Positions 1-64,000 of a stretch of DNA of 64,000 bases are shown here, one piece after another; within the stretch, counting starts at the first letter, position 1, and each line of letters begins with the position of its first letter. This DNA is from Acetobacter vaccinii (GTDB lineage Bacteria; Pseudomonadota; Alphaproteobacteria; Acetobacterales; Acetobacteraceae), in NCBI RefSeq assembly GCF_008365315.1, contig NZ_CP043507.1:1-64000 (forward strand), written 5' to 3'. The notes beneath the pieces are model-generated. The model saw only the letters and a program-made list of their open reading frames with translations. It was not told the origin of the DNA and searched no databases. The position numbers were made by a program, and so were the translations under genes.

Positions 1-1214
1 ACAAGGGCACGCGTGAGGGCGTGTTCCAGGCCATCGCCACCCGCTTTGGGGTCTGGCAGCGCTGGGTGGACGGGCATGTGGAATTCTACCGCACGGAAAC
101 CCGGACCTGGGCCATTCCTGCTTTTGCAGGGGATTCCACGATCGACACCTCCATTATCGCCTATACGGGCGGTGGGTCTGGGGGCAGTTCAGGCGGTGGC
201 GGTTCGGGCGGGGGCATGTCGGGAGGAGGCAGCTCGGGCGGCGGATCATCAGGCTCGGGGTCTGGCTCATCCGGCCAGTCCATGGGTGTTGCCTCCATCA
301 GCAGCCATGGCAAGACCAACCGCTGGACCAATCTGACGAAGACCGCGCAGATCATTTCAGGGGGGGCCAGTGTCTTCGCCGATGAAGCGTTGGGCACCCT
401 CTCGGCCACAGGCTCACCCGACCAGATGGCCCGTATCGAGGACTGGGTGTCGTCCCTCAAAAGCGACATGCTCAAGCAGGTCGCCGTCGAGGTGCATGTC
501 TATACGGTCAAGATTTCGCACGAAAGCAACTACGGCTTCAGCCCGACCCTCAGCTTCACGTCAAAGGGCGGGCTTCTGGGGCTGAGTTCCTCTCCGGCCG
601 CCATCCCTGCCATCCAGACATCCGATACGCCGTTCTCCTTCGGGGCCTCCATCCTCGATACGGGCAAGGGGACCGGGGGTCTGTTCTCGGGCTCGAAAGT
701 GGTCGTCCAGGCGCTGCAGCACATGGGCAATGTCACCGAACAGTATGACCGCTCGGTGGTGACGACCAACGGTCTGACAGCGCCCTTCCAGAACGGGATC
801 AACACCACCTACCTGGCCAATTCCAGCTCCGTTCTGGCCTCCAACGCCGGGGCATCCAGTTCGCTCTCGCCCGGTGTTGTCATGAGCGGATTCATGGGCT
901 CGGTCACACCGCGCATCGTGGACAACCGCATCCTGCTGCACGTCAACTTCCTGCTGCAGACCCTGCTCTCCATCACCACGATCTCGGGCGGTCAGTCCTC
1001 GCTGCAGGCTCCCAAGACGTCCAGCACGTCCCTCGACGACACTGTTGCCCTGCAGAACAACTCCACCCTCGTTCTGAGCGGCTACGTCGATGACGCTACC
1101 CAGCGCACGCATAACGGTGTCGGCTCCGCCCTCAACTGGGCGTTCGGCGGGGGCGGGGATGCGGTCGTGGAAAAAACCCATGTTGTCGTCACCGTGGAGG
1201 CCCACACCCTGTGA
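1..1214 (+). CDS. pilN: PilN-like type IVB pilus secretin (5' end outside window)
   Basis: This is the C-terminal part of an outer-membrane secretin that would form the gated pore for the thin conjugative pilus. The frame is open from the first bases, so the gene begins upstream. A very Gly/Ser-rich linker (about 165-290) separates an N-terminal domain from a beta-rich secretin region ending in [10 protein letters not shown]. Order and composition fit the R64 PilN family; PilN proteins are lipoproteins, but the signal peptide lies outside the window. The stop overlaps the GTG of the next gene (GTGA), so the two are translationally coupled. The assignment rests on the overall pattern and the pil neighbours, not on an alignment. 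Confidence 0.85.
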
Positions 1215-1840
1215 AAACCGCCCTCACCCTCACGCTGGCCCTCATGGTGCCAGCCCTCAGTGCCCAGGCCCAGACACCCGACTGCGCCCTGCATCTGCAG
1301 GAGCCCGCACGCGGTGGCACCCTGACCCAGGAGCAGCTGGACGCAAACAACGCCTGTCTCGCCGTGCTTCAGGTCAAACGCAAGATTGCCGAAGACCTCT
1401 CCTCCATCGCCGAAAGCGAACACCACGCCCAGGAGACCCTCACCCGCTCCAGCGCACATTCACCCGCACCCGCCCCGGCCCGTGTCGTGGCCAGCACGGC
1501 TGCACCGCCTGTCGTCACACCAGCGGCCCCTGCCCCCAAAGCCGCCCCCCTGCCATCCGTGGAGGGCATCCTGTGGAATGGCAGCCAGCAGACAGCCCTG
1601 CTGTCCATGCCTGATGGCGGGACACTCGAAGCCCGCGCCGGCACACGCCTGCCCGATGGCAGCACCGTGGTCTCGATCCGCATGGATGAAACGCGCACCG
1701 AACCCGCCGGGGTGACCATCCGGCGCGACGGCCTCCTCATCAGCCTGTCTGGCGGGAGTGGCGCACAGACCTCCACCCCCCATGCCAGCACTCCCTCCAC
1801 CGGCCAGACCGTCATGGTTGCGCCCTTTATCGGACACTGA
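1211..1840 (+). CDS. pilP: PilP-like pilus biogenesis protein
   Basis: A 209-residue periplasmic protein with a clear signal peptide (basic start, hydrophobic core, cleavage near SAQAQ, about residue 20). A Pro/Ala-rich linker follows (about residues 75-115), then a small beta domain containing [11 protein letters not shown], typical of the type IVB PilP family, which connects the inner-membrane platform to the secretin. The GTG start at 1211 overlaps the pilN stop. In R64 the order is pilN-O-P; here the PilP-like gene precedes pilO. Family assignment is from the motif and the context. Confidence 0.7.
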
Positions 1841-1848
1841 GGCCCAGA

Positions 1849-3012
1849 ATGGCGATTTTCATACGATCAGGTGATACGCGCTGGTGCGGCGGCCTCCGAT
1901 GGGTCGCCTACATGCGCAAACCCGGTTTCTTCGCATTGCGGCGCAATGCTCTGGACATGGGCATGACGCATTTCATCCGCTCGCGCGATCTGCCCCGTCG
2001 GGCAGGCTTCATGCAACTGGTGGCTGACACGGCCTCCACCCGCAAGATCAACAGCCTGCTGGTCGCGGTCATCAGGAAATACGGCGCGCGCAGTTACATC
2101 GAACTGGAGATCGGCCCCGACCAGACCTGGTTCGCCGCCACCGACGATGACGCCTCCCCCCTGCCAGGCTCCGATCAGATCTATACCGATGAGGAAATGG
2201 CCGGGATGCGGACCGCTCTGACCGGATGGCGGTTTGAAACACGCGAACTGGCCACAGGCGAAAAAGGCGATGCCTTTCTCAGCGGCCTGCCACCATCCCC
2301 GCTGACAGTTCATTCCATCTCGCTCCGCCCGCTCTGCCTGGGTCTGGCCAGCCTGGCCGTGCTGGGTGGCACGGCTCTGGAAGCCTACAGTGTCGTGCAC
2401 GAACGCCAGCTTCGCCATTTCCGTGAGGAGGCCCGTCGCACCTTCCTTCTCCAGCGCCAGAAAGCCGAAGCCGCCGCCCGCAATGCCCAGTCCCCGGGGG
2501 AATGGGTCAGAATGTGCATGGCCAACGGCTATCATCTGCCTGCCTACACCCATGGGTGGACACTCAACCGATGGGAATGTGTCGGCAATGAGCTGGATGT
2601 CGAATGGACACGTTCAGGCGGCACCCTTGCCGATGCCCCGCATGGTGACGTGCGCAGTAATGGCAACATCGTCAGCGGCCATCTGCCCCTGTTACCCGTG
2701 GAGGCGCATGAACCTCCGTCGCGTGAGGCGGCCGCCGACAGCAGGCAGTTCATTTCCTACCTCCAGGCATCGGGGGTCACCCCCACGATCACCCAGAGCG
2801 GTCTGTCCGGGACCACAGCAGGTCACGCCCTGCCCCAGTCCTTTTCCATCAGCTTCACCTGGCAGAGTGATCCGCGCGCCGTGCCCTGGGACACGTTTGC
2901 GGGTCTGCACATGGAGCGCCTGGCCCGTGTCGTTGCCGCAGGCGGCGAGCAGACCGGCAAAACCCTCGAATACCTGATCAAGATCAGGATCGACGACACT
3001 CCCGCCCATTAA
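1849..3012 (+). CDS. pilO: PilO-like inner-membrane pilus assembly protein
   Basis: A 387-residue bitopic membrane protein. An N-terminal cytoplasmic domain of about 155 residues is followed by one membrane segment (about 160-180), a coiled-coil stretch rich in Arg/Glu/Ala (185-215) and a periplasmic domain. This matches the type 4b PilO2/PAP_PilO architecture, which links the PilQ-PilR motor to periplasmic partners. It lies 8 nt after the pilP-like gene and 13 nt before the ATPase gene, as expected for one operon. Confidence 0.75.
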   Translation: MAIFIRSGDTRWCGGLRWVAYMRKPGFFALRRNALDMGMTHFIRSRDLPRRAGFMQLVADTASTRKINSLLVAVIRKYGARSYIELEIGPDQTWFAATDDDASPLPGSDQIYTDEEMAGMRTALTGWRFETRELATGEKGDAFLSGLPPSPLTVHSISLRPLCLGLASLAVLGGTALEAYSVVHERQLRHFREEARRTFLLQRQKAEAAARNAQSPGEWVRMCMANGYHLPAYTHGWTLNRWECVGNELDVEWTRSGGTLADAPHGDVRSNGNIVSGHLPLLPVEAHEPPSREAAADSRQFISYLQASGVTPTITQSGLSGTTAGHALPQSFSISFTWQSDPRAVPWDTFAGLHMERLARVVAAGGEQTGKTLEYLIKIRIDDTPAH

Positions 3013-3025
3013 GGAGACGCGTCCC

Positions 3026-4669
3026 ATGAAATGGTTTTTCCGGCGTGATGTCACGCCCACGACAGACCGCATCCCTGCGGTCATCACTACTCCACGCAGT
3101 CTGGAAGGACAGATCCATTTCGACCCGGCCGAGCGCCAGGTCATCGCCAGCGAGCAGCTCAAGGGCAAGGTTCATTTCCTGCAATGGCTGGATATGGTAC
3201 GGCAGGTTCCGGGGCACCGGTCTGTGACCGTGCAATACGCCACCATGAGTACCGTGACAGAACAGCTGGACCGGGCGCACCATACGACACAGACCACAGA
3301 CGCACCCGGCGATGAAGCCGAGGTTGCCGACAGGGCACTGGCCCTGCTGCGCGAAGGCGCGTCCGTCGGCGCCTCGGATATTCATATCCTCAGGCGCGAA
3401 CGCCATACGGAAGTCCAGTTCCGGATCAACGGCAATCTGGTTGTCGCCTATGAATTGGACAATCCCTACGCCGATCGTCTGATCCGCGCCATGTATCGTC
3501 TGGGCTCCTCGCAGGCAGCCTCCGTCACCGAAAGCCTGTTCCAGGATGGCGCGATTTCGGGAGATATCCTCAAGGGGACGGGTCTGGAGAACGTCCGTAT
3601 CGTGCGCGGTCCCTGTGTGCCCCTGACCCTGGGGGGCCAGTTCATGATCCTGCGTCTGCAGGCAACAGCTACCCTCACCGCCCGCAGGCCGGCCCGGCCC
3701 CCGATGACCCAGTACCGGACACCGTCCCGTCCTGCAGGGGAGCTGAAATTACGGGAGTCCAATTACTCCCAGTCCCAGGTTGATCGGATTCTGTCGATCG
3801 TCATGGCCCCCTCGGGAGCCCTGCTCTGTACCGGCCCGACAGGCTCGGGCAAGACCACCCTTCTATCTGAAATCTGGAAAGAAAAAGCCCGCTGCATGCC
3901 CGGGCGCAGGCTGGTCACGATCGAACAGCCTGCCGAGTTGATCATGCCCTGGGCTATCCAGCTTGATATTCCCAACACGGCTGATGCTGAAGAAGCCGCC
4001 CGGCTCATGGCCGAGCGCCAGCGCACTACCCTGCGGATGGACCCCGATGACCTGGGCCTGGCCGAAATCCGTGACGTGGAAAGTGCGCTGACAATGTTCA
4101 GCGAGGCACAGACCGGCCATTTCGTCGGCACCACGCTGCATGTCGATGACCCGTTCGATTTTCCGCTGCGCCTGCAGAACATGGATTTTACCCGCCTGTC
4201 CTTTGCCATGACATGCAATGCCTCGGTCATTCGTGGGGTGGTTGCCCAGCGGCTGCTGCCGGTCCTGTGCCAGTGCGCCGTGCCCTGGTCGTCCACGGAA
4301 GGCCGGATGGCACGTCTGTCGCGCCTGTCATGCGAAGCCGTGCCCGGCTGGTGTGATGATCTGACACACGTCAGGCAGGTCGGCCCCGGGTGTGCCGCCT
4401 GTTACGGCACGGGGTACACCGGTCGTACGGTGGTCGCCGAAGTCGTCGAGACCGATGAACGGCTCATGAACGACTTTATCATGCTGGGCGTCAGCCGGGC
4501 CCGGCACCGCTACCGCTCACGTCCCGACGCCGATCCCTCCATGCTTGAAACCGCCATGGGTCTGGTCGCTCGCGGGATCGTTGACCCCTTTGACGTCAAT
4601 ACCCGTGTGGACCGCATCAGGCCCAAGGACGTCGTCCTGGAAGAACGCCACCTGGGGGCAAGGGACTGA
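3026..4669 (+). CDS. pilQ: PilQ-type pilus assembly ATPase (GspE/PilB family)
   Basis: A 547-residue cytoplasmic secretion ATPase that would power thin-pilus extension. Visible motifs are Walker A GPTGSGKTT (about residue 270), an Asp-box/Walker B-like segment (about 335-350), the His-box TTLHVDDP (about 370) and a C-terminal zinc-type cysteine cluster (CQC, CAAC; about 412-460). The length is close to the family's usual 500-560. It sits between pilO and the pilR-like gene, as in R64. The RBS AAGGAGACG lies just upstream of the ATG. Confidence 0.9.
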   Translation: MKWFFRRDVTPTTDRIPAVITTPRSLEGQIHFDPAERQVIASEQLKGKVHFLQWLDMVRQVPGHRSVTVQYATMSTVTEQLDRAHHTTQTTDAPGDEAEVADRALALLREGASVGASDIHILRRERHTEVQFRINGNLVVAYELDNPYADRLIRAMYRLGSSQAASVTESLFQDGAISGDILKGTGLENVRIVRGPCVPLTLGGQFMILRLQATATLTARRPARPPMTQYRTPSRPAGELKLRESNYSQSQVDRILSIVMAPSGALLCTGPTGSGKTTLLSEIWKEKARCMPGRRLVTIEQPAELIMPWAIQLDIPNTADAEEAARLMAERQRTTLRMDPDDLGLAEIRDVESALTMFSEAQTGHFVGTTLHVDDPFDFPLRLQNMDFTRLSFAMTCNASVIRGVVAQRLLPVLCQCAVPWSSTEGRMARLSRLSCEAVPGWCDDLTHVRQVGPGCAACYGTGYTGRTVVAEVVETDERLMNDFIMLGVSRARHRYRSRPDADPSMLETAMGLVARGIVDPFDVNTRVDRIRPKDVVLEERHLGARD

Positions 4670-4672
4670 ACC

Positions 4673-5788
4673 ATGGAAATCCGTTACACCGATGTCGATT
4701 ACGACCGCAGGTCGCAGATCAGTTCAAGCGTCAGCCGTCTTGTCAACAGACTGGATTTTTCCTGGAAAAACAGGGAGAGTCTTTATCAGATGCTCTCCAT
4801 CCGCCTGCGTGTGGGAATGTCTGAGGCGAGCATCATCCGGATGTTTGCAGTCCAGGCCAGGCGCAACCGTCAGAAGTCCGTCTGCAGGGTCACTGACGCC
4901 ATGATAGGGCGCCTCCAGCACGGGGAAACCCTGACTGAAACTCTGCGTCCCTACATTCCCGATGATGAATACATGATCATCATGGCTGGAGAAAAAGCAG
5001 GGACTTTACCCGATGCTCTCGAACTGCTCTGTGAAAGCAAGTCGGGCTCCAACGCCATGCTCCATGCCTCCTTCAAAGCCCTTGCCCAGCCATTACTCTA
5101 TCTGGCTGTCATCTACGTCTTTCTCTACGTCATGGGCACAACCATTCTTCCGGGGCTGATCAACGGTCCTCTGGCTCCCAAAACACCCAGCACCTCACAA
5201 AAAGTCCTGATGGTCGCCACGTCACTGGCAACAGGCTGGTATGGGCCAATCCTCATCACAGTGCTGGTCACATCCGCCCTTGTCATCTGGCAGAGCCTGT
5301 CACGTCTGACAGGTCCTCTTCGTGTCATGCTGGAGCGGATACCCCCGTGGTCTCTCTATCGCGACATTCAGGGGTTTATCTGGATTTCCAGCTTTCTGGC
5401 CCTCGTGCGTGCAGGTGTCCCCGACAAGGATGCCGTCAGGCTGCAGTCGGCGAACGCCTCACCCTGGCTGCGCGAGCGCCTGGACGCCATCTACACGAAC
5501 CTCACCGTCAGGGGAATGAGTTTTCCAGACTCCCTGCTGGAAACCGGACTGACATTTCCATCGCCCAGGATCATGGATGATGTCGAAGCGAACTGGATCA
5601 ACAAAGCCGGATATGACCGGCTGTATCATTCCACACGCCATTGGGCCACGACCCTCGAAAAACGCACCATCGCCTTCGCCAAGAGGACGGAAAACGGGTT
5701 CGTCTACCTCATGATCGGCCTCAGCGTCGTGCTGGCAGCCGCGTGTGATAACCTCGGCACAGACGTCTCCCACATGACGAATTTCTAG
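4673..5788 (+). CDS. pilR: PilR-type inner-membrane pilus platform protein (GspF family)
   Basis: A 371-residue polytopic inner-membrane protein of the type II secretion F family, on which the PilQ ATPase acts. Two cytoplasmic helical domains (about 20-130 and 230-340) alternate with membrane segments at about 141-162, 184-206 and 345-365, the standard GspF layout. The first domain carries the family-like ALELL...ESKSG run. It follows the ATPase gene by 3 nt. Confidence 0.85.
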   Translation: MEIRYTDVDYDRRSQISSSVSRLVNRLDFSWKNRESLYQMLSIRLRVGMSEASIIRMFAVQARRNRQKSVCRVTDAMIGRLQHGETLTETLRPYIPDDEYMIIMAGEKAGTLPDALELLCESKSGSNAMLHASFKALAQPLLYLAVIYVFLYVMGTTILPGLINGPLAPKTPSTSQKVLMVATSLATGWYGPILITVLVTSALVIWQSLSRLTGPLRVMLERIPPWSLYRDIQGFIWISSFLALVRAGVPDKDAVRLQSANASPWLRERLDAIYTNLTVRGMSFPDSLLETGLTFPSPRIMDDVEANWINKAGYDRLYHSTRHWATTLEKRTIAFAKRTENGFVYLMIGLSVVLAAACDNLGTDVSHMTNF

Positions 5789-5855
5789 GCCCGGCCGGAC
5801 CCACAACAGCCCGCCTTACACTGGCCCGTGTCAACAACACTGAAAGTTCGTCATT

Positions 5856-6371
5856 ATGGATAGTATGATTGCAGTCCTCGCCAAAGCCACCCTCGGGGGG
5901 TTGGCGCTGCTCGCCGTTGTTGGCCTCATCTACGAGGCCTTTCACAAAAGCTCGGAACAGATTGCTGCTAATTTTGAAACCGAGCTGGTCACAAACGTCC
6001 AGGGGTATTTCCAGGGCGGTGTGACCGCACGGAACTACTCCGGGCTGACGAACCAGGTCGCCATTCAGGCCGCCCTGGTTCCCAAGGGCATGCTTCTGAG
6101 TGGAGATACATCGACCCTCAAAGGACCATGGCCCAACTCCACAGTCACTCTCGCCTCCGCCAATAGTGGCATGGGGATGACGGCAACGTGGAATAATGTG
6201 CAGAGCGAGGATTGCGCGACATTCGCACGCTCGCAGAGCCCGACCAGCCTGACAGTCAACGGGACAACAATTTCCCCGACCAGTTCAACCGTGGCGGCCG
6301 ATATTGCAACGGCCTGCAATGCAGGCACGACCAGTTCCACTGTGACCATCATGTTCGAACACGATAGCTGA
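5856..6371 (+). CDS. pilS: PilS-like type IVB major prepilin
   Basis: A 171-residue small protein with a short N-terminus, a hydrophobic helix (about 12-30) containing GGLALLAVVGLIYE, and a Thr/Ser-rich globular domain with two late cysteines (about 120 and 152) that could form the pilin disulfide loop. The segments LVPKGML and GPWPNSTVTL match the R64 PilS pattern. A Gly-Gly just before the hydrophobic run is a candidate prepilin peptidase site. No PilU-type prepilin peptidase gene is in the window. Confidence 0.75.
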   Translation: MDSMIAVLAKATLGGLALLAVVGLIYEAFHKSSEQIAANFETELVTNVQGYFQGGVTARNYSGLTNQVAIQAALVPKGMLLSGDTSTLKGPWPNSTVTLASANSGMGMTATWNNVQSEDCATFARSQSPTSLTVNGTTISPTSSTVAADIATACNAGTTSSTVTIMFEHDS

Positions 6372-6386
6372 TCCTGCGGTGCAGCC

Positions 6387-6854
6387 ATGGGCTATCTCCT
6401 GCTCGCCCTGACCATCATCATCGGCCTGTTCGCCGAAGGCGCCGGGACATGGGTGCGTGCCAACGCCCCGTCCCTCAACGCGCCACCTGCGTATGCCGTC
6501 CAGCCCTGGCTGGCCTACAAAAGTGCGGTGCAGGTCTATGTCGAACAGCATCCAGGGGTCTCAGGATCCCTGGATCTCGACACACTGGGCCTTCAAGGAC
6601 AGACGGCGGCCCTGGCGCAGGCTGGCAACAGCATCATCGCAACACCCGGACAGACCACGGTGGTCACATGGATGGCCATGCCCGCCAATGCCCAGGCCGA
6701 TACCCTCAGCCTCTCTGACGGCGACCACAGCATCGGTCTCTCTAACGGCACCAGCTGGACATCACCGTGGTTCGGCGACATGGGCGCCCTGCCGCTCATG
6801 GTGCCCGCAGGTGACATCGTCTCCGTCGTCATACTCAGCGGAACAGGTTTCTGA
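6387..6854 (+). CDS. pilM: PilM-like pilus accessory protein
   Basis: A 155-residue protein that starts MGYLLLALTIIIGLFAEGAG, a single N-terminal membrane anchor, followed by a periplasmic beta-rich domain. Start pattern, length and location in a pil operon resemble the PilM family of IncI thin-pilus loci, whose function is poorly known. In R64 pilM lies before pilN, whereas here the gene sits between the pilS- and pilV-like genes, so the name is tentative. Its stop directly abuts the ATG of the next gene. Confidence 0.55.
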   Translation: MGYLLLALTIIIGLFAEGAGTWVRANAPSLNAPPAYAVQPWLAYKSAVQVYVEQHPGVSGSLDLDTLGLQGQTAALAQAGNSIIATPGQTTVVTWMAMPANAQADTLSLSDGDHSIGLSNGTSWTSPWFGDMGALPLMVPAGDIVSVVILSGTGF

Positions 6855-8258
6855 ATGCCTCAACTCATCGCGATGCTGGCCGCAGCCATCCTGAGCATCA
6901 CCCCGACAGTCATGTATTTCCAAAACCTGCAGGACAGTCACCGCCAGGCTGTCATCAATATCACGGCGCAGCAGTTCCAACTCCTTCTGGCTGGGATTCA
7001 CCGCTACGTCCGCGCCCATGCGACCCCCCTGGAGGATGGCCTGTCCACCGGGCAGATGGTGCCGGTGACACTCGACGCCCTGCTTGCCGAGCATGACCTG
7101 CCGCCCGGCTTTACCGCCATCAACCCCTTTGGCCAGCAATGGCAGATCTACGTGGCCCAGCCTGTCACGGGCACGCTGGAGGCGTGGATTACCGCGACCG
7201 GAGGCGAAACCCTGTCCCCCAGGGACGTGGTGTCAGTCGCCACCCATACCGGCGCACAGGGGGGATATATTCCCCAGGATGGGCTGATCGCCGGTCTGAC
7301 ATCGCAGGTCGCCCAAGGGGCGGCCGGGACCTGGTCGCGCAGCATTCCTGGCGCAATCAATCCCGGGCCCGGCCATCTCTTCGGGATCGTCGCCTCGGCC
7401 AATGACGTCGATAACAACGCCGACTACCTCTATCGCGAAGCCGTGCCTGGTCATCAGGAACTGACCACCATGCGCTCGCCCCTGGGCATGGGGGGCAACG
7501 ATATCAACGATGTAAAAACCCTCAATGGCCATGACGCCAATTTCACCGGCCGGATCGGTGTCGGCGGAACACGCGCCGCAGACGGTCCCTACCCCGGGGT
7601 GTGGTATGGTGGCGTGCATACATTTGATTCCTATGTCGATGGCGGTACCTACGGAGCAGGCACCAACGGCTCCATGAACGTCGCCATCTCCGGTCAGGGT
7701 GCCAGTGGCTTTGGCTGGGCCAGCCAGTTCTGGACCGCCCCTGTGTTCCGGCCAACACTGGTCGCCGTCTCCGGCCAGCCCTGCGGCACGGCCGACAATG
7801 ACACGACCTCCTGGGCAACGACACACTGGGCAGGCACCACGACAGACAGCGGCTCCTTCGCCATCGAAAACGGTGACATCGCCAAGGATGAGAACGGCGC
7901 AACCCTCGTCTGCCGCAAGGGGATCTGGAGCCCGGCCGTCGCGGGCGCGCATGTCACCAACTACATGCTCGACCCCACGCCGGGTGATCCCAGCGGTGAT
8001 ACCCATGCCGCATCCCTGGGCGAGCACGTCTTCTGCGCCCTGACGGACAGCTTCGAATACAACAAGGAAGACCCCACCTACGGCTTCACACCCAACGCAA
8101 CGCGTGTTCTGCCCGTGGGGATCGGACCACATGGCTTTTTCATCTGGAACCTCTCGCGTGGCGACCATGGCACGTTCGGGGGCGGGGCCGCGTGCATCGA
8201 CTTTGACAATACCGCAGCCACCACAGTGTCCAACGCCACCATCAGCGGATCGAACTGA
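6855..8258 (+). CDS. pilV: PilV-like minor pilin / pilus tip adhesin
   Basis: A 467-residue prepilin-like protein. It has a hydrophobic N-terminal helix (about 3-22), then a segment with PGFTAINPFGQQWQIYV typical of the constant region of shufflon pilins, a Gly/Asn-rich middle and a cysteine-containing C-terminal domain (three Cys: QPCGT, LVCRKG, VFCALT). In R64 this protein caps the pilus and selects recipients by lipopolysaccharide. No rci recombinase and no repeated sfx-like segments follow, so the C-terminus is probably fixed here. Confidence 0.8.
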   Translation: MPQLIAMLAAAILSITPTVMYFQNLQDSHRQAVINITAQQFQLLLAGIHRYVRAHATPLEDGLSTGQMVPVTLDALLAEHDLPPGFTAINPFGQQWQIYVAQPVTGTLEAWITATGGETLSPRDVVSVATHTGAQGGYIPQDGLIAGLTSQVAQGAAGTWSRSIPGAINPGPGHLFGIVASANDVDNNADYLYREAVPGHQELTTMRSPLGMGGNDINDVKTLNGHDANFTGRIGVGGTRAADGPYPGVWYGGVHTFDSYVDGGTYGAGTNGSMNVAISGQGASGFGWASQFWTAPVFRPTLVAVSGQPCGTADNDTTSWATTHWAGTTTDSGSFAIENGDIAKDENGATLVCRKGIWSPAVAGAHVTNYMLDPTPGDPSGDTHAASLGEHVFCALTDSFEYNKEDPTYGFTPNATRVLPVGIGPHGFFIWNLSRGDHGTFGGGAACIDFDNTAATTVSNATISGSN

Positions 8259-8259
8259 C

Positions 8260-8973
8260 ATGGCCGCCGCAACCCTTGCCGCCTGCATCAGTCTGGCCGC
8301 AACCGCCTACCATGTCACACCGGCCGCCATCACCCGTGTCCTCGATACGCCCGCACCTGGCAGTGCTGCGGTGGGTGTCATGCACCTGCCCCCCGCCTGG
8401 GTGCCGATACTGACGCGGATCGGTTTCGATCCCGCGAGGCTGGGCAGTGATGACTGCACGAACATCGCCGCAGGGGCCTGGGTTCTGGCCTGGGTGCAGA
8501 TGCACCAGGCACCCGGCCCTACGCGCAGACCACCAGCCCTGCCAGACCCCGGCCACCCCCTGCCCGCCGCTCTGGACAGCTGCGCGCTCGATGCCGCCCA
8601 GCGCTACCACCTGCCCCCCATCCTCTTCCGGGCCATCCTGATGACCGAAGGCGGGCGGGTCGGGCGCATCTCGCGCAATCGCAACGGCTCCTATGACATG
8701 GGGCCAGCCCAGATCAATTCGACCCATCTCCCCGAACTCGCGCACATAGGCATCACCCGCGAGCAGGTCATCAATGACGGATGTCTGAACCTGCATATCG
8801 GTGCGTGGATCCTCGCACGCTCCCTGGGCGGGCAGACCCCGGCCAATCCGGATGAGTTCTGGCGCAGGGTAGGCAATTACAATTCGCCCACTCCCGAGAT
8901 CAACAAAAGCTACCAGCGCAAGGTGTGGAGCAATGTGCTGCTTGCCTCGCGCTCACAACATCAGGGGGGATAA
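8260..8973 (+). CDS. pilT: PilT-like lytic transglycosylase with a degenerate second SLT module
   Basis: A 237-residue protein likely to open peptidoglycan for pilus passage, equivalent to R64 PilT. The C-terminal half (about 105-225) is a complete SLT domain with catalytic Glu in MTEGG, GPAQIN, and NYNSPTP. The N-terminal half (about 8-85) repeats the same fold pattern (GVMHLP, CTNIAAGAWVL) but lacks the catalytic Glu. I chose ATG 8260, right after the pilV stop; the frame is open further upstream but that part overlaps pilV. Confidence 0.8.
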   Translation: MAAATLAACISLAATAYHVTPAAITRVLDTPAPGSAAVGVMHLPPAWVPILTRIGFDPARLGSDDCTNIAAGAWVLAWVQMHQAPGPTRRPPALPDPGHPLPAALDSCALDAAQRYHLPPILFRAILMTEGGRVGRISRNRNGSYDMGPAQINSTHLPELAHIGITREQVINDGCLNLHIGAWILARSLGGQTPANPDEFWRRVGNYNSPTPEINKSYQRKVWSNVLLASRSQHQGG

Positions 8974-8980
8974 TCCGGCC

Positions 8981-9424
8981 ATGACCAGATCCATCCGCCC
9001 CCTTCCTTTCCCGGCCGCCCTGCTCTGCACCCTCGCCGGTGTGCTGGCAGGCTGCGCGCCACCCCAGCCCCCGCCCGCACGGGGCATCGCCCAGGACATG
9101 ACCGCCGTTCTGCACAGCATGGACCAGATGGGACAGGTCCGCTTTCCCATGGTCAGGCCGGGTTCTGTCCTGCCTGCGGAGCTGCGTCGTCCCATGGCCT
9201 GGCGCTGGACGGGACGTCTGGACACGGCCGTGCGTCTGATCGGTGAGCGTGTCGGCTATAGCGTGGTGACGCCCCAGACCCGGACTTCGCCCATCATCAG
9301 CATTGATGAATCCGACAGCACGGCCGCTGGTCTGCTCGACGCCCTGGCGGCCGCAGCCGAGCCCGAGGCGCGCATTGATGTCGATCTGCTCTCTCACACG
9401 ATCAGGATTTCCTGGCATGTCTAA
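8981..9424 (+). CDS. traH: TraH/DotD-family lipoprotein
   Basis: A 147-residue predicted lipoprotein. It has a signal peptide ending in the lipobox LAGC (Cys about residue 24) and a compact domain with PMAWRWTGRLDTAVRLI followed by IDVDLLSHTIRI, which fits the DotD/TraH fold. In Dot/Icm systems DotD sits with DotC and DotH in the outer-membrane core. The ATG at 8981 gives a proper signal peptide; the longer frame start at 8933 does not. The end overlaps the next gene by 8 nt. Confidence 0.8.
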   Translation: MTRSIRPLPFPAALLCTLAGVLAGCAPPQPPPARGIAQDMTAVLHSMDQMGQVRFPMVRPGSVLPAELRRPMAWRWTGRLDTAVRLIGERVGYSVVTPQTRTSPIISIDESDSTAAGLLDALAAAAEPEARIDVDLLSHTIRISWHV

Positions 9425-10346
9425 ATGCACGCTCAGTGCAGCGGCTGTCCTGCTGGCCCTGGGGCTGTCCTCAGCGCCCCTGTGGGCCGCTCCCGCACCG
9501 TCCGATCTCCCCGTCCCGCCCATTCCCGCTGGCAACCCGGCCCTGGCCAATCCCATCGACACGCCCATCACCGGGGCGGCCGAGAGTCCAGACATTCCTG
9601 AAATCGAACGCCCACCCTCCCTTGAAGCCCTGATGGCCGTGCGACCGGGCTATGGTCCTGGCACGGAGAAAAGCAGCGGGCGCGATGACATCGTCCGACA
9701 GGCAGCCTGGGCCTTTGGCGCGCAGGGCGGTCTGGCCGCGCGCTCGGATGCCATCAACGAGATGCTGCGCCGCTACGCTGCAACCCTGGATCAGGTCTTC
9801 GACTTCCGCACCCTTGTCCTGCCTGTCGGTGGTGGCCAGACCCTCCTGCGTCCCCCGGTCATCACCCAGGCCCAGATGGCCCTGGCACTCGATCCGTCAG
9901 GCCAGACCGCCAGTGAAAGCCACGAGATCAACGCCATTGCCCGCAAGGCGGCCCTGGTCTCCCGCCCCCCCGAATGGCGGACATGGCTCGTCCGGCCGGT
10001 CACACCCGCCCAGGCCCCACCTGATGCCCAGCGTCCCGCGACGCGCCATGAAGTCGTGATCTGGCGCGAGGCCATGGCCAGGGGATGGGCTGCGGGAGAA
10101 CGCCAGGCCGTGGATATCTTCCTCGACGATCTGGCCCGGCTGGAGCGGGACATCATCGGCATGGCGCGTTACCGCGTGCTGCTGCGCGCAGGCCGTGTCA
10201 AAGCCCCTGATCTGGCACTCATGCACCGTCCGTCCGATGTGCGCGACGATACGCTGCGCATCGACAGTACGGACATGCGGATCGACACCCAGGCCCATTT
10301 CGAGGGCAACCGGGCGCACTGGCACGGCGTGGAGGAGACACCCTGA
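9417..10346 (+). CDS. traI: TraI/DotC-family outer-membrane core protein, apparently not lipidated
   Basis: A 309-residue exported protein of the DotC/IncI TraI family, recognised by position after DotD and by the conserved stretch around VFDFRTLVLPVGG, LRPPVI and the Trp/Arg-rich middle. DotC homologues are lipoproteins. Here the signal peptide (about residues 4-25) ends in LWAAP, a signal peptidase I type site, and no Cys follows the hydrophobic core. The longer in-frame start at 9303 does not supply a lipobox. The stop overlaps the next ATG (TGATGG). Confidence 0.8.
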   Translation: MSKCTLSAAAVLLALGLSSAPLWAAPAPSDLPVPPIPAGNPALANPIDTPITGAAESPDIPEIERPPSLEALMAVRPGYGPGTEKSSGRDDIVRQAAWAFGAQGGLAARSDAINEMLRRYAATLDQVFDFRTLVLPVGGGQTLLRPPVITQAQMALALDPSGQTASESHEINAIARKAALVSRPPEWRTWLVRPVTPAQAPPDAQRPATRHEVVIWREAMARGWAAGERQAVDIFLDDLARLERDIIGMARYRVLLRAGRVKAPDLALMHRPSDVRDDTLRIDSTDMRIDTQAHFEGNRAHWHGVEETP

Positions 10347-11503
10347 TGGCCCGCCAGAGCACACCCGGCTTTCAGTCCCAGGGGGCGGACCATACCGCAT
10401 CCCTGATCGTGGGCATTGTCATTGCCCTCACGCTCCTGATCATCGCGATCTGGCTGCTGTTCCACACCCAGATCGCACAGGCGACACTGTTCGTCCAGGG
10501 GCTTGAACTCGACCTCATCGGCCTGTTCACCCATGACTATGACGCGTTGCACGCCAGAATGCGGGCTGCTGATCCGGCCAGGCTGTCCTGGTCCACGCTA
10601 TGGACCCTGGCAGGCATCACAGGCTCCGTCCTGCGTTATCCGGTCATCGCCATTGTGCTGGGTCTGGCCGTCCTGTGCCTGACCCGCGCCCCCTCAGGCC
10701 GCTACCGCGAACGCTTTGGCCTGGACGGCATGCAGAAGGTGATGGCGGATCTTCATCCCATTGGCAAAGCCTGGATCGGGGCCTCTCTCCCACTGACAGA
10801 ACCGGCTCCCCCAGGCAGCCCCCTGCGTCCGCTTGATCCCGCCCTGGAAGCTGGCGAATGGCTGGCCCGTTATGCCCCTGACGGGCTGGACACAACAGCA
10901 GGCCTGGAGCAGGCGTGCAGCGCCCTCGGAGCGCAGGCCGGTCAGCGCTGGACCGGACCGCAGAGCCTGCAGACAGCCGACCTCGTGATGTTCATGGCCC
11001 TGGGCCTGTTCTGCAAGCGGGAAAAGAAAGAGGCGATGGGTATTCTTGAGAACCTGTCCGCAGCCCTGTCAGGAACCCTGTCCAAAGGGGCACCCCAGAA
11101 GCCAGCCCTGGTCAGCACGGCCTATCTCCGCCAGCTGCGCCGGGCCTACACCCGCCAGGGCTGGTCCGATGCGCTGACCATCATGGACCGCCATGCCCAT
11201 GTCCGGTCCGGTCTGCTGTCCCTGCTGCAGCACGCCCGCAGACGCTGCGGCGTCGTCAACCCGGGCCTGTTCAGCGCCATCCAGTTACTCGACCGCGACC
11301 TCTGGCTGGTGCTGAGCGCTGTGTCCTATCCCCGTGACCGCCAGCCCGATCACATGCTGTCGATCACCACATGCACAGAAGCCGCCGGTGCTGTCGAGCA
11401 CTGGCAGGCCGAGTGTGTGCTGGGTGCGCCCATCCCCACCCCTCGTGTGGATCGCGCCCTTGTTTCCCTGTCCTTTACCGGTAAAGATTCTGATGGCGTT
11501 TAA
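10346..11503 (+). CDS. trbA: TrbA/DotM (IcmP)-family coupling-complex protein
   Basis: A 385-residue inner-membrane protein with membrane segments at about 19-45 and 85-108 and a large C-terminal cytoplasmic domain. The C-terminus carries the DotM-like pattern RDLWLVLSAVSYP and EAAGAVEHWQAE. DotM/TrbA partners the coupling protein DotL/TrbC, encoded about 2.5 kb downstream. It overlaps its neighbours by 1 nt upstream and 11 nt downstream, so it lies in a tight operon. Confidence 0.8.
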   Translation: MARQSTPGFQSQGADHTASLIVGIVIALTLLIIAIWLLFHTQIAQATLFVQGLELDLIGLFTHDYDALHARMRAADPARLSWSTLWTLAGITGSVLRYPVIAIVLGLAVLCLTRAPSGRYRERFGLDGMQKVMADLHPIGKAWIGASLPLTEPAPPGSPLRPLDPALEAGEWLARYAPDGLDTTAGLEQACSALGAQAGQRWTGPQSLQTADLVMFMALGLFCKREKKEAMGILENLSAALSGTLSKGAPQKPALVSTAYLRQLRRAYTRQGWSDALTIMDRHAHVRSGLLSLLQHARRRCGVVNPGLFSAIQLLDRDLWLVLSAVSYPRDRQPDHMLSITTCTEAAGAVEHWQAECVLGAPIPTPRVDRALVSLSFTGKDSDGV

Positions 11504-11846
11504 CGACACTGACCTCTCCTCCCTGTTCCTTGGAGCCCGCAATGCGTCCGGGCAACTCAGGACATGGGCCCGCAAGACCCATGGCCTGAGGGATGACCAG
11601 CTCGACCCCGCCATGATCGGCACCTTTGCCCAGATCCAGAAAATCGCCGAGGACCGGACCTGCTACGGGTATGACGTCAGCACGGCCCCTGTTCTCTATT
11701 TCTGGCCGGTTGACGCCTATCTGAAGGCACTGGAGGAGACTGCTGGTGCAAAAACGCAGCAGCAGCTTGACCTGCACCGGCGGATCGTCCTGATCGCAGA
11801 GGAAAGCCTGCCAGGCAGGACGCGCCGGAGCCGGCGTCATGTCTGA
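11493..11846 (+). CDS. Unknown small cytoplasmic protein in the transfer operon
   Basis: A 117-residue protein I do not recognise. It is soluble and largely helical, with an Arg/Lys-rich tail (RTRRSRRHV). I chose ATG 11493, which overlaps the trbA stop; the frame is open upstream but inside trbA. It also overlaps the ATPase start by 8 nt. Tight packing between DotM and DotB homologues suggests a role in the secretion system, perhaps as an adaptor, but nothing in the sequence proves it. Confidence 0.6.
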   Translation: MAFNDTDLSSLFLGARNASGQLRTWARKTHGLRDDQLDPAMIGTFAQIQKIAEDRTCYGYDVSTAPVLYFWPVDAYLKALEETAGAKTQQQLDLHRRIVLIAEESLPGRTRRSRRHV

Positions 11847-12963
11847 CGCCCTGCCCCTGTGGGAGGGCGACCTGAATGCCCTGCGCAATGAGGAACTCGA
11901 TCGTCTGCTCATGTGGTGCGCCGAGAGTGAGGCCTCGCGCATCCAGATACAGACAGGCTGCCCCATTGCGGTACGCATTCATGGACGCAACCATGAAATC
12001 ACACGACGCGAGGTGTCTGACACGATCGTGCGCGAGGCCATCGCCAAGATGTACCGCGACCAGAGTGTCCTCTCCCGTCTGGCCAGCGCCGAAGCCATCG
12101 ACATCGCCTACACCCTGTGGCCCAACCGCAAGGGTCGGCGTTATCCGTTCCGCATCAACGGCATTGCCACGACCATCGGCGGCAATGATGGCATCGGCAT
12201 TACAATCCGCCCGCTGGCAGACATCCCGCGCTCTGTGGAGGAGCAGGGCGTCGAGCCGGCCCTGCTGGAAGCCTTTGAGGGAGACAAGGGCGCATTCATG
12301 GTCTGCGGTCCAACGGGATCGGGCAAGACCACCCTCATGGGCGGAATCACCCGCAGGCGTCTGGAAGATCCGGACTGCCACTGCAATATCGTTGAAGGCT
12401 CGTCCCCCACGGAACTCCTCTTTGACCGGGTCCGCAAGGTCAACGCCACGATCATGCAGACAGAAATTCCCCGCAAGATGGCGAGTTTCGATGAGTTTAT
12501 CCGTGCGGCCATGCGCCAGGAACCCACCGATATCAACGTAACGGAAATCCGCGATCCTCCGACCATGGTGGCAGGGGTAGACGCCGGGAATACCGGACAC
12601 CGGCTGATGGCCAGCATGCACACCAATGATCCGGCCGACACGATCCGCCGGGCCAGCGCCCTGTGCCCGGCCGATCAGCGCGACAGTCTGACAATGGGGT
12701 TTGTCGAAAACCTGCGGTTGCTGGTCAACCAGCGGCTGCTCCCGTCACGCGACGGGAAGAGGACGGCCATCCGGGCCTTCCTGCCCATCACACGCAGCAT
12801 CCGCAACACACTGCTCGACAGCCCCCGTGATCGCTGGCCCGGCCTCATCCGTGACCTGACGGACACGCAGGGGCAGTCCTTCACAACGGCCATCAGAGCC
12901 GCCCTCGCCCAGGGACGCATTACCGAGACAGTCGCAGGGATGGCCCTGCGGGAGGAGACCTAA
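11839..12963 (+). CDS. traJ: TraJ/DotB-family transfer ATPase
   Basis: A 374-residue PilT/DotB-like hexameric ATPase. Walker A is GPTGSGKTT (about 157-165), the Asp-box region contains MRQEPTDINVTEIRD (about 221-235) and the His box is LMASMHTNDP (about 256). The N-terminal domain (1-120) resembles the PAS-like domain of this family. DotB energises the type IVB apparatus; IncI TraJ is its plasmid counterpart. This ATPase is distinct from PilQ at 3026. Confidence 0.85.
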   Translation: MSDALPLWEGDLNALRNEELDRLLMWCAESEASRIQIQTGCPIAVRIHGRNHEITRREVSDTIVREAIAKMYRDQSVLSRLASAEAIDIAYTLWPNRKGRRYPFRINGIATTIGGNDGIGITIRPLADIPRSVEEQGVEPALLEAFEGDKGAFMVCGPTGSGKTTLMGGITRRRLEDPDCHCNIVEGSSPTELLFDRVRKVNATIMQTEIPRKMASFDEFIRAAMRQEPTDINVTEIRDPPTMVAGVDAGNTGHRLMASMHTNDPADTIRRASALCPADQRDSLTMGFVENLRLLVNQRLLPSRDGKRTAIRAFLPITRSIRNTLLDSPRDRWPGLIRDLTDTQGQSFTTAIRAALAQGRITETVAGMALREET

Positions 12964-12964
12964 C

Positions 12965-13213
12965 ATGTGGCGCTTTACAGCTGATCCGGTCCGTCTGGTC
13001 ATTCTGGACTTCAGAGCCCTCGCCCCCATGCTGGTCTTCTTCTGCCACATGAACGAGGACACCTTCATCATTGCCCTCATCGGGGTAGCCTTCTTTGGCG
13101 TCCTGGCCTGGATGGGGCTGACCCTGCCCGTGGCCCTGCGCATGGCGCGGGCCTCTCTGTGTGGCCCGATCCGCCCCCGCCTGCCCGCCTGGAAAAAAAG
13201 AGACTACGCATGA
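12965..13213 (+). CDS. traK: TraK/IcmT-family small membrane protein
   Basis: An 82-residue protein with two hydrophobic segments (about 20-30 and 36-56). The pattern is typical of IcmT: a conserved Trp near the start, HMNEDTF between the segments, and a basic tail with PAWKKRD. IcmT is an essential Dot/Icm inner-membrane component and follows DotB in many systems, as here (1 nt spacing). Confidence 0.7.
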   Translation: MWRFTADPVRLVILDFRALAPMLVFFCHMNEDTFIIALIGVAFFGVLAWMGLTLPVALRMARASLCGPIRPRLPAWKKRDYA

Positions 13214-13617
13214 GTGCCGTCCCTGATCTGGAAATCCTCTCCGACAGCATCTTCCGGCTCATCATCGGCCGGGAATATCATTTTTCCAGGGACGGCGAGA
13301 GACAGGACATCGCCCTGACACGGCGGCTCTGTGATCCTGCCATGCTGCTGCCCGTGCTGGTGCGGATGGCCGATCTGATGTGGCGCGCCCAGACAGAGAT
13401 GGACTGTTTTGGTCTTGATCTGGTGGCAACGCAGGACGCCCTGTTCGGCTATGAGCTGCGCGGAGTGAATGGGTCTTCCCTCGCCCTGATCATCGCCTGC
13501 GTCGATGAAATCCTGCACCGAGTGGCCGATGAGGATGTGATCGAGATGGCAGAACTGGAAGCCCTGGCCGACCAGCTGGCCAGCAGCGAGCACCCACAAC
13601 GGACTGCCACACACTAG
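13210..13617 (+). CDS. Unknown acidic cytoplasmic protein in the transfer operon
   Basis: A 135-residue acidic, mostly helical protein I do not recognise. ATG 13210 overlaps the traK stop (ATGA). Size and charge resemble type IV secretion chaperones such as IcmS/IcmW, but I see no specific motif, so that is only a suggestion. It lies between the IcmT and DotL homologues. Confidence 0.55.
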   Translation: MSAVPDLEILSDSIFRLIIGREYHFSRDGERQDIALTRRLCDPAMLLPVLVRMADLMWRAQTEMDCFGLDLVATQDALFGYELRGVNGSSLALIIACVDEILHRVADEDVIEMAELEALADQLASSEHPQRTATH

Positions 13618-13643
13618 CGGGGTCATCATGAAAGGATGCTCCC

Positions 13644-14057
13644 ATGCAGATCATTACCCTCTCCGGGCTGACCCGCCCCATTATTATCGACCCGACTGGC
13701 TCTGAAGGGGTCACCGTGCGTTTCGTGCCGGTCGGGCAGGACCTTCAGCCCCCGCCTCCCACCTCAGGCGCGCGCCCGCGCAGACTGTCAGTCCCCCGTC
13801 CCCTCCTGATCGCGGCCCTCGTGGGTCTGGTCGCCTATGGCGGATATCACGCGCCGTTTTTACCGTTCCAGCATGGGGATGCTCCAGCCCAGGTTCGGCC
13901 CGCGTCCCTTCCCACGATGATGGTGCCCTCGACCGGCCCGGTCCCGGCGTATGCCATTCCCCCCTCGGAACGCGGCACCCCTGCGGCGGCAAGACTGGTT
14001 CCGCCTGCGGGGCCGACACCCGCCACAACACTCAACCAGCCCTTCGGGCTCGAATAA
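13644..14057 (+). CDS. Unknown bitopic Pro-rich membrane protein in the transfer operon
   Basis: A 137-residue protein with a basic N-terminal domain, one membrane segment (about 50-68, LLIAALVGLVAYGGYHAPF) and a Pro/Ala-rich periplasmic tail. The family is not recognised. The stop is followed immediately by the GTG of the coupling protein. The shape would suit a protein spanning the envelope, but its function cannot be read from the sequence. Confidence 0.55.
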   Translation: MQIITLSGLTRPIIIDPTGSEGVTVRFVPVGQDLQPPPPTSGARPRRLSVPRPLLIAALVGLVAYGGYHAPFLPFQHGDAPAQVRPASLPTMMVPSTGPVPAYAIPPSERGTPAAARLVPPAGPTPATTLNQPFGLE

Positions 14058-16310
14058 GTGGCGTTCCTGTCCCGCCGGATGGACGGCCCGCAGGATCATC
14101 ATGAGCAGCGTGCGGGCATCGCCTATCTGGATACCCGCACGCTGGGGGCCCAGATCCACGAGGTTGCAACAGGACCTGGCTCAGCCTTTGGCATGATTGC
14201 CCTGGCGGGTCTGGCTCTGGCGGTTCCGGCCCTGGCCCCCTTCACCCTCCCGATTGCCGGGGCCTTTACCGCCTATGTGCTGACGCGCCCCCTCATCCTG
14301 CCCCTGCGTCTGCCTGCCAATGCCCGCCAGAAGGATCAGAACAATCCCGTTGCCCACCCCAGACGCCAGGGTGTGGATGTCCCCGGCCCAGCGACCGGAG
14401 ACTGGTTTCTGGGCTGGGAAGAAACCACCGGCCAGCAGCTCTGGCTGAGCAACGACGACATGGCCATGCACACCATCCTGCCCGGTTCAACCGGCTGGGG
14501 GAAAAGCCAGACCATCTACAGCCTGCTGTGCAATGCCCTTGCCCAGGGCAGCGGCTGCATGATCGTGGACGGCAAAGGCTCGAACAACCTGGTCTTCTCC
14601 GTCAAGATGATGGCCCGGCGCTGGGGACGTGAGGCCGATGTCCGGGTCATCAACATGCTGGTGTCCAGCGGGGATCGCAAAAGCCACACCTGGGGCGCGT
14701 TCTCAGGCGTAAACCCCGAAGGGCTGAGCGAGCTTCTGCTGACCATCTTCCTGCCCGAAGACAAAAGCGGCGGGGGTGGCAGTTCGGCGTATTTTCGTGA
14801 CAGGGCGGAATCCCTCATCCGCAGCATGAGCTCTATCTGGGTCTGGATGCGCGATCATGCGGGCATCCCGATCACATCCGAAAGCATCCGCGCCAGCCTG
14901 TCCTCCATCCAGTCGCTCATTGATCTGGTGGGCACGGATGCAGGTCCATCGGTCGAGCGTGTATTCAGCTATTACGATCTCGACAGCCAGAGCCTGCGGA
15001 CAATGCCTCTGCCAGAGGCCTTCCCGCTCCCTCTGCTGGACCCTGTGCGCAGCTACGTTAATGAAACCGGCGGGTTTTCAAGCAGCAAGGGCGGTGTGGA
15101 CAGCCAGGACAAGGTGCGTGAGCAACACTCCTATGTCGTCGGCGGCTTTGCCAAAGCCTTCACGCAGATGGGCTCGACCCTGGGGCATATCTTTCGCTGC
15201 GGCCTGCCCGGTGTTGATTTCCAGGACATTTTCTACAACCGCCGCATTCTGGTGGTGGTTCTGCCCTCTCTCGAAAACCATCCCGAGACCAATGCGTCTC
15301 TGGGCCGCATGACGATTACCGCCCAGCGGTACGCTCTCGCACCCGCGCTGGGAACATCCCTTGAGGGGGACTATGTCGATCTGGTCGTCAACAGGCCGTC
15401 CTCGGCGGCAACGGTCTATCCGATCGTCTATGACGAACTGGGGATGTTCGTCACCCGTGGGCTGGATGTAATGATGGCCCAGGCGCGCGAACTCAATGTC
15501 GGGATTACGATCTCGTTCCAGGAAGTCGGGACAATGTATGCCGCCCTGGGCAGGGATCGGGTTGTGCCGCTGCTGGGCAATCCCAAGCTCAAGATCTTCG
15601 GGCAGATTGAAGATTCCGCGCCCACCAAGGAGTGGCTGGAAAGCACGGGTGGCACGATGCAGGTCAGCGTCCTGCCCGGCTATGAAAGTTCGCCCACCCT
15701 TGGGGTCTATAGTGGTATGGACCGCGCTGATATCCGCGAGATCAAGCGTATCTCGTGGAGTGACGTGCAGTCGCTGCGCAGCGGTCAGGCCATTATCCTG
15801 TTCCGGGGAAAACGGATCTACACGCGGCTGTTCTATGCGGGGATCAAACCCTCTGGCTACAACAGGCTGCATCCGCTGCTGACCCTGCGGACCGTGCCCG
15901 CGGGGCTGGAGAGACCCGAGGCCCAGGCGATCCGGGCCGGGCAGGATATCCCCGGCCGCGGCTTCCAGTCTGCACCCGATCCCATTCTGGACGCCATCCA
16001 TGCCAGAATGGCGCAGATTGTCGATACGGATGATCCTGTGCGCAATGACATCCGCTCCCTGTTCGGCGCGGACATTCCCGGTGCTGGCACACAGTATTTT
16101 GCTGCCCTGTTCCGGGGCGTCAGATCAGTCTCGCTCCCAAAGGTGGACACGAGAGTAACGCTGCTCGCGCGCAAAGAGAATGCAGCGCTCTATGAATCCA
16201 TGGTCGCGCTGGAATTGCTCAATTACGATGCTGAGAGCCAGACCCGCAGCCGTGTGGCCCGCCTCATCAACGCGCTGCCCCACCTGCACGCCAGAAAACG
16301 GAAGGGATAA
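14058..16310 (+). CDS. trbC: TrbC/DotL-family type IV coupling protein
   Basis: A 750-residue VirD4/FtsK-like ATPase that recruits the relaxosome to the channel. Two membrane segments (about 50-80) precede Walker A GSTGWGKS (about 142-149). Walker B-type VYPIVYDELGMF lies near residue 455, and a C-terminal region follows that may bind adaptors. The start is GTG, directly after the previous stop. TrbA/DotM is its expected partner. The DotL type contrasts with the MobF relaxase at 40614, whose usual partners are TrwB/TraD-type coupling proteins. Confidence 0.9.
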   Translation: MAFLSRRMDGPQDHHEQRAGIAYLDTRTLGAQIHEVATGPGSAFGMIALAGLALAVPALAPFTLPIAGAFTAYVLTRPLILPLRLPANARQKDQNNPVAHPRRQGVDVPGPATGDWFLGWEETTGQQLWLSNDDMAMHTILPGSTGWGKSQTIYSLLCNALAQGSGCMIVDGKGSNNLVFSVKMMARRWGREADVRVINMLVSSGDRKSHTWGAFSGVNPEGLSELLLTIFLPEDKSGGGGSSAYFRDRAESLIRSMSSIWVWMRDHAGIPITSESIRASLSSIQSLIDLVGTDAGPSVERVFSYYDLDSQSLRTMPLPEAFPLPLLDPVRSYVNETGGFSSSKGGVDSQDKVREQHSYVVGGFAKAFTQMGSTLGHIFRCGLPGVDFQDIFYNRRILVVVLPSLENHPETNASLGRMTITAQRYALAPALGTSLEGDYVDLVVNRPSSAATVYPIVYDELGMFVTRGLDVMMAQARELNVGITISFQEVGTMYAALGRDRVVPLLGNPKLKIFGQIEDSAPTKEWLESTGGTMQVSVLPGYESSPTLGVYSGMDRADIREIKRISWSDVQSLRSGQAIILFRGKRIYTRLFYAGIKPSGYNRLHPLLTLRTVPAGLERPEAQAIRAGQDIPGRGFQSAPDPILDAIHARMAQIVDTDDPVRNDIRSLFGADIPGAGTQYFAALFRGVRSVSLPKVDTRVTLLARKENAALYESMVALELLNYDAESQTRSRVARLINALPHLHARKRKG

Positions 16311-16316
16311 GAGACA

Positions 16317-16514
16317 ATGGCGATATCCGGTTCTGCTACGGCCGAGGCCACCCCCATGACCCGCGCGCAGCTGATCGCCTGGTGCCAGGCACAGGCCCGG
16401 CAGGCGGGTATCACCCGCCCTGTTCCCTCTGCCCAGGAACTCTACGAGGACTTTTGCAACGAATGGTGGAAAAGGAGAGGATGGCCCCGGTCTTCGCAGA
16501 AGGGCTTGGCATAA
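16317..16514 (+). CDS. Small unknown protein at the end of the transfer operon
   Basis: A 65-residue soluble protein with a conserved-looking aromatic patch (YEDFCNEWWKRRGWP). It starts 6 nt after the coupling protein stop and is the last plus-strand gene of the operon. No family is recognised. It could be an adaptor of the coupling protein; this is inference from position only. Confidence 0.5.
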   Translation: MAISGSATAEATPMTRAQLIAWCQAQARQAGITRPVPSAQELYEDFCNEWWKRRGWPRSSQKGLA

Positions 16515-16548
16515 GCCTTCCTGCCGGGGTCATCCTTCAACACCCGGC

Positions 16549-17052
16549 TCAGGCAGAGGGTTTTTTAGGACGACCCCGCCGCTGGGGCTGCTGGGTGTCT
16601 TCCGGTTCCGCGTCAGTAACAGTCTCACTGCCCGTCTGAGTGGCGGCCGCACTCCGGCCCAGGCCGATTTCCTGGGCGAGGCGGGAGCGTTGCGCCGCAT
16701 AGCTGGGGGCCACCATCGGGTAATCCGCAGGCAGGCCCCAGCGTTCGCGATACTGTTCCGGTGTCATGTCGTAGGCTGATTTAAGATGCCGCTTGAGCAT
16801 CTTGAGCTTTTTGCCGTCTTCCAGGCAGACAATATAGTCTGGATAGACGGATTTCTTCACCGGCACGGCTGGCACACGGTCTTTTTCGGGGGCCTGGTCT
16901 GCATCAAGACTGACCAGAGTTTTGTAAACGTCGGCTATGAGGCCCGGCACCTGGTCGGCCGCTGTCGTATTACTGGAAACATAGGCCGCCACGATTTCGG
17001 TCGTCAGAACATGAAATGAAGAAGCCACAGGTGCTTCCAAAGATATCGTCAT
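16549..17052 (-). CDS. MucR/Ros-family transcriptional regulator
   Basis: A 167-residue zinc-finger type DNA-binding protein of the alphaproteobacterial Ros/MucR family. The diagnostic segments are CLEDGKKLKMLKRHLKS, then YDMTPEQYRERWGLP, then YPMVAPSYAAQRS. The second zinc-ligand Cys of Ros is replaced by Asp (C-L-E-D), a variant I believe is common in MucR proteins. ATG 17052 has CGGAG 8 nt upstream and is preferred to the GTG at 17061. Convergent with the transfer operon; it may repress conjugation genes. Confidence 0.9.
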   Translation of the reverse strand: MTISLEAPVASSFHVLTTEIVAAYVSSNTTAADQVPGLIADVYKTLVSLDADQAPEKDRVPAVPVKKSVYPDYIVCLEDGKKLKMLKRHLKSAYDMTPEQYRERWGLPADYPMVAPSYAAQRSRLAQEIGLGRSAAATQTGSETVTDAEPEDTQQPQRRGRPKKPSA

Positions 17053-17061
17053 AATGATCAC

Positions 17062-17297
17062 TCCGCAGTATCATGCGTCATAGGGTGCTTTTTTAAAACA
17101 GCAACAATATTTATTCTTCTATCATCTTAATCTTGAGAAAACAAAAAATTATTTGATGAAAATCATAAATCATAAAGTGTTCTGGATGGCAGAACATTCT
17201 GGCGAGACACCCCTGCCAGGGCGCAAGTGGTGTCGTCTGCTCTCACAACTGATGGCCCCATGATGATGAGAGAGCCTGGACCAGGCCCTCACTTAGC
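17062..17297. other. Intergenic region upstream of the MucR-like gene
   Basis: An AT-rich stretch (17085-17180) that should hold the promoter of the minus-strand MucR-like gene. No gene is seen. Bases 17292-17297 (CTTAGC) are one copy of the IS481 target duplication. Confidence 0.5.
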
Positions 17298-18291
17298 TGT
17301 CAGGTTGTGAGACGTCATTGGCATAATCGAGGATTTCGTCGATCTGCTTCATGATGTCACGATTGGCTGGTTTGACGTAATCAGGATTACGAGACGCGGG
17401 ATGTTTTTCAAGCCACGACATGATGCATTGGGCGGGAGTTATGCCGCCCAGAACACGCTGCGGGCGATGATTGTAAGCGAAACAGAAGCCTCTGAGCAGA
17501 ATTTCCAGATCCTTATGGCTTGAGACACAGACCGGTAACACCTCTGTCGCGACACGGCCATTGAAGCGTTCGACCATTCCGTTGGTCTGAGGGGAGTAAG
17601 CTTTGGTCCGGCGTCGGTCGATACCCATGTCATGACAGGCTTTTTCGAAGGCATCCGCCGTAAAGCAGGAGCCACGATCGGTCAGAATATGGGTGATCCG
17701 GAAAGGAAAGGTAGTTTTGACAGCTTTGAGGAAATCGACGGAATTATCGGCATTCTCTGCGTCATAGACGGCCAGATGGACCGAGCGGGAGCATCTATCG
17801 ATGGCGACATAGAGAAAACGTTTCCGCCGTTCTCCATCTGCTGTCTGCAATTTAGGCAGATGTTTTACATCGATATGGACATAACCGGGATCGTAATCCC
17901 GGAATGTTCCCTGTCCACGCACAGGCCCGGCCTTTGAAGCGGGAGGTAACCTGTTCAGTCCAGCATCTTTCAGAATACGCCAGATATTGTCCCGTTTCAG
18001 ATGTGGCAGGAAATGCCGCGCGACGAAGGTCAGATCATCCAGGCCAAAACCGGTCGAACGCCGAAGCTGACAGACAATGGCACGCTCTTCCTCCGAGGCT
18101 TTCCAGGCCAGTTTCCAGGGACGGCTGCTGCGGTCCTGGCAGGCGTCTGGACCACGCCTGCGCCACTTGCGGACAGTTTCATCGCTGATCCCGTAGCGTC
18201 TGGCGAGCACGGATGTCGGTTCTGACGAACGCGCTATGTCAGCCCGGACCGCTGGTGTCGTGCGTGCCTGTGGATGGATCTGAAGCATCAT
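17293..18291 (-). CDS. IS481-family transposase
   Basis: A 332-residue DDE transposase. An N-terminal helix-turn-helix contains RYGISDETVRKWRRR, followed by an rve-type catalytic core (HIDVKHLP, LTDRGSCFTADAF, TNGMVERFNGRV with the final Glu). I chose the ATG at 18291. The coding sequence runs through the left inverted repeat and ends AGC-TAA, where the TAA comes from the target duplication and not from the element. All catalytic segments look intact. Confidence 0.9.
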   Translation of the reverse strand: MMLQIHPQARTTPAVRADIARSSEPTSVLARRYGISDETVRKWRRRGPDACQDRSSRPWKLAWKASEEERAIVCQLRRSTGFGLDDLTFVARHFLPHLKRDNIWRILKDAGLNRLPPASKAGPVRGQGTFRDYDPGYVHIDVKHLPKLQTADGERRKRFLYVAIDRCSRSVHLAVYDAENADNSVDFLKAVKTTFPFRITHILTDRGSCFTADAFEKACHDMGIDRRRTKAYSPQTNGMVERFNGRVATEVLPVCVSSHKDLEILLRGFCFAYNHRPQRVLGGITPAQCIMSWLEKHPASRNPDYVKPANRDIMKQIDEILDYANDVSQPDS

Positions 18292-18380
18292 TCGCTCTCC
18301 CTGCAGACGGAAGAAAACCATGGAGTGTAACGCGGTATTGCCCACGCTACATCATCCCAATGACGTCTCACAACCTGACA
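17298..18380 (-). mobile_element. IS481-family insertion sequence, complete
   Basis: A 1083-bp element bounded by perfect 24-bp inverted repeats (17298-17321 TGTCAGGTTGTGAGACGTCA..., matched at 18357-18380). It is flanked by a 6-bp direct duplication CTTAGC at 17292-17297 and 18381-18386. It landed exactly at the left end of an IS1452-like element, whose first base is the last base of the right duplication. Confidence 0.9.
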
Positions 18381-18385
18381 CTTAG

Positions 18386-19796
18386 CACTACAGTTGCATA
18401 TTATGTTGAGTTCTGAATTTATGGGCAACCATGATTCAGGATATGACGAGTGGCGGTGCGTCTGTTGAAGAGACGCTGTATTTGTGGGCGTCCGGGCTTG
18501 GGTCCGCCAAGGAACGGATCGTACCGTTGTTTACGCAGAAACGTGTCGCAGCTTCTGCGTGCGCCTTCCTGGACGTTCTGATTGGCAATGAACCACGTAA
18601 GACAGGATGGATGCGAGCGGAAGCCGCAGGAGATCCCGGTCCATGGCGGCAACAGGCGCTTCTGGGGCGCGGGCACTGGGATGCCGATGCCCTTCGCGAT
18701 GTCGTCAGGGAGCATGTGGTCGAGCATCTGGGCACTGAAGATGGTGTGCTGGTCATCGATGAGACCGGTTTTCTGAAGAAAGGTCAGGCGTCCTGCGGTG
18801 TGGGGCGGCAATATACGGGCTCTGCCGGCAAGATCACGAACTGCCAGATTGGTGTATTTGCCACCTATGTATCGGCGCGGGGCCACGCCTTTGTTGACCG
18901 CGCCCTGTATCTTCCAAAAGACTGGACGTCGAACCGTGAGCGCCTGAAGCAGACCCACGTTCCTGATGACGTGGTGTTTGCAACCAAACCGGCGTTAGCC
19001 TCGATGATGATTGAGCGGAGTATTGAGGCCGGTGTGCCCTTCCGCTGTGTTGCAGCAGACAGCGTGTATGGCGTCGGCGATGTGGAACGCACGCTTCGCC
19101 GGGCAGGAATTGGATATGTCCTTGGGGTCAGAGGCAATCACTGGTTCGGGTCGTGGGCGACAAGCCCGCTGATTGCAGGAGAAGCCAAAGATATTGCTGC
19201 AAATCTTCCAGAGCAGGCCTGGTGCCGTCTGTCAGCGGGAAGCGGCACAAAGGGCAAGCGGTTATACGACTGGGCGTATCTTCCGCTTGCCGGTCTGGAT
19301 GCTGAAGAATTTGACTGCCCTATAGCCGGCCCATGGACACGTGGCCTGTTGATCCGCCGGAACATCGCCGATGGAGACCTTGCCTGTTTTACGACATGGT
19401 GTCCAAAAGGAACAACCCTGCAGGAACTCGTGAACGTTGAAGGCACGCGCTGGAGAATCGAAGAATGTTTCGAGACGGCCAAAAACGAATTCGGTCTTGA
19501 TCATAACGAAACCCGTTCCTGGCATGGTTGGCATCGGCATGTCTCTCTGGTCATGCTCGCCTATGCCGTCATGGCCAGTGTCCGTTACCAGGCAAACTCA
19601 CTGAAGTCGAAAAAAACACTGCACCGGACACGACAGTCCTTGTCCGCTGGTCCATACAGGAAATCAGGCGTCTCGTCGTAAAACTCTCACAACATAGACT
19701 GCCCATAGCCCATATCCTCAGATGGTCCGTCTTTCGACGAACACATCAGGCCAGTGCTATCCGCGCTCACTCACGACACAATATGCAACTGTAGTG
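18386..19796 (+). mobile_element. IS1452-like element (IS701 family), copy A, intact
   Basis: A 1411-bp element with terminal repeats CACTACAGTTGCATATT... and its complement ending ...GCAACTGTAGTG. The flanks are TTAG on the left and CTAG on the right, so they fit a YTAR target but are not identical. The length equals that I recall for IS1452 of Acetobacter pasteurianus. It contains one uninterrupted transposase gene. Confidence 0.85.
18431..19681 (+). CDS. IS701-family transposase (copy A, full length)
   Basis: A 416-residue DDE_5-type transposase. Core segments are [13 protein letters not shown] (first Asp, about residue 110), RCVAADSVYGVG (second Asp) and WRIEECFETAKNEFGLD (Glu). Unlike copies B and C it has no frameshift, so it could mobilise them in trans. 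The ATG follows the left repeat by about 30 nt. Confidence 0.9.
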   Translation: MIQDMTSGGASVEETLYLWASGLGSAKERIVPLFTQKRVAASACAFLDVLIGNEPRKTGWMRAEAAGDPGPWRQQALLGRGHWDADALRDVVREHVVEHLGTEDGVLVIDETGFLKKGQASCGVGRQYTGSAGKITNCQIGVFATYVSARGHAFVDRALYLPKDWTSNRERLKQTHVPDDVVFATKPALASMMIERSIEAGVPFRCVAADSVYGVGDVERTLRRAGIGYVLGVRGNHWFGSWATSPLIAGEAKDIAANLPEQAWCRLSAGSGTKGKRLYDWAYLPLAGLDAEEFDCPIAGPWTRGLLIRRNIADGDLACFTTWCPKGTTLQELVNVEGTRWRIEECFETAKNEFGLDHNETRSWHGWHRHVSLVMLAYAVMASVRYQANSLKSKKTLHRTRQSLSAGPYRKSGVSS

Positions 19797-19800
19797 CTAG

Positions 19801-20544
19801 CATACGTTTTCGAACAACCTCTCATCGCTCCCCGTATGGCTGTTCCGTAAGCGGTTGACCCAGGCTGGTACGATTAATGACCTGTTCAATGGCTTTTCGC
19901 GATCCTACGGAACGCTGGTTATCTACCGATGTCGGGTCAGATCCTGGACGCAACACTGGTGGCAGCTCCCACAGGACTGGCAGGATAAACCGGCAAAGCT
20001 GTCCCACAAGGACAGGCATGCACGCTGGACCCTGAAATTCACGAAAGCGAAGCGACAGGAAGACGGGAGTATGCCCACAACGGATCTGGCCATCCCATTT
20101 TTTGGTTATAAGTCGCACATCTCCATCGATCGGAGATTTCGGCTGATCCGCAAATGGAAGACGACAGATACCGCCGCCAGTGACGGCGCGCGATTGAGAG
20201 AGGGCCTGCTTGATAAAACCAATACAGCCTCAACGGTCTGGACAGACACAGCCTATCGCTCAAAAGCCAATGAGGACTTCCTGGAAAAGCACGGCTTTGT
20301 CTCCAGGGTTCACAGGAAAAACCCGCATCTCAGGCCTATGCCCCGCCATATCCAGAGATCCTACGCAGGGAAGTCGGTGATCAGATCTCGCGGTGAGCAT
20401 GTCTTTGCCGATCAGAAATCACAGACGGGACTGTTCGTCCAAACCGTAGGCTTAATGCGGGCCACCATGAGGATCGGGCTGGCCAATATCGTCTATAATA
20501 TGCGCCGCTTTCTCCTCCTGGAGCGGATTAACGCTGCCGCGTAG
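19801..20544 (+). pseudogene. Decayed IS5-family transposase fragment
   Basis: The C-terminal two thirds of an IS5-family transposase, starting right at copy A. One frame gives WLFRKRLTQAG then GTINDLF; another gives MSGQILDATLVAAP; the first resumes at DWQDKPAKLSHKDRHARW and runs through FFGYKSHISIDRRFRL and WTDTAYRSKANEDFLEKHGF to MRRFLLLERINAAA. The 5' end is missing and at least two frameshifts are present, so it is not functional. Its left part was probably removed when the neighbouring IS arrived or by later deletion. Confidence 0.75.
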
Positions 20545-20667
20545 CAATCCAGAGCATGAAACCCTCTCTCTGCTCAAAACGCAGAGTGAAAATCAGGACC
20601 AGCAACCAGAAATCAGGCGCAAGGGTAATCAATCAAGGGTTCTTCGAACCCTCCATGTTGATGAGCC

Positions 20668-21288
20668 CTAATTACTCTTGGCCATAAGGGCCATCCGCAC
20701 CAATTCCGACAGGCTGTGAGCTTCCATTTTTGTCATAAGATTTGCACGATAAATTTCTATCGTTCGGGGACTTATTTCAAGTTCGCGAGCGATAGTCTTG
20801 TTTGACTGCCCTTCGACAAGACCATTGAGAACCTGTCGTTCTCTCTTCGTCAGAACAGCAATCTTTTGACGGACGATATGTGTATGAGTCCGTTCTGCAC
20901 TGGTTTCGACACCGCACTGCAAAGCAGAAGCTACTGCGTTGAGAATAGAATGCTCGTCAAATGGTTTTTCAATAAAGTCGCGAGCACCAGCCTTCATGGC
21001 ATGCACTGCCAGAGGAATGTCAGCATGTCCCGTTATTACGATAACCGGAAGGACTGGAAGAAGTGAGTTACCTTCCTGGAGGCGGTTGACGAGAGCAAGT
21101 CCGTCCATACCAGGCATCCGGATATCTGTGATGACACAGCCACAATCAATCTGATTAAGAATGACCAGAAACTCGTCAGCTGATGCATAGGACCGTACAG
21201 TATATCCTGATGCGAGTAGCAGGAAGACTAGCGACTCACGCACAGCCTCATCATCATCAATCACATGGACAATACAATCAGGATTCAT
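20668..21288 (-). CDS. FixJ-family response regulator
   Basis: A 206-residue response regulator. The receiver domain (1-120) has the acidic pocket at residues 11-13, phospho-acceptor Asp 55 in CVITDIRMPGMDG and Lys in FIEKPF. A LuxR-type helix-turn-helix (about 143-205) contains LTKRERQVLNGLVEGQSNKTIA. This is the FixJ/NarL-like FixJ layout. The start overlaps the kinase stop by 4 nt (ATGA), so both are co-translated. It probably activates genes in the island, possibly the divergent dehydrogenase operon. Confidence 0.85.
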   Translation of the reverse strand: MNPDCIVHVIDDDEAVRESLVFLLLASGYTVRSYASADEFLVILNQIDCGCVITDIRMPGMDGLALVNRLQEGNSLLPVLPVIVITGHADIPLAVHAMKAGARDFIEKPFDEHSILNAVASALQCGVETSAERTHTHIVRQKIAVLTKRERQVLNGLVEGQSNKTIARELEISPRTIEIYRANLMTKMEAHSLSELVRMALMAKSN

Positions 21289-22712
21289 TCACTGAACTCC
21301 TCAATCAGTGCGCAAGGAATGGTAAAAAGAAAGGACGTTCCCCCCCCTGGCTTCTGTTGTACCCAAATGCGTCCTCCATGAGCCTCCACAATAGTACGGC
21401 AGATCGATAGTCCAACTCCCATACCATGATCTTTCGTCGTAGAAAAAGGCTCGAACAGCCTGTGCATAATCTCAGGACTTACTCCAGAACCAGTATCTGT
21501 CACGGAAATTCTAGCCATGCTTTCGAAAGCTTCTACTGCAACAATAAGATGCCGCTCTTCGCAATCCTCCATAGAGTCCACTGCATTACGGATCAGGTTG
21601 AGAAGAACCTGCTGAATTTGAATTTTATCCGCGATAACCTTATCAACACGAGAATCAAGCCGAAAAGACACATCAATTCCACGCTCTGCGATCCCGACCA
21701 AGGCTAGCGCCGCCACCTCTTCCACAAGCTCCGTCAAGCTTTGCAGCCCCGGTTCACCTTCGCCTCGCGACACAAAATCTCGCAACGATCGTATGATTTG
21801 GCCAGCTCGCAGAGCCTGCGCTGCCGCCTTGTCCATGGCCTCCTGCACACGCTTGTTCTGTCCTGTTTCCGCCTGCAGAAGGCGGCGGCCGCCGTTGAGA
21901 AAGTTCGTTATGGCCGTCAGTGGCTGATTGAGTTCATGCGCTAGTGTGGCTGCCATCTCACCCATAGCCGACAAACGGGAAATATGCATGACTTCAGCCT
22001 GCAACTGCCGTACGCGGCGATCCGCCTCCTCGCGCTCTGTAAGGTCACGAAGAAAAGCAATTACAAAGGAGTGTCCGCCAGAGGTCAGATGTCCGATGGA
22101 CAGATCGACGGGGATCGTCGTCTCGTCCCCTCGGCGGGCGATCGCCGCAAGCCTCTGCCGATCAACGGCCGGCGGTGTCGCAAGCTCCGGGACGATAGCC
22201 GCGATATTTTCCCCGATTGTTTCCGTTGCCTTCCGCCTCAAAAGCATCTCCGCTGCGTGGCTAAATGACTGCACAATGCCCTGTTCGTCCAAGATAATGA
22301 TAGCATCGGGAACAGCGTCGAGAATGGAGCGAAGATGAGTTTCGCGTTCGAGGATGCGTTGCGCCATCGCAGTTGTTCGCTTACGGGCACGCAGCAGCCA
22401 TTCGCCCCCGCAGGTGATCAGGACACAGAGTGTTGCGAACAGGATCGTTTCGACCCAATTTTCAATCTGTGGTGCGCCGTCGTGCGTCAGGAGCAGGGAG
22501 CCGACCACCGATGCGAGGGTCGCAGCGGCCAGACCTGGGAAAAGGCCGCCGGTCACAGCGCCGACGAGTACCCCAGGAAGGAGTAGTAGAAACAATGTCC
22601 TGGTGCTGCCCAGAAGAGGGGAGATCAGACAACGTGAGAGAGCTCCCAGTATCACCAGGCCTAACGCAACCAGAGAAGTAGTCACGAGGTGCCTATGGCG
22701 TGTCCGCACCAT
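21285..22712 (-). CDS. FixL-like membrane sensor histidine kinase without the haem-PAS motif
   Basis: About 475 residues from the chosen ATG at 22712; the frame extends to a TTG at 22793 with no well-spaced RBS. N-terminal membrane helices (about 12-110) resemble the DUF4118 sensor region. Then come one PAS domain (HLRSILDAVPDAIIILDEQG to FLRDLTEREEA), the phospho-acceptor His in LAHELNQPLTAI (about 257) and ATPase boxes NLIRNAVDSM, DTGSGV and GMGVGLSI. The kinase half is very FixL-like. The PAS is shortened where FixL has the haem-binding His segment, so haem-based oxygen sensing is unlikely. Confidence 0.85.
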   Translation of the reverse strand: MVRTRHRHLVTTSLVALGLVILGALSRCLISPLLGSTRTLFLLLLPGVLVGAVTGGLFPGLAAATLASVVGSLLLTHDGAPQIENWVETILFATLCVLITCGGEWLLRARKRTTAMAQRILERETHLRSILDAVPDAIIILDEQGIVQSFSHAAEMLLRRKATETIGENIAAIVPELATPPAVDRQRLAAIARRGDETTIPVDLSIGHLTSGGHSFVIAFLRDLTEREEADRRVRQLQAEVMHISRLSAMGEMAATLAHELNQPLTAITNFLNGGRRLLQAETGQNKRVQEAMDKAAAQALRAGQIIRSLRDFVSRGEGEPGLQSLTELVEEVAALALVGIAERGIDVSFRLDSRVDKVIADKIQIQQVLLNLIRNAVDSMEDCEERHLIVAVEAFESMARISVTDTGSGVSPEIMHRLFEPFSTTKDHGMGVGLSICRTIVEAHGGRIWVQQKPGGGTSFLFTIPCALIEEFSE

Positions 22713-22793
22713 GATCTCTTGATTTGACAGATCCCAGAGGTCCCTCAATGACGTTCTCGCTCTAACGCTGAATGATCGACCAGGCGAATGCAA

Positions 22794-23186
22794 CTCCGTA
22801 ATTGTACGTAATATCTTTAACTCAACAAAAGCTGCAACCTTAAGCGCTCGATTGCATCACGCAGGATGATGACCCAAGAAGATGGAGCACTTAGGCTTTG
22901 TTTAAACAGTTAATGGTTTCCCACAGAATAGCACCACAGTCGTACAATGACACATTTACTTAAATATCTATCAAGACAATATAGATTTATTTATTTTATA
23001 AATTAAAATTCAAAATTTTTCTGAAAATATAATAAAATTATCATATATAGAATGTTACTACTGATGGGTCGGCGTAATTTATGTACACTTAAAAATATAA
23101 ATTATTTTTTTATTTATATTTTTAAGTGTACTCTTTTATCAGATCAACCATATCAAAAATATGATGTGTGCAGGAGCACGTAGTTG
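22794..23186. promoter_or_regulatory. Divergent AT-rich regulatory region between fixLJ-like genes and the dehydrogenase operon
   Basis: A roughly 390-bp AT-rich region that must contain promoters for both divergent operons. No gene is visible. I did not find a convincing FNR/FixK box (TTGAT-N4-ATCAA). The 20-bp-arm palindrome at 23083-23131 lies within it, about 55 nt upstream of the small-subunit start. Confidence 0.6.
23083..23131. repeat. Perfect inverted repeat, 20-bp arms
   Basis: Left arm 23083-23102 begins GTACACTTAAAAATA; right arm 23112-23131 is its exact complement; the loop is 9 nt of mostly T. It sits just upstream of the dehydrogenase RBS (AGGAG at 23172). It could be a transcription factor site, an RNA hairpin in the 5' leader, or a bidirectional terminator; the sequence alone does not decide. 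Confidence 0.85.
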
Positions 23187-23720
23187 ATGTCCTTTCATAA
23201 AAAATTCAAAATAAAAAGACGAGGGCTGCTCCTTGGCATGAGTGCGCTTGCCACCGCTGCCAGCTTTACGCAGTCTCGAAGCTTTGCAGCATCAACCGGG
23301 GAAATATATGAGCCTGATAGCATCTTGCTTTTTATGCTCGTCTCGAAAATTCTTGTTCCTCACGAACTGGATCACTTTGTCGGTCAAAAAATCTACACAG
23401 CACTCAGTGAGTCTGAAGAGAATTTTGACAATACATTACATGTAATTCAGGGCTTCATAATAGAAAATGCCGTCGTGGATGTTGAGCACCTCATACCGGC
23501 ACTGACTGATATGACACTGAAAAACTCAGCTCTGAAAATAATATCCGCTTGGTATTCAGGTGTAGTGCACGGCAAATCGGGCGACCGCGTTGTCGCCTTT
23601 GAAGAGGCGCTCATGTTCAAAGTCACCAACGATGTCATGACGATCCCCTCCTACGCGAAGTCAGCACCCAATGCATGGAATGCGACTGCCGTTCCCCTCC
23701 TGAACATACCTTCGTTCTGA
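23187..23720 (+). CDS. Small subunit of membrane-bound FAD-dependent dehydrogenase (Tat-exported)
   Basis: A 177-residue protein with a twin-arginine signal (KRRGLLLGMSA, about residues 10-20, cleavage near SFAAS). It matches small subunits of gluconate 2-dehydrogenase-type complexes, which are needed for export and maturation of the FAD subunit. ATG 23187 is chosen because AGGAG lies 10 nt upstream; a TTG at 23184 is also in frame. First gene of a small-large-cytochrome operon, the order of gluconate, 2-keto-gluconate and sorbitol dehydrogenases. Confidence 0.8.
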   Translation: MSFHKKFKIKRRGLLLGMSALATAASFTQSRSFAASTGEIYEPDSILLFMLVSKILVPHELDHFVGQKIYTALSESEENFDNTLHVIQGFIIENAVVDVEHLIPALTDMTLKNSALKIISAWYSGVVHGKSGDRVVAFEEALMFKVTNDVMTIPSYAKSAPNAWNATAVPLLNIPSF

Positions 23721-23740
23721 GTTTCTCTGGAGAATTATTT

Positions 23741-25384
23741 ATGCCCTCCACTCTCAACAGTGATGTCGTCATCGTCGGGACTGGCGTCGTCGGCTGCCTG
23801 ATAGCAGAACAGGCCCTTGATGCCGGGCTCTCCGTGCTCATGCTCGAGGCAGGCCCCCGTGTCAGTCGCGATACAATAGTTGAAAACTATCGTAACCTCC
23901 CCCCCACACTACGCAACCACTGGAACGCCCCGTATCCCCCCAAACCGTGGGCGCCGCACCTTGAAACACGCACTCCCACTGAGGCCTCGTCGTATCTTGA
24001 CCTGACCGGGCCTAATGCCAAAGCCTATGAGCAGGGTTACGTGCGTTATGCTGGCGGTGCCACCTGGCACTGGGCTGGTATCTGCTGGCGTATGACGCCC
24101 GCTGATCTGCGCCTTAAAAGCCTCTATGGTGTGGGGCGCGACTGGGCTTTTAGCTATGATGTGCTTGAGCCCTACTATACACGAGCAGAGTGTGCGATTG
24201 GTGTCTGCGGCCCCGGTGACCCTGCCCTGCAATGGCCGCCGCGCACTGCGCGTTCACGCCCCTACCCGATGGGACCCATTCCCTTTGGCCCGGGCGAGCA
24301 ACGGCTGACCGATGTTGCCGCAACTCTTGGCATGCAGAACCTTCCCGCCCCGCAAGCACGCAATAGTGGCGTTTCGTTTGATGGACGCCCTCCCTGCTGT
24401 GGAAATAATAATTGCTTTCCAGTCTGCCCGATCGCCGCAAAATATGATGCCGCAACCGCCTTGCCCCGCATCGAGGCAAAAGGAGGCAGAATCATCACGA
24501 ATGCTGTCGCCTATCATGTAGAAACAAATTCCCGAAAAAAGGTCGAGGCTGTTCACTACTACGACCCGAACAGAACCTCATATTCCGTTTCAGGCAAGAT
24601 CTTTGTGCTGGCGTGTAATGGCATAGAAACGCCCAAACTCCTCCTTTTATCCACTGATGACAAAAATCCCCGTGGGGTCGCCAATAGTTCAGATCAGGTT
24701 GGCCGCAACATGATGGATCAGCCAAAGCTGATCGCAGATATTGAAATGTCGGAACCGCTCTGGACCGGGGTAGGTCCTGTTCAGAGCAGCAGTATCATGA
24801 ACACCAGTCAGGGTGATTTCCGACGTGAATATGCCGGTGCCATGTTCCGTATGGAAAACATGGCGCGAAGCACACTCGGTGGCTTGGCCGCTCTGGAAAA
24901 AGGTCTCTACGGAAAAGCCCTTGATCAGGAAATTCGTCGCCTTTCAGCCTGCACAGCTCGCCTGACCGTTGAGCACGAACCTCTCCCTCTCCCCTTCAAC
25001 CGCCTGACCCTGTCAGACAAAAAGGATTGGCTCGGCCTGAACCGTCCACGCATCTATTACGATGTAGGCGACTATGTACGCAGGAGTGCTGAAAACTATA
25101 CGGTTCCCCTTCTTAAAAAACTGGCAACTGCACTCGGCGCGACAGATATCAAGATTTCACCTGAATTCTTGCACAGCGATCATATCATGGGTGGCACGAT
25201 CATGGGCAATGATCCGAGCAACTCAGTCGTGGATGCAGATTGCCGTGCGCATGATCACGATAATCTCTTCCTTCCTGGTGGTGGCGCAATGACAACCGGC
25301 GGCAGCGGGAACAGCACAATAACCATGGCCGCACTGGCGCTTAAAGCCGCAGATGCAATCGTCGGGCAACTGAAACATGCTTAG
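23741..25384 (+). CDS. Large FAD subunit of membrane-bound sugar/polyol/sugar-acid dehydrogenase (GMC family)
   Basis: A 547-residue GMC oxidoreductase. The FAD motif VIVGTGVVG is at about 10-18, with GGATWHWAG near 107. Cysteines in PPCCGNNNCFPVCP (about 218-232) match the proposed 3Fe-4S ligands of FAD-glucose and fructose dehydrogenases. The C-terminal catalytic region has HSDHIMGG and GGSGNSTITMAAL. The enzyme would oxidise a substrate on the periplasmic face and pass electrons via the cytochrome to ubiquinone. Substrate (gluconate, keto-gluconate, sorbitol or similar) cannot be read with confidence. ATG 23741 follows TGGAGA. Confidence 0.85.
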   Translation: MPSTLNSDVVIVGTGVVGCLIAEQALDAGLSVLMLEAGPRVSRDTIVENYRNLPPTLRNHWNAPYPPKPWAPHLETRTPTEASSYLDLTGPNAKAYEQGYVRYAGGATWHWAGICWRMTPADLRLKSLYGVGRDWAFSYDVLEPYYTRAECAIGVCGPGDPALQWPPRTARSRPYPMGPIPFGPGEQRLTDVAATLGMQNLPAPQARNSGVSFDGRPPCCGNNNCFPVCPIAAKYDAATALPRIEAKGGRIITNAVAYHVETNSRKKVEAVHYYDPNRTSYSVSGKIFVLACNGIETPKLLLLSTDDKNPRGVANSSDQVGRNMMDQPKLIADIEMSEPLWTGVGPVQSSSIMNTSQGDFRREYAGAMFRMENMARSTLGGLAALEKGLYGKALDQEIRRLSACTARLTVEHEPLPLPFNRLTLSDKKDWLGLNRPRIYYDVGDYVRRSAENYTVPLLKKLATALGATDIKISPEFLHSDHIMGGTIMGNDPSNSVVDADCRAHDHDNLFLPGGGAMTTGGSGNSTITMAALALKAADAIVGQLKHA

Positions 25385-26798
25385 AATGTTCCATACCAGA
25401 TTAGTCTCCAAGGTTTCATTTCTTGCAGCCTTGGCCGGATCGATATTCCTGTACAGCGCTGCTTCAGCCGAAAATGCCAGCGTTACGGATCAGGGTGCCT
25501 ACATAGCCGTCGCATCGGACTGCGTCGCCTGCCATACCGCACCTGGCAGCAAGCCGTTTGCCGGTGGCCTGGCCATGAAAACACCCCTGGGCACGATATA
25601 CTCAACTAACATCACGCCATCAAAAACATATGGTATCGGGCAGTATAGTGAAGCAGATTTTTCCCGTGCTGTCCGCAAAGGTATACGTAAGGACGGAAGC
25701 AATCTCTATCCTGCAATGCCTTATACAGCATATTCTTATATGACAGATCAGGACATACATGACCTGTACCTGTATTTCATGAAATCTGTTCAGCCTGTCG
25801 AAAGCGCTCCGCCAAAAACGGCTCTTCCTTTTCCAATGAACATCCGCAGTTCAATGATGTTCTGGAATATACTTTTTCGTAACAACACAATTTTCCAGCC
25901 TGATCCGCAACACTCGGCAGAGTGGAACAGAGGGGCCTATCTTGCGCAGGGTCCGGCACATTGTGGAACTTGCCACACGCCGCGTGGCTTTCTGATGCAG
26001 GAAGAAACCTCCAAAGCCCTCGGGGGCGCGAGCCTTGGTTCGTGGTATGCTCCCAATATCACCTCGGACAAAATCAGTGGCATAGGAAGCTGGTCGCAGG
26101 ATTCAATCAAGACCTACCTGAAATCAGGCCATATAGACGGTCTGGCACAGGCGGCTGGAGGTATGGGTGAAGCCGTCGAACACAGTTTCCAGCACCTGAC
26201 AGAGGCCGACCTGAACGCCCTGACGACATACCTTGTATCAACGCAGCCAGTGCGTGACCCTGCTGATGGAAATCTTTCACGCTTCGCTCTTGGACTGCCG
26301 GTCTCCAGCGCAGACCGTGTCAGAGGTGATCAACCCATTCGATCGGAAGATAATCCCGATATTTCGGGTGCGGAACTGTTTATGGGAAATTGCGCATCCT
26401 GCCATAATTACAAGGCACAGGGCAGCCGCGATGGATATTACCCATCACTATGGCACAACTCCGTTACAGGGGCCTCCAATCCGGATAATCTGATCGCAAC
26501 CATCCTTTTTGGTGTTGATCGTCATGTTTCTGGCTCTGAAGCATTTATGCCCGGTTTTGGAGGAAAGAAAACTGACGCCGTACAACTCAGCGATGAGGAA
26601 ATAGCCAAACTCACAAAATATGTTTTTGATACATATGGCAGGCCTCAAGTTTCTGTATCGCCAGCACAAGTCGCCACGATACGCCAGGGCGGTCCAAAAT
26701 CGCCGCTACTTACACTTAGCCGTTTTGGCATGATGGGAGGGGGCTTAATCATAGCGTTTGCATGTTTCTGGGGCTTCATCAGACGCTACCGGAAATAA
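25377..26798 (+). CDS. Triheme cytochrome c subunit of the dehydrogenase
   Basis: A 473-residue exported protein with three haem c motifs: CVACH (about 49-53), CGTCH (about 197) and CASCH (about 342). A Sec signal peptide (about 10-31) and a C-terminal membrane helix (about 445-465) anchor it. It relays electrons from the FAD subunit to the quinone pool. The start overlaps the large subunit by 8 nt. This is the canonical acetic-acid-bacteria membrane dehydrogenase subunit. Confidence 0.9.
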   Translation: MLRMFHTRLVSKVSFLAALAGSIFLYSAASAENASVTDQGAYIAVASDCVACHTAPGSKPFAGGLAMKTPLGTIYSTNITPSKTYGIGQYSEADFSRAVRKGIRKDGSNLYPAMPYTAYSYMTDQDIHDLYLYFMKSVQPVESAPPKTALPFPMNIRSSMMFWNILFRNNTIFQPDPQHSAEWNRGAYLAQGPAHCGTCHTPRGFLMQEETSKALGGASLGSWYAPNITSDKISGIGSWSQDSIKTYLKSGHIDGLAQAAGGMGEAVEHSFQHLTEADLNALTTYLVSTQPVRDPADGNLSRFALGLPVSSADRVRGDQPIRSEDNPDISGAELFMGNCASCHNYKAQGSRDGYYPSLWHNSVTGASNPDNLIATILFGVDRHVSGSEAFMPGFGGKKTDAVQLSDEEIAKLTKYVFDTYGRPQVSVSPAQVATIRQGGPKSPLLTLSRFGMMGGGLIIAFACFWGFIRRYRK

Positions 26799-26822
26799 GA
26801 GAATAACGAAGGAGTTAATCTT

Positions 26823-27377
26823 ATGTTCATAAAACAATCATCTATGTGGTTTAAATCTGCATTTGGCGTCTGTGCTCTCAGTGTATTGGCGACCACGGCT
26901 CCCGTATACGCGCAGGATACAAAAGAAGCATCGCCGATATCCGTCGAAACTGCCAATCTAAAAAAAAATATCGTTGGTGTGTGGGGGCTTGTTTCTTACA
27001 AAGTGGAAGATAAAGAAACGGGTAAAATGATTGATGCGATGGGTTCATCTCCCCGTGGTCGTGTTATTTTCACGCCCAATGGATGGGTTGCTTTCAATCT
27101 TGAAGGAAGCGACCGGCAGCCGGCAAAAACGGACGAAGACCGCGCCCATCTGATGAAAACCCTTGTCGCGTATATTGGTCGTTACAGAGTTGAAGGCAAC
27201 CAGTGGATTACCAGCGTGCAGACAGCCTGGGCGCCAGAGTGGGTCGGGACAGAGCAGAGACGCACTATCGAAATTGATGGCGACTTCGCCGATGTTATTA
27301 CGCCATGGCGTAAAATGCCGAACTGGGACTCTGGTAAGCTATCTCGTAGCATCATTCGATTTAAAAGGATTGAATGA
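26823..27377 (+). CDS. Exported lipocalin-like protein
   Basis: A 184-residue protein with a signal peptide (cleavage near VYAQD, about 30) and a lipocalin_5-like domain: IVGVWGLVSYKVED, GRVIFTPNGWVAFNLEG, AYIGRYRVEGNQWIT. AAGGAG precedes the ATG, 24 nt after the cytochrome gene, so it belongs to the dehydrogenase operon. The function is unknown; binding of a small hydrophobic or sugar-derived ligand is possible. Confidence 0.7.
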   Translation: MFIKQSSMWFKSAFGVCALSVLATTAPVYAQDTKEASPISVETANLKKNIVGVWGLVSYKVEDKETGKMIDAMGSSPRGRVIFTPNGWVAFNLEGSDRQPAKTDEDRAHLMKTLVAYIGRYRVEGNQWITSVQTAWAPEWVGTEQRRTIEIDGDFADVITPWRKMPNWDSGKLSRSIIRFKRIE

Positions 27378-27441
27378 TCTGGATCGTTGCTGATCTCGAA
27401 ATTGCAGCGTCATGACAATCGAACCAGTCGAGGAAAGAGAA

Positions 27442-29235
27442 ATGTTCAGCAGACAGGCAAAGATCACTGGCACAGGAAAAGCGAGAAAAATCGAGACAAG
27501 TGCCAGAGGTTATGATGTTTTGCGTGATCCCGCGCTCAATAAAGGCACAGCCTTTACACAGGATGAGCGGGATTCTCTCGAGCTGAACGGGTTGTTACCA
27601 CCAATCATAACAAATGAACTGGAACCCCAGTTAACCCGCGCCCTTGCTGCTTACCGTAAAGCACCAAGTGATCTCGATAAACACATTTACATGTGGAGAC
27701 TCCATGATAACAATGTGACGCTGTTTTACGCTTTGCTTCAGCGTCATCTCATGGAAATGCTACCTGTCGTGTATGATCCTGTCGTTGGTCAGGCTATTGA
27801 GCAGTATAGTGAAGTGATAACGCGCCCACGAGGTGTTTTTCTCAGCATTAACGAACCTGAGAAAATTGAGGGAAAACTGGCAGCTTTCGGTGCCAGCGCT
27901 AACGACATTGATCTTCTGGTTGCCAGTGATGCGGAAGAAATTCTTGGCATCGGCGACTGGGGGGCCAACGGGATTGATATTTCCATAGGCAAACTGGCCG
28001 TCTATACAGCCGCTGCAGGCGTTGACCCGCACCGCGTCATTCCGGTTGTCCTGGATGTTGGGACAAATAATGAAAAACTTCTCAACGACCCACTTTATAT
28101 TGGCTATCAACACAGCCGCGTTGTCGGCAAGGTTTATGACGACTTCATCAACGCATATGTAACAGCCGCCAAAAAACTCTTTCCCAAAGCCATGCTGCAC
28201 TGGGAAGACTTCGGCTCCACAAATGCCCGCCGTATTTTAAGTCGTTACCGTGACAAGGTTCCTACCTTTAACGACGATATGCAAGGCACCGGCGCCATTG
28301 TGCTGGGGGCGTTGCTGAATGCAGTTCAACGCAGTAACGCTCTCTGGTCTGATCAGCGCATTGTCATTTTAGGAGCCGGCACAGCCGGTGTCGGGATCGC
28401 CGATCAAATTCGTGACCAAATGGTGCGGCATGGTCTTTCACAGGATGAAGCGACCCGTCGCATCTGGCTTGTGGATTTGCCTGGCCTGCTGACCGACGAC
28501 ATGACGCACGGACTCCTTGACTTTCAGATCAGCTATGCCAGACCCACTTCTGAAGTTGAGTCATGGGATCGTACCTTAGCCGATACTCTGGCTGCCACCG
28601 AAACCAGATGGCCCGCAATGGCTGCCTTACGGCGTGAAAAAGCACTGAATGGCGGCATTATCGAACTGGCTGAAGTCGTCAAAAATGTGCACCCGACAAT
28701 TCTGATCGGCACATCGACCACGCCTCATCTCTTTACCGAAGAATTGGTGAAGGATATGGCCGCGCATGTCGAGCGCCCTATTATTCTTCCACTATCCAAT
28801 CCGACAAACTTACACGAAGCTACACCCACCCAACTGATTGAGTGGACAGAAGGCCGAGTGCTCGTCGCAACGGGTGCACCGTTTGACAATGTCGTCTATC
28901 AGGGCGTTTCATACTCAATCGGGCAGGCAAACAATGCTGCTCTTTATCCGGGCCTTGGCCTCGGGACAATCGTATCGCGGGCGCGTCAGGTTTCTGACGA
29001 AATGATCTTTGCAGCGGCACAAGCAGTTGCCAGTCAGGCAACAGATATAGCCCCAGGTGCAGCTCTGTTACCATCCAATGCAGATCTGCGTGCAACGTCT
29101 AGTGTTGTCGCTATAGAAGTTGCACGCAAAGCGCAGGAGCAGAATCTTACTCCGTTCGAAATCAAGGATGTGATTGAAGCCGTCAATGAATATCAGTGGT
29201 GGCCTATTTATACCACTGTGAATGCGATCAAATGA
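27442..29235 (+). CDS. NAD-dependent malic enzyme
   Basis: A 597-residue malic enzyme of the long (MaeA/SfcA) type, which converts malate to pyruvate, CO2 and NADH. It shows RGVFLSINE, VASDAEEILGIGDWGANGIDISIGKL, LDVGTNN, the metal site FNDDMQGTG (about 276-284), the nucleotide fold GAGTAGVGIADQI and PLSNPT. I chose ATG 27442, which has GAGGAAAGAG upstream; an ATG at 27412 is also in frame but lacks an RBS. The C-terminus differs from E. coli MaeA but appears complete. Confidence 0.9.
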   Translation: MFSRQAKITGTGKARKIETSARGYDVLRDPALNKGTAFTQDERDSLELNGLLPPIITNELEPQLTRALAAYRKAPSDLDKHIYMWRLHDNNVTLFYALLQRHLMEMLPVVYDPVVGQAIEQYSEVITRPRGVFLSINEPEKIEGKLAAFGASANDIDLLVASDAEEILGIGDWGANGIDISIGKLAVYTAAAGVDPHRVIPVVLDVGTNNEKLLNDPLYIGYQHSRVVGKVYDDFINAYVTAAKKLFPKAMLHWEDFGSTNARRILSRYRDKVPTFNDDMQGTGAIVLGALLNAVQRSNALWSDQRIVILGAGTAGVGIADQIRDQMVRHGLSQDEATRRIWLVDLPGLLTDDMTHGLLDFQISYARPTSEVESWDRTLADTLAATETRWPAMAALRREKALNGGIIELAEVVKNVHPTILIGTSTTPHLFTEELVKDMAAHVERPIILPLSNPTNLHEATPTQLIEWTEGRVLVATGAPFDNVVYQGVSYSIGQANNAALYPGLGLGTIVSRARQVSDEMIFAAAQAVASQATDIAPGAALLPSNADLRATSSVVAIEVARKAQEQNLTPFEIKDVIEAVNEYQWWPIYTTVNAIK

Positions 29236-29249
29236 GACTTTTTGTTTAG

Positions 29250-30206
29250 TCTTACGGTTGCATTTTGTATTGTGAGTTAGCGCGAATAGCATTGACCTGA
29301 TGTGTTCGTCGAAAGACGGACCATCTGAGGATGTGAGCGACAGACTGTCTGCCTTGTGCAAGTTTTGCGATGAGGCCCCTGATTTCCTGAATGGATCAGC
29401 GGACGACGATTATCATGTTCTACGTTATTTTTTCAGTTTTCGTGAATTTTCCTAATACCGCACACTTGCCCTGATGGCATAGGGCAGCATGACCAGAGAG
29501 ACATACCGATGCCACCCATGCCAGGAACGTGTTTCGTTATAATCAAAGCCGAATTTGCTTTTGGCTGGCTCGAAACATTTTTCGATCCTACAGCGCATCC
29601 CTTTGACGTTCACCAGTTCCTTCATAGTGGTCCCTTTCGGGCGCCAAGTCATAAAACAGGCCAGATTTCCATCAGCGCTGTTGTTGCGGATAAGCAGGTC
29701 ACGTGTCACAATTGAGGTCTGGAACAATCAAACTCCGCCGCATCAAGATCAGTAAGCGCAAGACATGCCCAGTTACAGAACTGCTCCACCTTTGTGCGCT
29801 TCCCACAGACAAACGAGACTAGGCCTGATTTGGCAGTTCGTGATCTTGCCTGCATATCCCGTATACTGCCGCGCCACACAGCAGGGTGCATAACCTTTCT
29901 TCAGAAAACCGGTCTCATCTGGGCAGAACGCTATCTTCAGTGATCAGATTGCTTGACCACTTGCTCCCTGACAACATCACTCTGCTTCAATACGCATCCA
30001 ACCAATCTTGCGTGATTCATTGCCAATCGGAACGTTAAGATACCACAACACGCTGTTGCGTAAACAACGCGAGATCCGCTCCTTGGCTGTCCTAAGTCCA
30101 AACACCCACAAATCCAGCATATCTTCAATAGACCCAGCACCACTCATTATATCCTGAATCATGGTGCTCATAGATTCAGAATTCAACACAAAATTCAACT
30201 GTAATG
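29250..30206 (-). pseudogene. IS1452-like copy D, decayed and internally deleted
   Basis: A remnant of about 957 bp against 1404-1411 bp for the other copies. The ends are recognisable but mutated (CTTACGGTTGCATTTTG at the left; CACAAAATTCAACTGTAATG at the right). Minus-strand pieces include ETRSWHGWHRYVSLVMLPYA, GTTMKELVNVKGMRCRIEKCFE and TMIQDIMSGAGSIEDMLDLW, in several frames with about 450 bp missing. It is older than copies A-C. Confidence 0.85.
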
Positions 30207-30572
30207 CGAGTATAGCTTTACTGTAACCAGATAATAAAGTTCTTATAATTTTTAATTATTTATTTTACACTCGTAATATTTATATATTAATATTTTTATG
30301 AAATAAATTTACGAAAATACATTATGTAATTTATATTTTACTTTTAATTTTGAATGATACTGTTTTTAATTATCTTTATCCCATCAAATCCTAGCGCAGC
30401 GAAGGCGTTGGCGACCCTAGTAAGGCAAGAGCTATGAGAATTTTTTGAAACAATGTAGGGGCGATGAACGATGATTTCGTAGATTTAATTATTTACTCTA
30501 GTTGCAGTAAATACCTTTTACAAATTCTCGGTTTTTTGAAAAAATTAACCAATATACTTCTTGTGGGGCAGT
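30207..30572. other. AT-rich intergenic region
   Basis: No convincing gene. The first 150 bases are very AT-rich. It should contain the promoter of the transporter gene that follows. A short GC-richer patch at 30390-30440 has no recognisable coding signal. Confidence 0.5.
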
Positions 30573-31508
30573 ATGTTAGAGACTATTTGTGGCGCAATAT
30601 TTCCTATTGTTTTATCAATGGTTCTCGGTTACATTTCTGCCTCAGCGGGAATGTTTAATAGAGATCAAGCAACTGCTATGAACCGTATGGTTCTAAAGTT
30701 TGCATTGCCTTTAGACTTGTTTGTTGGAATATCAAGAATTGATCGTCAACAAATTTTAAATTCGCAAGCATTTGCAGCGGTTATCATAGGGTGGATGATC
30801 GTCAGCTTTTTATTAACGTATTGTTTGTCTCGATTTGTTTTCAATCGGACGGTGTCGTTAGCTACACTTCAGGCTCTTGCAGTTGGCAATCCATCAGTGC
30901 CTTTCGTAGGCTCTGCGGTGCTTGGTTTCCTGTTTGGTGGTAAGAGCGCACTGGCAGTGTCACTCGCCAGTATGACTATTAATGTTGTATTGATTCCAAT
31001 AGTATTTTTTCTTCTAGCCGGTGATAATGAAGAAACAATGGGCGAGTCTGGAGGGTGGCTCGTGCATCTTAAACAAGCGTTTAAACAACCAGTTGTTTTA
31101 GCGCCACTGATTGCTTTTCTCTTGGTTTTATCAGGTGTACCTGTGCCAAAAATGATAAATACATCTTTTATCATGTTGGGGAAATCTACGGGTGGTGTTG
31201 CGATGTTTTCAGCAGGTATTCTTCTTTGTCTTATGCGTCCTATAATAAATAAAATGATTATAACATCGGTTTTAATAAGAAATATTGTATCTCCACTATG
31301 TGCTTGGGGATTGGCGTTGGCAGTGCACCTCCCGTCTTTTTACTTGAGAGAAGCCGTCCTTACATTCGCAATGCCTTCTGCATCTATAATTGTAATTCTC
31401 TCCAGTCAGATTAAAAAAGGCGAGCGAGAAGCCGCATCGACTGTTTTTTTATCAACAATTGTTGCTATTTTCACAATGGGAGCGCTGATTGCACTAACAG
31501 ATCAATGA
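30573..31508 (+). CDS. Auxin efflux carrier (AEC)-family transporter, MdcF-like
   Basis: A 311-residue integral membrane protein with about ten hydrophobic segments. The beginning (CGAIFPIVLSMVLGYISA), the VGNPSVPFVGSAVLGFLFG stretch and the C-terminal ASIIVILSSQIKKGEREA match the AEC family, some members of which carry malonate or malate. ATG 30573 is preferred to the TTG at 30561. Lower GC than the backbone suggests transfer. Co-location with malic enzyme hints at a dicarboxylate substrate, but this is inference. Confidence 0.75.
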   Translation: MLETICGAIFPIVLSMVLGYISASAGMFNRDQATAMNRMVLKFALPLDLFVGISRIDRQQILNSQAFAAVIIGWMIVSFLLTYCLSRFVFNRTVSLATLQALAVGNPSVPFVGSAVLGFLFGGKSALAVSLASMTINVVLIPIVFFLLAGDNEETMGESGGWLVHLKQAFKQPVVLAPLIAFLLVLSGVPVPKMINTSFIMLGKSTGGVAMFSAGILLCLMRPIINKMIITSVLIRNIVSPLCAWGLALAVHLPSFYLREAVLTFAMPSASIIVILSSQIKKGEREAASTVFLSTIVAIFTMGALIALTDQ

Positions 31509-31587
31509 TAAATATATCGAATTAATATTTATAGATTATTTTCCAATTATATCGGGACAATATCTTATAATGAGAGGGTTTTTCTAG

Positions 31588-32433
31588 GCTCAGGACTCAT
31601 TTTTTGAGCCAGAAGATGAAGCTTGCAGCGATATGGATTGCGGACATGAAGGTATGAGCGCACCGGTCATATCGGGTCGCAACACGTCGCCAGTCCTTCA
31701 GCTTTGCGAACATGTTTTCGATCAGATGGCGCCTTTTATACAGATGCCAGTCGTAAGGTGGCTTTGATTTCCTGTTCTTCTTCGGCGGAATACAGGCGGT
31801 GATGTTCCGGTCTGCGAGAGACTGTCTGATTTTATTGCTGTCGTATCCCCGATCACCGATGACTTCCTCTGTCTCATCCGGCAGGTCCACCAGCAGAACA
31901 TCAGCACCTTTGAAATCACTGACCTGTCCAGCAGTCAGATGAAGGCGGACAGGGCGTCCCTGTCCATCACATATGGCATGGAGTTTTGAGTTCAGGCCGC
32001 CTTTTGTGCGTCCGATATGGCGGGGAAAAGCCCCTTTTTAAGCAGGGACGCTGCCGTTCTATGCGCTTTGAGGTGTGTTGCATCAATCATCAGGCGCTTT
32101 GAACGGCCAGCCTGCTCTGTCAGCGCGACGAAGATCCGGTCGAAGACACCCAGGCGGCTCCACCGGATGAAGCGATTATACAAAGTCTTGTGCGGACCAT
32201 ACGCTTTCGGAGCGTCTTTCCACTGAAGACCGTTGCGGATCACATAAACAATCCCGCTCAGAACACGCCGGTCATCCACGCGTGGCACTCCGTGCGCCAG
32301 AGGGAAAAACGGCCTGATCCGTTCCATCTGGCGCTCGGACAGCAAAAACATGTCACTCACAGGCTTAACCTCCATCGATAAGCCTCTGAATCACAATGCC
32401 CTACTCAGTTCAATAAATTAATAGGTCCTGAGC
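31588..32433 (-). mobile_element. IS5-family element (IS427-like group), complete
   Basis: An 846-bp element with short inverted ends GCTCAGGAC / GTCCTGAGC. It is flanked by CTAG at 31584-31587 and 32434-32437, a 4-bp duplication (or TA if one base more is assigned to each end). The right CTAG is also the left flank of IS1452-like copy B, so the two elements abut. Confidence 0.8.
31597..32375 (-). CDS. IS5-family transposase in two overlapping frames
   Basis: The N-terminal frame (31992-32375, 127 residues) has LSERQMERIRPFFP and GLQWKDAPKAYGPHKTLYNRF. The C-terminal frame continues with KGGLNSKLHAICDGQGRPVR, VIGDRGYDSNKI and RRHLIENMFAKLKDWRRVATRYDR. The shift falls near 32030-32045 at an A5-G4 run followed by CTTTTCCCC, a plausible slippery site, as programmed frameshifting is known in this IS group. 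It is either a normal two-frame transposase or a frameshift mutant. Confidence 0.75.
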
Positions 32434-32437
32434 CTAG

Positions 32438-33841
32438 CACTACAGTTGCATTTTGTGTCGTGAGTGAAAGCGCATAGCGTTGGCCTGATGTGTTCGTCGA
32501 AAGACGGACCATCTGAGGATATGGGCGACGGGTAGGCGGCGTTGTGCAAGCTTTACAACGATGCGCCTGATTTCCTGTATGGACCATCGGATAAGGATAA
32601 TCGTCTTCTGCGTTGTGTTTTTTTCGGTTTCAGTGAGTTTGCCTGATACCGCACACTTGCCATGACGGCATAGGCAAGCATGACCAAAGAGACATGCCGA
32701 TGCCAACCATGCCAGGAACGGGTTTCGTTATGATCGAGACCGAATTCGTTTTTGGCTGCTTCGAAACATTCTTCGATCCTCCAGCGCGTTCCTTCAACGT
32801 TCACGAGTTCCTGTATGGTCGTCCCTTTCGGACACCAAGTCGTAAAATAGGCGAGGTCTCCATCGACGATGGTCCGACGGATCAACAGGCCACGTGTCCA
32901 TGATCCGGCAATAGGGCAGTCAAATTCTTCAGCATCCAGATCGGCAAGCGCAAGATATGCCCAGTCATACAGTCGCTCACCCTTTGTGCCGTGCCCCGCA
33001 GACAGGCGGTGCCAGTCATTCTCTGACAGAGCCGCCGCAATATCTCTTGCTTCTCCTGCAATCAGCGGGTCTGTTGCCCATGACCCGAACCAGTGATTGC
33101 CTTTGACGCCAAGGACATATCCTATTCCTGCCCGACGAAGTGTGCGTTCCACATCGCCGACGCCATACACGCTGTCTGCTGCGACCCAGCGGAAGGGCAC
33201 GCCGACCTCGATACTGCGCTCGATCATCATCGAGGCCAACGCCGGTTTGGTTGCAAATACCACGTCATCGGGAACGTGGGTCTGCTGGAGGCGCTCACGG
33301 TTCGATGTCCAGTCTTGCGGGAGATACAGGGCGCGGTCAATAAAGGCATGGCCACGCGCCGAGACATAGGTGGCAAATACCCCAATCTGGCAGTTCGTGA
33401 TCTTGCCGGCAGATCCCGTATACTGCCGCCCGACACTGCATGACCTTTCTTCAGAAAACCGGTCTCATCAATCACCAGTACACCATCTTCAGTGCCCAGA
33501 TGCTCGATCACATATTCCCTCACGACATCACGAAGAGCATCGGCATCCCAGCGCCCGCGCCCCAAAAGTGCCTGCTGCCGCCAGGAACCGGGATCTCCTG
33601 CGGCTTCTGCCCGCATCCAACCTGTCTTGCGTGGATCATTGCCAATTAAAACATCAAGGAAAGAACACGCTGAATCCGCGACACGCTTTTGCGTAAACAG
33701 TGGAGCAATCCGCTCCTTGGCTGATCGAAGCGAACGCACCCATAATTCCAGCGTCTCTTCAACAGACGCACCACCAGTCATCATATCCTGAATCATGGTT
33801 ATTCATAGAGTCAGAACTCAACACAATATGCAACTGTAGTG
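32438..33841 (-). mobile_element. IS1452-like copy B (frameshifted)
   Basis: A 1404-bp element with intact ends and a matching CTAG on both sides (32434-32437, 33842-33845). It is 7 bp shorter than copy A. It is inverted relative to copies A and C and encodes the same proteins as copy C. Confidence 0.9.
32553..33796 (-). pseudogene. IS701-family transposase, copy B, 7-nt deletion
   Basis: Coding is split into 33227-33796 (189 residues) and 32553-33263 (236 residues). Compared with copy A, 7 nt are missing after GFLKKG, just past the first catalytic Asp, which shifts the frame. The rest, including VAADSVYGVG and the EECFEAAKNEF Glu, is intact. It is probably inactive unless the frame is corrected by slippage. 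Confidence 0.85.
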
Positions 33842-33845
33842 CTAG

Positions 33846-34341
33846 GGCCAGGGGCAGTTCATGAGCCTATCCGGGGGCCAAAGCAAAACCGAAGGCTTTC
33901 CCATGTCCATCAGCGATCACGCAGACTTTTGTGCCACAACCGCCGCGAGAGCGGCCAAGAGCTTCACGATGGTCTCGTTCTTCGAAAGAGGCTCCTTTTT
34001 GTGAGCTCCCGCCGCTTTGTGATGAGCCTTGATGTTCGTGCCATCCAGAAAAGTCATTCCGAACGCCACTTCGTATTGGTCCTGAACCCGTCCGAGCAGG
34101 CGCTCCCATACACAGAGTTTCGCCCGGCAGATGAAAAGCTGTGCCGCCCGCCACCACGGACCCAGTTCAGTGGGGATACCCGCCATTTCGCACCACTCAC
34201 ATGACGCCAGAAAATCGCTGCTATCGTGCGCCGCAGATCATAGGGCAGCGTCTTGCTTCGTGGGTAAACCGCCTCAATCAAATGTTCCCAGATCGCCCAT
34301 GTCTCGTCCGTAAAAGTGCCTGTTCCGTTTCCTTCTTCCAT
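33846..34341 (-). pseudogene. Truncated IS5-family transposase fragment
   Basis: The N-terminal half of a different IS5-family transposase, spread over frames: TWAIWEHLIEAVYPRSKTLP, FWRHVSGAKWR, FLDGTNIKAHHKAAG, RGGCGTKVCVIADGHGKAF, then ALAPG-stop-AHELPLAL, where a TAG replaces a Gln codon. It ends at the CTAG that borders copy B, so its 3' half was lost at that junction. It is not functional. Confidence 0.75.
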
Positions 34342-34414
34342 CCCTACAATATAGAAAGAGTTTCAAGATCTAACAGATTTTAAACTTCGTAAACCAAAAT
34401 CAAATACAACGAAT

Positions 34415-34513
34415 ATGAGAAATCCAAAGAGCCCAGAACATAAAGCGAGAATGGCAGAAGCTGCTCGTCAGAGGTGGGCTAAGACACGAGGACTCCATAA
34501 GGCTGGGGATTGA
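34415..34513 (+). pseudogene. Fragment resembling a NUMOD3-type DNA-binding tail
   Basis: A 32-codon open stretch (MRNPKSPEHKARMAEAARQRW...) that reads on in frame from KLRKPKSN upstream. The repeated [RK]KPKS..H...MAEAAR pattern resembles NUMOD3 motifs of phage-type homing endonucleases. The rest of any such gene is missing, cut off by the IS5 fragment on its left. It is probably a remnant; the family call is tentative. Confidence 0.35.
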
Positions 34514-34565
34514 CGGATAGGCTATACGAAATAGCTTTAGTCTATCATTGGATTCGGAGATAAAG

Positions 34566-34937
34566 ATGAAAATTGTAACTCTAGCCCATATTACCTTAAA
34601 CCGACCGGGTAGTCTTAGCAGAGGTGGGTTTCAGAGTGGTGTCAGCGATGGCTCACCCAGAGATCGTTCTGAAACGGTTATCCTAGAAGGCAATGAACAG
34701 GGTGATGTTCTCGAAGCCGTTAAGAAAATCGCTATACAGCATGGAGAGCATGAAGAACAATTGTCTCTTTTGAATGTATCGACACCCTATGGAACACCAG
34801 ATGGAACGATATGTTTTTCTGAGAAACACCAACCTTACGGTGGGACGCAATTTGGCAGTCATTATTCGGTCTGTAAGGTCTTTCCTGCTTTAGAAGCGGG
34901 TGGTCGTTATTTCCGTCTCAATGAAGTTATATTTTGA
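34566..34937 (+). CDS. Unknown protein between IS elements
   Basis: A 123-residue protein, not recognised. ATG 34566 is preceded by GGAGATAAAG and is favoured over 34548. The sequence is of balanced composition (KIVTLAHITLNRPG at the start; YGGTQFGSHYSVCK near the end) and looks like a genuine globular domain. It lies next to the NUMOD3-like fragment and stops 14 nt before IS1452-like copy C, so it is probably cargo from a phage or plasmid that the IS elements have cut up. Confidence 0.5.
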   Translation: MKIVTLAHITLNRPGSLSRGGFQSGVSDGSPRDRSETVILEGNEQGDVLEAVKKIAIQHGEHEEQLSLLNVSTPYGTPDGTICFSEKHQPYGGTQFGSHYSVCKVFPALEAGGRYFRLNEVIF

Positions 34938-34951
34938 TATTTCTAAATTAG

Positions 34952-36355
34952 CACTACAGTTGCATTTTGTGTTGAGTTCTGACTCTATGAATAACCATGA
35001 TTCAGGATATGATGACTGGTGGTGCGTCTGTTGAAGAGACGCTGGAATTATGGGTGCGTTCGCTTCGATCAGCCAAGGAGCGGATTGCTCCACTGTTTAC
35101 GCAAAAGCGTGTCGCGGATTCAGCGTGTTCTTTCCTTGATGTTTTAATTGGCAATGATCCACGCAAGACAGGTTGGATGCGGGCAGAAGCCGCAGGAGAT
35201 CCCGGTTCCTGGCGGCAGCAGGCACTTTTGGGGCGCGGGCGCTGGGATGCCGATGCTCTTCGTGATGTCGTGAGGGAATATGTGATCGAGCATCTGGGCA
35301 CTGAAGATGGTGTACTGGTGATTGATGAGACCGGTTTTCTGAAGAAAGGTCATGCAGTGTCGGGCGGCAGTATACGGGATCTGCCGGCAAGATCACGAAC
35401 TGCCAGATTGGGGTATTTGCCACCTATGTCTCGGCGCGTGGCCATGCCTTTATTGACCGCGCCCTGTATCTCCCGCAAGACTGGACATCGAACCGTGAGC
35501 GCCTCCAGCAGACCCACGTTCCCGATGACGTGGTATTTGCAACCAAACCGGCGTTGGCCTCGATGATGATCGAGCGCAGTATCGAGGTCGGCGTGCCCTT
35601 CCGCTGGGTCGCAGCAGACAGCGTGTATGGCGTCGGCGATGTGGAACGCACACTTCGTCGGGCAGGAATAGGATATGTCCTTGGCGTCAAAGGCAATCAC
35701 TGGTTCGGGTCATGGGCAACAGACCCGCTGATTGCAGGAGAAGCAAGAGATATTGCGGCGGCTCTGTCAGAGAATGACTGGCACCGCCTGTCTGCGGGGC
35801 ACGGCACAAAGGGTGAGCGACTGTATGACTGGGCATATCTTGCGCTTGCCGATCTGGATGCTGAAGAATTTGACTGCCCTATTGCCGGATCATGGACACG
35901 TGGCCTGTTGATCCGTCGGACCATCGTCGATGGAGACCTCGCCTATTTTACGACTTGGTGTCCGAAAGGGACGACCATACAGGAACTCGTGAACGTTGAA
36001 GGAACGCGCTGGAGGATCGAAGAATGTTTCGAAGCAGCCAAAAACGAATTCGGTCTCGATCATAACGAAACCCGTTCCTGGCATGGTTGGCATCGGCATG
36101 TCTCTTTGGTCATGCTTGCCTATGCCGTCATGGCAAGTGTGCGGTATCAGGCAAACTCACTGAAACCGAAAAAAACACAACGCAGAAGACGATTATCCTT
36201 ATCCGATGGTCCATACAGGAAATCAGGCGCATCGTTGTAAAGCTTGCACAACGCCGCCTACCCGTCGCCCATATCCTCAGATGGTCCGTCTTTCGACGAA
36301 CACATCAGGCCAACGCTATGCGCTTTCACTCACGACACAAAATGCAACTGTAGTG
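34952..36355 (+). mobile_element. IS1452-like copy C (frameshifted)
   Basis: A 1404-bp element, the inverted counterpart of copy B with the same predicted proteins. The flanks are TTAG on the left and CTAA on the right, reverse complements of each other and not a direct duplication. Together with copy B it brackets 1.1 kb (33842-34951) as a large inverted repeat. Confidence 0.9.
34997..36240 (+). pseudogene. IS701-family transposase, copy C, 7-nt deletion
   Basis: Split into 34997-35566 and 35530-36240 by the same 7-nt deletion as copy B, at the same place. Shared loss means both derive from one inactivated element. Copy A could supply transposase in trans. Confidence 0.85.
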
Positions 36356-36363
36356 CTAATCGT

Positions 36364-37158
36364 TTATTCATGAGATTTGTTTGTATTATATCGCATATTC
36401 CAACTCTCGATGAGCTTATCAAGATTATCAAGACTAACTGCAGGAGAACAGAAAAATCCTTGAAAACGCCTGACTCCCATTCCTTTTAACTCGTAGAACG
36501 CATTCATTGTTTCCACGCCCTCAGCGTAGCAATAAATTTGCATCCTATTGCAGTAATATATAATGGCTTCTATCAATGCTTGTGTTTTAAGGTTGGACGA
36601 AAAATTTACCAACATACCTTTATCAATTTTTATTCCATAAAGATCTATATCAATAACCGGCAGTAACGTACTGTGTTCAGAGAAAAAATCATCAAGAGAA
36701 AATTTAAAGCCATAATTTATGAGGTTTTTTATTTTTAAAACAATGTTTTTGTTTACTTTCATTCTTTCTGAAATTTCAAAAATAATATTCTTTGGATTGC
36801 GTGGTTTTTTTTTAGAAATCTCTTTTAGACGATCCAAAAAAACCTTATTATTTATATCTATTTGAGACACGTTTATAGAAACACTATATCTCCCATTATA
36901 TTTTTTTATGAATTTTTCAGCATAGTCAATACATAATGTAGTAACCTTTTTATGGAGATCATTCTCCGATAGAAGTGGCTGGAAATAATCTGGAGAAAAT
37001 ATCCGGCCACACCTACATTTAACTCGCATTAACTGCTCAAAACAGACGATATTTAAGAACTCATCTAGAACAGGTTGGAAATAAATTTCCACGAGATCCT
37101 TTTCGAAGAAATCACTATATTCCTGCTCTGTACAATTCCCACATGGAAAAACTATCAT
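36364..37158 (-). CDS. EAL-domain protein (c-di-GMP phosphodiesterase-like)
   Basis: A 264-residue single-domain EAL protein. The signature is FEQLMR in place of EALLR. The other catalytic positions appear kept: INVSQ, FEISE, SLDDFF, IKIDKG, YAEGVET and RFQGFF. It could hydrolyse c-di-GMP or act as a binding protein. AT-rich codons differ from the backbone. The ATG overlaps the stop of a 61-codon frame upstream (TAATG) and no RBS is visible, which suggests translational coupling. The gene ends 8 nt from copy C. Confidence 0.8.
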   Translation of the reverse strand: MIVFPCGNCTEQEYSDFFEKDLVEIYFQPVLDEFLNIVCFEQLMRVKCRCGRIFSPDYFQPLLSENDLHKKVTTLCIDYAEKFIKKYNGRYSVSINVSQIDINNKVFLDRLKEISKKKPRNPKNIIFEISERMKVNKNIVLKIKNLINYGFKFSLDDFFSEHSTLLPVIDIDLYGIKIDKGMLVNFSSNLKTQALIEAIIYYCNRMQIYCYAEGVETMNAFYELKGMGVRRFQGFFCSPAVSLDNLDKLIESWNMRYNTNKSHE

Positions 37159-37343
37159 TAGGAGGCTCTTTCAATATAATAAGGAAGAAATTTACTATTG
37201 ATCTTCCAATTACACATCAAATTACTCCAATATTTTTTGCAAGTTTTCACAGTACCATCCATGAGTATTTCTTTAAAATTCCTACATTCATTTCTATCAG
37301 CACAATAACTTTCCATGAAAGAGACTGCGTCCACATATGACAT
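37158..37343 (-). CDS. Small cysteine-rich reading frame coupled to the EAL gene
   Basis: A 61-residue frame with four Cys (YCADRNEC, VKTCKKYW, NLMCNW). It is not recognised. Its TAA overlaps the EAL ATG and it starts 45 nt after the chemoreceptor stop, so it fits an operon of three. The EAL protein itself begins with another pair of Cys (CGNC). It could be a leader or a small regulatory partner; it may also be non-coding. Confidence 0.35.
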   Translation of the reverse strand: MSYVDAVSFMESYCADRNECRNFKEILMDGTVKTCKKYWSNLMCNWKINSKFLPYYIERAS

Positions 37344-37387
37344 GAAACACAGTCTCTAAAGGTTTCGTTCTTAATATATAATATATA

Positions 37388-38797
37388 TTAAGAACGATTT
37401 CCTAACAAATAAAAATGGGATTGAAGTTCAGGGTTCACAATCCTGTCTATATTGAAATGACCTACGACCTCTCTTAATGATTCTGCCTCTCGTGCAAGAT
37501 TATGAACGGCTGCAGTGGTTTCTTCCACCATGGCTGCATTTTTCTGTGTGATTGCGTCCATTTCGTTCATCGTCATGTTAATTTCGTTCAAACCATTAGA
37601 CTGCTCAATAGCTGATGATGAAACGCTTCCAATCAAATGCTCAAGATCTCTAATCTGGTTTGTAATGTCATGAATGCATTTCTCCGTATCTCCAACAAAA
37701 CTGACTCCATTATTTATATCGGCATAAGACCGAGATATGAGATCTTGTATGTTTTTCGACTCATCTGCCGTGCGCTGAGCTAATGTCCTGATTTCGCTTG
37801 CAACAACCGAAAACCCACGTCCATGCTCACCCGCTCTGGCCGCTTCAACAGCCGCATTTAGAGCCAAAATATTTGTCTGGAAAGAAATTCCATTAATTGT
37901 TTCTATAATAGAGTTAATTTTCTCTGATGAAGACTCTATTTTTTTCATCGCTTCCATTGCATTAATAATACTTTCACGTGATTCTTCGACACTTTTTTTG
38001 GTCAAAAACGACGTATCTCGAGCATTTTTTGTTAATGATGCAATTTTATGCATGTTTTTATTGATAGACGAAACTGTTACCGTAGTCTGCTCAAGGCTGG
38101 AAGCCTGCTCTTCAGTACGTCGTGCAAGATCCTCAGTAGCAGTAGAAACTTCAGCTGAAGTGTTGCTTACAACAACTGTATTGCTGGCAATTTTCTGCAT
38201 CGCCTCACTAATGGCACAAAGCCCGTCATTAAAGTCTTTCCTGATAGACTCATATTCTGGTGCAAAGGCTTGATCCAGTGTTGCAGTAAGATCACCTGTT
38301 TTTATGTCGTGTAAAACTCTACGAAAAGACTCCGTCATAAATTCTATATTTTTTTGATTTTTTATCTGTTGTTCCTGGGCAGCAAAATGCTCACACCTAT
38401 CTTCCCAAACCACTGCAATTTCGTCATTTCCTTCAATATTGATGAGAAATATGGTCGCAAAAACAGGAAGTATATTGCCATCCATACGCACATGAACCCA
38501 ATCAAATTGGATTGGTTTTCTGTATTTAAAGAGCCTTTCTATTATTTCTTGAGTGGCAATGTTTGATTTTTTTCCGTCAGGTTGAAACTCCGGCGAAAAT
38601 TTTTCAACACTTAACCCTATAATCTGATCTCTATTCCCACGAACAAGATTAAGCATGGCTGTATTACAATCAGCTACCTTGCCATCTTTTAAATAAAAAC
38701 AGCCACTTAAAGTGTGTTCGAATATTGACTCTGCAAGGATTTGATGTGCTGTCCTGACATCTTTTTGCTTTTTATTTTCACGACCTAAAAAAAACAT
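37388..38797 (-). CDS. Cytoplasmic methyl-accepting chemotaxis protein with PAS domain
   Basis: A 469-residue chemoreceptor without membrane helices. The N-terminal PAS (about 18-130) begins LAESIFEHTLSGCFYLKDGK. A HAMP-like linker follows, then a long MA signalling coil with the hairpin tip ISFQTNILALNAAVEAARAGEHGRGFSVVA (in two parts, about 305-335), the site for CheA/CheW contact. It would sense an intracellular cue. First gene of the three-gene AT-rich operon that ends with the EAL protein. Confidence 0.9.
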   Translation of the reverse strand: MFFLGRENKKQKDVRTAHQILAESIFEHTLSGCFYLKDGKVADCNTAMLNLVRGNRDQIIGLSVEKFSPEFQPDGKKSNIATQEIIERLFKYRKPIQFDWVHVRMDGNILPVFATIFLINIEGNDEIAVVWEDRCEHFAAQEQQIKNQKNIEFMTESFRRVLHDIKTGDLTATLDQAFAPEYESIRKDFNDGLCAISEAMQKIASNTVVVSNTSAEVSTATEDLARRTEEQASSLEQTTVTVSSINKNMHKIASLTKNARDTSFLTKKSVEESRESIINAMEAMKKIESSSEKINSIIETINGISFQTNILALNAAVEAARAGEHGRGFSVVASEIRTLAQRTADESKNIQDLISRSYADINNGVSFVGDTEKCIHDITNQIRDLEHLIGSVSSSAIEQSNGLNEINMTMNEMDAITQKNAAMVEETTAAVHNLAREAESLREVVGHFNIDRIVNPELQSHFYLLGNRS

Positions 38798-39405
38798 AAA
38801 GCTACGCTATCCCCTTGAATTTTAAAATATTTTTCACAAACAGGCTGCTAATTCATTCTAATATATGAGTAATTGTATCCATGCAACACACAGCAGATAA
38901 TTGCGACACTAAACGAGCCACTCTACGCGCTGCCCGCGTTATCATTAGCTAGAAAGGCTTTACATCACCAATATTAAAAAAATACTCATACCTGAAGATT
39001 TTAAAAACAAATTATTTTATCAATATTTTTTGCAATTTTATTTGAATTGTCTGGATATTCCATCAGTTAATAAGGAAGATTATTCCGCATGTAATCTCGT
39101 TTGATATGTGATTTTTTCTCCTTATTTCCGCTTCGGGTATAAGAAAAACGAAATCAGGACAAACCACGTAATAATAAAAGGTTTTTCGAAACATCTATCT
39201 GGACGAAAAATGATATTCAAAATGACATCCGCTCGAAAACACAATCTGATGCTCTCTCGTATCGACATCATGATCCTCAATGAATCGCTAATTGAATTAA
39301 CATCTTCTTCGCCCGACGGAAGACACAAAAAAGCTAAGGAAGTAGAGATATAAAATACAAGACGTACAGAAAACCGTACGTTATGTTGCAGAAGGAGGAT
39401 CAATC
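38798..39405. other. AT-rich intergenic stretch with one doubtful small frame
   Basis: This holds promoter sequence for the chemoreceptor gene (minus) and the antitoxin gene (plus). A plus-strand frame at 39108-39353 (81 codons) has no clear RBS and no recognised domain, so I do not call it a gene. The RBS AAGGAGG for the antitoxin is at 39393-39399. Confidence 0.5.
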
Positions 39406-39681
39406 ATGACCTGTGTTTCCTATACCGATCTGCGTCAAAATCTAGCTTACTATCTGGACGAAGCCGTCAACAGTCGTGCACCGATTATCGTGACCCGTAA
39501 AACCGGGAAAGGGGCCGTTGTGCTGATGTCGGAAGAAGAGTTTTCTGGCTGGCAGGAAACCGTGCATCTCCTGAGCAGCCCACACAACGCGGAGAGACTG
39601 TTACAGAGTATTCGTGACATGGAGTGCGGAGCAATGACAGAGCAGGATATTCTTGAGCCGCGGGATACACAATCAGCGTGA
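39406..39681 (+). CDS. yefM: YefM/Phd-family antitoxin
   Basis: A 91-residue antitoxin: VSYTDLRQNLAYYLDEAV and VVLMSEEEFSGWQETVHLL are the Phd/YefM DNA-binding and toxin-contact segments. A strong AAGGAGG precedes the ATG. The stop overlaps the toxin start by 4 nt. It would autorepress the pair. Confidence 0.9.
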   Translation: MTCVSYTDLRQNLAYYLDEAVNSRAPIIVTRKTGKGAVVLMSEEEFSGWQETVHLLSSPHNAERLLQSIRDMECGAMTEQDILEPRDTQSA

Positions 39682-39947
39682 AGGTTTTTTTTCATGAGAA
39701 TGGCTGGGAAGATTATCTTTCCTGGTTCCAGTCAGACACTGCGCTTCTTGGGAAAATAAATACCTTGATCGAAGATGTGCGACGACATCCATTTCAGGGT
39801 TTGGGCAAACCTGAGCCACTCAAGGGACAGTTAACCGGATGGTGGTCCCGACGGATTACGGGAGAACATCGTCTGGTTTACCGCGTCAGAGGCCATGCTG
39901 AAGATGATCAGCGTATTGAAGTTATCCAATGCCGTTTTCATTATTAA
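39678..39947 (+). CDS. yoeB: YoeB-family mRNA interferase toxin
   Basis: An 89-residue RelE/YoeB-fold toxin. It shows WEDYLSWFQSD, KINTLIEDVRRHPFQGLGKPEPL, the catalytic region SRRITGEHRLVYRV and the C-terminal CRFHY with the His-Tyr pair. It cleaves ribosome-bound mRNA; YefM neutralises it. A plasmid maintenance module. Confidence 0.9.
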   Translation: MKVFFHENGWEDYLSWFQSDTALLGKINTLIEDVRRHPFQGLGKPEPLKGQLTGWWSRRITGEHRLVYRVRGHAEDDQRIEVIQCRFHY

Positions 39948-40266
39948 AAGTTAAATGCCACACATTAAGACAGGTTCAGCTCCCTATTGCAGGCGAGATA
40001 TGTACATTAAAATGGCAATACTCTTACCCAACATGATATCTCTCCATAGAAGTGCACTCACCTGATATCGATGGTTCCCCCGCACTCCTGGAGGTAGCTA
40101 TACAGTTCCATCGGTGATCAAAGACGTGGAGACACACCCTGACGGAGCAAATGTGTCGTAATAAAGACTTGTCCGTATATGCCGCCATCGTTCCCACCTT
40201 CCCATGCCCGATAGAGAACATAATGAGAACATGGTGGCGGAGAAATTTCAAGCGCTTTTCGGTCCC
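39948..40266. other. Intergenic region after yefM-yoeB
   Basis: About 320 bp with no supported gene; short frames on both strands lack RBS and recognisable domains. It marks the switch from AT-rich cargo to GC-rich mobilization genes. Confidence 0.4.
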
Positions 40267-40581
40267 TCAGCGCCGCCAGCCTTTGAGACCCTGCCATGCC
40301 TCGCTCAGAACCGCCCCGGCAACAGCCTGGTCAGACACCGACCCACGCAGCGCAGGATGCGCCACAACCAGGCGGTAAAGGTCCTGCAAATCCGCAAGGC
40401 TCAACGTCTCGCGGGTCTCCACCTCAGCTTTCAGGGCCGCCAGAACCCGGGCGTTCAACACCGCATGCCGCTCCCGGAAAGCCGCATAGTCCTCGGCACT
40501 CTGCAGGCCTTCAGCCTCCCGCTCCGCCTCAACCAGAGGCATCAGGATCTGCAGCAGCGTCTCGCTCACTGTGCCTTTCAT
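40267..40581 (-). CDS. Small unknown protein downstream of the relaxase
   Basis: A 104-residue, Glu/Ala-rich helical protein, not recognised. ATG 40581 has GGGAG at good spacing; ATG 40587 is too close to it. It follows the relaxase gene by 32 nt in the same direction and is probably in the mobilization operon. Confidence 0.6.
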   Translation of the reverse strand: MKGTVSETLLQILMPLVEAEREAEGLQSAEDYAAFRERHAVLNARVLAALKAEVETRETLSLADLQDLYRLVVAHPALRGSVSDQAVAGAVLSEAWQGLKGWRR

Positions 40582-40613
40582 AGTCATCTCCCGTCTTCAG
40601 TCGGTCTGTTGCT

Positions 40614-43600
40614 CTATTGTCCCGGCGACACCGAAGGGCTCCGCCGATGGGTCCGTTCGCGCTCAGTCTTCACCTGAGCGGCCTCACCCTGCCCCTCAGC
40701 CTCCCGACTGCGCAACTGCTCCTCCACCAGCCTGCTGATCCTCTCCGCAACATTCTGGGTTTCATAGGCACGCTTGCGCATGGTGCGGCTGATGTCATCC
40801 CAGCACGTCCCCGGAATGGCGCGCAGCCCCTGGGTCGCCTTGCGCGCCCGCCACCCGCCACCGGGGGACTGCCCCGCCTGCACCATCGCCTCGGCCGTAT
40901 GGCTCTGCCTGATCCAGCGTGCGGTCTCCGCCTCAAAGGCCAACCGCCGCTTCATGAGGTCAATCCCGACAGGTTTGTAGGGATGCCGCCCCAGATCAGC
41001 AGCAATCCGGTCCAGAAGATCCGCATGGGTGACCGGGGTCGTGTCCCCCAAAGGACGGGAGAACTGCTCGGCCTCACGCACGGGGGCCTCCGCAATCCGG
41101 GTCCAGCAGGTCTGCACATGGCGGCTTTCCGCCACATAGGCGGTAAAGCCGGTCATGGTCGCAGTGCCACGGGGCATGGCATTGATATGTTCATCCGAGG
41201 TAATCCCCTGGGCCGCGTCAATGGTCATGGCATGTCCAAAGCCCAGACGTGTGCGCCCGCTCGTCTGATCCGCCAGCCGCTCCCAGGGCACCAGCCCCTC
41301 AAGCCCCCGACTGTTCGTCAGCCGCAGTCCGGCCTCATCCCACCCCGCCACCGACACGATATCCCCGTTGGACCCCAGATGCCGCCAGCGCAGCCCGCGC
41401 GGGGTCTGCACCCGGACCTGCACACGATCAAACAGACGCACCCGATCCCCTACCGACAGCGGCAGGTCATAGACCTCTCCCCGTTGGTCAATCGCAGGGC
41501 GGATGATCTCGGCCTCACCAATCTCGCCCCGGGCGCGCAGGCGGCTGCGTACGGCCATGCTCAACGCCATGACGTCCTCGTTGGTCGGGGCCGACATCGT
41601 AATCCCCCGCCGAGACCCTGCAGCCGTCAGCATGTCGCGCCGCCTGAGATAGAAATCCGCAATCTCATCGACCACCTGGTCATGATCCCCCCCGATCAGG
41701 CGGAATGTCCCGTCCCTGCATTTCATGGCAATGGCTTCACGTGCCCGCTCGGCGTCCTTCTCGCGCTGCTCCGCCTCCGACAGCGCGGGATCGCGCCCCT
41801 GGCTGCGGAACAGCCCCGCGATGGCCCGCCCCCGGGCCGAGGCCTGCCGGATGGTGGACAGCAGTTCGGGGGCTGCCTCGGCGGGCAGGACACGTTTGAG
41901 GATGGCCAGACTGTCCCCGGCCTCAATCGCCTGCGCCTGTTCCCGGTCTCCCAGAAGCCGCATGGAAAATCCGATCGTCTCCTGCAATTCCAGCAGCCGC
42001 AGCATCTGGCGGGGGCCGATCTGGCTGACCTCGTCCAGCACCAGCACGGTCTGGCGAGTCAGCCCGTGCTCGCCGGTCTCAATGTCACGCAGCAGCTTCG
42101 CCAGTGCAAAACTCTGGCTGATCCCCGTATCGCGCAGGGCGTCGGCCTGCCGCCAGGCCACGGCCGCCCCGATGACCTGCCGCCCGTCCTCTTTCCAGGC
42201 CGAGACCAGCGGCGCCAGCAGGGCCGTCTTGCCCGCCCCCGCAACCCCGGTCAGAAAGCCCAGCCCCCCGGCCCGCCCCAGGGCGAAGATCGCTGCCTTC
42301 TGGGCCCGGCCATGATCAGGCTCGCGCTCAAAGTCCAGGGAGGATGCCGCAATGACCCGGGCAATCGCCGCATCCTCCAGACTGCCCGCCCGTGTGCGGG
42401 CCGACAGCCCGGCCAGCCGCCCCATCTCCTGCTCGACCCGGATCTGTTCACTGGTCGTGACCTGCACCCGCCCGTGCGCCACCCCCTGCAGAAAATGCAC
42501 CCGCTCGCCCCGGATCTCGATCCCGCGTTCCAGAATCATCTCGGCCACCCGGTCGATATCCTGTGGCCCATCCAGCCCCGTCGCGATCAGCCCGTGCGCC
42601 GCATGCATCCGAAAGGCATCCCGGTCGATCACCGCCTGGGTTTCGAACTCCTCGGCCAGCAGCCGCGAGGCAATGGCGCAGGCCTGCTCGTAGCGCTGCC
42701 CGGGGTCCGTAGGCGCTGCCACCACATCCTCCAGAACACTGCGATGCGACCAGCCCAGAGCCCGGGCTTCCTCGCGCCAGATTTCCCGGTCATTGGTCCC
42801 GTCGTATTTCTTCGAGCGATAGGCCAGATTGGCCTGGTGCAGCACCTTGAACTTCTGCTCGGCCGAGAGCGTATCCCAGTTCCCGCCCTGTCGTTTAACG
42901 AACGCCTTGGCCTGCTGTTCCGCCTGTCGGCTGCGCTTGGAGAAGGCCTCGCAGACATCACGGGGGATGGCCTCAATGACGATGGCGCGACCGCGCTCAT
43001 CCGGCCTGACACGCACCCCCATGCTGCGCAACTGCTGGCCCAGCTCGGCCTGGAAGTAGGCGCCGAACAGATGCGATGTCATCTTCGTCACCCGGGCCGT
43101 GTCCAGAGACCCCAGATGGCCGTCTTCCGTCGCAACGGCATTGAACACCGCATTATGGATATGGGCCTGTGGATCACCCGGCACGGGAATTTCCACCGAA
43201 GCGGTCGGCCCGTTGAGCCCATCCTGGATATGCATGGCCGGGCGGGCCGTATAATGCCGGAACGACACCCAGGCCACCTCCCCCGCCTCATGCTCCCCCT
43301 GACCGCCCTGCCCCCGGCGGGCCACGCCGATCTCGCGGCCAATCAGCGCCAGGGCACGGTCGTTGGCCTGCTGGATGGCGTGCCAGATCAGCGCCTGTTC
43401 GGCCGTAGTCGCGGCAAACTCGGCGGCCAGCGTCACGGACTTATCGGGGGAGGCCGTGAAGTCGATCCCCGAGATGGTCCTGTTGGCATGCGCCCCCGGC
43501 CAGTCCGCCCCATCCGAGGCGCGCTTGCACTCGAACAGCCGGATCAGTTCCTCATCCGTGGGAGGCCGGGAGATGTCCAGCCCCAGGGCATCCGCGATCA

Positions 43601-43793
43601 GCGGCCCGATATCGGGTGCCCAGGACCCCTGGCCATCCCGGCCGGTGAAATAGCTGTTCAGACGCCCACCGGCCTCTGCGGTCTGGCTGGCCGTGTGGTC
43701 CCCGACCGGACCGGGCCTGAGCTGATGCTCCCGCATATAGGCGACCAGAAGCCTGCCCACGCCGTTGGCCGAGAGCTTGCGATAGGTAATCAT
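40614..43793 (-). CDS. MobF-family relaxase-helicase (TrwC/TraA-like)
   Basis: A 1059-residue conjugative relaxase that nicks oriT and unwinds the transferred strand. The relaxase domain (about 1-300) has the HUH triad His180 and DPQAHIHN (211-214). A candidate nucleophile is Tyr48 (NSYFTG); Tyr19 is another. The SF1 helicase part has Walker A GVAGAGKTALL (about 510), VLDEVSQIG and the later GHAMTIDAAQGIT. An ISGIDFTASPDKSV segment before the triad is typical of MobF. Overlaps the upstream 93-codon gene by 4 nt. The long plus-strand frame over this gene is a GC shadow. Confidence 0.9.
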   Translation of the reverse strand: MITYRKLSANGVGRLLVAYMREHQLRPGPVGDHTASQTAEAGGRLNSYFTGRDGQGSWAPDIGPLIADALGLDISRPPTDEELIRLFECKRASDGADWPGAHANRTISGIDFTASPDKSVTLAAEFAATTAEQALIWHAIQQANDRALALIGREIGVARRGQGGQGEHEAGEVAWVSFRHYTARPAMHIQDGLNGPTASVEIPVPGDPQAHIHNAVFNAVATEDGHLGSLDTARVTKMTSHLFGAYFQAELGQQLRSMGVRVRPDERGRAIVIEAIPRDVCEAFSKRSRQAEQQAKAFVKRQGGNWDTLSAEQKFKVLHQANLAYRSKKYDGTNDREIWREEARALGWSHRSVLEDVVAAPTDPGQRYEQACAIASRLLAEEFETQAVIDRDAFRMHAAHGLIATGLDGPQDIDRVAEMILERGIEIRGERVHFLQGVAHGRVQVTTSEQIRVEQEMGRLAGLSARTRAGSLEDAAIARVIAASSLDFEREPDHGRAQKAAIFALGRAGGLGFLTGVAGAGKTALLAPLVSAWKEDGRQVIGAAVAWRQADALRDTGISQSFALAKLLRDIETGEHGLTRQTVLVLDEVSQIGPRQMLRLLELQETIGFSMRLLGDREQAQAIEAGDSLAILKRVLPAEAAPELLSTIRQASARGRAIAGLFRSQGRDPALSEAEQREKDAERAREAIAMKCRDGTFRLIGGDHDQVVDEIADFYLRRRDMLTAAGSRRGITMSAPTNEDVMALSMAVRSRLRARGEIGEAEIIRPAIDQRGEVYDLPLSVGDRVRLFDRVQVRVQTPRGLRWRHLGSNGDIVSVAGWDEAGLRLTNSRGLEGLVPWERLADQTSGRTRLGFGHAMTIDAAQGITSDEHINAMPRGTATMTGFTAYVAESRHVQTCWTRIAEAPVREAEQFSRPLGDTTPVTHADLLDRIAADLGRHPYKPVGIDLMKRRLAFEAETARWIRQSHTAEAMVQAGQSPGGGWRARKATQGLRAIPGTCWDDISRTMRKRAYETQNVAERISRLVEEQLRSREAEGQGEAAQVKTERERTHRRSPSVSPGQ

Positions 43794-44071
43794 CCCTGGC
43801 GGTGCTCCTCAGGCGCGCACAGGCGGCCAAGGCTGGCCTCCACCCTCTGGAGCACCTCAGTCTGTTCGGCAACACACGCCGCCAGCTGCTGCAGGGCATC
43901 CGCGATCCGGTTGGCCTCATCGTCCTCGGCGGGCATCACCACCTCAAGGATCTTGTGCAGGAGATCGAGCGCCTGCTTCTGGCCGCTATCGAGCTGCGCC
44001 AGCCCCCTGGACAGCACGTTCGCAAGATCGGCGGATGACGCGGTTTTCTCTGTCGGCATTCCTCTGCTCAC
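43790..44071 (-). CDS. Small relaxase-linked protein
   Basis: A 93-residue helical protein overlapping the relaxase start (ATGA). A C-terminal coil (CVAEQTEVLQRVEASLGRL) suggests oligomerisation. The start is either GTG 44071 or ATG 44059. Position suggests a relaxosome accessory factor; no family is recognised. Confidence 0.6.
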   Translation of the reverse strand: MSRGMPTEKTASSADLANVLSRGLAQLDSGQKQALDLLHKILEVVMPAEDDEANRIADALQQLAACVAEQTEVLQRVEASLGRLCAPEEHRQG

Positions 44072-44142
44072 TTCCTGAATGGATGAAAGTGACCAGTCTC
44101 AGCCAACCCGTTGTGGGTGTGCTCAGCGCCGCACCCTGACCA

Positions 44143-44514
44143 TCAGACCACGGTGTGTGCCCGCAGCCATGAGAAGAGATGTTCAAAGTCAAACGTGCCC
44201 GCCGCATGCAGGCCGAGGATGAACGTTTCGGTCTCCTGTGCCGTCGCCGTCCAGCGGGCACCATTGAGAGCCAGAAAGGTCCATGTCACGGCAAAAGCCG
44301 TGCGCTTGTTGCCATCAACAAAGGGATGGTTCTGTGACAGGCTCTCCCACAGGGCCGCCGCCTCGGAAAGCAGATCGGGATAGTAGCCGGTCTGGGGCCG
44401 AAACAGCGCAGCCTCCAGAAGGCCCGGGTCCCGTACTCCCAAAGACCCGCCATAGCGCATGATCTGGTCCTCGTGGATAGCCAGCACTTCCACAAGGGTC
44501 AGATAATCCGTCAC
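44143..44514 (-). CDS. doc: Doc-family toxin (death-on-curing, Fic fold)
   Basis: A 123-residue Doc toxin with the Fic-type motif HPFVDGNKRTAF (about 64-75) and the flanking LEAALFRPQTGYYPD. Family members phosphorylate EF-Tu. The start overlaps the antitoxin stop by 4 nt. Lies between relaxase genes and oriT, acting as an addiction module. Confidence 0.9.
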   Translation of the reverse strand: MTDYLTLVEVLAIHEDQIMRYGGSLGVRDPGLLEAALFRPQTGYYPDLLSEAAALWESLSQNHPFVDGNKRTAFAVTWTFLALNGARWTATAQETETFILGLHAAGTFDFEHLFSWLRAHTVV

Positions 44515-44741
44515 TCAGCCAGCTTCCGGTAGAGCGGCGCAAACGTCTCATGGCTCGACTGGTAAAGCGCCATGACAGACGGACGCGGGCGCACCTGCCT
44601 GCGCTTTTCAATCAGGTCCACCAGTGCCTCATCGACCAGCGCCTGAAGCTGACGCCCTTCCTGCCGGGCCAGCTCCCGGATCGTCTCCAGCACCCTGGGA
44701 TCAACCTGGGTCGCGAATTTTGCACGCTGTGGCGCGGCCAT
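44511..44741 (-). CDS. Antitoxin of the Doc pair
   Basis: A 76-residue protein. VDPRVLETIRELARQEGRQLQALVDEAL looks like a ribbon-helix-helix (split here by a short turn), and the C-terminal RPSVMALYQSSHETFAPLYRKL would wrap the toxin. ATG 44741 is chosen because AGGAGGT lies 8 nt upstream; the longer frame lacks an RBS. Classical Phd antitoxins have a different fold, so this is a variant pair. Confidence 0.75.
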   Translation of the reverse strand: MAAPQRAKFATQVDPRVLETIRELARQEGRQLQALVDEALVDLIEKRRQVRPRPSVMALYQSSHETFAPLYRKLAE

Positions 44742-44881
44742 GGGACACCTCCTGTAACACTTCGCCGAGCGTATCATGATGGATCATGACAGTTCAAGAA
44801 ACGCGAGAAACCCCTTCGTGCCGAGCGCCGCACAGCGGTCGCAACACGTGACAGCGCCTCTCCTTCTTCCGGATAGCCTGT

Positions 44882-44930
44882 GCCCCCGCAGGGGGCGCAC
44901 CCGCAAGGGTGCATTTGTATATGGTCTTTT
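44882..44930. other. oriT: Candidate origin of transfer (oriT) of the MobF type
   Basis: Two tandem perfect hairpins, GCCCCC-GCA-GGGGGC (44882-44896) and GCACCC-GCAA-GGGTGC (44897-44912), are followed by ATTTGTATATGG. R388 oriT has a similar hairpin (GCACC-GAAA-GGTGC) followed by GTATTGTCT/ATAG, where TrwC nicks. The segments TTGTATATGG and TTGTCTATAG agree at 8 of 10 positions, placing a predicted nick between 44920 and 44921. The location between the relaxase operon and a divergent traKLM-like operon is where oriT is expected. The hairpins could alternatively be a terminator, but no T-run follows at once. Confidence 0.6.
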
Positions 44931-45089
44931 CTTAAAACATGTCCCGATTCTGTCCTCTTGTTATCGCGAAGCGAGGGCGAAGCCGAGGCGGAGCTATGTC
45001 AAAGTTGACTCGCAAAAGCGACGGGGGTAGCAAGAGCAAAGATCGGCACCACCGCCGTCTGCGGACCTGAGAGAGGGGGAGGACTGACA

Positions 45090-46001
45090 ATGAGCGCAAC
45101 CACGGCCCCCGATATCGGGCAGTTCCTCGACCTTGTCGGCGGAGCCTGGGAACATTCCGCACTGTTCCGCTTTCTGCGTGAGCACCATGATGCCATCCTG
45201 GAGCGTCAGAATGGCGAACGGATGAACTGGCGGGCTCTGTGTGCGTATTTCGGGCAGTGTGGTCTGACAAACGTAAAGGGCGAAGCCCCCAGCATCTCCT
45301 GTGCCCGCAAGACATGGTACCGTGTGCGCCGGAGCTTCAGCCTGCTGCGCGCACGCCTTGACGCAGAGGCGGCAGAACGCGAGGCCGTGCGCGAGCAGGC
45401 CCGGATTGACGCCCTGGCCCGCAAACAGGCACAGGCGGCAGAAAAAGCGGATATCCGCCAGAAAATGGCGCAGGCCGAGCAGGAATTTCAGGCCCGGCAA
45501 CTGGCTCAGGCCAGACGGAACAGCCCCTCAGTGCTGTATCCCCAGGGCTATGAGACACCCGCGCCACTGGCGCAGCCCCCGGCTCCCGCCCGGCAGATTG
45601 CTGTGGCGACCCCGCCAGCCCAGGAAGCCCCGGTGGGGGCTGATGTGCCTGGCGTTCGGATTGGAGAAGTCGCGCATTTTGTGAAGATGAAGACACAGGC
45701 CCCGCGCTATGGGCATGAGCGTGACATTCCGCTGCCTCCGCCCTATGTCGGGCCACGGCCCGCAGGGATGCCCGAAGACCTCCCGCTTGAAGCCCTGATG
45801 CCTCTGGATGCCAGCGGTCGCGATGAAAACGGGAATTATGACTTCCTGCAGATGCCCGGTCTGCCCCGGCGGTCGTTCTATGACAACAAAAGGATCTGGG
45901 CGCTGGACTGTCTTCCCATGATCGAAGCTATCCCGCCTCGTGAACGCCCCCCTGCGCTAAAATCAATGCGTGTCTGGCTGACTATGGTTCTTGGACAGTA
46001 A
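45090..46001 (+). CDS. Unknown oriT-proximal protein (TraK/StbA-position)
   Basis: A 303-residue soluble protein. The N-terminal domain (about 1-85) has LFRFLREHHDAIL and CARKTWYRVRRSF, possibly DNA-binding. A long charged coiled coil (about 90-145) and a Pro-rich C-terminal region follow. First gene after the candidate oriT, where IncP has traK and R388 has stbA, both of which bind DNA near oriT. The family is not recognised. RBS GAGAGGGGGAGGA precedes the ATG. Confidence 0.6.
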   Translation: MSATTAPDIGQFLDLVGGAWEHSALFRFLREHHDAILERQNGERMNWRALCAYFGQCGLTNVKGEAPSISCARKTWYRVRRSFSLLRARLDAEAAEREAVREQARIDALARKQAQAAEKADIRQKMAQAEQEFQARQLAQARRNSPSVLYPQGYETPAPLAQPPAPARQIAVATPPAQEAPVGADVPGVRIGEVAHFVKMKTQAPRYGHERDIPLPPPYVGPRPAGMPEDLPLEALMPLDASGRDENGNYDFLQMPGLPRRSFYDNKRIWALDCLPMIEAIPPRERPPALKSMRVWLTMVLGQ

Positions 46002-46035
46002 TCCGACGGGCAACAACCGCACCCACAACTGCCTT

Positions 46036-46083
46036 CCTTACACTTGGCATCGTCGCAACAGAGCGACTGTTTTGAGTGTAAGG
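46036..46083. promoter_or_regulatory. Bipartite palindrome before the ParA-like gene
   Basis: Outer arms CCTTACACT (46036-46044) and AGTGTAAGG (46075-46083) enclose inner arms GTCGC and GCGAC around CAACAGA. It ends 7 nt before the ParA-like ATG, so it occupies the leader. It is a candidate operator for autoregulation or an RNA hairpin controlling translation. Confidence 0.55.
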
Positions 46084-46090
46084 ACTTTTA

Positions 46091-46903
46091 ATGACAGCCA
46101 AGACGAACACCTCTGGAACTGTTCCCGCTGACACAGCGGCGACGACGCCAGACCTCTCTCCCCGCGCCCTGGTCAAAGCCGGGCGTGGCAATCTGGGTGG
46201 CACAACCGCTCTGGCAATCCTCAGTGAAATTGCCCTGCATGACGGGCGCAGGGTGCTGATGGCCGATGGTGATGTCCGCAATCCGGGTATTTCACAGTTC
46301 AAGGCGATTTATGGGAAACGGGGGTTTCCGCGCCCTGACAGCGAAGACATTGCTCATCTCAAGGAATGGTACACGAACGCCTTCGCCGCAGCCCTGCAGA
46401 ATGAGGCGTCACTGGTCATGGATGTGGGCGGTGGTGACCGGACACTTGAAGAATGGGCATCGGAAGACAGCCTTGTCGATGCAGCCGATGCCATGGGTCT
46501 GCCGGTAACAGGTCTGTTCATGTGTGGGCCACAGGCGGGTGATATCGACTATCTGCTCAAGCTTTGGAAAACAGGGCTGTTTCTGCCACATCGTGGCGTC
46601 ATCATTCTCAACGACTGGAGCATTCCGGTCGGCCACAAGCCCGACACGCTCTTTACTCCTTTGTGCATGGATCAGCGTCTGACCACTGTCAGCGGCATGG
46701 AAACAGCCATCCTGCGCATTCCCAAGCTGAGCTGTATGAATGAGGTACTCGCCAGCGGCCTGACGTTCCATGATGCAGCTGACGGCAAGCCAGGGGCCTC
46801 AGGCCGTCCCCTGGACCCGATGCGGCGCTGGCAGGTCGGACACTGGATCAGCAAGATCCGTGAAAACATTGCCAATGAAGGCATTGAAGCGTGGCTGCCG
46901 TGA
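46091..46903 (+). CDS. ParA/StbB/TraL-like protein with degenerate P-loop
   Basis: A 270-residue protein with a MinD/ParA-like layout: GRGNLGGTT (about 32-40) stands where GKGGVGKTT is expected, then VLMADGDVRNPG, and VMDVGGGDRT as the Walker B-like strand. Both lysines of the deviant Walker A are lost (to Arg and Gly), so ATP hydrolysis is doubtful. IncP TraL and R388 StbB are ParA-like proteins encoded at the same position. No dedicated RBS stands out; the palindrome at 46036 lies in the leader. Confidence 0.65.
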   Translation: MTAKTNTSGTVPADTAATTPDLSPRALVKAGRGNLGGTTALAILSEIALHDGRRVLMADGDVRNPGISQFKAIYGKRGFPRPDSEDIAHLKEWYTNAFAAALQNEASLVMDVGGGDRTLEEWASEDSLVDAADAMGLPVTGLFMCGPQAGDIDYLLKLWKTGLFLPHRGVIILNDWSIPVGHKPDTLFTPLCMDQRLTTVSGMETAILRIPKLSCMNEVLASGLTFHDAADGKPGASGRPLDPMRRWQVGHWISKIRENIANEGIEAWLP

Positions 46904-47631
46904 GCGGCCTCAACACGCCCCCCGTCTCAGGCGGGGGGAACCTCCCTCGGCCTGAGAGTGAATCCTCCTACGCGGCGCTGCGTGAGGCAGGTCAGGAACT
47001 CATGGAGATTGCGCTTCAGGAAGGGATTGATAGCCACGCCCCGCTTGGCCTCTGGATCAGAACCCTCAAGGGGGCCATGGATGCGCAGGCACTGCTCTGT
47101 CTTGCCGTCTCGCGCGAAACCCGTGAGGCCAACACCGTGGCCGATAGCAGCCTGGCGGCCCGTAACGAGGATCTCGATATCCGTCAGCAGATCATGCAGG
47201 ATCTGACTGTGCAGCTGAAGCAGAGTCTTGAGGCAGTCCGTACTCTGCATCTCTCGACGGAAAACCGGATCAAGGAGCATGAGGGCAGGCTGGATCAGCA
47301 GTATGCGCAGATTGTGGACAAGAGTGTTGCCTCGGTGATGAAGGATCTGAAGCGCGAGGTCTTTGATGCGCTGCGCCAGCGTCTGCCGCTTCAGGAAGGC
47401 GCGTTCTACTACATGGCGCGCTGGCACTTTTTCATGAAGCTGACGCTGGGCATCCTGTTTTTTGTTCTGCTGGGGTCTGGCCTGACGGCCGTCGCGGGCT
47501 GGCATGCGTATTCGCGTGGCGTTTACTGTTTTGGACACACTTTGCGCAATGAGCAGGGACAGGCGTGGTGTGCACTTGATCCTCTGTTCAATCACACAGC
47601 GGAGCGGACGGAGACGGACCAGGAGAAATAG
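46900..47631 (+). CDS. Coiled-coil membrane protein (TraM/StbC-position)
   Basis: About 243 residues from GTG 46900, which overlaps the upstream stop (GTGA); GTG 46891 is also in frame. A long helical coil (about 60-165, QQIMQDLTVQLKQSLEAV) is followed by one membrane segment (about 185-207, LTLGILFFVLLGSGLTAVAGW) and a short periplasmic tail with two Cys. Third gene of the oriT-proximal operon, as TraM in IncP. It may tether DNA or the ParA-like protein to the membrane; this is inference. Confidence 0.6.
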   Translation: MSGLNTPPVSGGGNLPRPESESSYAALREAGQELMEIALQEGIDSHAPLGLWIRTLKGAMDAQALLCLAVSRETREANTVADSSLAARNEDLDIRQQIMQDLTVQLKQSLEAVRTLHLSTENRIKEHEGRLDQQYAQIVDKSVASVMKDLKREVFDALRQRLPLQEGAFYYMARWHFFMKLTLGILFFVLLGSGLTAVAGWHAYSRGVYCFGHTLRNEQGQAWCALDPLFNHTAERTETDQEK

Positions 47632-47660
47632 GGCGTCGCAGCTGTCCCCGCGTTATCCAT

Positions 47661-47910
47661 GCAATCCAGCCCTTCAGGGCCGGAGCGCTTTGCGCGGAGC
47701 AGATTATCCGCCGGATAAGCGCGCCCCAGAGCGCAGGCGTTCCGGCGGATAATCTGTGGTTTGTGTGGGTAACGCCCCCCGGCCTTTCACGTGGGGAGTG
47801 GGTTGTCCCGGCCATCCAGCCCGCCAGGGCCGGAGCGCTTTGCGCGGAGCAGGTTATCCCCCGGATAAGCGCGCCCCAGAGCGCAGGCGTTCCGGGGGAT
47901 AACCTGTGGC
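47661..47910. repeat. Two tandem 97-bp repeats each containing a 16-bp hairpin
   Basis: Copies at about 47661-47757 and 47811-47907, spaced 150 bp. In each, a perfect 16-bp stem encloses an identical 25-nt loop: 47700-47715 with 47741-47756, and 47850-47865 with 47891-47906. The stems differ at two positions, and both changes are compensated in the opposite arm (A-T to G-C, G-C to C-G). Stem arms contain TTATCC, as in DnaA boxes. No gene covers the region. Confidence 0.85.
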
Positions 47911-48083
47911 TGGCCGGGGCAACAGAGAGCCCACGCATAGCCGTCCGAACCCTGCCAGTGCCACCCGTAGATAATCCCCTCTCACACTCAGGCTCACAAC
48001 ACGGACAGGCACACTTGCAGTGACTCAACTTTCAAGCCTCTGCCGCGTTCGTGGGCGAAGGCACAACAGAACAAGAGAAAAAC

Positions 48084-48365
48084 ATGCCTGAAAAACCCTG
48101 TTTCACCCACAGCCAGCCCGCACCGGCGCGCACAGCCTGCGAGCAGCTGTTTGCCTTGCGTCTGGATAATGAACCACCGGGAGCATCAAAAATTGCCCTG
48201 AACCGGGCAGGCTGGCGCTATGATGCCAACCGTGGGGAATGGCGTAGCACCTGCAATGCGCTGCCTCTGGAACTGGAATCCTATCGGCCCCGGATCACGG
48301 CACATGCCCCGTTATGCTCGCAGGTGGCTGAACAGGCGGTCTGCCCTGCACCGGGTGGGGGGTGA
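48084..48365 (+). CDS. Small unknown protein
   Basis: A 93-residue protein, not recognised. ATG 48084 follows ACAAGAGAAAAAC; a GTG at 48051 is also in frame. The middle (SKIALNRAGWRYDANRGEWRS) suggests a small DNA- or nucleotide-handling domain but I see no known motif. Confidence 0.45.
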   Translation: MPEKPCFTHSQPAPARTACEQLFALRLDNEPPGASKIALNRAGWRYDANRGEWRSTCNALPLELESYRPRITAHAPLCSQVAEQAVCPAPGGG

Positions 48366-48464
48366 GTACACCCCGGAAGGCTCGTGTCGGTTGTCTGGAA
48401 AAGACCGGCCAGAGCCTGCGCCCTGTCGTGACATGGAGCGCACCAGGCACAAAGTCATGGCTGT

Positions 48465-48558
48465 CCACAAATCCATAGGAGGGACCCAAGGGCTGCGCGA
48501 CGCGACCGCCAAGAGTCAGGCGGCGCGCAGCCCTTGGGAGGTGCCTGTGGAGTTGTGG
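48465..48558. repeat. Long interrupted inverted repeat (about 35-bp arms)
   Basis: The inner perfect arms CCCAAGGGCTGCGCG (48485-48499) and complement (48524-48538) enclose a smaller stem CCGCC/GGCGG. An outer imperfect arm, CCACAAATCCATAGG (48465-48479) against 48544-48558, matches at 13 of 15 positions. The whole could extrude as a cruciform or fold as a single-strand hairpin. It lies in a noncoding gap (48366-48692). Confidence 0.75.
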
Positions 48559-48692
48559 GCAGCCCGCCGGGAGGAAGGATTGCCCGCCTCTGTTACCGAC
48601 AGGAGGGAAAGAACAGAATGAGGAATAAGGGCCGGAACGCATTGCGGCGGGCTTATGCCCGCCGCCCGATTTCTACGATAATCGGCTGAGAC

Positions 48693-48818
48693 CTATCTCT
48701 TACTCTCAGGAGGCTGCTGAACAGGCAACAGTCGCCGAGCAACCCACCCACTCGCGGCGAAGGTCACAGCAAACACACCGAGCACCATGGCTGCATTAGT
48801 CAGGAAAGCATTTGTCAT
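48693..48818 (-). CDS. 41-residue single-pass membrane protein
   Basis: A short gene with a strong RBS (AAAGGAGGACAAGCG) before ATG 48818, which overlaps the stop of the upstream gene (ATGA). The protein MTNAFLTNAAMVLGVFAV... has one hydrophobic helix (about 5-25) and a basic tail. It is co-translated with the 84-residue membrane protein. Function unknown. Confidence 0.6.
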   Translation of the reverse strand: MTNAFLTNAAMVLGVFAVTFAASGWVARRLLPVQQPPESKR

Positions 48819-49069
48819 CGCTTGTCCTCCTTTGACGCTTCCTTAGCAGGAATATAGCTCAAAAACTCAAAAGCTGCACGTTCCAAAATAGCAGCCAGCA
48901 TGACGGCGGGAAGTTTACGCCATGACCAGCCCCCTGCCGCAAAAAATGGAGAGATAAGCGATAGCCCTACCAGTGTGAGCGCAAGATTCTGACAGGCTGA
49001 AGCCGCCAGCTTCAGCCGCTCTGTTATCTGTACATCATTTTGTGGAGGCTTGGCCGGGAAAACTGACAT
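48815..49069 (-). CDS. 84-residue membrane protein
   Basis: It has two hydrophobic helices (about 28-46 and 53-70) with a charged N-terminal part (PPQNDVQITERLKLAA) and a Lys/Glu-rich tail. Not recognised. Paired with the 41-residue protein downstream; together they could be a small membrane complex such as a plasmid-encoded exclusion or stress peptide set, but this is a guess. Confidence 0.5.
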   Translation of the reverse strand: MSVFPAKPPQNDVQITERLKLAASACQNLALTLVGLSLISPFFAAGGWSWRKLPAVMLAAILERAAFEFLSYIPAKEASKEDKR

Positions 49070-49126
49070 TATCCAAAATGCTCCAAGAACAGGGTTGCCG
49101 GGCCTTTCGGCCCGGCTGGTTGCTGT

Positions 49127-49804
49127 TTAGATGCCGATCGCATCATCAAGCGCGGCGGCAGCCTCCTGTGTCAGGCTACGGCGGTTAACACGGGGCTGGT
49201 AGGGTTCCCACGCTTCGCCCATCAGTTCCGCATAAGCGGCGCAAGCTCCGCTGGCGATGCACGCAAGGGCGTATGCCTTTGCGCCATGTTCAGCGGCGAT
49301 CCGCACCAGCACATCGCTACGGTTTTCGCCACCGTCAACGCCCATGCGGTCTTCATCGCGATGCTCGTTCCTCCACGCATCCTTTGCATCCTTGGCAATC
49401 TGACGGCGGGATTCAAAAAAGTTCGCGGCACCATAGGCAGACCGCACCACCGCATCGACAACGCGATCAAGGTGCATCTTAAGGCCCCGGAAATCGTCTT
49501 CGCCCCGGTAGCGAGAAACCAGAATGGGGCGCAGGGCTTCGTATTGTTCCCGAATGAGGCTGTCACCCTGCCCAGTCAGTTCGTCCGGGTCGCCGCCGTC
49601 CAAGCCAAACCCGGTGCGGATTTTCGCCATGCGACTATCATCGGGGGCCAGCCGCAGCACATCTGCCAGCGTGGGAGCAGACAGTGCCTTCATACGCTGT
49701 TCCGTCTCATGGAACTGGCGGGCGCGGGCAGGAGATACGGAACCGGCGGCGTCACCCTTGCGGGAAGAGCTGGCCTTGCTTACGGTGTTTTTAACGTCGG
49801 ACAT
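49127..49804 (-). CDS. Unknown soluble protein
   Basis: A 225-residue, mostly helical protein with a basic N-terminus (SSSRKGDAAGSVSPARARQF) and central LIREQYEALRPILVSRYRGEDDF. No family recognised. GC-rich codons agree with the plasmid backbone. The AAAGAGGTAG RBS precedes ATG 49804. Confidence 0.6.
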   Translation of the reverse strand: MSDVKNTVSKASSSRKGDAAGSVSPARARQFHETEQRMKALSAPTLADVLRLAPDDSRMAKIRTGFGLDGGDPDELTGQGDSLIREQYEALRPILVSRYRGEDDFRGLKMHLDRVVDAVVRSAYGAANFFESRRQIAKDAKDAWRNEHRDEDRMGVDGGENRSDVLVRIAAEHGAKAYALACIASGACAAYAELMGEAWEPYQPRVNRRSLTQEAAAALDDAIGI

Positions 49805-50125
49805 GAAACTACCTCTTTCAGTTCTGGCGCAGTCCCGGTCTGGTGCTCGTTACACCGACCGGGGCGCTCTGTTGTTTGGGTTCATTCCCTCTCAACAAAT
49901 AAAGAATAGTACAAACCCGCACCCATGACAAGCAAAAACCGGCAGAAAACTGCCAAAAGCGGCATTTTTTATTTTGTTTTTCGAGTAATTATTTCTTGCA
50001 TGAAGACTATACTTGCCGTTACTTCCACCCTTCATGAGCAAAGGCCCCGTCCCGGCACAAGGTCGGTCCCACGGCAGAGCGAGCGCAGAGCGGGAGCCGC
50101 GTAGCGCGCCGAAGGCGTCTGGCCG
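49805..50125. other. Intergenic region with first copy of a long direct repeat
   Basis: It contains the promoter of the 225-residue gene (minus) and, at 50036-50129, one copy of a repeat found again at 61351-61446. No gene seen. Confidence 0.5.
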
Positions 50126-50129
50126 TCAG
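50036..50129. repeat. Direct repeat, copy 1 (partner at 61351-61446)
   Basis: A 48-nt core is identical in both copies (50075-50122 and 61393-61440; begins CAGAGCGAGCGCAGAGC) within about 95 nt of strong similarity. This copy lies just past the stop of the minus-strand gene at 50126. It is rich in short GC inverted motifs. Confidence 0.8.
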
Positions 50130-50890
50130 AACGGAATAGCCACATCCTCCCACAGATCGAGAGGCAGGGTCGCTGACGGCGGAGAAGGCACAGGCTCCTG
50201 CTCCCGCAGAACATCCGCCAGTTCCGGGTAGTCCTGCTCCAGATCAGACCGGAGCACTGGCGAACAGCGCGCCACAGCACCATCACCTTCAACCCCGGAA
50301 CACAGCCACAGCGAGAAACCCCGCATGATGACCGCAAGCCTGCGCTGGGGCTCGATGGCCAGTCTCGTCTGCCCGGTGGCATCGCGCACACACCGCCAGG
50401 CCCCCCATTCAGGGTCCTGCGCCGCAATGCGCCACACCCATGTCCGCTGCCCCCGACAATGGGCCAGTGCCCTGCTCACAGGCGACGCCTCGTAAAGGCA
50501 GACCTGCGACCTCGCCCGCAGATGGCCTGCCAGCCGCCAGTCCACCCATGTGAACAGAGGTCGCCAGGCGCACTTCCAGACCCGCTGGCCCGCCCTCCAG
50601 AAAACATAGTCGCGCTCGCTCGCACCCCACGGTGGACTGAGACAGTGCTGGCCCAGAAAACTCAGGCGGGGCCACATCCGGGCCAGAACCGGCAGACAGG
50701 CATGCCGCTGCGGGAGCCTGAAAGGATCGAACTCGACCGTGAACACCGCGCGGGTCATCGTCATGCTGTCGATGGCCCCGGCAAAACTCCGGCCAAGGGC
50801 CGCATCACGCCGCAGACGGGCTTGCAGCGCAGCCCGGTCACGGGCCGGACCCGTGACGCGCAGCGTCAGGGTAATCTCGGTCTCTCTCAT
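50126..50890 (-). CDS. Unknown Trp/Arg-rich protein
   Basis: A 254-residue soluble protein, not recognised. It is rich in Trp (about 14) and Arg, with WKCAWRPLFTWVDWRLAGHL in the middle and an acidic end. Its ATG overlaps the stop of the upstream gene (ATGA), so both form an operon. Possibly a plasmid-specific CRISPR- or phage-like nucleic-acid binder; no evidence beyond composition. Confidence 0.55.
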   Translation of the reverse strand: MRETEITLTLRVTGPARDRAALQARLRRDAALGRSFAGAIDSMTMTRAVFTVEFDPFRLPQRHACLPVLARMWPRLSFLGQHCLSPPWGASERDYVFWRAGQRVWKCAWRPLFTWVDWRLAGHLRARSQVCLYEASPVSRALAHCRGQRTWVWRIAAQDPEWGAWRCVRDATGQTRLAIEPQRRLAVIMRGFSLWLCSGVEGDGAVARCSPVLRSDLEQDYPELADVLREQEPVPSPPSATLPLDLWEDVAIPF

Positions 50891-51450
50891 GCTGCGTCCC
50901 TGATCCAGTTTTCACCCGGCCCATCCAGCCCCTCCCAGCGCAGCAGGAACCAGTGGCGGTACCACTCGGCATGAACATCCGCCGCATTCAGCGCATCCGC
51001 CTGACGCTGCGCCTCCTCGTAACTGGCCACGGGCTCTGTCAGTTCGTTGGCCAGCGTGCCATCCACCACGATCCATGCCCCCGCATGCTCGCCATAGATC
51101 TGCGGATCATCAGCAAGCTGCCAGACCACAGCCTCCAGAGGGGGCGCTGGCGCATCACACTGGGCACAGTCAGCCAGACTGCCCGGATAGGCCGCTTCAA
51201 CCAGTGGCCTGAAGCGGGAGCGCCAGAACCCCCGGGCCATGGCACAGCGGGCCGGAACAGGCATCACACGCAGGATCTCATCGAGCAAACGCTCGCGCGC
51301 ACTGTCATTGAGGTCTTCAGGGGCGATGGAGACGCTGATCAGCGCCCCATCCGCACCACGGGCCTGCACCGGGGCGGGCATGAGGCTGGCACGGCCGCGC
51401 CACAGTGGCGTCAGCACGGGAGCCGGAATTTTGCGGACTATCGTCATCAT
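50887..51450 (-). CDS. Unknown protein, operon partner of the Trp-rich protein
   Basis: A 187-residue protein from ATG 51450, chosen for GGAG 7 nt upstream. It contains CAMARGFWRSRFRPLVEAAYP, a CAQC pair (possible metal site) and a C-terminal VHAEWYRHWFLLRWEGLDG. No family recognised. Confidence 0.5.
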   Translation of the reverse strand: MMTIVRKIPAPVLTPLWRGRASLMPAPVQARGADGALISVSIAPEDLNDSARERLLDEILRVMPVPARCAMARGFWRSRFRPLVEAAYPGSLADCAQCDAPAPPLEAVVWQLADDPQIYGEHAGAWIVVDGTLANELTEPVASYEEAQRQADALNAADVHAEWYRHWFLLRWEGLDGPGENWIRDAA

Positions 51451-51535
51451 GAGTGCTCCTTCAGGCTGCTGCTGCGCGTACGCCCACAACACCCCGCGAT
51501 AGGCTGGACTGTATTTTTTCTGGATGGAGACCTGC

Positions 51536-51871
51536 ATGCCCCTCGCCCGTACCCGACAGTACGCCCGCCGCCTTGTCTGGATCGGCCTGTATGGCTGTGT
51601 CGCTTACTGCACCGCGCTGGCAATTCTCAGTGGGCTTTGCCTGCTTCTGGGCGACCTGTTGGTCCACGCCATGCTGCAACGCAGTGCGTGGACACTCCCC
51701 GCCCTCTACTGGCTCGATCATCATGACGGGGCGTGGCTGCTGGACCATGGGATGCAGGGGCTGCACCTGAGCGAACAGATCCTGCGGGTGATCGCTCTCG
51801 TTCCCGCAGGTCTGGCGCTTGTGTGGAAACTCTCGCGCCCTCAGGCGGCAAGAGCCAGATCAGGCGTCTGA
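51536..51871 (+). CDS. Small membrane protein opposite ArdC
   Basis: A 111-residue protein with two hydrophobic helices (about 12-40 and 78-98) and a His-Asp-rich loop (LDHHDGAWLLDHGMQGLHL). ATG 51536 follows GGATGGAGAC. It runs against the flanking genes and overlaps the end of ardC by 31 nt. Function unknown. Confidence 0.45.
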   Translation: MPLARTRQYARRLVWIGLYGCVAYCTALAILSGLCLLLGDLLVHAMLQRSAWTLPALYWLDHHDGAWLLDHGMQGLHLSEQILRVIALVPAGLALVWKLSRPQAARARSGV

Positions 51872-52788
51872 AGGCTGTCGTCCCGCTCTTGATGGCCCGC
51901 ACATTTCTGGAGATAATCCACTGCGGTCGAAGCCTGCGAGGCGGCGGTAAAGATCGCCCGCCGGTCTGCCTTCATAAGGGCGAGCCACGACTGGATGTAA
52001 GCAGCATGCCGCAGGCTGGGGGCAATGCCCATCACCGCGCAGAGCTGGGCGGCTGAAATCTCGGCTACGAGCTCTTCCATCTGGTAAGCAGAATCTCCAA
52101 AGCGCTTTCCAAAAGTGCGGTTAAGCCGGTGTTCTGCGCCCGTCCAATGCGCCAGCTCGTGTGCCTGAACCCCGAACATGGCCTCCGGGCTGGAAAAGGC
52201 GGCAGGAGGCGGACACTGGATATAATCGAAGCGGGGATGGTAATAGGCCTCGTTCCCGCCAAAACGCATCTCAACACCTGTTGCCTGCACAAAAGCGTCC
52301 AGGGCAGCATTGGTCGCATGAGGGGGATCGACTGGCGCAAGCCCACAGACCGCCTCGGGCAGCCCGTCAATCTGCGCCACATTGAAAACCGTAAACCGTT
52401 TGAGGAAGGCAATGCCAAACGCCTCTTCCCCACTGGCGTCAGCCCGTTCCTGCTCAGCCTGCGGCACATAGGTGCTGGCATAGACAAGGCTCACCCCTTT
52501 CTCACCACGACGGACCTGACCACCCACTGCGGCCGCCTGCCGGTATGTGAGCCAGCGGGACTGCGTGTAGCCATGGGCAGAAGCCGCAAGCCAGAGCAGC
52601 AGCACGTTGATCCCGCTGTAGCGCGCATTGGTCGTGGCATTGACCGGCAGTCCTGAAGCACCTGTGGTCGTGCTCCAGGGCCGGGTCCACGGCAGGCGAC
52701 CGCTTTCCACTTCGGCAATGATCCGCTCAGTGACTTCGGTGTAAATATCCTGTCGGTTCGTTTTTGCCTGCGCCTGTCTCTGTGCCAT
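51841..52788 (-). CDS. ardC: ArdC-family antirestriction protein
   Basis: A 315-residue protein. The N-terminal ssDNA-binding domain (DIYTEVTERIIAEVESG, PWTRPW, YSGINVLLLW) is followed by a zinc metallopeptidase-like domain with AHELAHWTG (about 208) and a distal Glu in MEELVAEISAA. ArdC of IncW plasmids protects incoming single-stranded DNA from recipient restriction. ATG 52788 has ACAGGA upstream. Its presence fits a leading region. Confidence 0.9.
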   Translation of the reverse strand: MAQRQAQAKTNRQDIYTEVTERIIAEVESGRLPWTRPWSTTTGASGLPVNATTNARYSGINVLLLWLAASAHGYTQSRWLTYRQAAAVGGQVRRGEKGVSLVYASTYVPQAEQERADASGEEAFGIAFLKRFTVFNVAQIDGLPEAVCGLAPVDPPHATNAALDAFVQATGVEMRFGGNEAYYHPRFDYIQCPPPAAFSSPEAMFGVQAHELAHWTGAEHRLNRTFGKRFGDSAYQMEELVAEISAAQLCAVMGIAPSLRHAAYIQSWLALMKADRRAIFTAASQASTAVDYLQKCAGHQERDDSLQTPDLALAA

Positions 52789-53087
52789 GTCCTGTTTTCC
52801 TTTTCGGACCGTGCTGCCACCCGGGGGTGGCCGATAACGACCGTCAGGGGGTGCATGGAGGCGGGCATTGCATGCGCAGCACGGAGCGCAGCGGAAGTCC
52901 TGGCTTGCCAGGTTGCAATGCACGACGGCACCCCCAGACTGGCGTTTCGGCCTCCCACGGGTGCTGTGCGTCGCTCCGCTTTTCTGTTTTTTTGCTTTCT
53001 GCCTTATGTGTCGCTGACATCAGTCTGGATTATCTGGCCTGTCAGTTCCATTTGTAGTAACGTATCTACAAATGGGAGGATCAGGCC
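52789..53087. promoter_or_regulatory. Intergenic region between ardC and phd-vapC
   Basis: Holds divergent promoters. A short GC-rich hairpin GCCACCCGGGGGTGGC (about 52814-52829) lies in the ardC leader. Just before the antitoxin gene, TTTGTAGTAACGTATCTACAAATGGGAGGA contains the inverted pair TTTGTAG/CTACAAA, a likely operator for Phd binding. Confidence 0.5.
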
Positions 53088-53342
53088 ATGACGATCACCA
53101 CAGTTTCTAGCCGGGAATTCAACCAGGATACGGGCCGGGCCAAAAGAGCCTCGCTGGATGGACCTGTCTTCATCACGGACAGAGGCAAACCGGCGCATGT
53201 CCTGCTTACGATTGAAGAATACAGAAAACTCACGGGTCAGCCGGACAGGATTGCCGATGCCCTGGCCATGCCCGGGATCGAAGACGTGGAGTTTGATCCA
53301 GCCCCCCTCACCCTGGGCCTGCGCCCGGCCGATTTCTCCTGA
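53088..53342 (+). CDS. Phd/YefM-family antitoxin
   Basis: An 84-residue antitoxin: TTVSSREFNQDTGRAKRAS and GPVFITDRGKPAHVLLTIEEYRKL (in two parts) are the typical DNA-binding half; the C-terminal part pairs with the PIN toxin. GGGAGGA precedes the ATG. Overlaps vapC by 1 nt. Confidence 0.9.
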   Translation: MTITTVSSREFNQDTGRAKRASLDGPVFITDRGKPAHVLLTIEEYRKLTGQPDRIADALAMPGIEDVEFDPAPLTLGLRPADFS

Positions 53343-53770
53343 TGCTCGTCCTCGACACGAATGTTGTCTCGGAACTGCGCAAGGTCCGCTCCGGGAAAGC
53401 AGACCCGGCCGTTGCCCACTGGGCTGATAGTGTTGCCGCTGGCAGCCTCTATCTCTGCGCTATCACGGTCATGGAGCTTGAAGTCGGCATCCTGCGTGTC
53501 GAACGCAGGGATGCCCGGCAGGGAGAGATGCTCAGGCACTGGATGGATCACCACGTCATGCCGGCGTTCAGGGACCGTATCCTGCCCGTGGATACAGCCG
53601 TTGCCCTGCGCTGCGCCCGGTTACATGTCCCTGACCCCAGGGCAGAGCGCGACACACTGATCGCCGCCACCGCCCTGGTCCACGGGATGACAGTTGTGAC
53701 GCGTAATAGTGACGATTTCCGGTTCACCGGTGTCCCGCTGCTCAACCCCTGGCTTTTTTTAGAAGGCTGA
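53342..53770 (+). CDS. vapC: VapC-type PIN-domain toxin
   Basis: A 142-residue PIN ribonuclease. It starts MLVLDTNVVSELRK with the first catalytic Asp; the other acidic residues lie in ITVMELEVGILR, DPRAERDTLIAATAL and TRNSDDFRFTGV. Its antitoxin partner is of the Phd type, a common combination. It overlaps the convergent next gene by 12 nt. Confidence 0.9.
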   Translation: MLVLDTNVVSELRKVRSGKADPAVAHWADSVAAGSLYLCAITVMELEVGILRVERRDARQGEMLRHWMDHHVMPAFRDRILPVDTAVALRCARLHVPDPRAERDTLIAATALVHGMTVVTRNSDDFRFTGVPLLNPWLFLEG

Positions 53771-53986
53771 ACCGCCTTTCATCCCGCCCCTGGCAGCCCT
53801 GCGTTCCACCCGGCGCATCTGCGCCCTGAGATTGCGCCCCGCCCGCCAGTCCCCTGGCGTGGAGGCTCCAAACACAAAAGCGCCACTCCGGTGCCGCCAG
53901 CGCAGGTGCCCCCCACGGGTCAGTTCAACCCGCCAGTCCGCATCCCCCAGCCGGGTTCCGAGTTCCCGAACATGATGTCTGCTCAT
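53759..53986 (-). CDS. HicA-like small protein
   Basis: A 75-residue basic protein. GGHLRWRHRSGAFVFGASTPGDWRAGRNLRAQMRR resembles, in its two halves, the dsRBD-like HicA fold seen in phage and plasmid proteins. ATG 53986 is chosen for its GGGGGAG RBS. A HicB partner is not adjacent, so a toxin role is doubtful. Confidence 0.5.
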   Translation of the reverse strand: MSRHHVRELGTRLGDADWRVELTRGGHLRWRHRSGAFVFGASTPGDWRAGRNLRAQMRRVERRAARGGMKGGSAF

Positions 53987-54006
53987 GGTCTGCTCCCCCT
54001 TCACCC

Positions 54007-54315
54007 TCACATGCCCAGGGCACGGCGATAGATATCCAGCAGGGTTTCCTGCTCCTCGACCTCGGCCGGTTCCTGCCTGCGCAGCCGGATGATCTGGCGG
54101 ATCACCTTCACATCAAATCCTGCCGACTTCGCTTCCGTGAAAATATCCCTGATGTCGCCGCTGAGTGCCTTGCGCTCTTCTTCCAGCCGTTCAACACGTT
54201 CGATGATGCTGCGCAGCCTGTCGGCCGCGATCCCGCCCACCTGTGTCTGGCTGTCCTCGTGTTCCGTCTCATGTCCGGCCTCGCCGGGTCTGTAGAATGT
54301 GCCATCAGCCATCAT
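54007..54315 (-). CDS. GapR-like (DUF2312) nucleoid-associated protein
   Basis: A 102-residue protein whose C-terminal 75 residues match GapR/DUF2312: IAADRLRSIIERVERLEEER, FTEAKSAGFDVKVIRQIIRL, EEQETLLDIYRRALGM. Chromosomal GapR clamps overtwisted DNA ahead of forks in alphaproteobacteria. A plasmid copy might help replication or transfer unwinding. The start may be either of two adjacent ATGs (54315, 54312). Confidence 0.85.
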   Translation of the reverse strand: MMADGTFYRPGEAGHETEHEDSQTQVGGIAADRLRSIIERVERLEEERKALSGDIRDIFTEAKSAGFDVKVIRQIIRLRRQEPAEVEEQETLLDIYRRALGM

Positions 54316-54344
54316 GTCTGCTCCTCTGGAGATACGGTCGGGCC

Positions 54345-54764
54345 TCAGGGCCGCGACCAGGTCAGGTGTCCGTCTTCAAGATGATCCAGCCAGCGCGACC
54401 GGCGCGGCGTGAGGCGTTCACCACGCTCCATCAGCCGTCTCAGGTGGGTCCGATGCTCTCCCATGCGCTCAGCCAGCACGCGCTCGGACCAGCCGATGAC
54501 AAGGCAGGCGCGGGCCACCTCCCGGGGGCCCATGGGCTGGCGGTTCCCACCCATCCGCACGGAGGCACTCAGGGGCGAGGCATACTGGCGGTGCAGCGCC
54601 CTGAGCGCGCACAGCCAGGCCCGGACTTCGACGGGCATGGCCGCCTGCCCCCGCTCCCAGCGCCGGAACTCGCTCCGGGGGATGCCCGACCGCCGCTCCA
54701 TCTGCATGAGGGTCCAGCCAATCGTCTGACGGCACGAGACCAGCAGCAGGCCGGGGCTTTGCAT
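54345..54764 (-). CDS. Two-module helix-turn-helix protein
   Basis: A 139-residue protein from ATG 54764 (GGGGAG upstream). The first HTH (about 8-50) reads TIGWTLMQMERRSGIPRSEFRRWERG, an XRE-like pattern. A second similar unit (about 80-120) has ACLVIGWSERVLAERMGEHRTHLRRLMERG. It is probably a DNA-binding regulator of the leading-region genes. Confidence 0.65.
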   Translation of the reverse strand: MQSPGLLLVSCRQTIGWTLMQMERRSGIPRSEFRRWERGQAAMPVEVRAWLCALRALHRQYASPLSASVRMGGNRQPMGPREVARACLVIGWSERVLAERMGEHRTHLRRLMERGERLTPRRSRWLDHLEDGHLTWSRP

Positions 54765-54840
54765 CTGCTCCCCGTTATCCCGCCTCTCACCCCTGAGTTC
54801 TCCACAGCCCTGTCCACCATTTTGGTGGATAACTGCCCTC

Positions 54841-56178
54841 TCAGCCATGCGGTGGCCCCCCGACACTGGCCGGGAAGTCGGGGATCAGATCCGGCTGGGC
54901 CACGGCGTTCCAGCTCCACCAGTGCTCCTGCCCATAGACTGCAGTGTAGTAGGCGCATTTCTGCGCCCGGCGGGCGGCGTAGGCCTCGTCGTCTCGGCCA
55001 AACACCTCCATGGGGGTGCCTCGGGCATCACCCGTATCGGTCAGCACAAAGTCGGGATGGACGACGTCACGCGTGGCATCAAAACGCAGGGGTTTGATAA
55101 AGCTGCGGCCCTGCGCCACAAGCCGCGTGGCCACCGCCAGTTCGTGGCTGCTGGCCACGGGGATCAGGGTCACGGGCATCACTTCCATAAGAACCATGTC
55201 CGCAACACGGCACCCGACCGTCACACGCTCGCCATCGCGCCCCACCCGGACACTGGCAATCGCCAGTCCGACCACCCTGATCCGGCGCTGTGCGCGCGCA
55301 AGGCCGAGTGCGCGCATCGCCATCGGGAAGCGCCGTGCCAGACGCTCATGCAGGGCGGCATCCCCCGTCACCCGCAGGTCATAGGCCTGTGCGCCATCAA
55401 AACGGACAGAGGTGAACCGGCCTCCTGGTCCCTGGCGGAGATCGATCCCATCCAGCACTCCCAGAAGCATGATCCGCCAGTCCTGCCCGCAGCCCCGCGC
55501 GGTCTCGCGCAGCAGGGCCGGACCATCCTCATCGCCGTAACCGAGCATCGCCAGACGATCGGCCAGGCAGACCCCACGGGCAGGCAGGATGGCCGAGGCC
55601 GCACCCTCCAGGGCCTGACGCACCCCCGTCCACCACAGACGCCGCCGTCCCACCGCCGGAGACCAGCTGTTCAGCCCCGCACGTTCCCACAGCAGATGCA
55701 CCAGACCCAGACTGCTCATCTGGCTTTGTCCACCCCCGCCCTGCCCGGCAGCCCCCGCCTCTCGTCCGGCCCTGGGTGTGACCTCGCCCTGTGCGCGGGG
55801 CATGATCCGGAGCGACTGGTCAAGGCTGACACGCAGGCGACCATCCGCCTGCTCCTCGATGACACCGGCCTCATACCCGCCACGACCACTACGGGCCGGG
55901 TCCGGGTCATGGAACGGGCACCCCGGAGCATGCCAGTCGCCCTGCCCCGGGAAACGCGCCAGATGGAACGCCTCGACCGGTCGGCCATCCTGCTGCCGCA
56001 CCCGCCGCCGCACGACTAGGGGCACAGGGTCTCCCTGCCAGCGGCAGTCGCAATGCGGGCGCATGTCCTGCCCATGGCACGCCTGCAGAAGAGCCTGCCA
56101 GCGGGCCGCCATCCGGGCCTCGCCATCCCAGGACAGCCGCCCGCGTGTCCCGTCAGGAAACGTGATCCAGTCACTCAT
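54841..56178 (-). CDS. DUF1173-like plasmid protein
   Basis: A 445-residue protein from ATG 56178 (MSDWITFPDG). Near the N-terminus there is a Cys/His pattern, CHGQDMRPHCDCRW and FHLARFPGQGDWHAPGCPFH, which fits the zinc-ligand-like start of DUF1173 proteins found on alphaproteobacterial plasmids. The long C-terminal part ends with a possible nuclease-like fold (DFVLTDTG, KCAYYTAVYGQEHWW). The function is not known; the DUF call is from memory of the pattern. Confidence 0.55.
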   Translation of the reverse strand: MSDWITFPDGTRGRLSWDGEARMAARWQALLQACHGQDMRPHCDCRWQGDPVPLVVRRRVRQQDGRPVEAFHLARFPGQGDWHAPGCPFHDPDPARSGRGGYEAGVIEEQADGRLRVSLDQSLRIMPRAQGEVTPRAGREAGAAGQGGGGQSQMSSLGLVHLLWERAGLNSWSPAVGRRRLWWTGVRQALEGAASAILPARGVCLADRLAMLGYGDEDGPALLRETARGCGQDWRIMLLGVLDGIDLRQGPGGRFTSVRFDGAQAYDLRVTGDAALHERLARRFPMAMRALGLARAQRRIRVVGLAIASVRVGRDGERVTVGCRVADMVLMEVMPVTLIPVASSHELAVATRLVAQGRSFIKPLRFDATRDVVHPDFVLTDTGDARGTPMEVFGRDDEAYAARRAQKCAYYTAVYGQEHWWSWNAVAQPDLIPDFPASVGGPPHG

Positions 56179-56752
56179 CGCCGACCTCACCATCCAGAAC
56201 AGGCGTGTCGTGACCCGCGACATCGGCGAACACCCGCTCGCGCGCCCCCCGACGGATATGCGCGGCCATGCGCGGGCTGGCCGGACGATACTGACCCGCC
56301 CCCCGGCCCGGCTCGATCAGACCCATCGTCTCCAGGCTGGCCAGGGCCGCCTGCACCTGCGCATGCGTCAGGGCCAGCGCCTGGGCCAGCTGCGCAACCG
56401 TATGGCCGGGCCGGGTCGTATCCGCCAGGGTCGCCAGAACCAGATCGGCCAGAGGGGACGCCTCCACTGGCACGGTCTGGGGCATCCAGGGCACCTGGAC
56501 ATAGACGCCATGGCCAATGGAGGCGATCTCGCCCGCACGCACCATCTCTTCGAGCATCACGTGGAAGGCCCCGAGCATGGGCTGGGCGATCCCGCGCCTG
56601 AGTTCGAGAACCGCATGCGGGCCGCGCTGCAGACACTCACGGATATGCGTGCGGATGGTATGCCGGGCGACAGCCCGGGCAGCGGCCGTCATGCGTGTAT
56701 ACAGCGGCGGCCTGGGTGTCTTGCGGGCCGCGGGGGGTTTACGAGGTGGCAT
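56171..56752 (-). CDS. Winged-helix DNA-binding protein
   Basis: A 193-residue protein with two winged-helix-like units: about 25-85 (HTIRTHIRECLQRGPHAVLE to GHGVYVQVPW) and 100-150 (HTVAQLAQALALTHAQVQAALASLETMGLI). A basic N-terminus. It overlaps its neighbours on both sides, so it belongs to the operon. Likely a regulator. Confidence 0.6.
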   Translation of the reverse strand: MPPRKPPAARKTPRPPLYTRMTAAARAVARHTIRTHIRECLQRGPHAVLELRRGIAQPMLGAFHVMLEEMVRAGEIASIGHGVYVQVPWMPQTVPVEASPLADLVLATLADTTRPGHTVAQLAQALALTHAQVQAALASLETMGLIEPGRGAGQYRPASPRMAAHIRRGARERVFADVAGHDTPVLDGEVGDE

Positions 56753-57429
56753 CAGCCGTCTCCTTGCTCGTCACAATGGCAGCGAGTGTACGGGGGGCTG
56801 TTGTGAGCCTGGACAGAAGCCCGCGCCTGCATCAGGGCGGGGTAATGGGCGAGGGCCAGATCCACGAGGGCGGGATCGAACATCAGCCCCCGTTGCCGGG
56901 CCAGCATGTCGCGCACCGTATGAGGGGACAGGGCGGGTTTGTAGGAACGTGGGCTGAGCAGGGCATCGACAAAATCGGCCACGGCCACCTGGCGGGCAGC
57001 AACCGGAATGGCCTCGCGCCGCAGGCCATTGGGATAGCCTGTGCCGTCCCAGCGTTCGTGATGGAGCAGCACACACTGGAGAATAACGGGAGAGGCCTGA
57101 GGGACCAGACGATGGACCAGGGCTGCCCCGTCGAGCACATGCCGCTGCATGATCCACCACTCTGACGGCGCCAGCCGTCGGGGCGCATGCAGGATGGCCG
57201 ACGGTGTCAGCAGCTTGCCCACGTCATGCAGGCGCGCACCCGCGTCCAGGTCTGGATCAGGAGGGCGGCGCGGAAGACAGGCCGCCAGCAGCACGCAGGC
57301 CATGGCGGCGACACGATTGCCATGGCCGTCAAGAGCAGCACCAGCCACACGGGCCAGCACTGCCAGGGACAGTGAGGGCGGGCGGGGATCACCACGCCAT
57401 CCCTCGGAACACATTTGATCTCTGGTCAT
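56752..57429 (-). CDS. HD-GYP-type phosphohydrolase
   Basis: A 225-residue HD-GYP domain protein without a sensor domain. It has ARLHDVGKLLTPSAIL (HD at about 68-69), the extended HHERWDGTGYPNGL (about 122-135) and VAVADFVDALLSPR. These are the metal-binding and GYP motifs of c-di-GMP phosphodiesterases. Why a plasmid core operon carries it is unclear. Overlaps the winged-helix gene by 1 nt. Confidence 0.85.
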   Translation of the reverse strand: MTRDQMCSEGWRGDPRPPSLSLAVLARVAGAALDGHGNRVAAMACVLLAACLPRRPPDPDLDAGARLHDVGKLLTPSAILHAPRRLAPSEWWIMQRHVLDGAALVHRLVPQASPVILQCVLLHHERWDGTGYPNGLRREAIPVAARQVAVADFVDALLSPRSYKPALSPHTVRDMLARQRGLMFDPALVDLALAHYPALMQARASVQAHNSPPYTRCHCDEQGDG

Positions 57430-57501
57430 GGAGCCAGTATTGGGTCGCCCGTTGTGAGCGCGGACCGACCTACCCCGTCAGACTGGCTCCTGGACCCGTG
57501 G

Positions 57502-59478
57502 CTACAACTGGGGTAGCGGGCTGCGCCGCCAGCCCCTGTGCAGGCTGGCCGGGGGAATATCCTCCACAAAACCGGACACACCACTGGCCCGCCCGTTACG
57601 CCAGCGACACCAGGTAATACTCACCCTGCGCCGTCCGCGCGTCAGCGCGACATAGGCCAAACGGCGTTCTTCTTCCGGATTGGCTGTCCCCGGTGCGGGG
57701 AAAAGCGTCTCCTCCCAGCCCATCAGAAAGACATGGGCATATTCCAGCCCCTTGGCGGCATGGATGGTCATCAGCCTGACCCGCCCGACCTCCTGATCAC
57801 CGGCCGGGGCGGAGCCCAGGGCCGCATGGTCCATAAGGTCTTCCACCGTACTGAAGCCATCGGCCAGACCGTACAGTTCTTCAAGGTTCTCAAGGCCGGT
57901 GCTGCCGTCCTCTGCAGCCAGGCGCAACATCGGCAGGTAGCCTGAACGTTCGCCAAGCCCCCGCAGCCGCGCCCCCAGGCTCGGCTCACCCCCCAGCCCT
58001 TCCCGGCGGATCAGCATCAGGAACGCCCGCACCCCCTGAGCCACCTGCCCGGTCGCCTGTATGTACAGATCCTCGGCCGCGGCAAACAGGGACAGGGCCC
58101 GCGCCTGTGCCAGGGCTTCGATTTTCGCGAGCGTCTTCGCACCAACGCCCCGGGCAGGAACATTGATAACACGCCGGAACGCCTCATCACTCTGCGGATC
58201 ATCCGGGCTTTCCGCCAGGCGCAGCAGGGCCAGTGCGTCACGAATGCACGCCCGTTGCCAGAAGCCGGTATCGTTGACCAGTTCGTAGGGGATTTTCAGG
58301 CGGAGCAGCTGTTCTTCAAGCTGGCGGGAGAGAAAATTGTAGCGATAGAGAATGGCGATCTCCTGGGGAGGCACGCCCGCCAGAAGGCGACGACCGATCT
58401 CAAGAGCAATGCCCTGAGCCTCATCCTGCGCCCCGGTAAAGGCCACCACCTCGACAGGCTCCCCAGCGCCGGCACGGGTAAACAGGGTTTTCTCCAGACG
58501 TTCGGGATCACGCGCTATCACCGCATTCGCAGCCGCCAGAATATGCCCCGTGGAACGGAAATTCTCTTCCAGGGCAATCAGCCGCGCACCGGGAAACTCC
58601 CGACTGAAATGGCGGATGAAGCCCACATGCGCCCCACGCCAGGAGTAAATGCTCTGCGCGTCATCGCCAACAGACAGGATCTGGCCGTGGTCACGGCTGA
58701 GGAGTTTGAGCCACAGGAACTGCAGACGGTTCACATCCTGGAATTCATCGGCCAGCAGGGCATCGAACCGGGCGGCCCAGTCACGACGGTAGGCCTCATC
58801 GCGCATCATGGCCACTGTCGGGTAGAACAGCAGGTCACCGAAATCCGCACGGTTGGTTTCGCGCAGAACCGCCTGATACGGTGCGTAGAGGGCGGCGGCC
58901 ATCTGCCACAGGCTCTGATCCTCGGCATCTGCCTGCCCGTAGCGCGCCACAAATGTCTGCACCACGCCCATGGCCTGTTCGGGCAGCACCAGATCGTCCT
59001 TGAACAACGCAATCCGGGTTGTAATCCCCTTGATGCGTTTGCGCAGTTCGTCGCCCCCACCCGCCTCCAGCGCGCCTGCCTGCATGGCCTCGCCCAACAG
59101 GCGTTTGATGATACGCCGACTGTCCTCGGCGTCACAGATGTCGAAACCTGCACGCAACCCTGCGATCTCGGGATCCTGCCGCAGCTGGCGCCTGCCATGA
59201 CCGTGGAAGGTGCCGATCCACGACGGGGTCTGCTCCGCACCCAGAGCCTGGGCAATCCGGACACGCATTTCGTCCGCGGCACGGTTCGTAAACGTCACCG
59301 CCAGGATACGGGATGGGGGAAGACCTCGACGTCGTATCCGGTCAACGACACCGGCGACCAGTGTCCGGGTCTTGCCCGTACCAGCACCCGCCAGAACCAC
59401 GACCGCCCCGTCCTGTCGGGCTGCGGCCTGTTGCACGGCCGTCAGCCCGGTAATGTCAGTGTCGGCGGCTAAGCTCAT
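57502..59478 (-). CDS. UvrD/PcrA-like superfamily 1 DNA helicase
   Basis: A 658-residue 3'-5' helicase. Walker A is AGAGTGKTRTL (about 27-37), then FTNRAADEMR, DEFQDVNRLQ (Walker B), GDDAQSIYSWRGA, LEENFRSTG, and near the end LMTIHAAKGLEYAHVFL and VALTRGRR. ATG 59478 is chosen; a longer frame (59529) lies inside the upstream gene. It could act in plasmid replication or processing of the transferred strand. Confidence 0.9.
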   Translation of the reverse strand: MSLAADTDITGLTAVQQAAARQDGAVVVLAGAGTGKTRTLVAGVVDRIRRRGLPPSRILAVTFTNRAADEMRVRIAQALGAEQTPSWIGTFHGHGRRQLRQDPEIAGLRAGFDICDAEDSRRIIKRLLGEAMQAGALEAGGGDELRKRIKGITTRIALFKDDLVLPEQAMGVVQTFVARYGQADAEDQSLWQMAAALYAPYQAVLRETNRADFGDLLFYPTVAMMRDEAYRRDWAARFDALLADEFQDVNRLQFLWLKLLSRDHGQILSVGDDAQSIYSWRGAHVGFIRHFSREFPGARLIALEENFRSTGHILAAANAVIARDPERLEKTLFTRAGAGEPVEVVAFTGAQDEAQGIALEIGRRLLAGVPPQEIAILYRYNFLSRQLEEQLLRLKIPYELVNDTGFWQRACIRDALALLRLAESPDDPQSDEAFRRVINVPARGVGAKTLAKIEALAQARALSLFAAAEDLYIQATGQVAQGVRAFLMLIRREGLGGEPSLGARLRGLGERSGYLPMLRLAAEDGSTGLENLEELYGLADGFSTVEDLMDHAALGSAPAGDQEVGRVRLMTIHAAKGLEYAHVFLMGWEETLFPAPGTANPEEERRLAYVALTRGRRRVSITWCRWRNGRASGVSGFVEDIPPASLHRGWRRSPLPQL

Positions 59479-60184
59479 CGGCCCTGTCCCCCTCCACCAG
59501 CATCTCGATATGGCTGGCCTGGCCGGCATCGAGGTCCACCAGACGACCGTCAGTGCGCAGGAGGGTGATCACGGTGGAGAAATCCCAGGCTCCGTCCTCG
59601 TCCAGTGTACCGTCAACCACCAGACCCCGCTGGACGTCACCCCTGAAGTTCAGGGACACAAACGTATCCGGGAAAGCCTCTTCACCCCGGACCGCCGCAA
59701 AACGCGCCCAATGCGCCACCAGGGCAGGATTACGAGCCCAGAGCCCCGTCAGATGGCTCAGTTCGCGCAGGAGTTCGCGGGCATCAGGCCGTCCCTCACC
59801 CAGGCCCGGGCAGAAGCAGCTGATCCGCATGGCGGTGGTCGCCCCATCAAGGGTGAAGAACATCTCCCCTGCGGGCCTGTCCGGGGCAAACAGCATCAGC
59901 GTGCCCTTTAGATTCCAGTTACGGCCATCATGAGCGCCCCCGACGACCAGAGCCGCATGATACTCAGCCCCCTGCCGGTAGCTGACCGAGGTCCAGGGCA
60001 GGGTATAGCCAAGCGCGGGGGTGCGGTTCTGCCAGATCCCGTAATCGGGGTGGGACAGGAAACTCTCGATCAGCGCTTCTAGAGCTTCTCCCGCGTTGGT
60101 GAGCAGGGACATTTCATACTCCGCCCGTTTGCGGCGGGCCTGGTCATCCTCATGCGGGGTCGGGGTTGGTGATGCTGTCGTCAT
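59456..60184 (-). CDS. Unknown plasmid protein
   Basis: A 242-residue soluble protein, not recognised. It contains NWNLKGTLMLFAPDRPAGEM and WDFSTVITLLRTDGRLVDL, suggesting a beta-rich fold. It overlaps the helicase gene by 23 nt and follows the Toprim gene by 12 nt, so the three are co-transcribed. Confidence 0.6.
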   Translation of the reverse strand: MTTASPTPTPHEDDQARRKRAEYEMSLLTNAGEALEALIESFLSHPDYGIWQNRTPALGYTLPWTSVSYRQGAEYHAALVVGGAHDGRNWNLKGTLMLFAPDRPAGEMFFTLDGATTAMRISCFCPGLGEGRPDARELLRELSHLTGLWARNPALVAHWARFAAVRGEEAFPDTFVSLNFRGDVQRGLVVDGTLDEDGAWDFSTVITLLRTDGRLVDLDAGQASHIEMLVEGDRADELSRRH

Positions 60185-60196
60185 GGGTGAATCCTT

Positions 60197-61168
60197 TCAG
60201 GCGGCCTGTGCGGCCATGTTCTTGAGTGTCTGGTTGAAATCTTTTGCCCGATCGGGAGGCAGGCGGCGCAGAACCGCCACCCCGGCCTCATCGGCGAGGT
60301 CGTAGAGGATGTCAGCGAAACCATCGCCACCCTCGTCATCATCAGTGCCGATCTCCAGCACCGCACCGGGCACCTGGCTGAGGGCGGCCAGTGTGCTTTT
60401 CAGGGCGGCCAGCGTTTCCGGACCCATCCCCCCGGCTGTGGACACGTAGAGCGCGTCCAGCCCACGTCGGCCGTCCAGAGCAGCGCAGGACAGCGCGTCA
60501 ATGGCGGCTTCACATACCACCAGCCTGCGCACAGTCCGTTCACTGCCGGGCTGGAAACGGAACAGGGTCTTGGTGCTGCCTCCCAGGCAGATATGTGTCT
60601 CCGGGCCACGCAGTTCGACCCCGCAGACCTGCCCCTGGGCATCCGTATGGGCAAACCAGGCGGCATGATACCCGTCTCGCACGCACCCCGTGGACATGGC
60701 CCGGCGCACGATCCAGTCGGGCAGGCACCGTTCCTGCGTCAGATACGTCCACACCTTGCCATTGCGATAAAGCGGCTTCTTCTCGGCCCAGCGTTCAGCC
60801 GGACTGCGCATGTCGTCACGCGGGGCACGCTCCTTGACGAACTCAGCCCCTGCCGGTTCCACACCCACGTAACGCCCCAGTGTCTGGCAGACTTCAAACC
60901 ACCTCAGGTCGGGCTTCAGAAACCGCAGCAGGGTAAACGCATCACCACTGCCTTCAGGGGTGCCGCGTGACGCCTGGGGGTTCCACCAGCCCTTGCCCTG
61001 ATGGGTGATGATGATGTGAGTATTGTCCTTGCGATACTTCAGGCTGTTGCGGGTGCTTTTCTCCTTCACCAGGAGAAACCCGTGATCTTCGAGAAGGCTG
61101 GCACAGGACACGCCCCCCAGAATGGTCTGGCGATCCTGCTCTGTCAGTTCGAAACGCTGGTAGGCCAT
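60197..61168 (-). CDS. Toprim-domain protein (DUF3991/plasmid primase-like)
   Basis: A 323-residue protein from ATG 61168 (CAGGAGA upstream). The N-terminal part, IITHQGKGWWNPQASRG and DAFTLLRFL, is of DUF3991/CHC2-like type. The C-terminal Toprim fold has VCEAAIDALSCAAL (catalytic Glu) and EIGTDDDEGGDGF (Asp pair). Such proteins are primase- or topoisomerase-related and frequent on plasmids. First gene of the helicase/HD-GYP operon. Confidence 0.8.
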   Translation of the reverse strand: MAYQRFELTEQDRQTILGGVSCASLLEDHGFLLVKEKSTRNSLKYRKDNTHIIITHQGKGWWNPQASRGTPEGSGDAFTLLRFLKPDLRWFEVCQTLGRYVGVEPAGAEFVKERAPRDDMRSPAERWAEKKPLYRNGKVWTYLTQERCLPDWIVRRAMSTGCVRDGYHAAWFAHTDAQGQVCGVELRGPETHICLGGSTKTLFRFQPGSERTVRRLVVCEAAIDALSCAALDGRRGLDALYVSTAGGMGPETLAALKSTLAALSQVPGAVLEIGTDDDEGGDGFADILYDLADEAGVAVLRRLPPDRAKDFNQTLKNMAAQAA

Positions 61169-61350
61169 GGTGGTGTCTCCTGAATACTTCAAGTCATACC
61201 CATGTCTTCTGTCTTTACTTGTAGCACAGACCGCCAATACATCAAAGAAAAACTTTGTATTTATAGCAATAAAAACACGATATTTATTGCACCGCACAGA
61301 ACGAATATTGCATTGACGCACAAGGAAGACCCTGCACCCTCTCCCGTCCT

Positions 61351-61446
61351 GAGCAGAAAGGCCCTGTCCCGGCACAAGGGCCGTCCCCACGACAGAGCGA
61401 GCGCAGAGCGGGAGCCGCGTAGCGCGCCGAAGGCGTCTGGCGTCAG
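61351..61446. repeat. Direct repeat, copy 2 (partner at 50036-50129)
   Basis: It lies about 185 bp upstream of the Toprim gene start, in its promoter region. The 48-nt core at 61393-61440 is identical to 50075-50122. The two copies enclose the 11.3-kb block of mostly minus-strand plasmid genes. Confidence 0.8.
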
Positions 61447-61499
61447 CGCACAGGCTCACGGCTGCGTCGTCCCCGCTTTGTATCAAGGGCTGATTTCTA

Positions 61500-61770
61500 A
61501 CGTTCGCATTCGGGCCGGGCGGCCTCGATCAACTTCCGGGCCTTCGCTTCCAGCCATGTACAGGCTTCATCCAGCTCGGGCCGGTTCCTCCGGCAACACC
61601 TGATGATCTGTATCGGTTGTATCCGCCGTCTCCGCACATTCTATCAGGATTGCGATGGCGGTGGTCAAATTCTCGTGCAGTTCTTCTGTACGATTAAAAC
61701 GGATGGAACGGTATTTCGAAGCGTTGCCATAAATATTCGTGCCGTCGATCGGCATCATGCAAGGCCGCAC
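61500..61770 (-). pseudogene. Frameshifted unknown gene
   Basis: One frame (61567-61770) reads SIRFNRTEELHENLTTAIAI and LIECAETADTTDTDHQVLPEE; another continues with RNRPELDEACTWLEAKARKL to a stop near 61498. The join around 61590 suggests a single-base frameshift in a gene of about 95 codons. The protein family is not recognised. Confidence 0.4.
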
Positions 61771-62065
61771 CAGCCCGTCTCACGTAACTGTAGGAGCACA
61801 TGCACGGAAAATGTCTTCTGCGGGTCCCGATCCACCGCCACCACAATAAAATGCGCTACATCGTCCGACGCGGGATGACGCTACTTATCCTGAAAACTTA
61901 TCCCAGATAGCCAGCGGCAGGTAACCAACCCGACTGTCTGCTAGGACGTGATCATAGAAATCTCGAACGCTTCCAACAGAAGCAACGAAGCCCGCTATGA
62001 ACACATCCTGAGGGTTAGATTATCAGGACTTGGCACACGCGCTGCACAAGTCTGTGGCCTATCCT
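61771..62065. other. Probably decayed sequence
   Basis: No intact gene. A minus-strand stretch around 61760-61885 encodes DDVAHFIVVAVDRDPQKTFS in an open but start-less frame, so it may be a gene remnant. Confidence 0.3.
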
Positions 62066-62281
62066 TTATATTTTTGTGTCAAGTATTTTTGTGAGCGGGA
62101 GGAGGCCATTTAGCATGAATTCTGCTACAGTTTTTTTCAGGGAACCGTTGCAGATCGACCTTATCGTTACATAACATGGTTTGGTTGCATCATATCTGAC
62201 GATGACGTCCGACGGCACCCCACGTTGAATAGCTATCTTCACTTCCTGAGATGTTCCTCGCAGAATAGAAAAATAGTTCAT
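62066..62281 (-). CDS. Small unknown protein
   Basis: A 71-residue protein (MNYFSILRGTSQEVKIAIQRG...). AGAGGAG lies 8 nt before ATG 62281, which favours this start over 62320. No family recognised. Confidence 0.5.
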   Translation of the reverse strand: MNYFSILRGTSQEVKIAIQRGVPSDVIVRYDATKPCYVTIRSICNGSLKKTVAEFMLNGLLPLTKILDTKI

Positions 62282-62529
62282 TAGTAAACTCCTCTGATTA
62301 ACTGGTTGCAACACTTGCACAGACGACCGCTATGGTCTTGCTGATAGTCTGTTCATTTACAATCTATCAGGTATCTTGGTCTCAGCGCGGACAGACGAAC
62401 CTGATACCCTGCCACCAGGAATATGGCCAGCGTCAGCCACACGCATTCATTTCTCCGGCGCGTATCGCGGTAGATACAGACGAATACGGCCACAGGTTTC
62501 CTATCCCGGCGTTTGGAGGTCAGTGCGGC

Positions 62530-62760
62530 CTAATCATCAATGAATACCGCGACAGCTACGCAGAGCGCCGATAGAGACGACAAGATCGCCGCGTAGCTAT
62601 TAAAATGACCGGAAAGGTGATTGAGAGCCCCAACAAGGTGGCTCGTGGGGCGATCCATGGCGAGGTTTGCATTCTGCGCAGAAAGCCACCAAAGCCCACC
62701 CGAAAATATTGCCACGAGAGCTCCTGCCGAACTGAATATTTTTACAAACAGTTTTCTCAA
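62530..62760 (-). CDS. Small membrane protein
   Basis: A 76-residue protein with two hydrophobic segments (about 9-26 and 55-74) and a TTG start at 62760 with a weak purine-rich RBS. Not recognised. Confidence 0.4.
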   Translation of the reverse strand: MRKLFVKIFSSAGALVAIFSGGLWWLSAQNANLAMDRPTSHLVGALNHLSGHFNSYAAILSSLSALCVAVAVFIDD

Positions 62761-63025
62761 TATCTTATCTTTTCTTCGGGGGTTTAGGTGCCAGTTACAG
62801 TTAGGACAAGATAAGCCCGCTTATTCTCGGTGATGGTCCATTGGTCAGCGATCAAGTCCGTGTCATACTCACACTTGGCTCAGACAAACTGGATGACCTT
62901 TTCCCGGCCGGGCAGGAGGCCAACGTTGGCGCCTTCATTCTTGTTATGCGCATCCAACACGGCAGGTCACAATTCGGAAACAGCGCTTCGTTCACAGCAG
63001 TATTCGAGGGTCTTGCATTCGTGGG
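62761..63025. other. Stretch with a start-less plus-strand frame
   Basis: A plus-strand frame from 62805 to 63047 (VILTLGSDKLDDLFPAGQEA then NVGAFILVMRIQHGRSQFGN) reads like real protein but has no good start codon apart from a TTG at 62841. It may be a fragment of a lost gene. Nothing else seen. Confidence 0.25.
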
Positions 63026-63373
63026 TTACTCATTATTACGCCAGTAAGTTACGCCATTATCACACGAATAGGCCGTTTGAGATGGCGTCTTGGTGTCAGT
63101 GCTTCCAGACATAGCCGCCAGATGACCACTTGTCGTTAAGCCTACACCGCTAGTGGCGCCAACACTACTATAGCCTTCCTTATATGCTATAACTTTACAG
63201 TGATGCGCTACAGAAAAACTCTGCCATGCTTGTTGTTTTTCATTCAGTGCTTCTTGTTTTTCTTTCAGTCCATGATTGTTGTGGCCAAGCACAAAAACAA
63301 TCATGAGCATGAGGAAGCAGCACATGGTTAAAGCACTAAGACAAAGAAGAAATTTATAATAATATTCTATCAT
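63026..63373 (-). CDS. Small membrane-anchored protein
   Basis: A 115-residue protein from ATG 63373 (AAGGAACC upstream). It has one membrane helix (about 5-28), a short coil (LKEKQEALNEKQQAW) and a Ser/Gly-rich periplasmic part with two Cys. No family recognised. AT-rich compared with the backbone. Confidence 0.5.
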   Translation of the reverse strand: MIEYYYKFLLCLSALTMCCFLMLMIVFVLGHNNHGLKEKQEALNEKQQAWQSFSVAHHCKVIAYKEGYSSVGATSGVGLTTSGHLAAMSGSTDTKTPSQTAYSCDNGVTYWRNNE

Positions 63374-63684
63374 AACGGCGGTTCCTTTATAGTATGAACT
63401 ATGAAACTCGGGGAAAATGGGTCGGCCCGGCATCATCTCTAAACAAACGCAAATTATCTCAGTCTTGAGTAGGACTGAAAATTTCTCTCGCCACTTCGGC
63501 AGCAAGGTAGACCGTTTCACACTAATTGCATGGTCTTACCAATCAAAAGAAACGATCTCGATCATGTCCTCTTAGTCGTAGATTTCTAGTGTTGGGATCA
63601 TCCTAAATTGTGCTGCTGCTAAACGATGTGATTTTTCAAAACCATGTAGCAATCGCCGCAATCAACCACTCTAAATATGGGTGA

Positions 63685-63777
63685 TCAAAGTAACTGCATC
63701 TGGCTCACAACCTGCGCCGTTTCCAGCGTGCCGGATATTGTAGCGGTCTGATCGTCGGACAGGCTGATGTTCAGCAT
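63685..63777 (-). CDS. 30-residue peptide frame
   Basis: MLNISLSDDQTATISGTLET... with GGAGAG 5 nt before the ATG at 63777. Short, acidic, no domain. The RBS is the only support. Confidence 0.3.
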   Translation of the reverse strand: MLNISLSDDQTATISGTLETAQVVSQMQLL

Positions 63778-63896
63778 GGTCACTCTCCGTTGCGTATGTT
63801 GTCATCATAGGTTACAGCTCCTGACCTGTAAACCAAGTTGACAAGAAAATATCTGCCGCGATATAAAAAAGTGTCTTACCGAACAGGGTTTTGAAA

Positions 63897-64000
63897 TTGT
63901 CCGATTGTCCACAGGAGCCTATCCATCGTACGCTAATCGGATATGCCCGCGTGAGCACGAGCGACCAGAACAATCGCAGCCAGATCGACCGGCTGACCGA
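63897..64000 (+). CDS. Serine recombinase (resolvase/invertase), N-terminal part
   Basis: The frame reads HRTLIGYARVSTSDQNNRSQ up to the window end, the start of a serine resolvase with the catalytic Ser in YARVS. The start codon is unclear: AGGAG at 63913-63917 points to about 63921-63924, but the codons there are ATC and CAT. A TTG at 63897 is in frame and used here as the limit. The gene continues beyond the window. It may resolve plasmid multimers or belong to a Tn3-like element. Confidence 0.75.
   Translation, partial: MSDCPQEPIHRTLIGYARVSTSDQNNRSQIDRLT

Follow-up and report, generated by a model that had tools for sequence, protein, structure and literature searches.

An IcmS-fold protein beside DotL in the type IVB transfer operon of an Acetobacter vaccinii plasmid that carries a MobF relaxase

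The window analyzed here is a stretch of 64,000 nucleotides (positions 1-64,000, forward strand, of NZ_CP043507.1; assembly GCF_008365315.1) from a plasmid of Acetobacter vaccinii, referred to below as C2. Its first part, 1-16310, is occupied by a transfer operon in which the genes of a thin pilus (secretin, PilP, PilO, pilus ATPase, a T2SSF-type protein, PilS, PilM and PilV) are followed by those for SLT, DotD, DotC, DotM, a 117-aa protein, DotB, IcmT, a 135-aa protein, a 137-aa membrane protein and DotL (Table 1). The PilO and PilM matches were both under the curated Pfam thresholds (25.6 for a cut-off of 26.7 and 22.7 for a cut-off of 25). The operon spans the start of the C2 record and begins outside the window; DotI, DotH, a TrbI/DotG-type protein, TraQ (a weak match) and a TrbG-like protein were found at 153.3-165.0 kb of C2, and DotA/TraY with a below-cut-off match to TraW on the other strand at 147.0-152.2 kb. 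The type IVB (MPF_I) set present thus comprises DotB, DotC, DotD, DotI, DotH, DotA/TraY, IcmT and a DotL-type coupling protein. A 1053-aa protein at the DotO position gave weak matches only, to HerA, and its counterpart in pGOX1 is annotated DotO; the DotN candidate had no PDB match. No Pfam or NCBIfam family matched the 137-aa membrane protein, and an FGL ending just 5' of DotL was seen by eye in at least 11 of the 22 listed loci.

The similarity of DotL to the solved Legionella protein covers residues 9-614. A family profile (A6) aligned to DotL 3-768 (E 2.2e-168), and the wider-clade DotL alignment runs through the C-terminal tail. The wider-clade tail profile did not match the DotL tail encoded in the window, and a profile comparison of the two tails was weak (probability 29.6%, pairwise E 5.7e-4). 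When searched alone, the wider-clade tail profile found Legionella DotL tails at an E of about 0.1, ranked below two unrelated chains.

The MobF relaxase-helicase resembles the TrwC structure 1omh (E 3.4e-8). Tyr4, Tyr19, Tyr48, HIH at residue 211 and a Walker A motif at 516 can be read from its sequence; the TrwC-type HUH domain, three-histidine motif, N-terminal tyrosines and SF1 helicase fusion of the MOBF class are all found. The combination of a type IVB apparatus with a MobF relaxase, noted in the initial annotation, is real. Relatives of the genes flanking mobF were counted in 28 loci, two of which overlap on one record. The Fic/Doc toxin-antitoxin pair sits in the relaxase leader region and is missing at the corresponding place on a second plasmid of the strain, C3. 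The C-terminal tails of close MobF relatives were richer in S/P/G/T/A and the ends of distant ones more basic, in a post hoc comparison of 26 close proteins (19 of the wider clade, including two whose genomes lack a DotL match, and 7 of the window clade) with 7 distant ones (Mann-Whitney 2e-4; window clade alone, 0.03).

Table 1. Positions of transfer, relaxase and divergent-operon features in the window.
Feature	Position	Strand	Basis or remark
Thin-pilus (type IV pilus) part, secretin to PilV	1..8258	+	Pfam/NCBIfam matches; secretin begins before the window
DotD	8981-9424	+	PF16816, 3e-19
DotC/TraI	9417-10346	+	PF16932, 1.1e-68
DotM/IcmP/TrbA	10346..11503	+	PF23127 DotM_C, 1.1e-29
117-aa protein	11493..11846	+	No IcmS/IcmW identity by the tests run
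DotB	11839-12963	+	TIGR02524 DotB, 5.7e-72; 242.9 bits, under the equivalog cut-off of 463.3
IcmT/TraK	12965-13213	+	NF038220 IcmT, 7.9e-29, above cut-off
IcmS-fold protein, 135 aa	13210..13617	+	4-base overlap with icmT stop
137-aa membrane protein	13644..14057	+	C-terminal end ..PFGLE; ORF lists read by eye
DotL/IcmO/TrbC coupling protein, 750 aa	14058..16310	+	PDB match 6sz9_A, E 6.6e-88
104-aa protein	40267..40581	-	Directly downstream of mobF; matched in 4/28 related loci
MobF relaxase-helicase, 1059 aa	40614..43793	-	NCBIfam MobF, 181.7 bits (cut-off 100); AAA_30 helicase domain
89-aa helical-looking partner	43790..44059	-	Just upstream of mobF; matched in 26/28 related loci
Fic/Doc toxin and RHH antitoxin	44143..44741	-	PF02661, 2.2e-16; PF20605, 1.7e-5, 25.3 bits (cut-off 27.2)
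Candidate oriT	44882..44924	+	Adjacent hairpins 44882-44896 and 44897-44912, then ATTTGTATATGG; predicted nic inside ATTTGTATATGG
303-aa protein, divergent operon	45090-46001	+	No Pfam family
ParA-like ATPase, divergent operon	46091-46903	+	Deviant Walker A read by eye; no Pfam family
246-aa membrane protein, divergent operon	46891-47631	+	Membrane segment read by eye

The candidate oriT has the relaxase operon on one side and a divergent three-gene operon (45090..47631) on the other. Its motif was detected in 15 of 29 upstream regions (five of them shorter than 1.6 kb) against 0.17 expected, with a pattern that was defined on the alignment and later widened, so that 10 of the 15 positive loci contributed to its definition and the other five carry 2-3 mismatches. 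It was absent upstream of mobF in pGOX1 and in three Beijerinckiaceae/Methylocystaceae plasmids. The predicted nic was compared with the R388 nic sequence; the available part of a paper on a functional oriT (PMC4853378) does not give one. The divergent operon is laid out like stbABC of R388, a likeness predicted from layout and motif, and StbB is required for R388 conjugation (PMC3098194, as far as available).

A MOBP relaxase or a VirD4/TraD-type coupling protein on the same plasmid had been singled out beforehand as the finding that would refute the pairing. Both were looked for genome-wide and neither was found on the plasmid. In the whole genome, TrwB_AAD_bind had two matches, the DotL-type proteins of C2 and C3; PF02534 (VirD4/TraG) and PF03389 had none; and PF03432 had one weak match, a chromosomal 561-aa ORF (25.2 bits, cut-off 24.6), so that a MOBP partner of the NikB/NikA type (PF03432) is absent from C2. 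The relaxase families searched directly were PF03432, PF08751 and PF03389. A Pfam scan of 45 C2 proteins of at least 200 aa outside the transfer operon (proteins below 200 aa, the 246-aa protein, and C2_068 and C2_077, which cross locus borders, being outside its scope) showed no second relaxase among the families listed (25 of 39 and 25 of 29).

Trees of DotL and the relaxase across Acetobacteraceae had been proposed as a check on whether the two co-occur. This DotL type (E<=1e-40) occurs in 20 of 200 Acetobacteraceae genomes, and a close MobF (>=47% identity) in 19 of these 20 as against 7 of the 180 others (Fisher 7e-20, treating species as independent; 72 of 79 MobF rows and 22 of 23 DotL rows were used, after dropping seven second pieces of broken genes and the second piece of the C3 gene, respectively). 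The exceptions are G153, which has DotL without a close MobF, and the seven genomes with a close MobF and no DotL match. A close MobF lies on the same contig in 15 of 22 DotL contigs. Close MobF genes share a contig with DotL at 15 of 34 places and, among the matches listed, with a VirD4-family gene at 1 of 34; distant ones (36-42% identity) share it with a VirD4-family gene at 16 or more of 38 places and with DotL at none. One DotL contig (G135:C2) also bears a PF02534 gene, 201 kb from mobF. No PF03432 relaxase was seen by eye on the 22 DotL contigs; in relatives the PF03432 and PF02534 negatives hold among the matches listed.

DotL and MobF co-diverged across 17 systems (tree-distance correlation 0.918), and the corresponding values over 16 systems were 0.976 for DotL-DotC and 0.953 for DotL-DotB, each with 0 of 2000 permutations as high. 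In the 12 distant systems alone the DotL-MobF value was 0.871, compared with 0.914 (DotC) and 0.925 (DotB). The 17 pairs remained from 21 after four near-identical ones were dropped; G130, G006 and G159, in which the two genes lie on separate contigs, were matched up at the level of the genome, and the MobF of G180 is incomplete. Co-divergence could reflect a single plasmid lineage with no direct contact between the proteins. With DotL the one partner detected on the plasmid, and dotL and mobF passed on together, MobF is very probably served by DotL. The idea that the combination is exceptional found no support: plasmids from Acetobacteraceae, Beijerinckiaceae and Methylocystaceae share it, and PLSDB/MOB-suite already types pGOX1, one plasmid of Gluconobacter thailandicus and Beijerinckia pBIND01 as MOBF and MPF_I. 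Two top-60 PLSDB lists had 45 records in common.

In Legionella, IcmS is an adaptor for loading proteins; it forms a heterodimer with IcmW and binds the C-terminal tail of DotL. Its known role is that of an adaptor for effectors in intracellular pathogens. The protein encoded after IcmT on C2 has the IcmS fold, matching IcmS in both sequence profile and fold. The initial suggestion that DotL might accept MobF through small proteins of the operon thus held in outline, one of them having the adaptor fold. Its gene directly follows icmT in all 24 sequences (the two of this strain and 22 of 22 DotL loci) and also adjoins icmT in 3 of 3 Beijerinckiaceae/Methylocystaceae plasmids, which marks it as a core part of the system. 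The protein database held 345 relatives at E<=0.01; the 120 of these listed have no Pfam domain, and NCBIfam gave one chance-level match among 17 family members. A sample of the phylum showed a match in 1 of 388 genomes, that of this strain, an absence that means little because no more than 10 first-look candidates per genome were scored. Acidovorax pACP4.1 has a match (E 1.2e-7), yet neither MobF nor PF03432. In the available part of a 2018 paper (PMC5802825), IcmSW is restricted to a type IVB subgroup comprising Legionella species, C. burnetii and R. grylli.

The search for an IcmW partner yielded none. The candidate examined, the 117-aa protein, has matches in 4 of 22 related loci, each of which belongs to the clade of the window, and was rejected as IcmS or IcmW, as its best hits were an unrelated protein in a PDB profile search (E 0.18) and E 1.6 with AF2 and Foldseek (pLDDT 88.1). 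R64 TraL was not matched as an IcmS counterpart, and TraX, the best of 18 R64 transfer proteins (6.3 bits, E 0.009 in this 18-sequence search, domain E 0.02), was taken as a chance hit.

Plasmid C3 has a DotL and a MobF of its own, 85.8% and 94.0% identical to those of C2, and retains IcmT, the IcmS-like protein and the oriT candidate; no other channel genes were shown on it. Between the two plasmids the DotL core is 93%, the DotL tail 59% and the IcmS-like protein 63% identical, and the 89-aa protein is identical. As the IcmS-like protein differs by 37% and MobF by 6%, the fast change of the former is not tied to MobF. C3 is probably mobilized through the C2 channel.

We consider it reasonably probable that these genes form one conjugation system from two lineages, a type IVB channel and a MobF module, with the IcmS-like adaptor as a possible connection. 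MobF would nick at the hairpin and ATTTGTATATGG site between the two divergent operons, the ParA-side genes would reach the recipient first, and DotL, the one type of coupling protein detected, would receive the MobF-DNA complex. The IcmS-like protein may sit on the DotL tail, as in Legionella, and present MobF to DotL, either alone or together with the 89-aa protein; the ParA-like protein may help the relaxosome to reach the membrane, a role also proposed for StbB and VirC1. Among these steps we are surest of uptake by DotL, followed by the nicking site and transfer order, then by the roles of the IcmS-like and ParA-like proteins, and lastly by mobilization of C3.

DotL might instead serve MobF directly, through its all-alpha domain or its tail and the 89-aa partner, with the IcmS-like protein only stabilizing the tail or loading protein substrates. 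This is a serious possibility that we nonetheless hold to be doubtful. The 89-aa gene accompanies nearly all related mobF genes and did not change between C2 and C3 while the IcmS-like gene diverged, and the searched stretches of R64 and pGRT1, which use MOBP, contain no IcmS-like gene. In the available part of a study of Legionella Dot/Icm (PMC5572225), DNA transfer by TrwC-RalF is independent of IcmSW and none was detected with the MOBF relaxase TrwC alone, both of which tell against the reading preferred above; a precedent in favor of that reading is the loss of DNA transfer by the relaxase MobA when IcmSW is missing. Against direct service stands the retention of the IcmS-like gene in every DotL locus and in all three Beijerinckiaceae/Methylocystaceae plasmids.

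Alternatively, the modules could be unrelated neighbors, the type IVB operon exporting proteins or being a remnant and MobF using a coupling protein in trans. The 24 kb between dotL and mobF in the window would fit this, as would K. saccharivorans NZ_CP023039, which has MobF and is typed mobilizable with no mating-pair type, the additional MobQ relaxase of Methylocapsa pRX1 and the MOBQ typing of Methylosinus pOB3b2 by PLSDB. It is made improbable by the lack of VirD4/TraG in the whole genome, where the only TrwB_AAD_bind matches are the two DotL proteins, by the co-occurrence and co-divergence of DotL and MobF, and by pGOX1, in which dotL and mobF are neighbors. That a small alpha/beta fold resembles IcmS by chance could be argued from the identity of 14-16% and from a single-sequence PDB search with nothing significant (best E 0.83, unrelated); we regard it as very improbable.

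If the preferred reading of one system from two lineages is right, a MOBF module has been joined to a channel whose partner in the best-known plasmids is MOBP. Part of this plasmid family is missed or mistyped by MOB typing. Retained next to DotL in bacteria of food and soil, Gluconobacter among them, the IcmS-fold protein provides a safe model of the coupling complex, and bears on the origin of the Dot/Icm adaptors. Tentatively, the IcmS-type adaptor may be the relaxase loader of the type IVB coupling complex in alphaproteobacterial plasmids, conjugation being an older DotL-IcmS setting than effector secretion and the Legionella effector adaptor a descendant of that relaxase-loading role.

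R388 (MOBF, MPF_T) shares with C2 the MOBF relaxase and, according to the available part of PMC3098194, an oriT-like site flanked by the relaxase operon and by a divergent operon that contains a ParA-like gene, the latter operon being 3' on the strand predicted to be nicked; the same source reports stbB-like genes to be biased to MPF_T plasmids. The module on C2 differs in having no trwB and a type IVB channel. IncI1 plasmid R64 (NC_005014) has type IVB transfer genes and the DotL homolog TrbC, but its relaxase is the MOBP protein NikB with NikA, and no ORF in its 49 kb stretch matched the IcmS-like profile at E 1. The general statement that the IncI partner relaxase is MOBP held for both MPF_I comparison plasmids, R64 and pGRT1; as whole records these were PF03432-positive and MobF-negative, the opposite of 7 of 7 relatives of C2. 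The Legionella coupling complex (DotL-DotM-DotN-IcmS-IcmW) differs in that here the genes are plasmid-borne with a relaxase and IcmW was not found; DotL, DotM, IcmT and an IcmS-fold protein after icmT are common to both. Plasmid pGOX1 of Gluconobacter oxydans 621H (NC_006672) differs in its convergent dotL and mobF, an extra gene (DUF1796) before the SLT gene, a ParA-side operon unmatched within its 49 kb stretch, and a Tn3 transposase gene within the 3.5 kb upstream of mobF, where the oriT motif is absent. It has the same MobF (64% identity), and its operon is arranged almost identically between DotI and DotL, with the gene that follows icmT also present.

The initial annotation placed a type IVB transfer operon and a MobF relaxase on one plasmid of Acetobacter vaccinii and reasoned that, if the two work together, the coupling protein DotL must accept MobF. 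This pairing is borne out by the family matches: DotL is an unambiguous member of its family, and the 1059-aa MobF is an unambiguous MOBF relaxase with a helicase. The plasmid, C2 (165,009 bases), is one of three contigs of the genome, the others being the chromosome, C1 (2,814,618 bases), and a second plasmid, C3 (102,624 bases). The operon spans the start of the C2 record, since its beginning is found at the far end (see table). A whole-genome search for alternative partners gave no VirD4/TraG family protein and no MobA_MobL relaxase, and PF03432 had a single weak match, which was chromosomal; the advised check for a second relaxase or a VirD4-type coupling protein thus turned up only this match. 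A TrbG/VirB9-like protein (CagX, 3.3e-19), also annotated in the Gluconobacter oxydans 621H plasmid pGOX1, lies inside the type IVB operon and adjoins the pil genes. The membrane protein immediately 5' to DotL has an FGL ending that was seen by eye in 11 of 22 related loci. Just past DotL is a 147-aa protein that by eye resembles a Ros/MucR regulator; an NCBIfam scan of it gave no match.

Coordinates of features (positions in the window unless another record is named)
Feature	Record	Position	Strand
Transfer operon, window share (secretin to DotL)	window	1-16310	
Transfer operon, 5' start	C2	153.3-165.0 kb	
TrbG/VirB9-like protein	C2, outside the window	162734-163702	
IcmS-like protein, 135 aa	window	13210-13617	+
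Membrane protein 5' to DotL	window	13644-14057	
147-aa protein	window	16549-16992	opposite to DotL
MobF	window	40614-43793	-
89-aa gene	window	43790-44059	-
Fic/Doc toxin and RHH antitoxin	window	44143-44741	
oriT candidate	window	44882-44924	
Weak PF03432 relaxase match, 561-aa ORF	C1:2508001-2528000	9208-10893 within stretch	
IcmS-like gene of Acidovorax carolinensis pACP4.1	stretch examined	10813-11412	

The window DotL was matched in 20 of 200 Acetobacteraceae genomes and the window MobF in 45, its own genome counted. MobF sequences were split at 47% identity into close and distant (36-42%) groups. The co-occurrence that the annotation had proposed to examine was evident: 19 of the 20 genomes with DotL had a close MobF, versus 7 of the 180 others. 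Of 34 close MobF places, 15 were on a DotL contig and one was on a contig that bears a VirD4-family gene; for distant MobF the corresponding numbers were 0 and 16 of 38. From these counts, two MobF lineages in Acetobacteraceae match two kinds of coupling protein. The best-60 PLSDB lists for DotL and MobF had 45 records in common, with Roseomonas, Komagataeibacter, Kozakia, Beijerinckia, Methylocella, Methylosinus and Methylocapsa among their genera, and in whole-record searches of ten plasmids all seven alphaproteobacterial relatives had MobF and lacked PF03432. DotL and MobF tree distances were correlated at 0.918 (17 systems), slightly under DotL-DotC (0.976) and DotL-DotB (0.953), which shows a common history, not contact. 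The pairing of MobF with type IVB transfer is therefore established as a plasmid lineage and no accident, and DotL very probably serves MobF. The C-terminus is mostly an S/P/G-rich tail (..SPSVSPGQ) in the close, DotL-type MobF proteins and a basic end (..RGMRM) in the distant, VirD4-type ones; these contrasting ends, noted post hoc in the sequences, are a possible translocation signal.

The 135-aa protein encoded directly after icmT almost certainly has the IcmS fold, and this neighbour of DotL is the part of the finding that is new and open to test. A profile of 17 DotL proteins from this plasmid family aligns to Legionella DotL residues 3-768, including the tail that carries IcmS-IcmW; a tail-only profile matches DotL tails weakly (E about 0.1), and the tail in the window's own clade is shorter and unmatched by the wider-clade tail profile. 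Between C2 and C3, identity is 93% for the DotL core (residues 101-600) and 94% for MobF versus 59% for the DotL tail and 63% for the IcmS-like protein. Among five conservation measures the tail ranked lowest in 6 of 8 system pairs, and in 5 of 8 the tail and the IcmS-like protein took the two lowest places; in the pGOX1/G. thailandicus pair the lowest conservation falls on MobF. Low conservation of both fits two partners that may be changing together, but a similar pattern would be expected from any weakly constrained region. Recruitment of MobF by the IcmS-like protein is put forward only tentatively.

C3 has a truncated dotB adjoined by a repeated IS-like element, followed by IcmT, the IcmS-like protein, the membrane protein, DotL, MobF, the 89-aa gene and an oriT candidate; the remaining C2 transfer genes had no match among its called genes (blastp, 1e-8). 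C3 is probably mobilised by C2.

Of 28 related loci, 26 have a match to the 89-aa gene 5' to mobF. This gene is divergent from an operon of three genes, which code for a 303-aa protein (matched in 19 of the 28), a ParA-like ATPase (17) and a 246-aa membrane protein (15); several of the loci are short on the upstream side. Between the two, plasmids with relaxases about 62-70% identical to the window's have a conserved block: a hairpin in which both stem sides change (GCACCC..GGGTGC, GCAAACT..AGTTTGC), then ATTTGTRTATGG. This pattern, tuned on 10 of its 15 positive loci, occurs upstream of 15 of 29 MobF genes (0.17 expected in shuffles), in identical orientation in all 15. With at most one mismatch it has a single match in the window (expected 0.04), and the strand there folds into two hairpins (z -3.3). 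The site is likely to be the oriT. A Fic/Doc toxin-antitoxin pair sits between it and the 89-aa gene; at this position there is a Doc-type pair in A. orientalis, a BrnA/MazF-type pair in G. thailandicus and no pair in K. saccharivorans.

In the mechanism we propose, MobF would nick at this site, for which the 303-aa protein may serve as a guide, and the complex would be carried by the ParA-like protein to the membrane, where DotL, DotM and the IcmS-like protein would take in MobF and hand it to the type IVB channel. The DotL-side step has a precedent in a Legionella study (PMC5572225), which reports that MobA DNA transfer via Dot/Icm was abolished without IcmSW, that TrwC DNA transfer was undetected, and that TrwC-RalF transfer was independent of IcmSW.

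The MOBF and MPF_I combination by itself is already known, because PLSDB types pGOX1, G. thailandicus NZ_CP043044 and Beijerinckia pBIND01 in this way. No discussion of it in this lineage was found in the accessible literature, including the available parts of PMC3158045, PMC12857230, PMC10432156 and PMC6112013, subscription journals being mostly outside reach. MOB-suite misses MobF with type IVB in Methylosinus pOB3b2 (NZ_CP023739; typed MOBQ, mobilizable) and Methylocapsa pRX1 (NZ_CP136863; typed non-mobilizable, with a MobQ relaxase besides MobF). The betaproteobacterial type IVB plasmid Acidovorax carolinensis pACP4.1, which has an IcmS-like gene, is MOBP and mobilizable according to MOB-suite; its whole record had neither a MobF (PF08751) nor a PF03432 relaxase. 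The MPF_I plasmids R64 and pGRT1, in contrast, have PF03432 and lack MobF. R388, a MOBF plasmid with MPF_T, has the coupling gene trwB, which is without counterpart in the C2 relaxase module; DotL takes its place.
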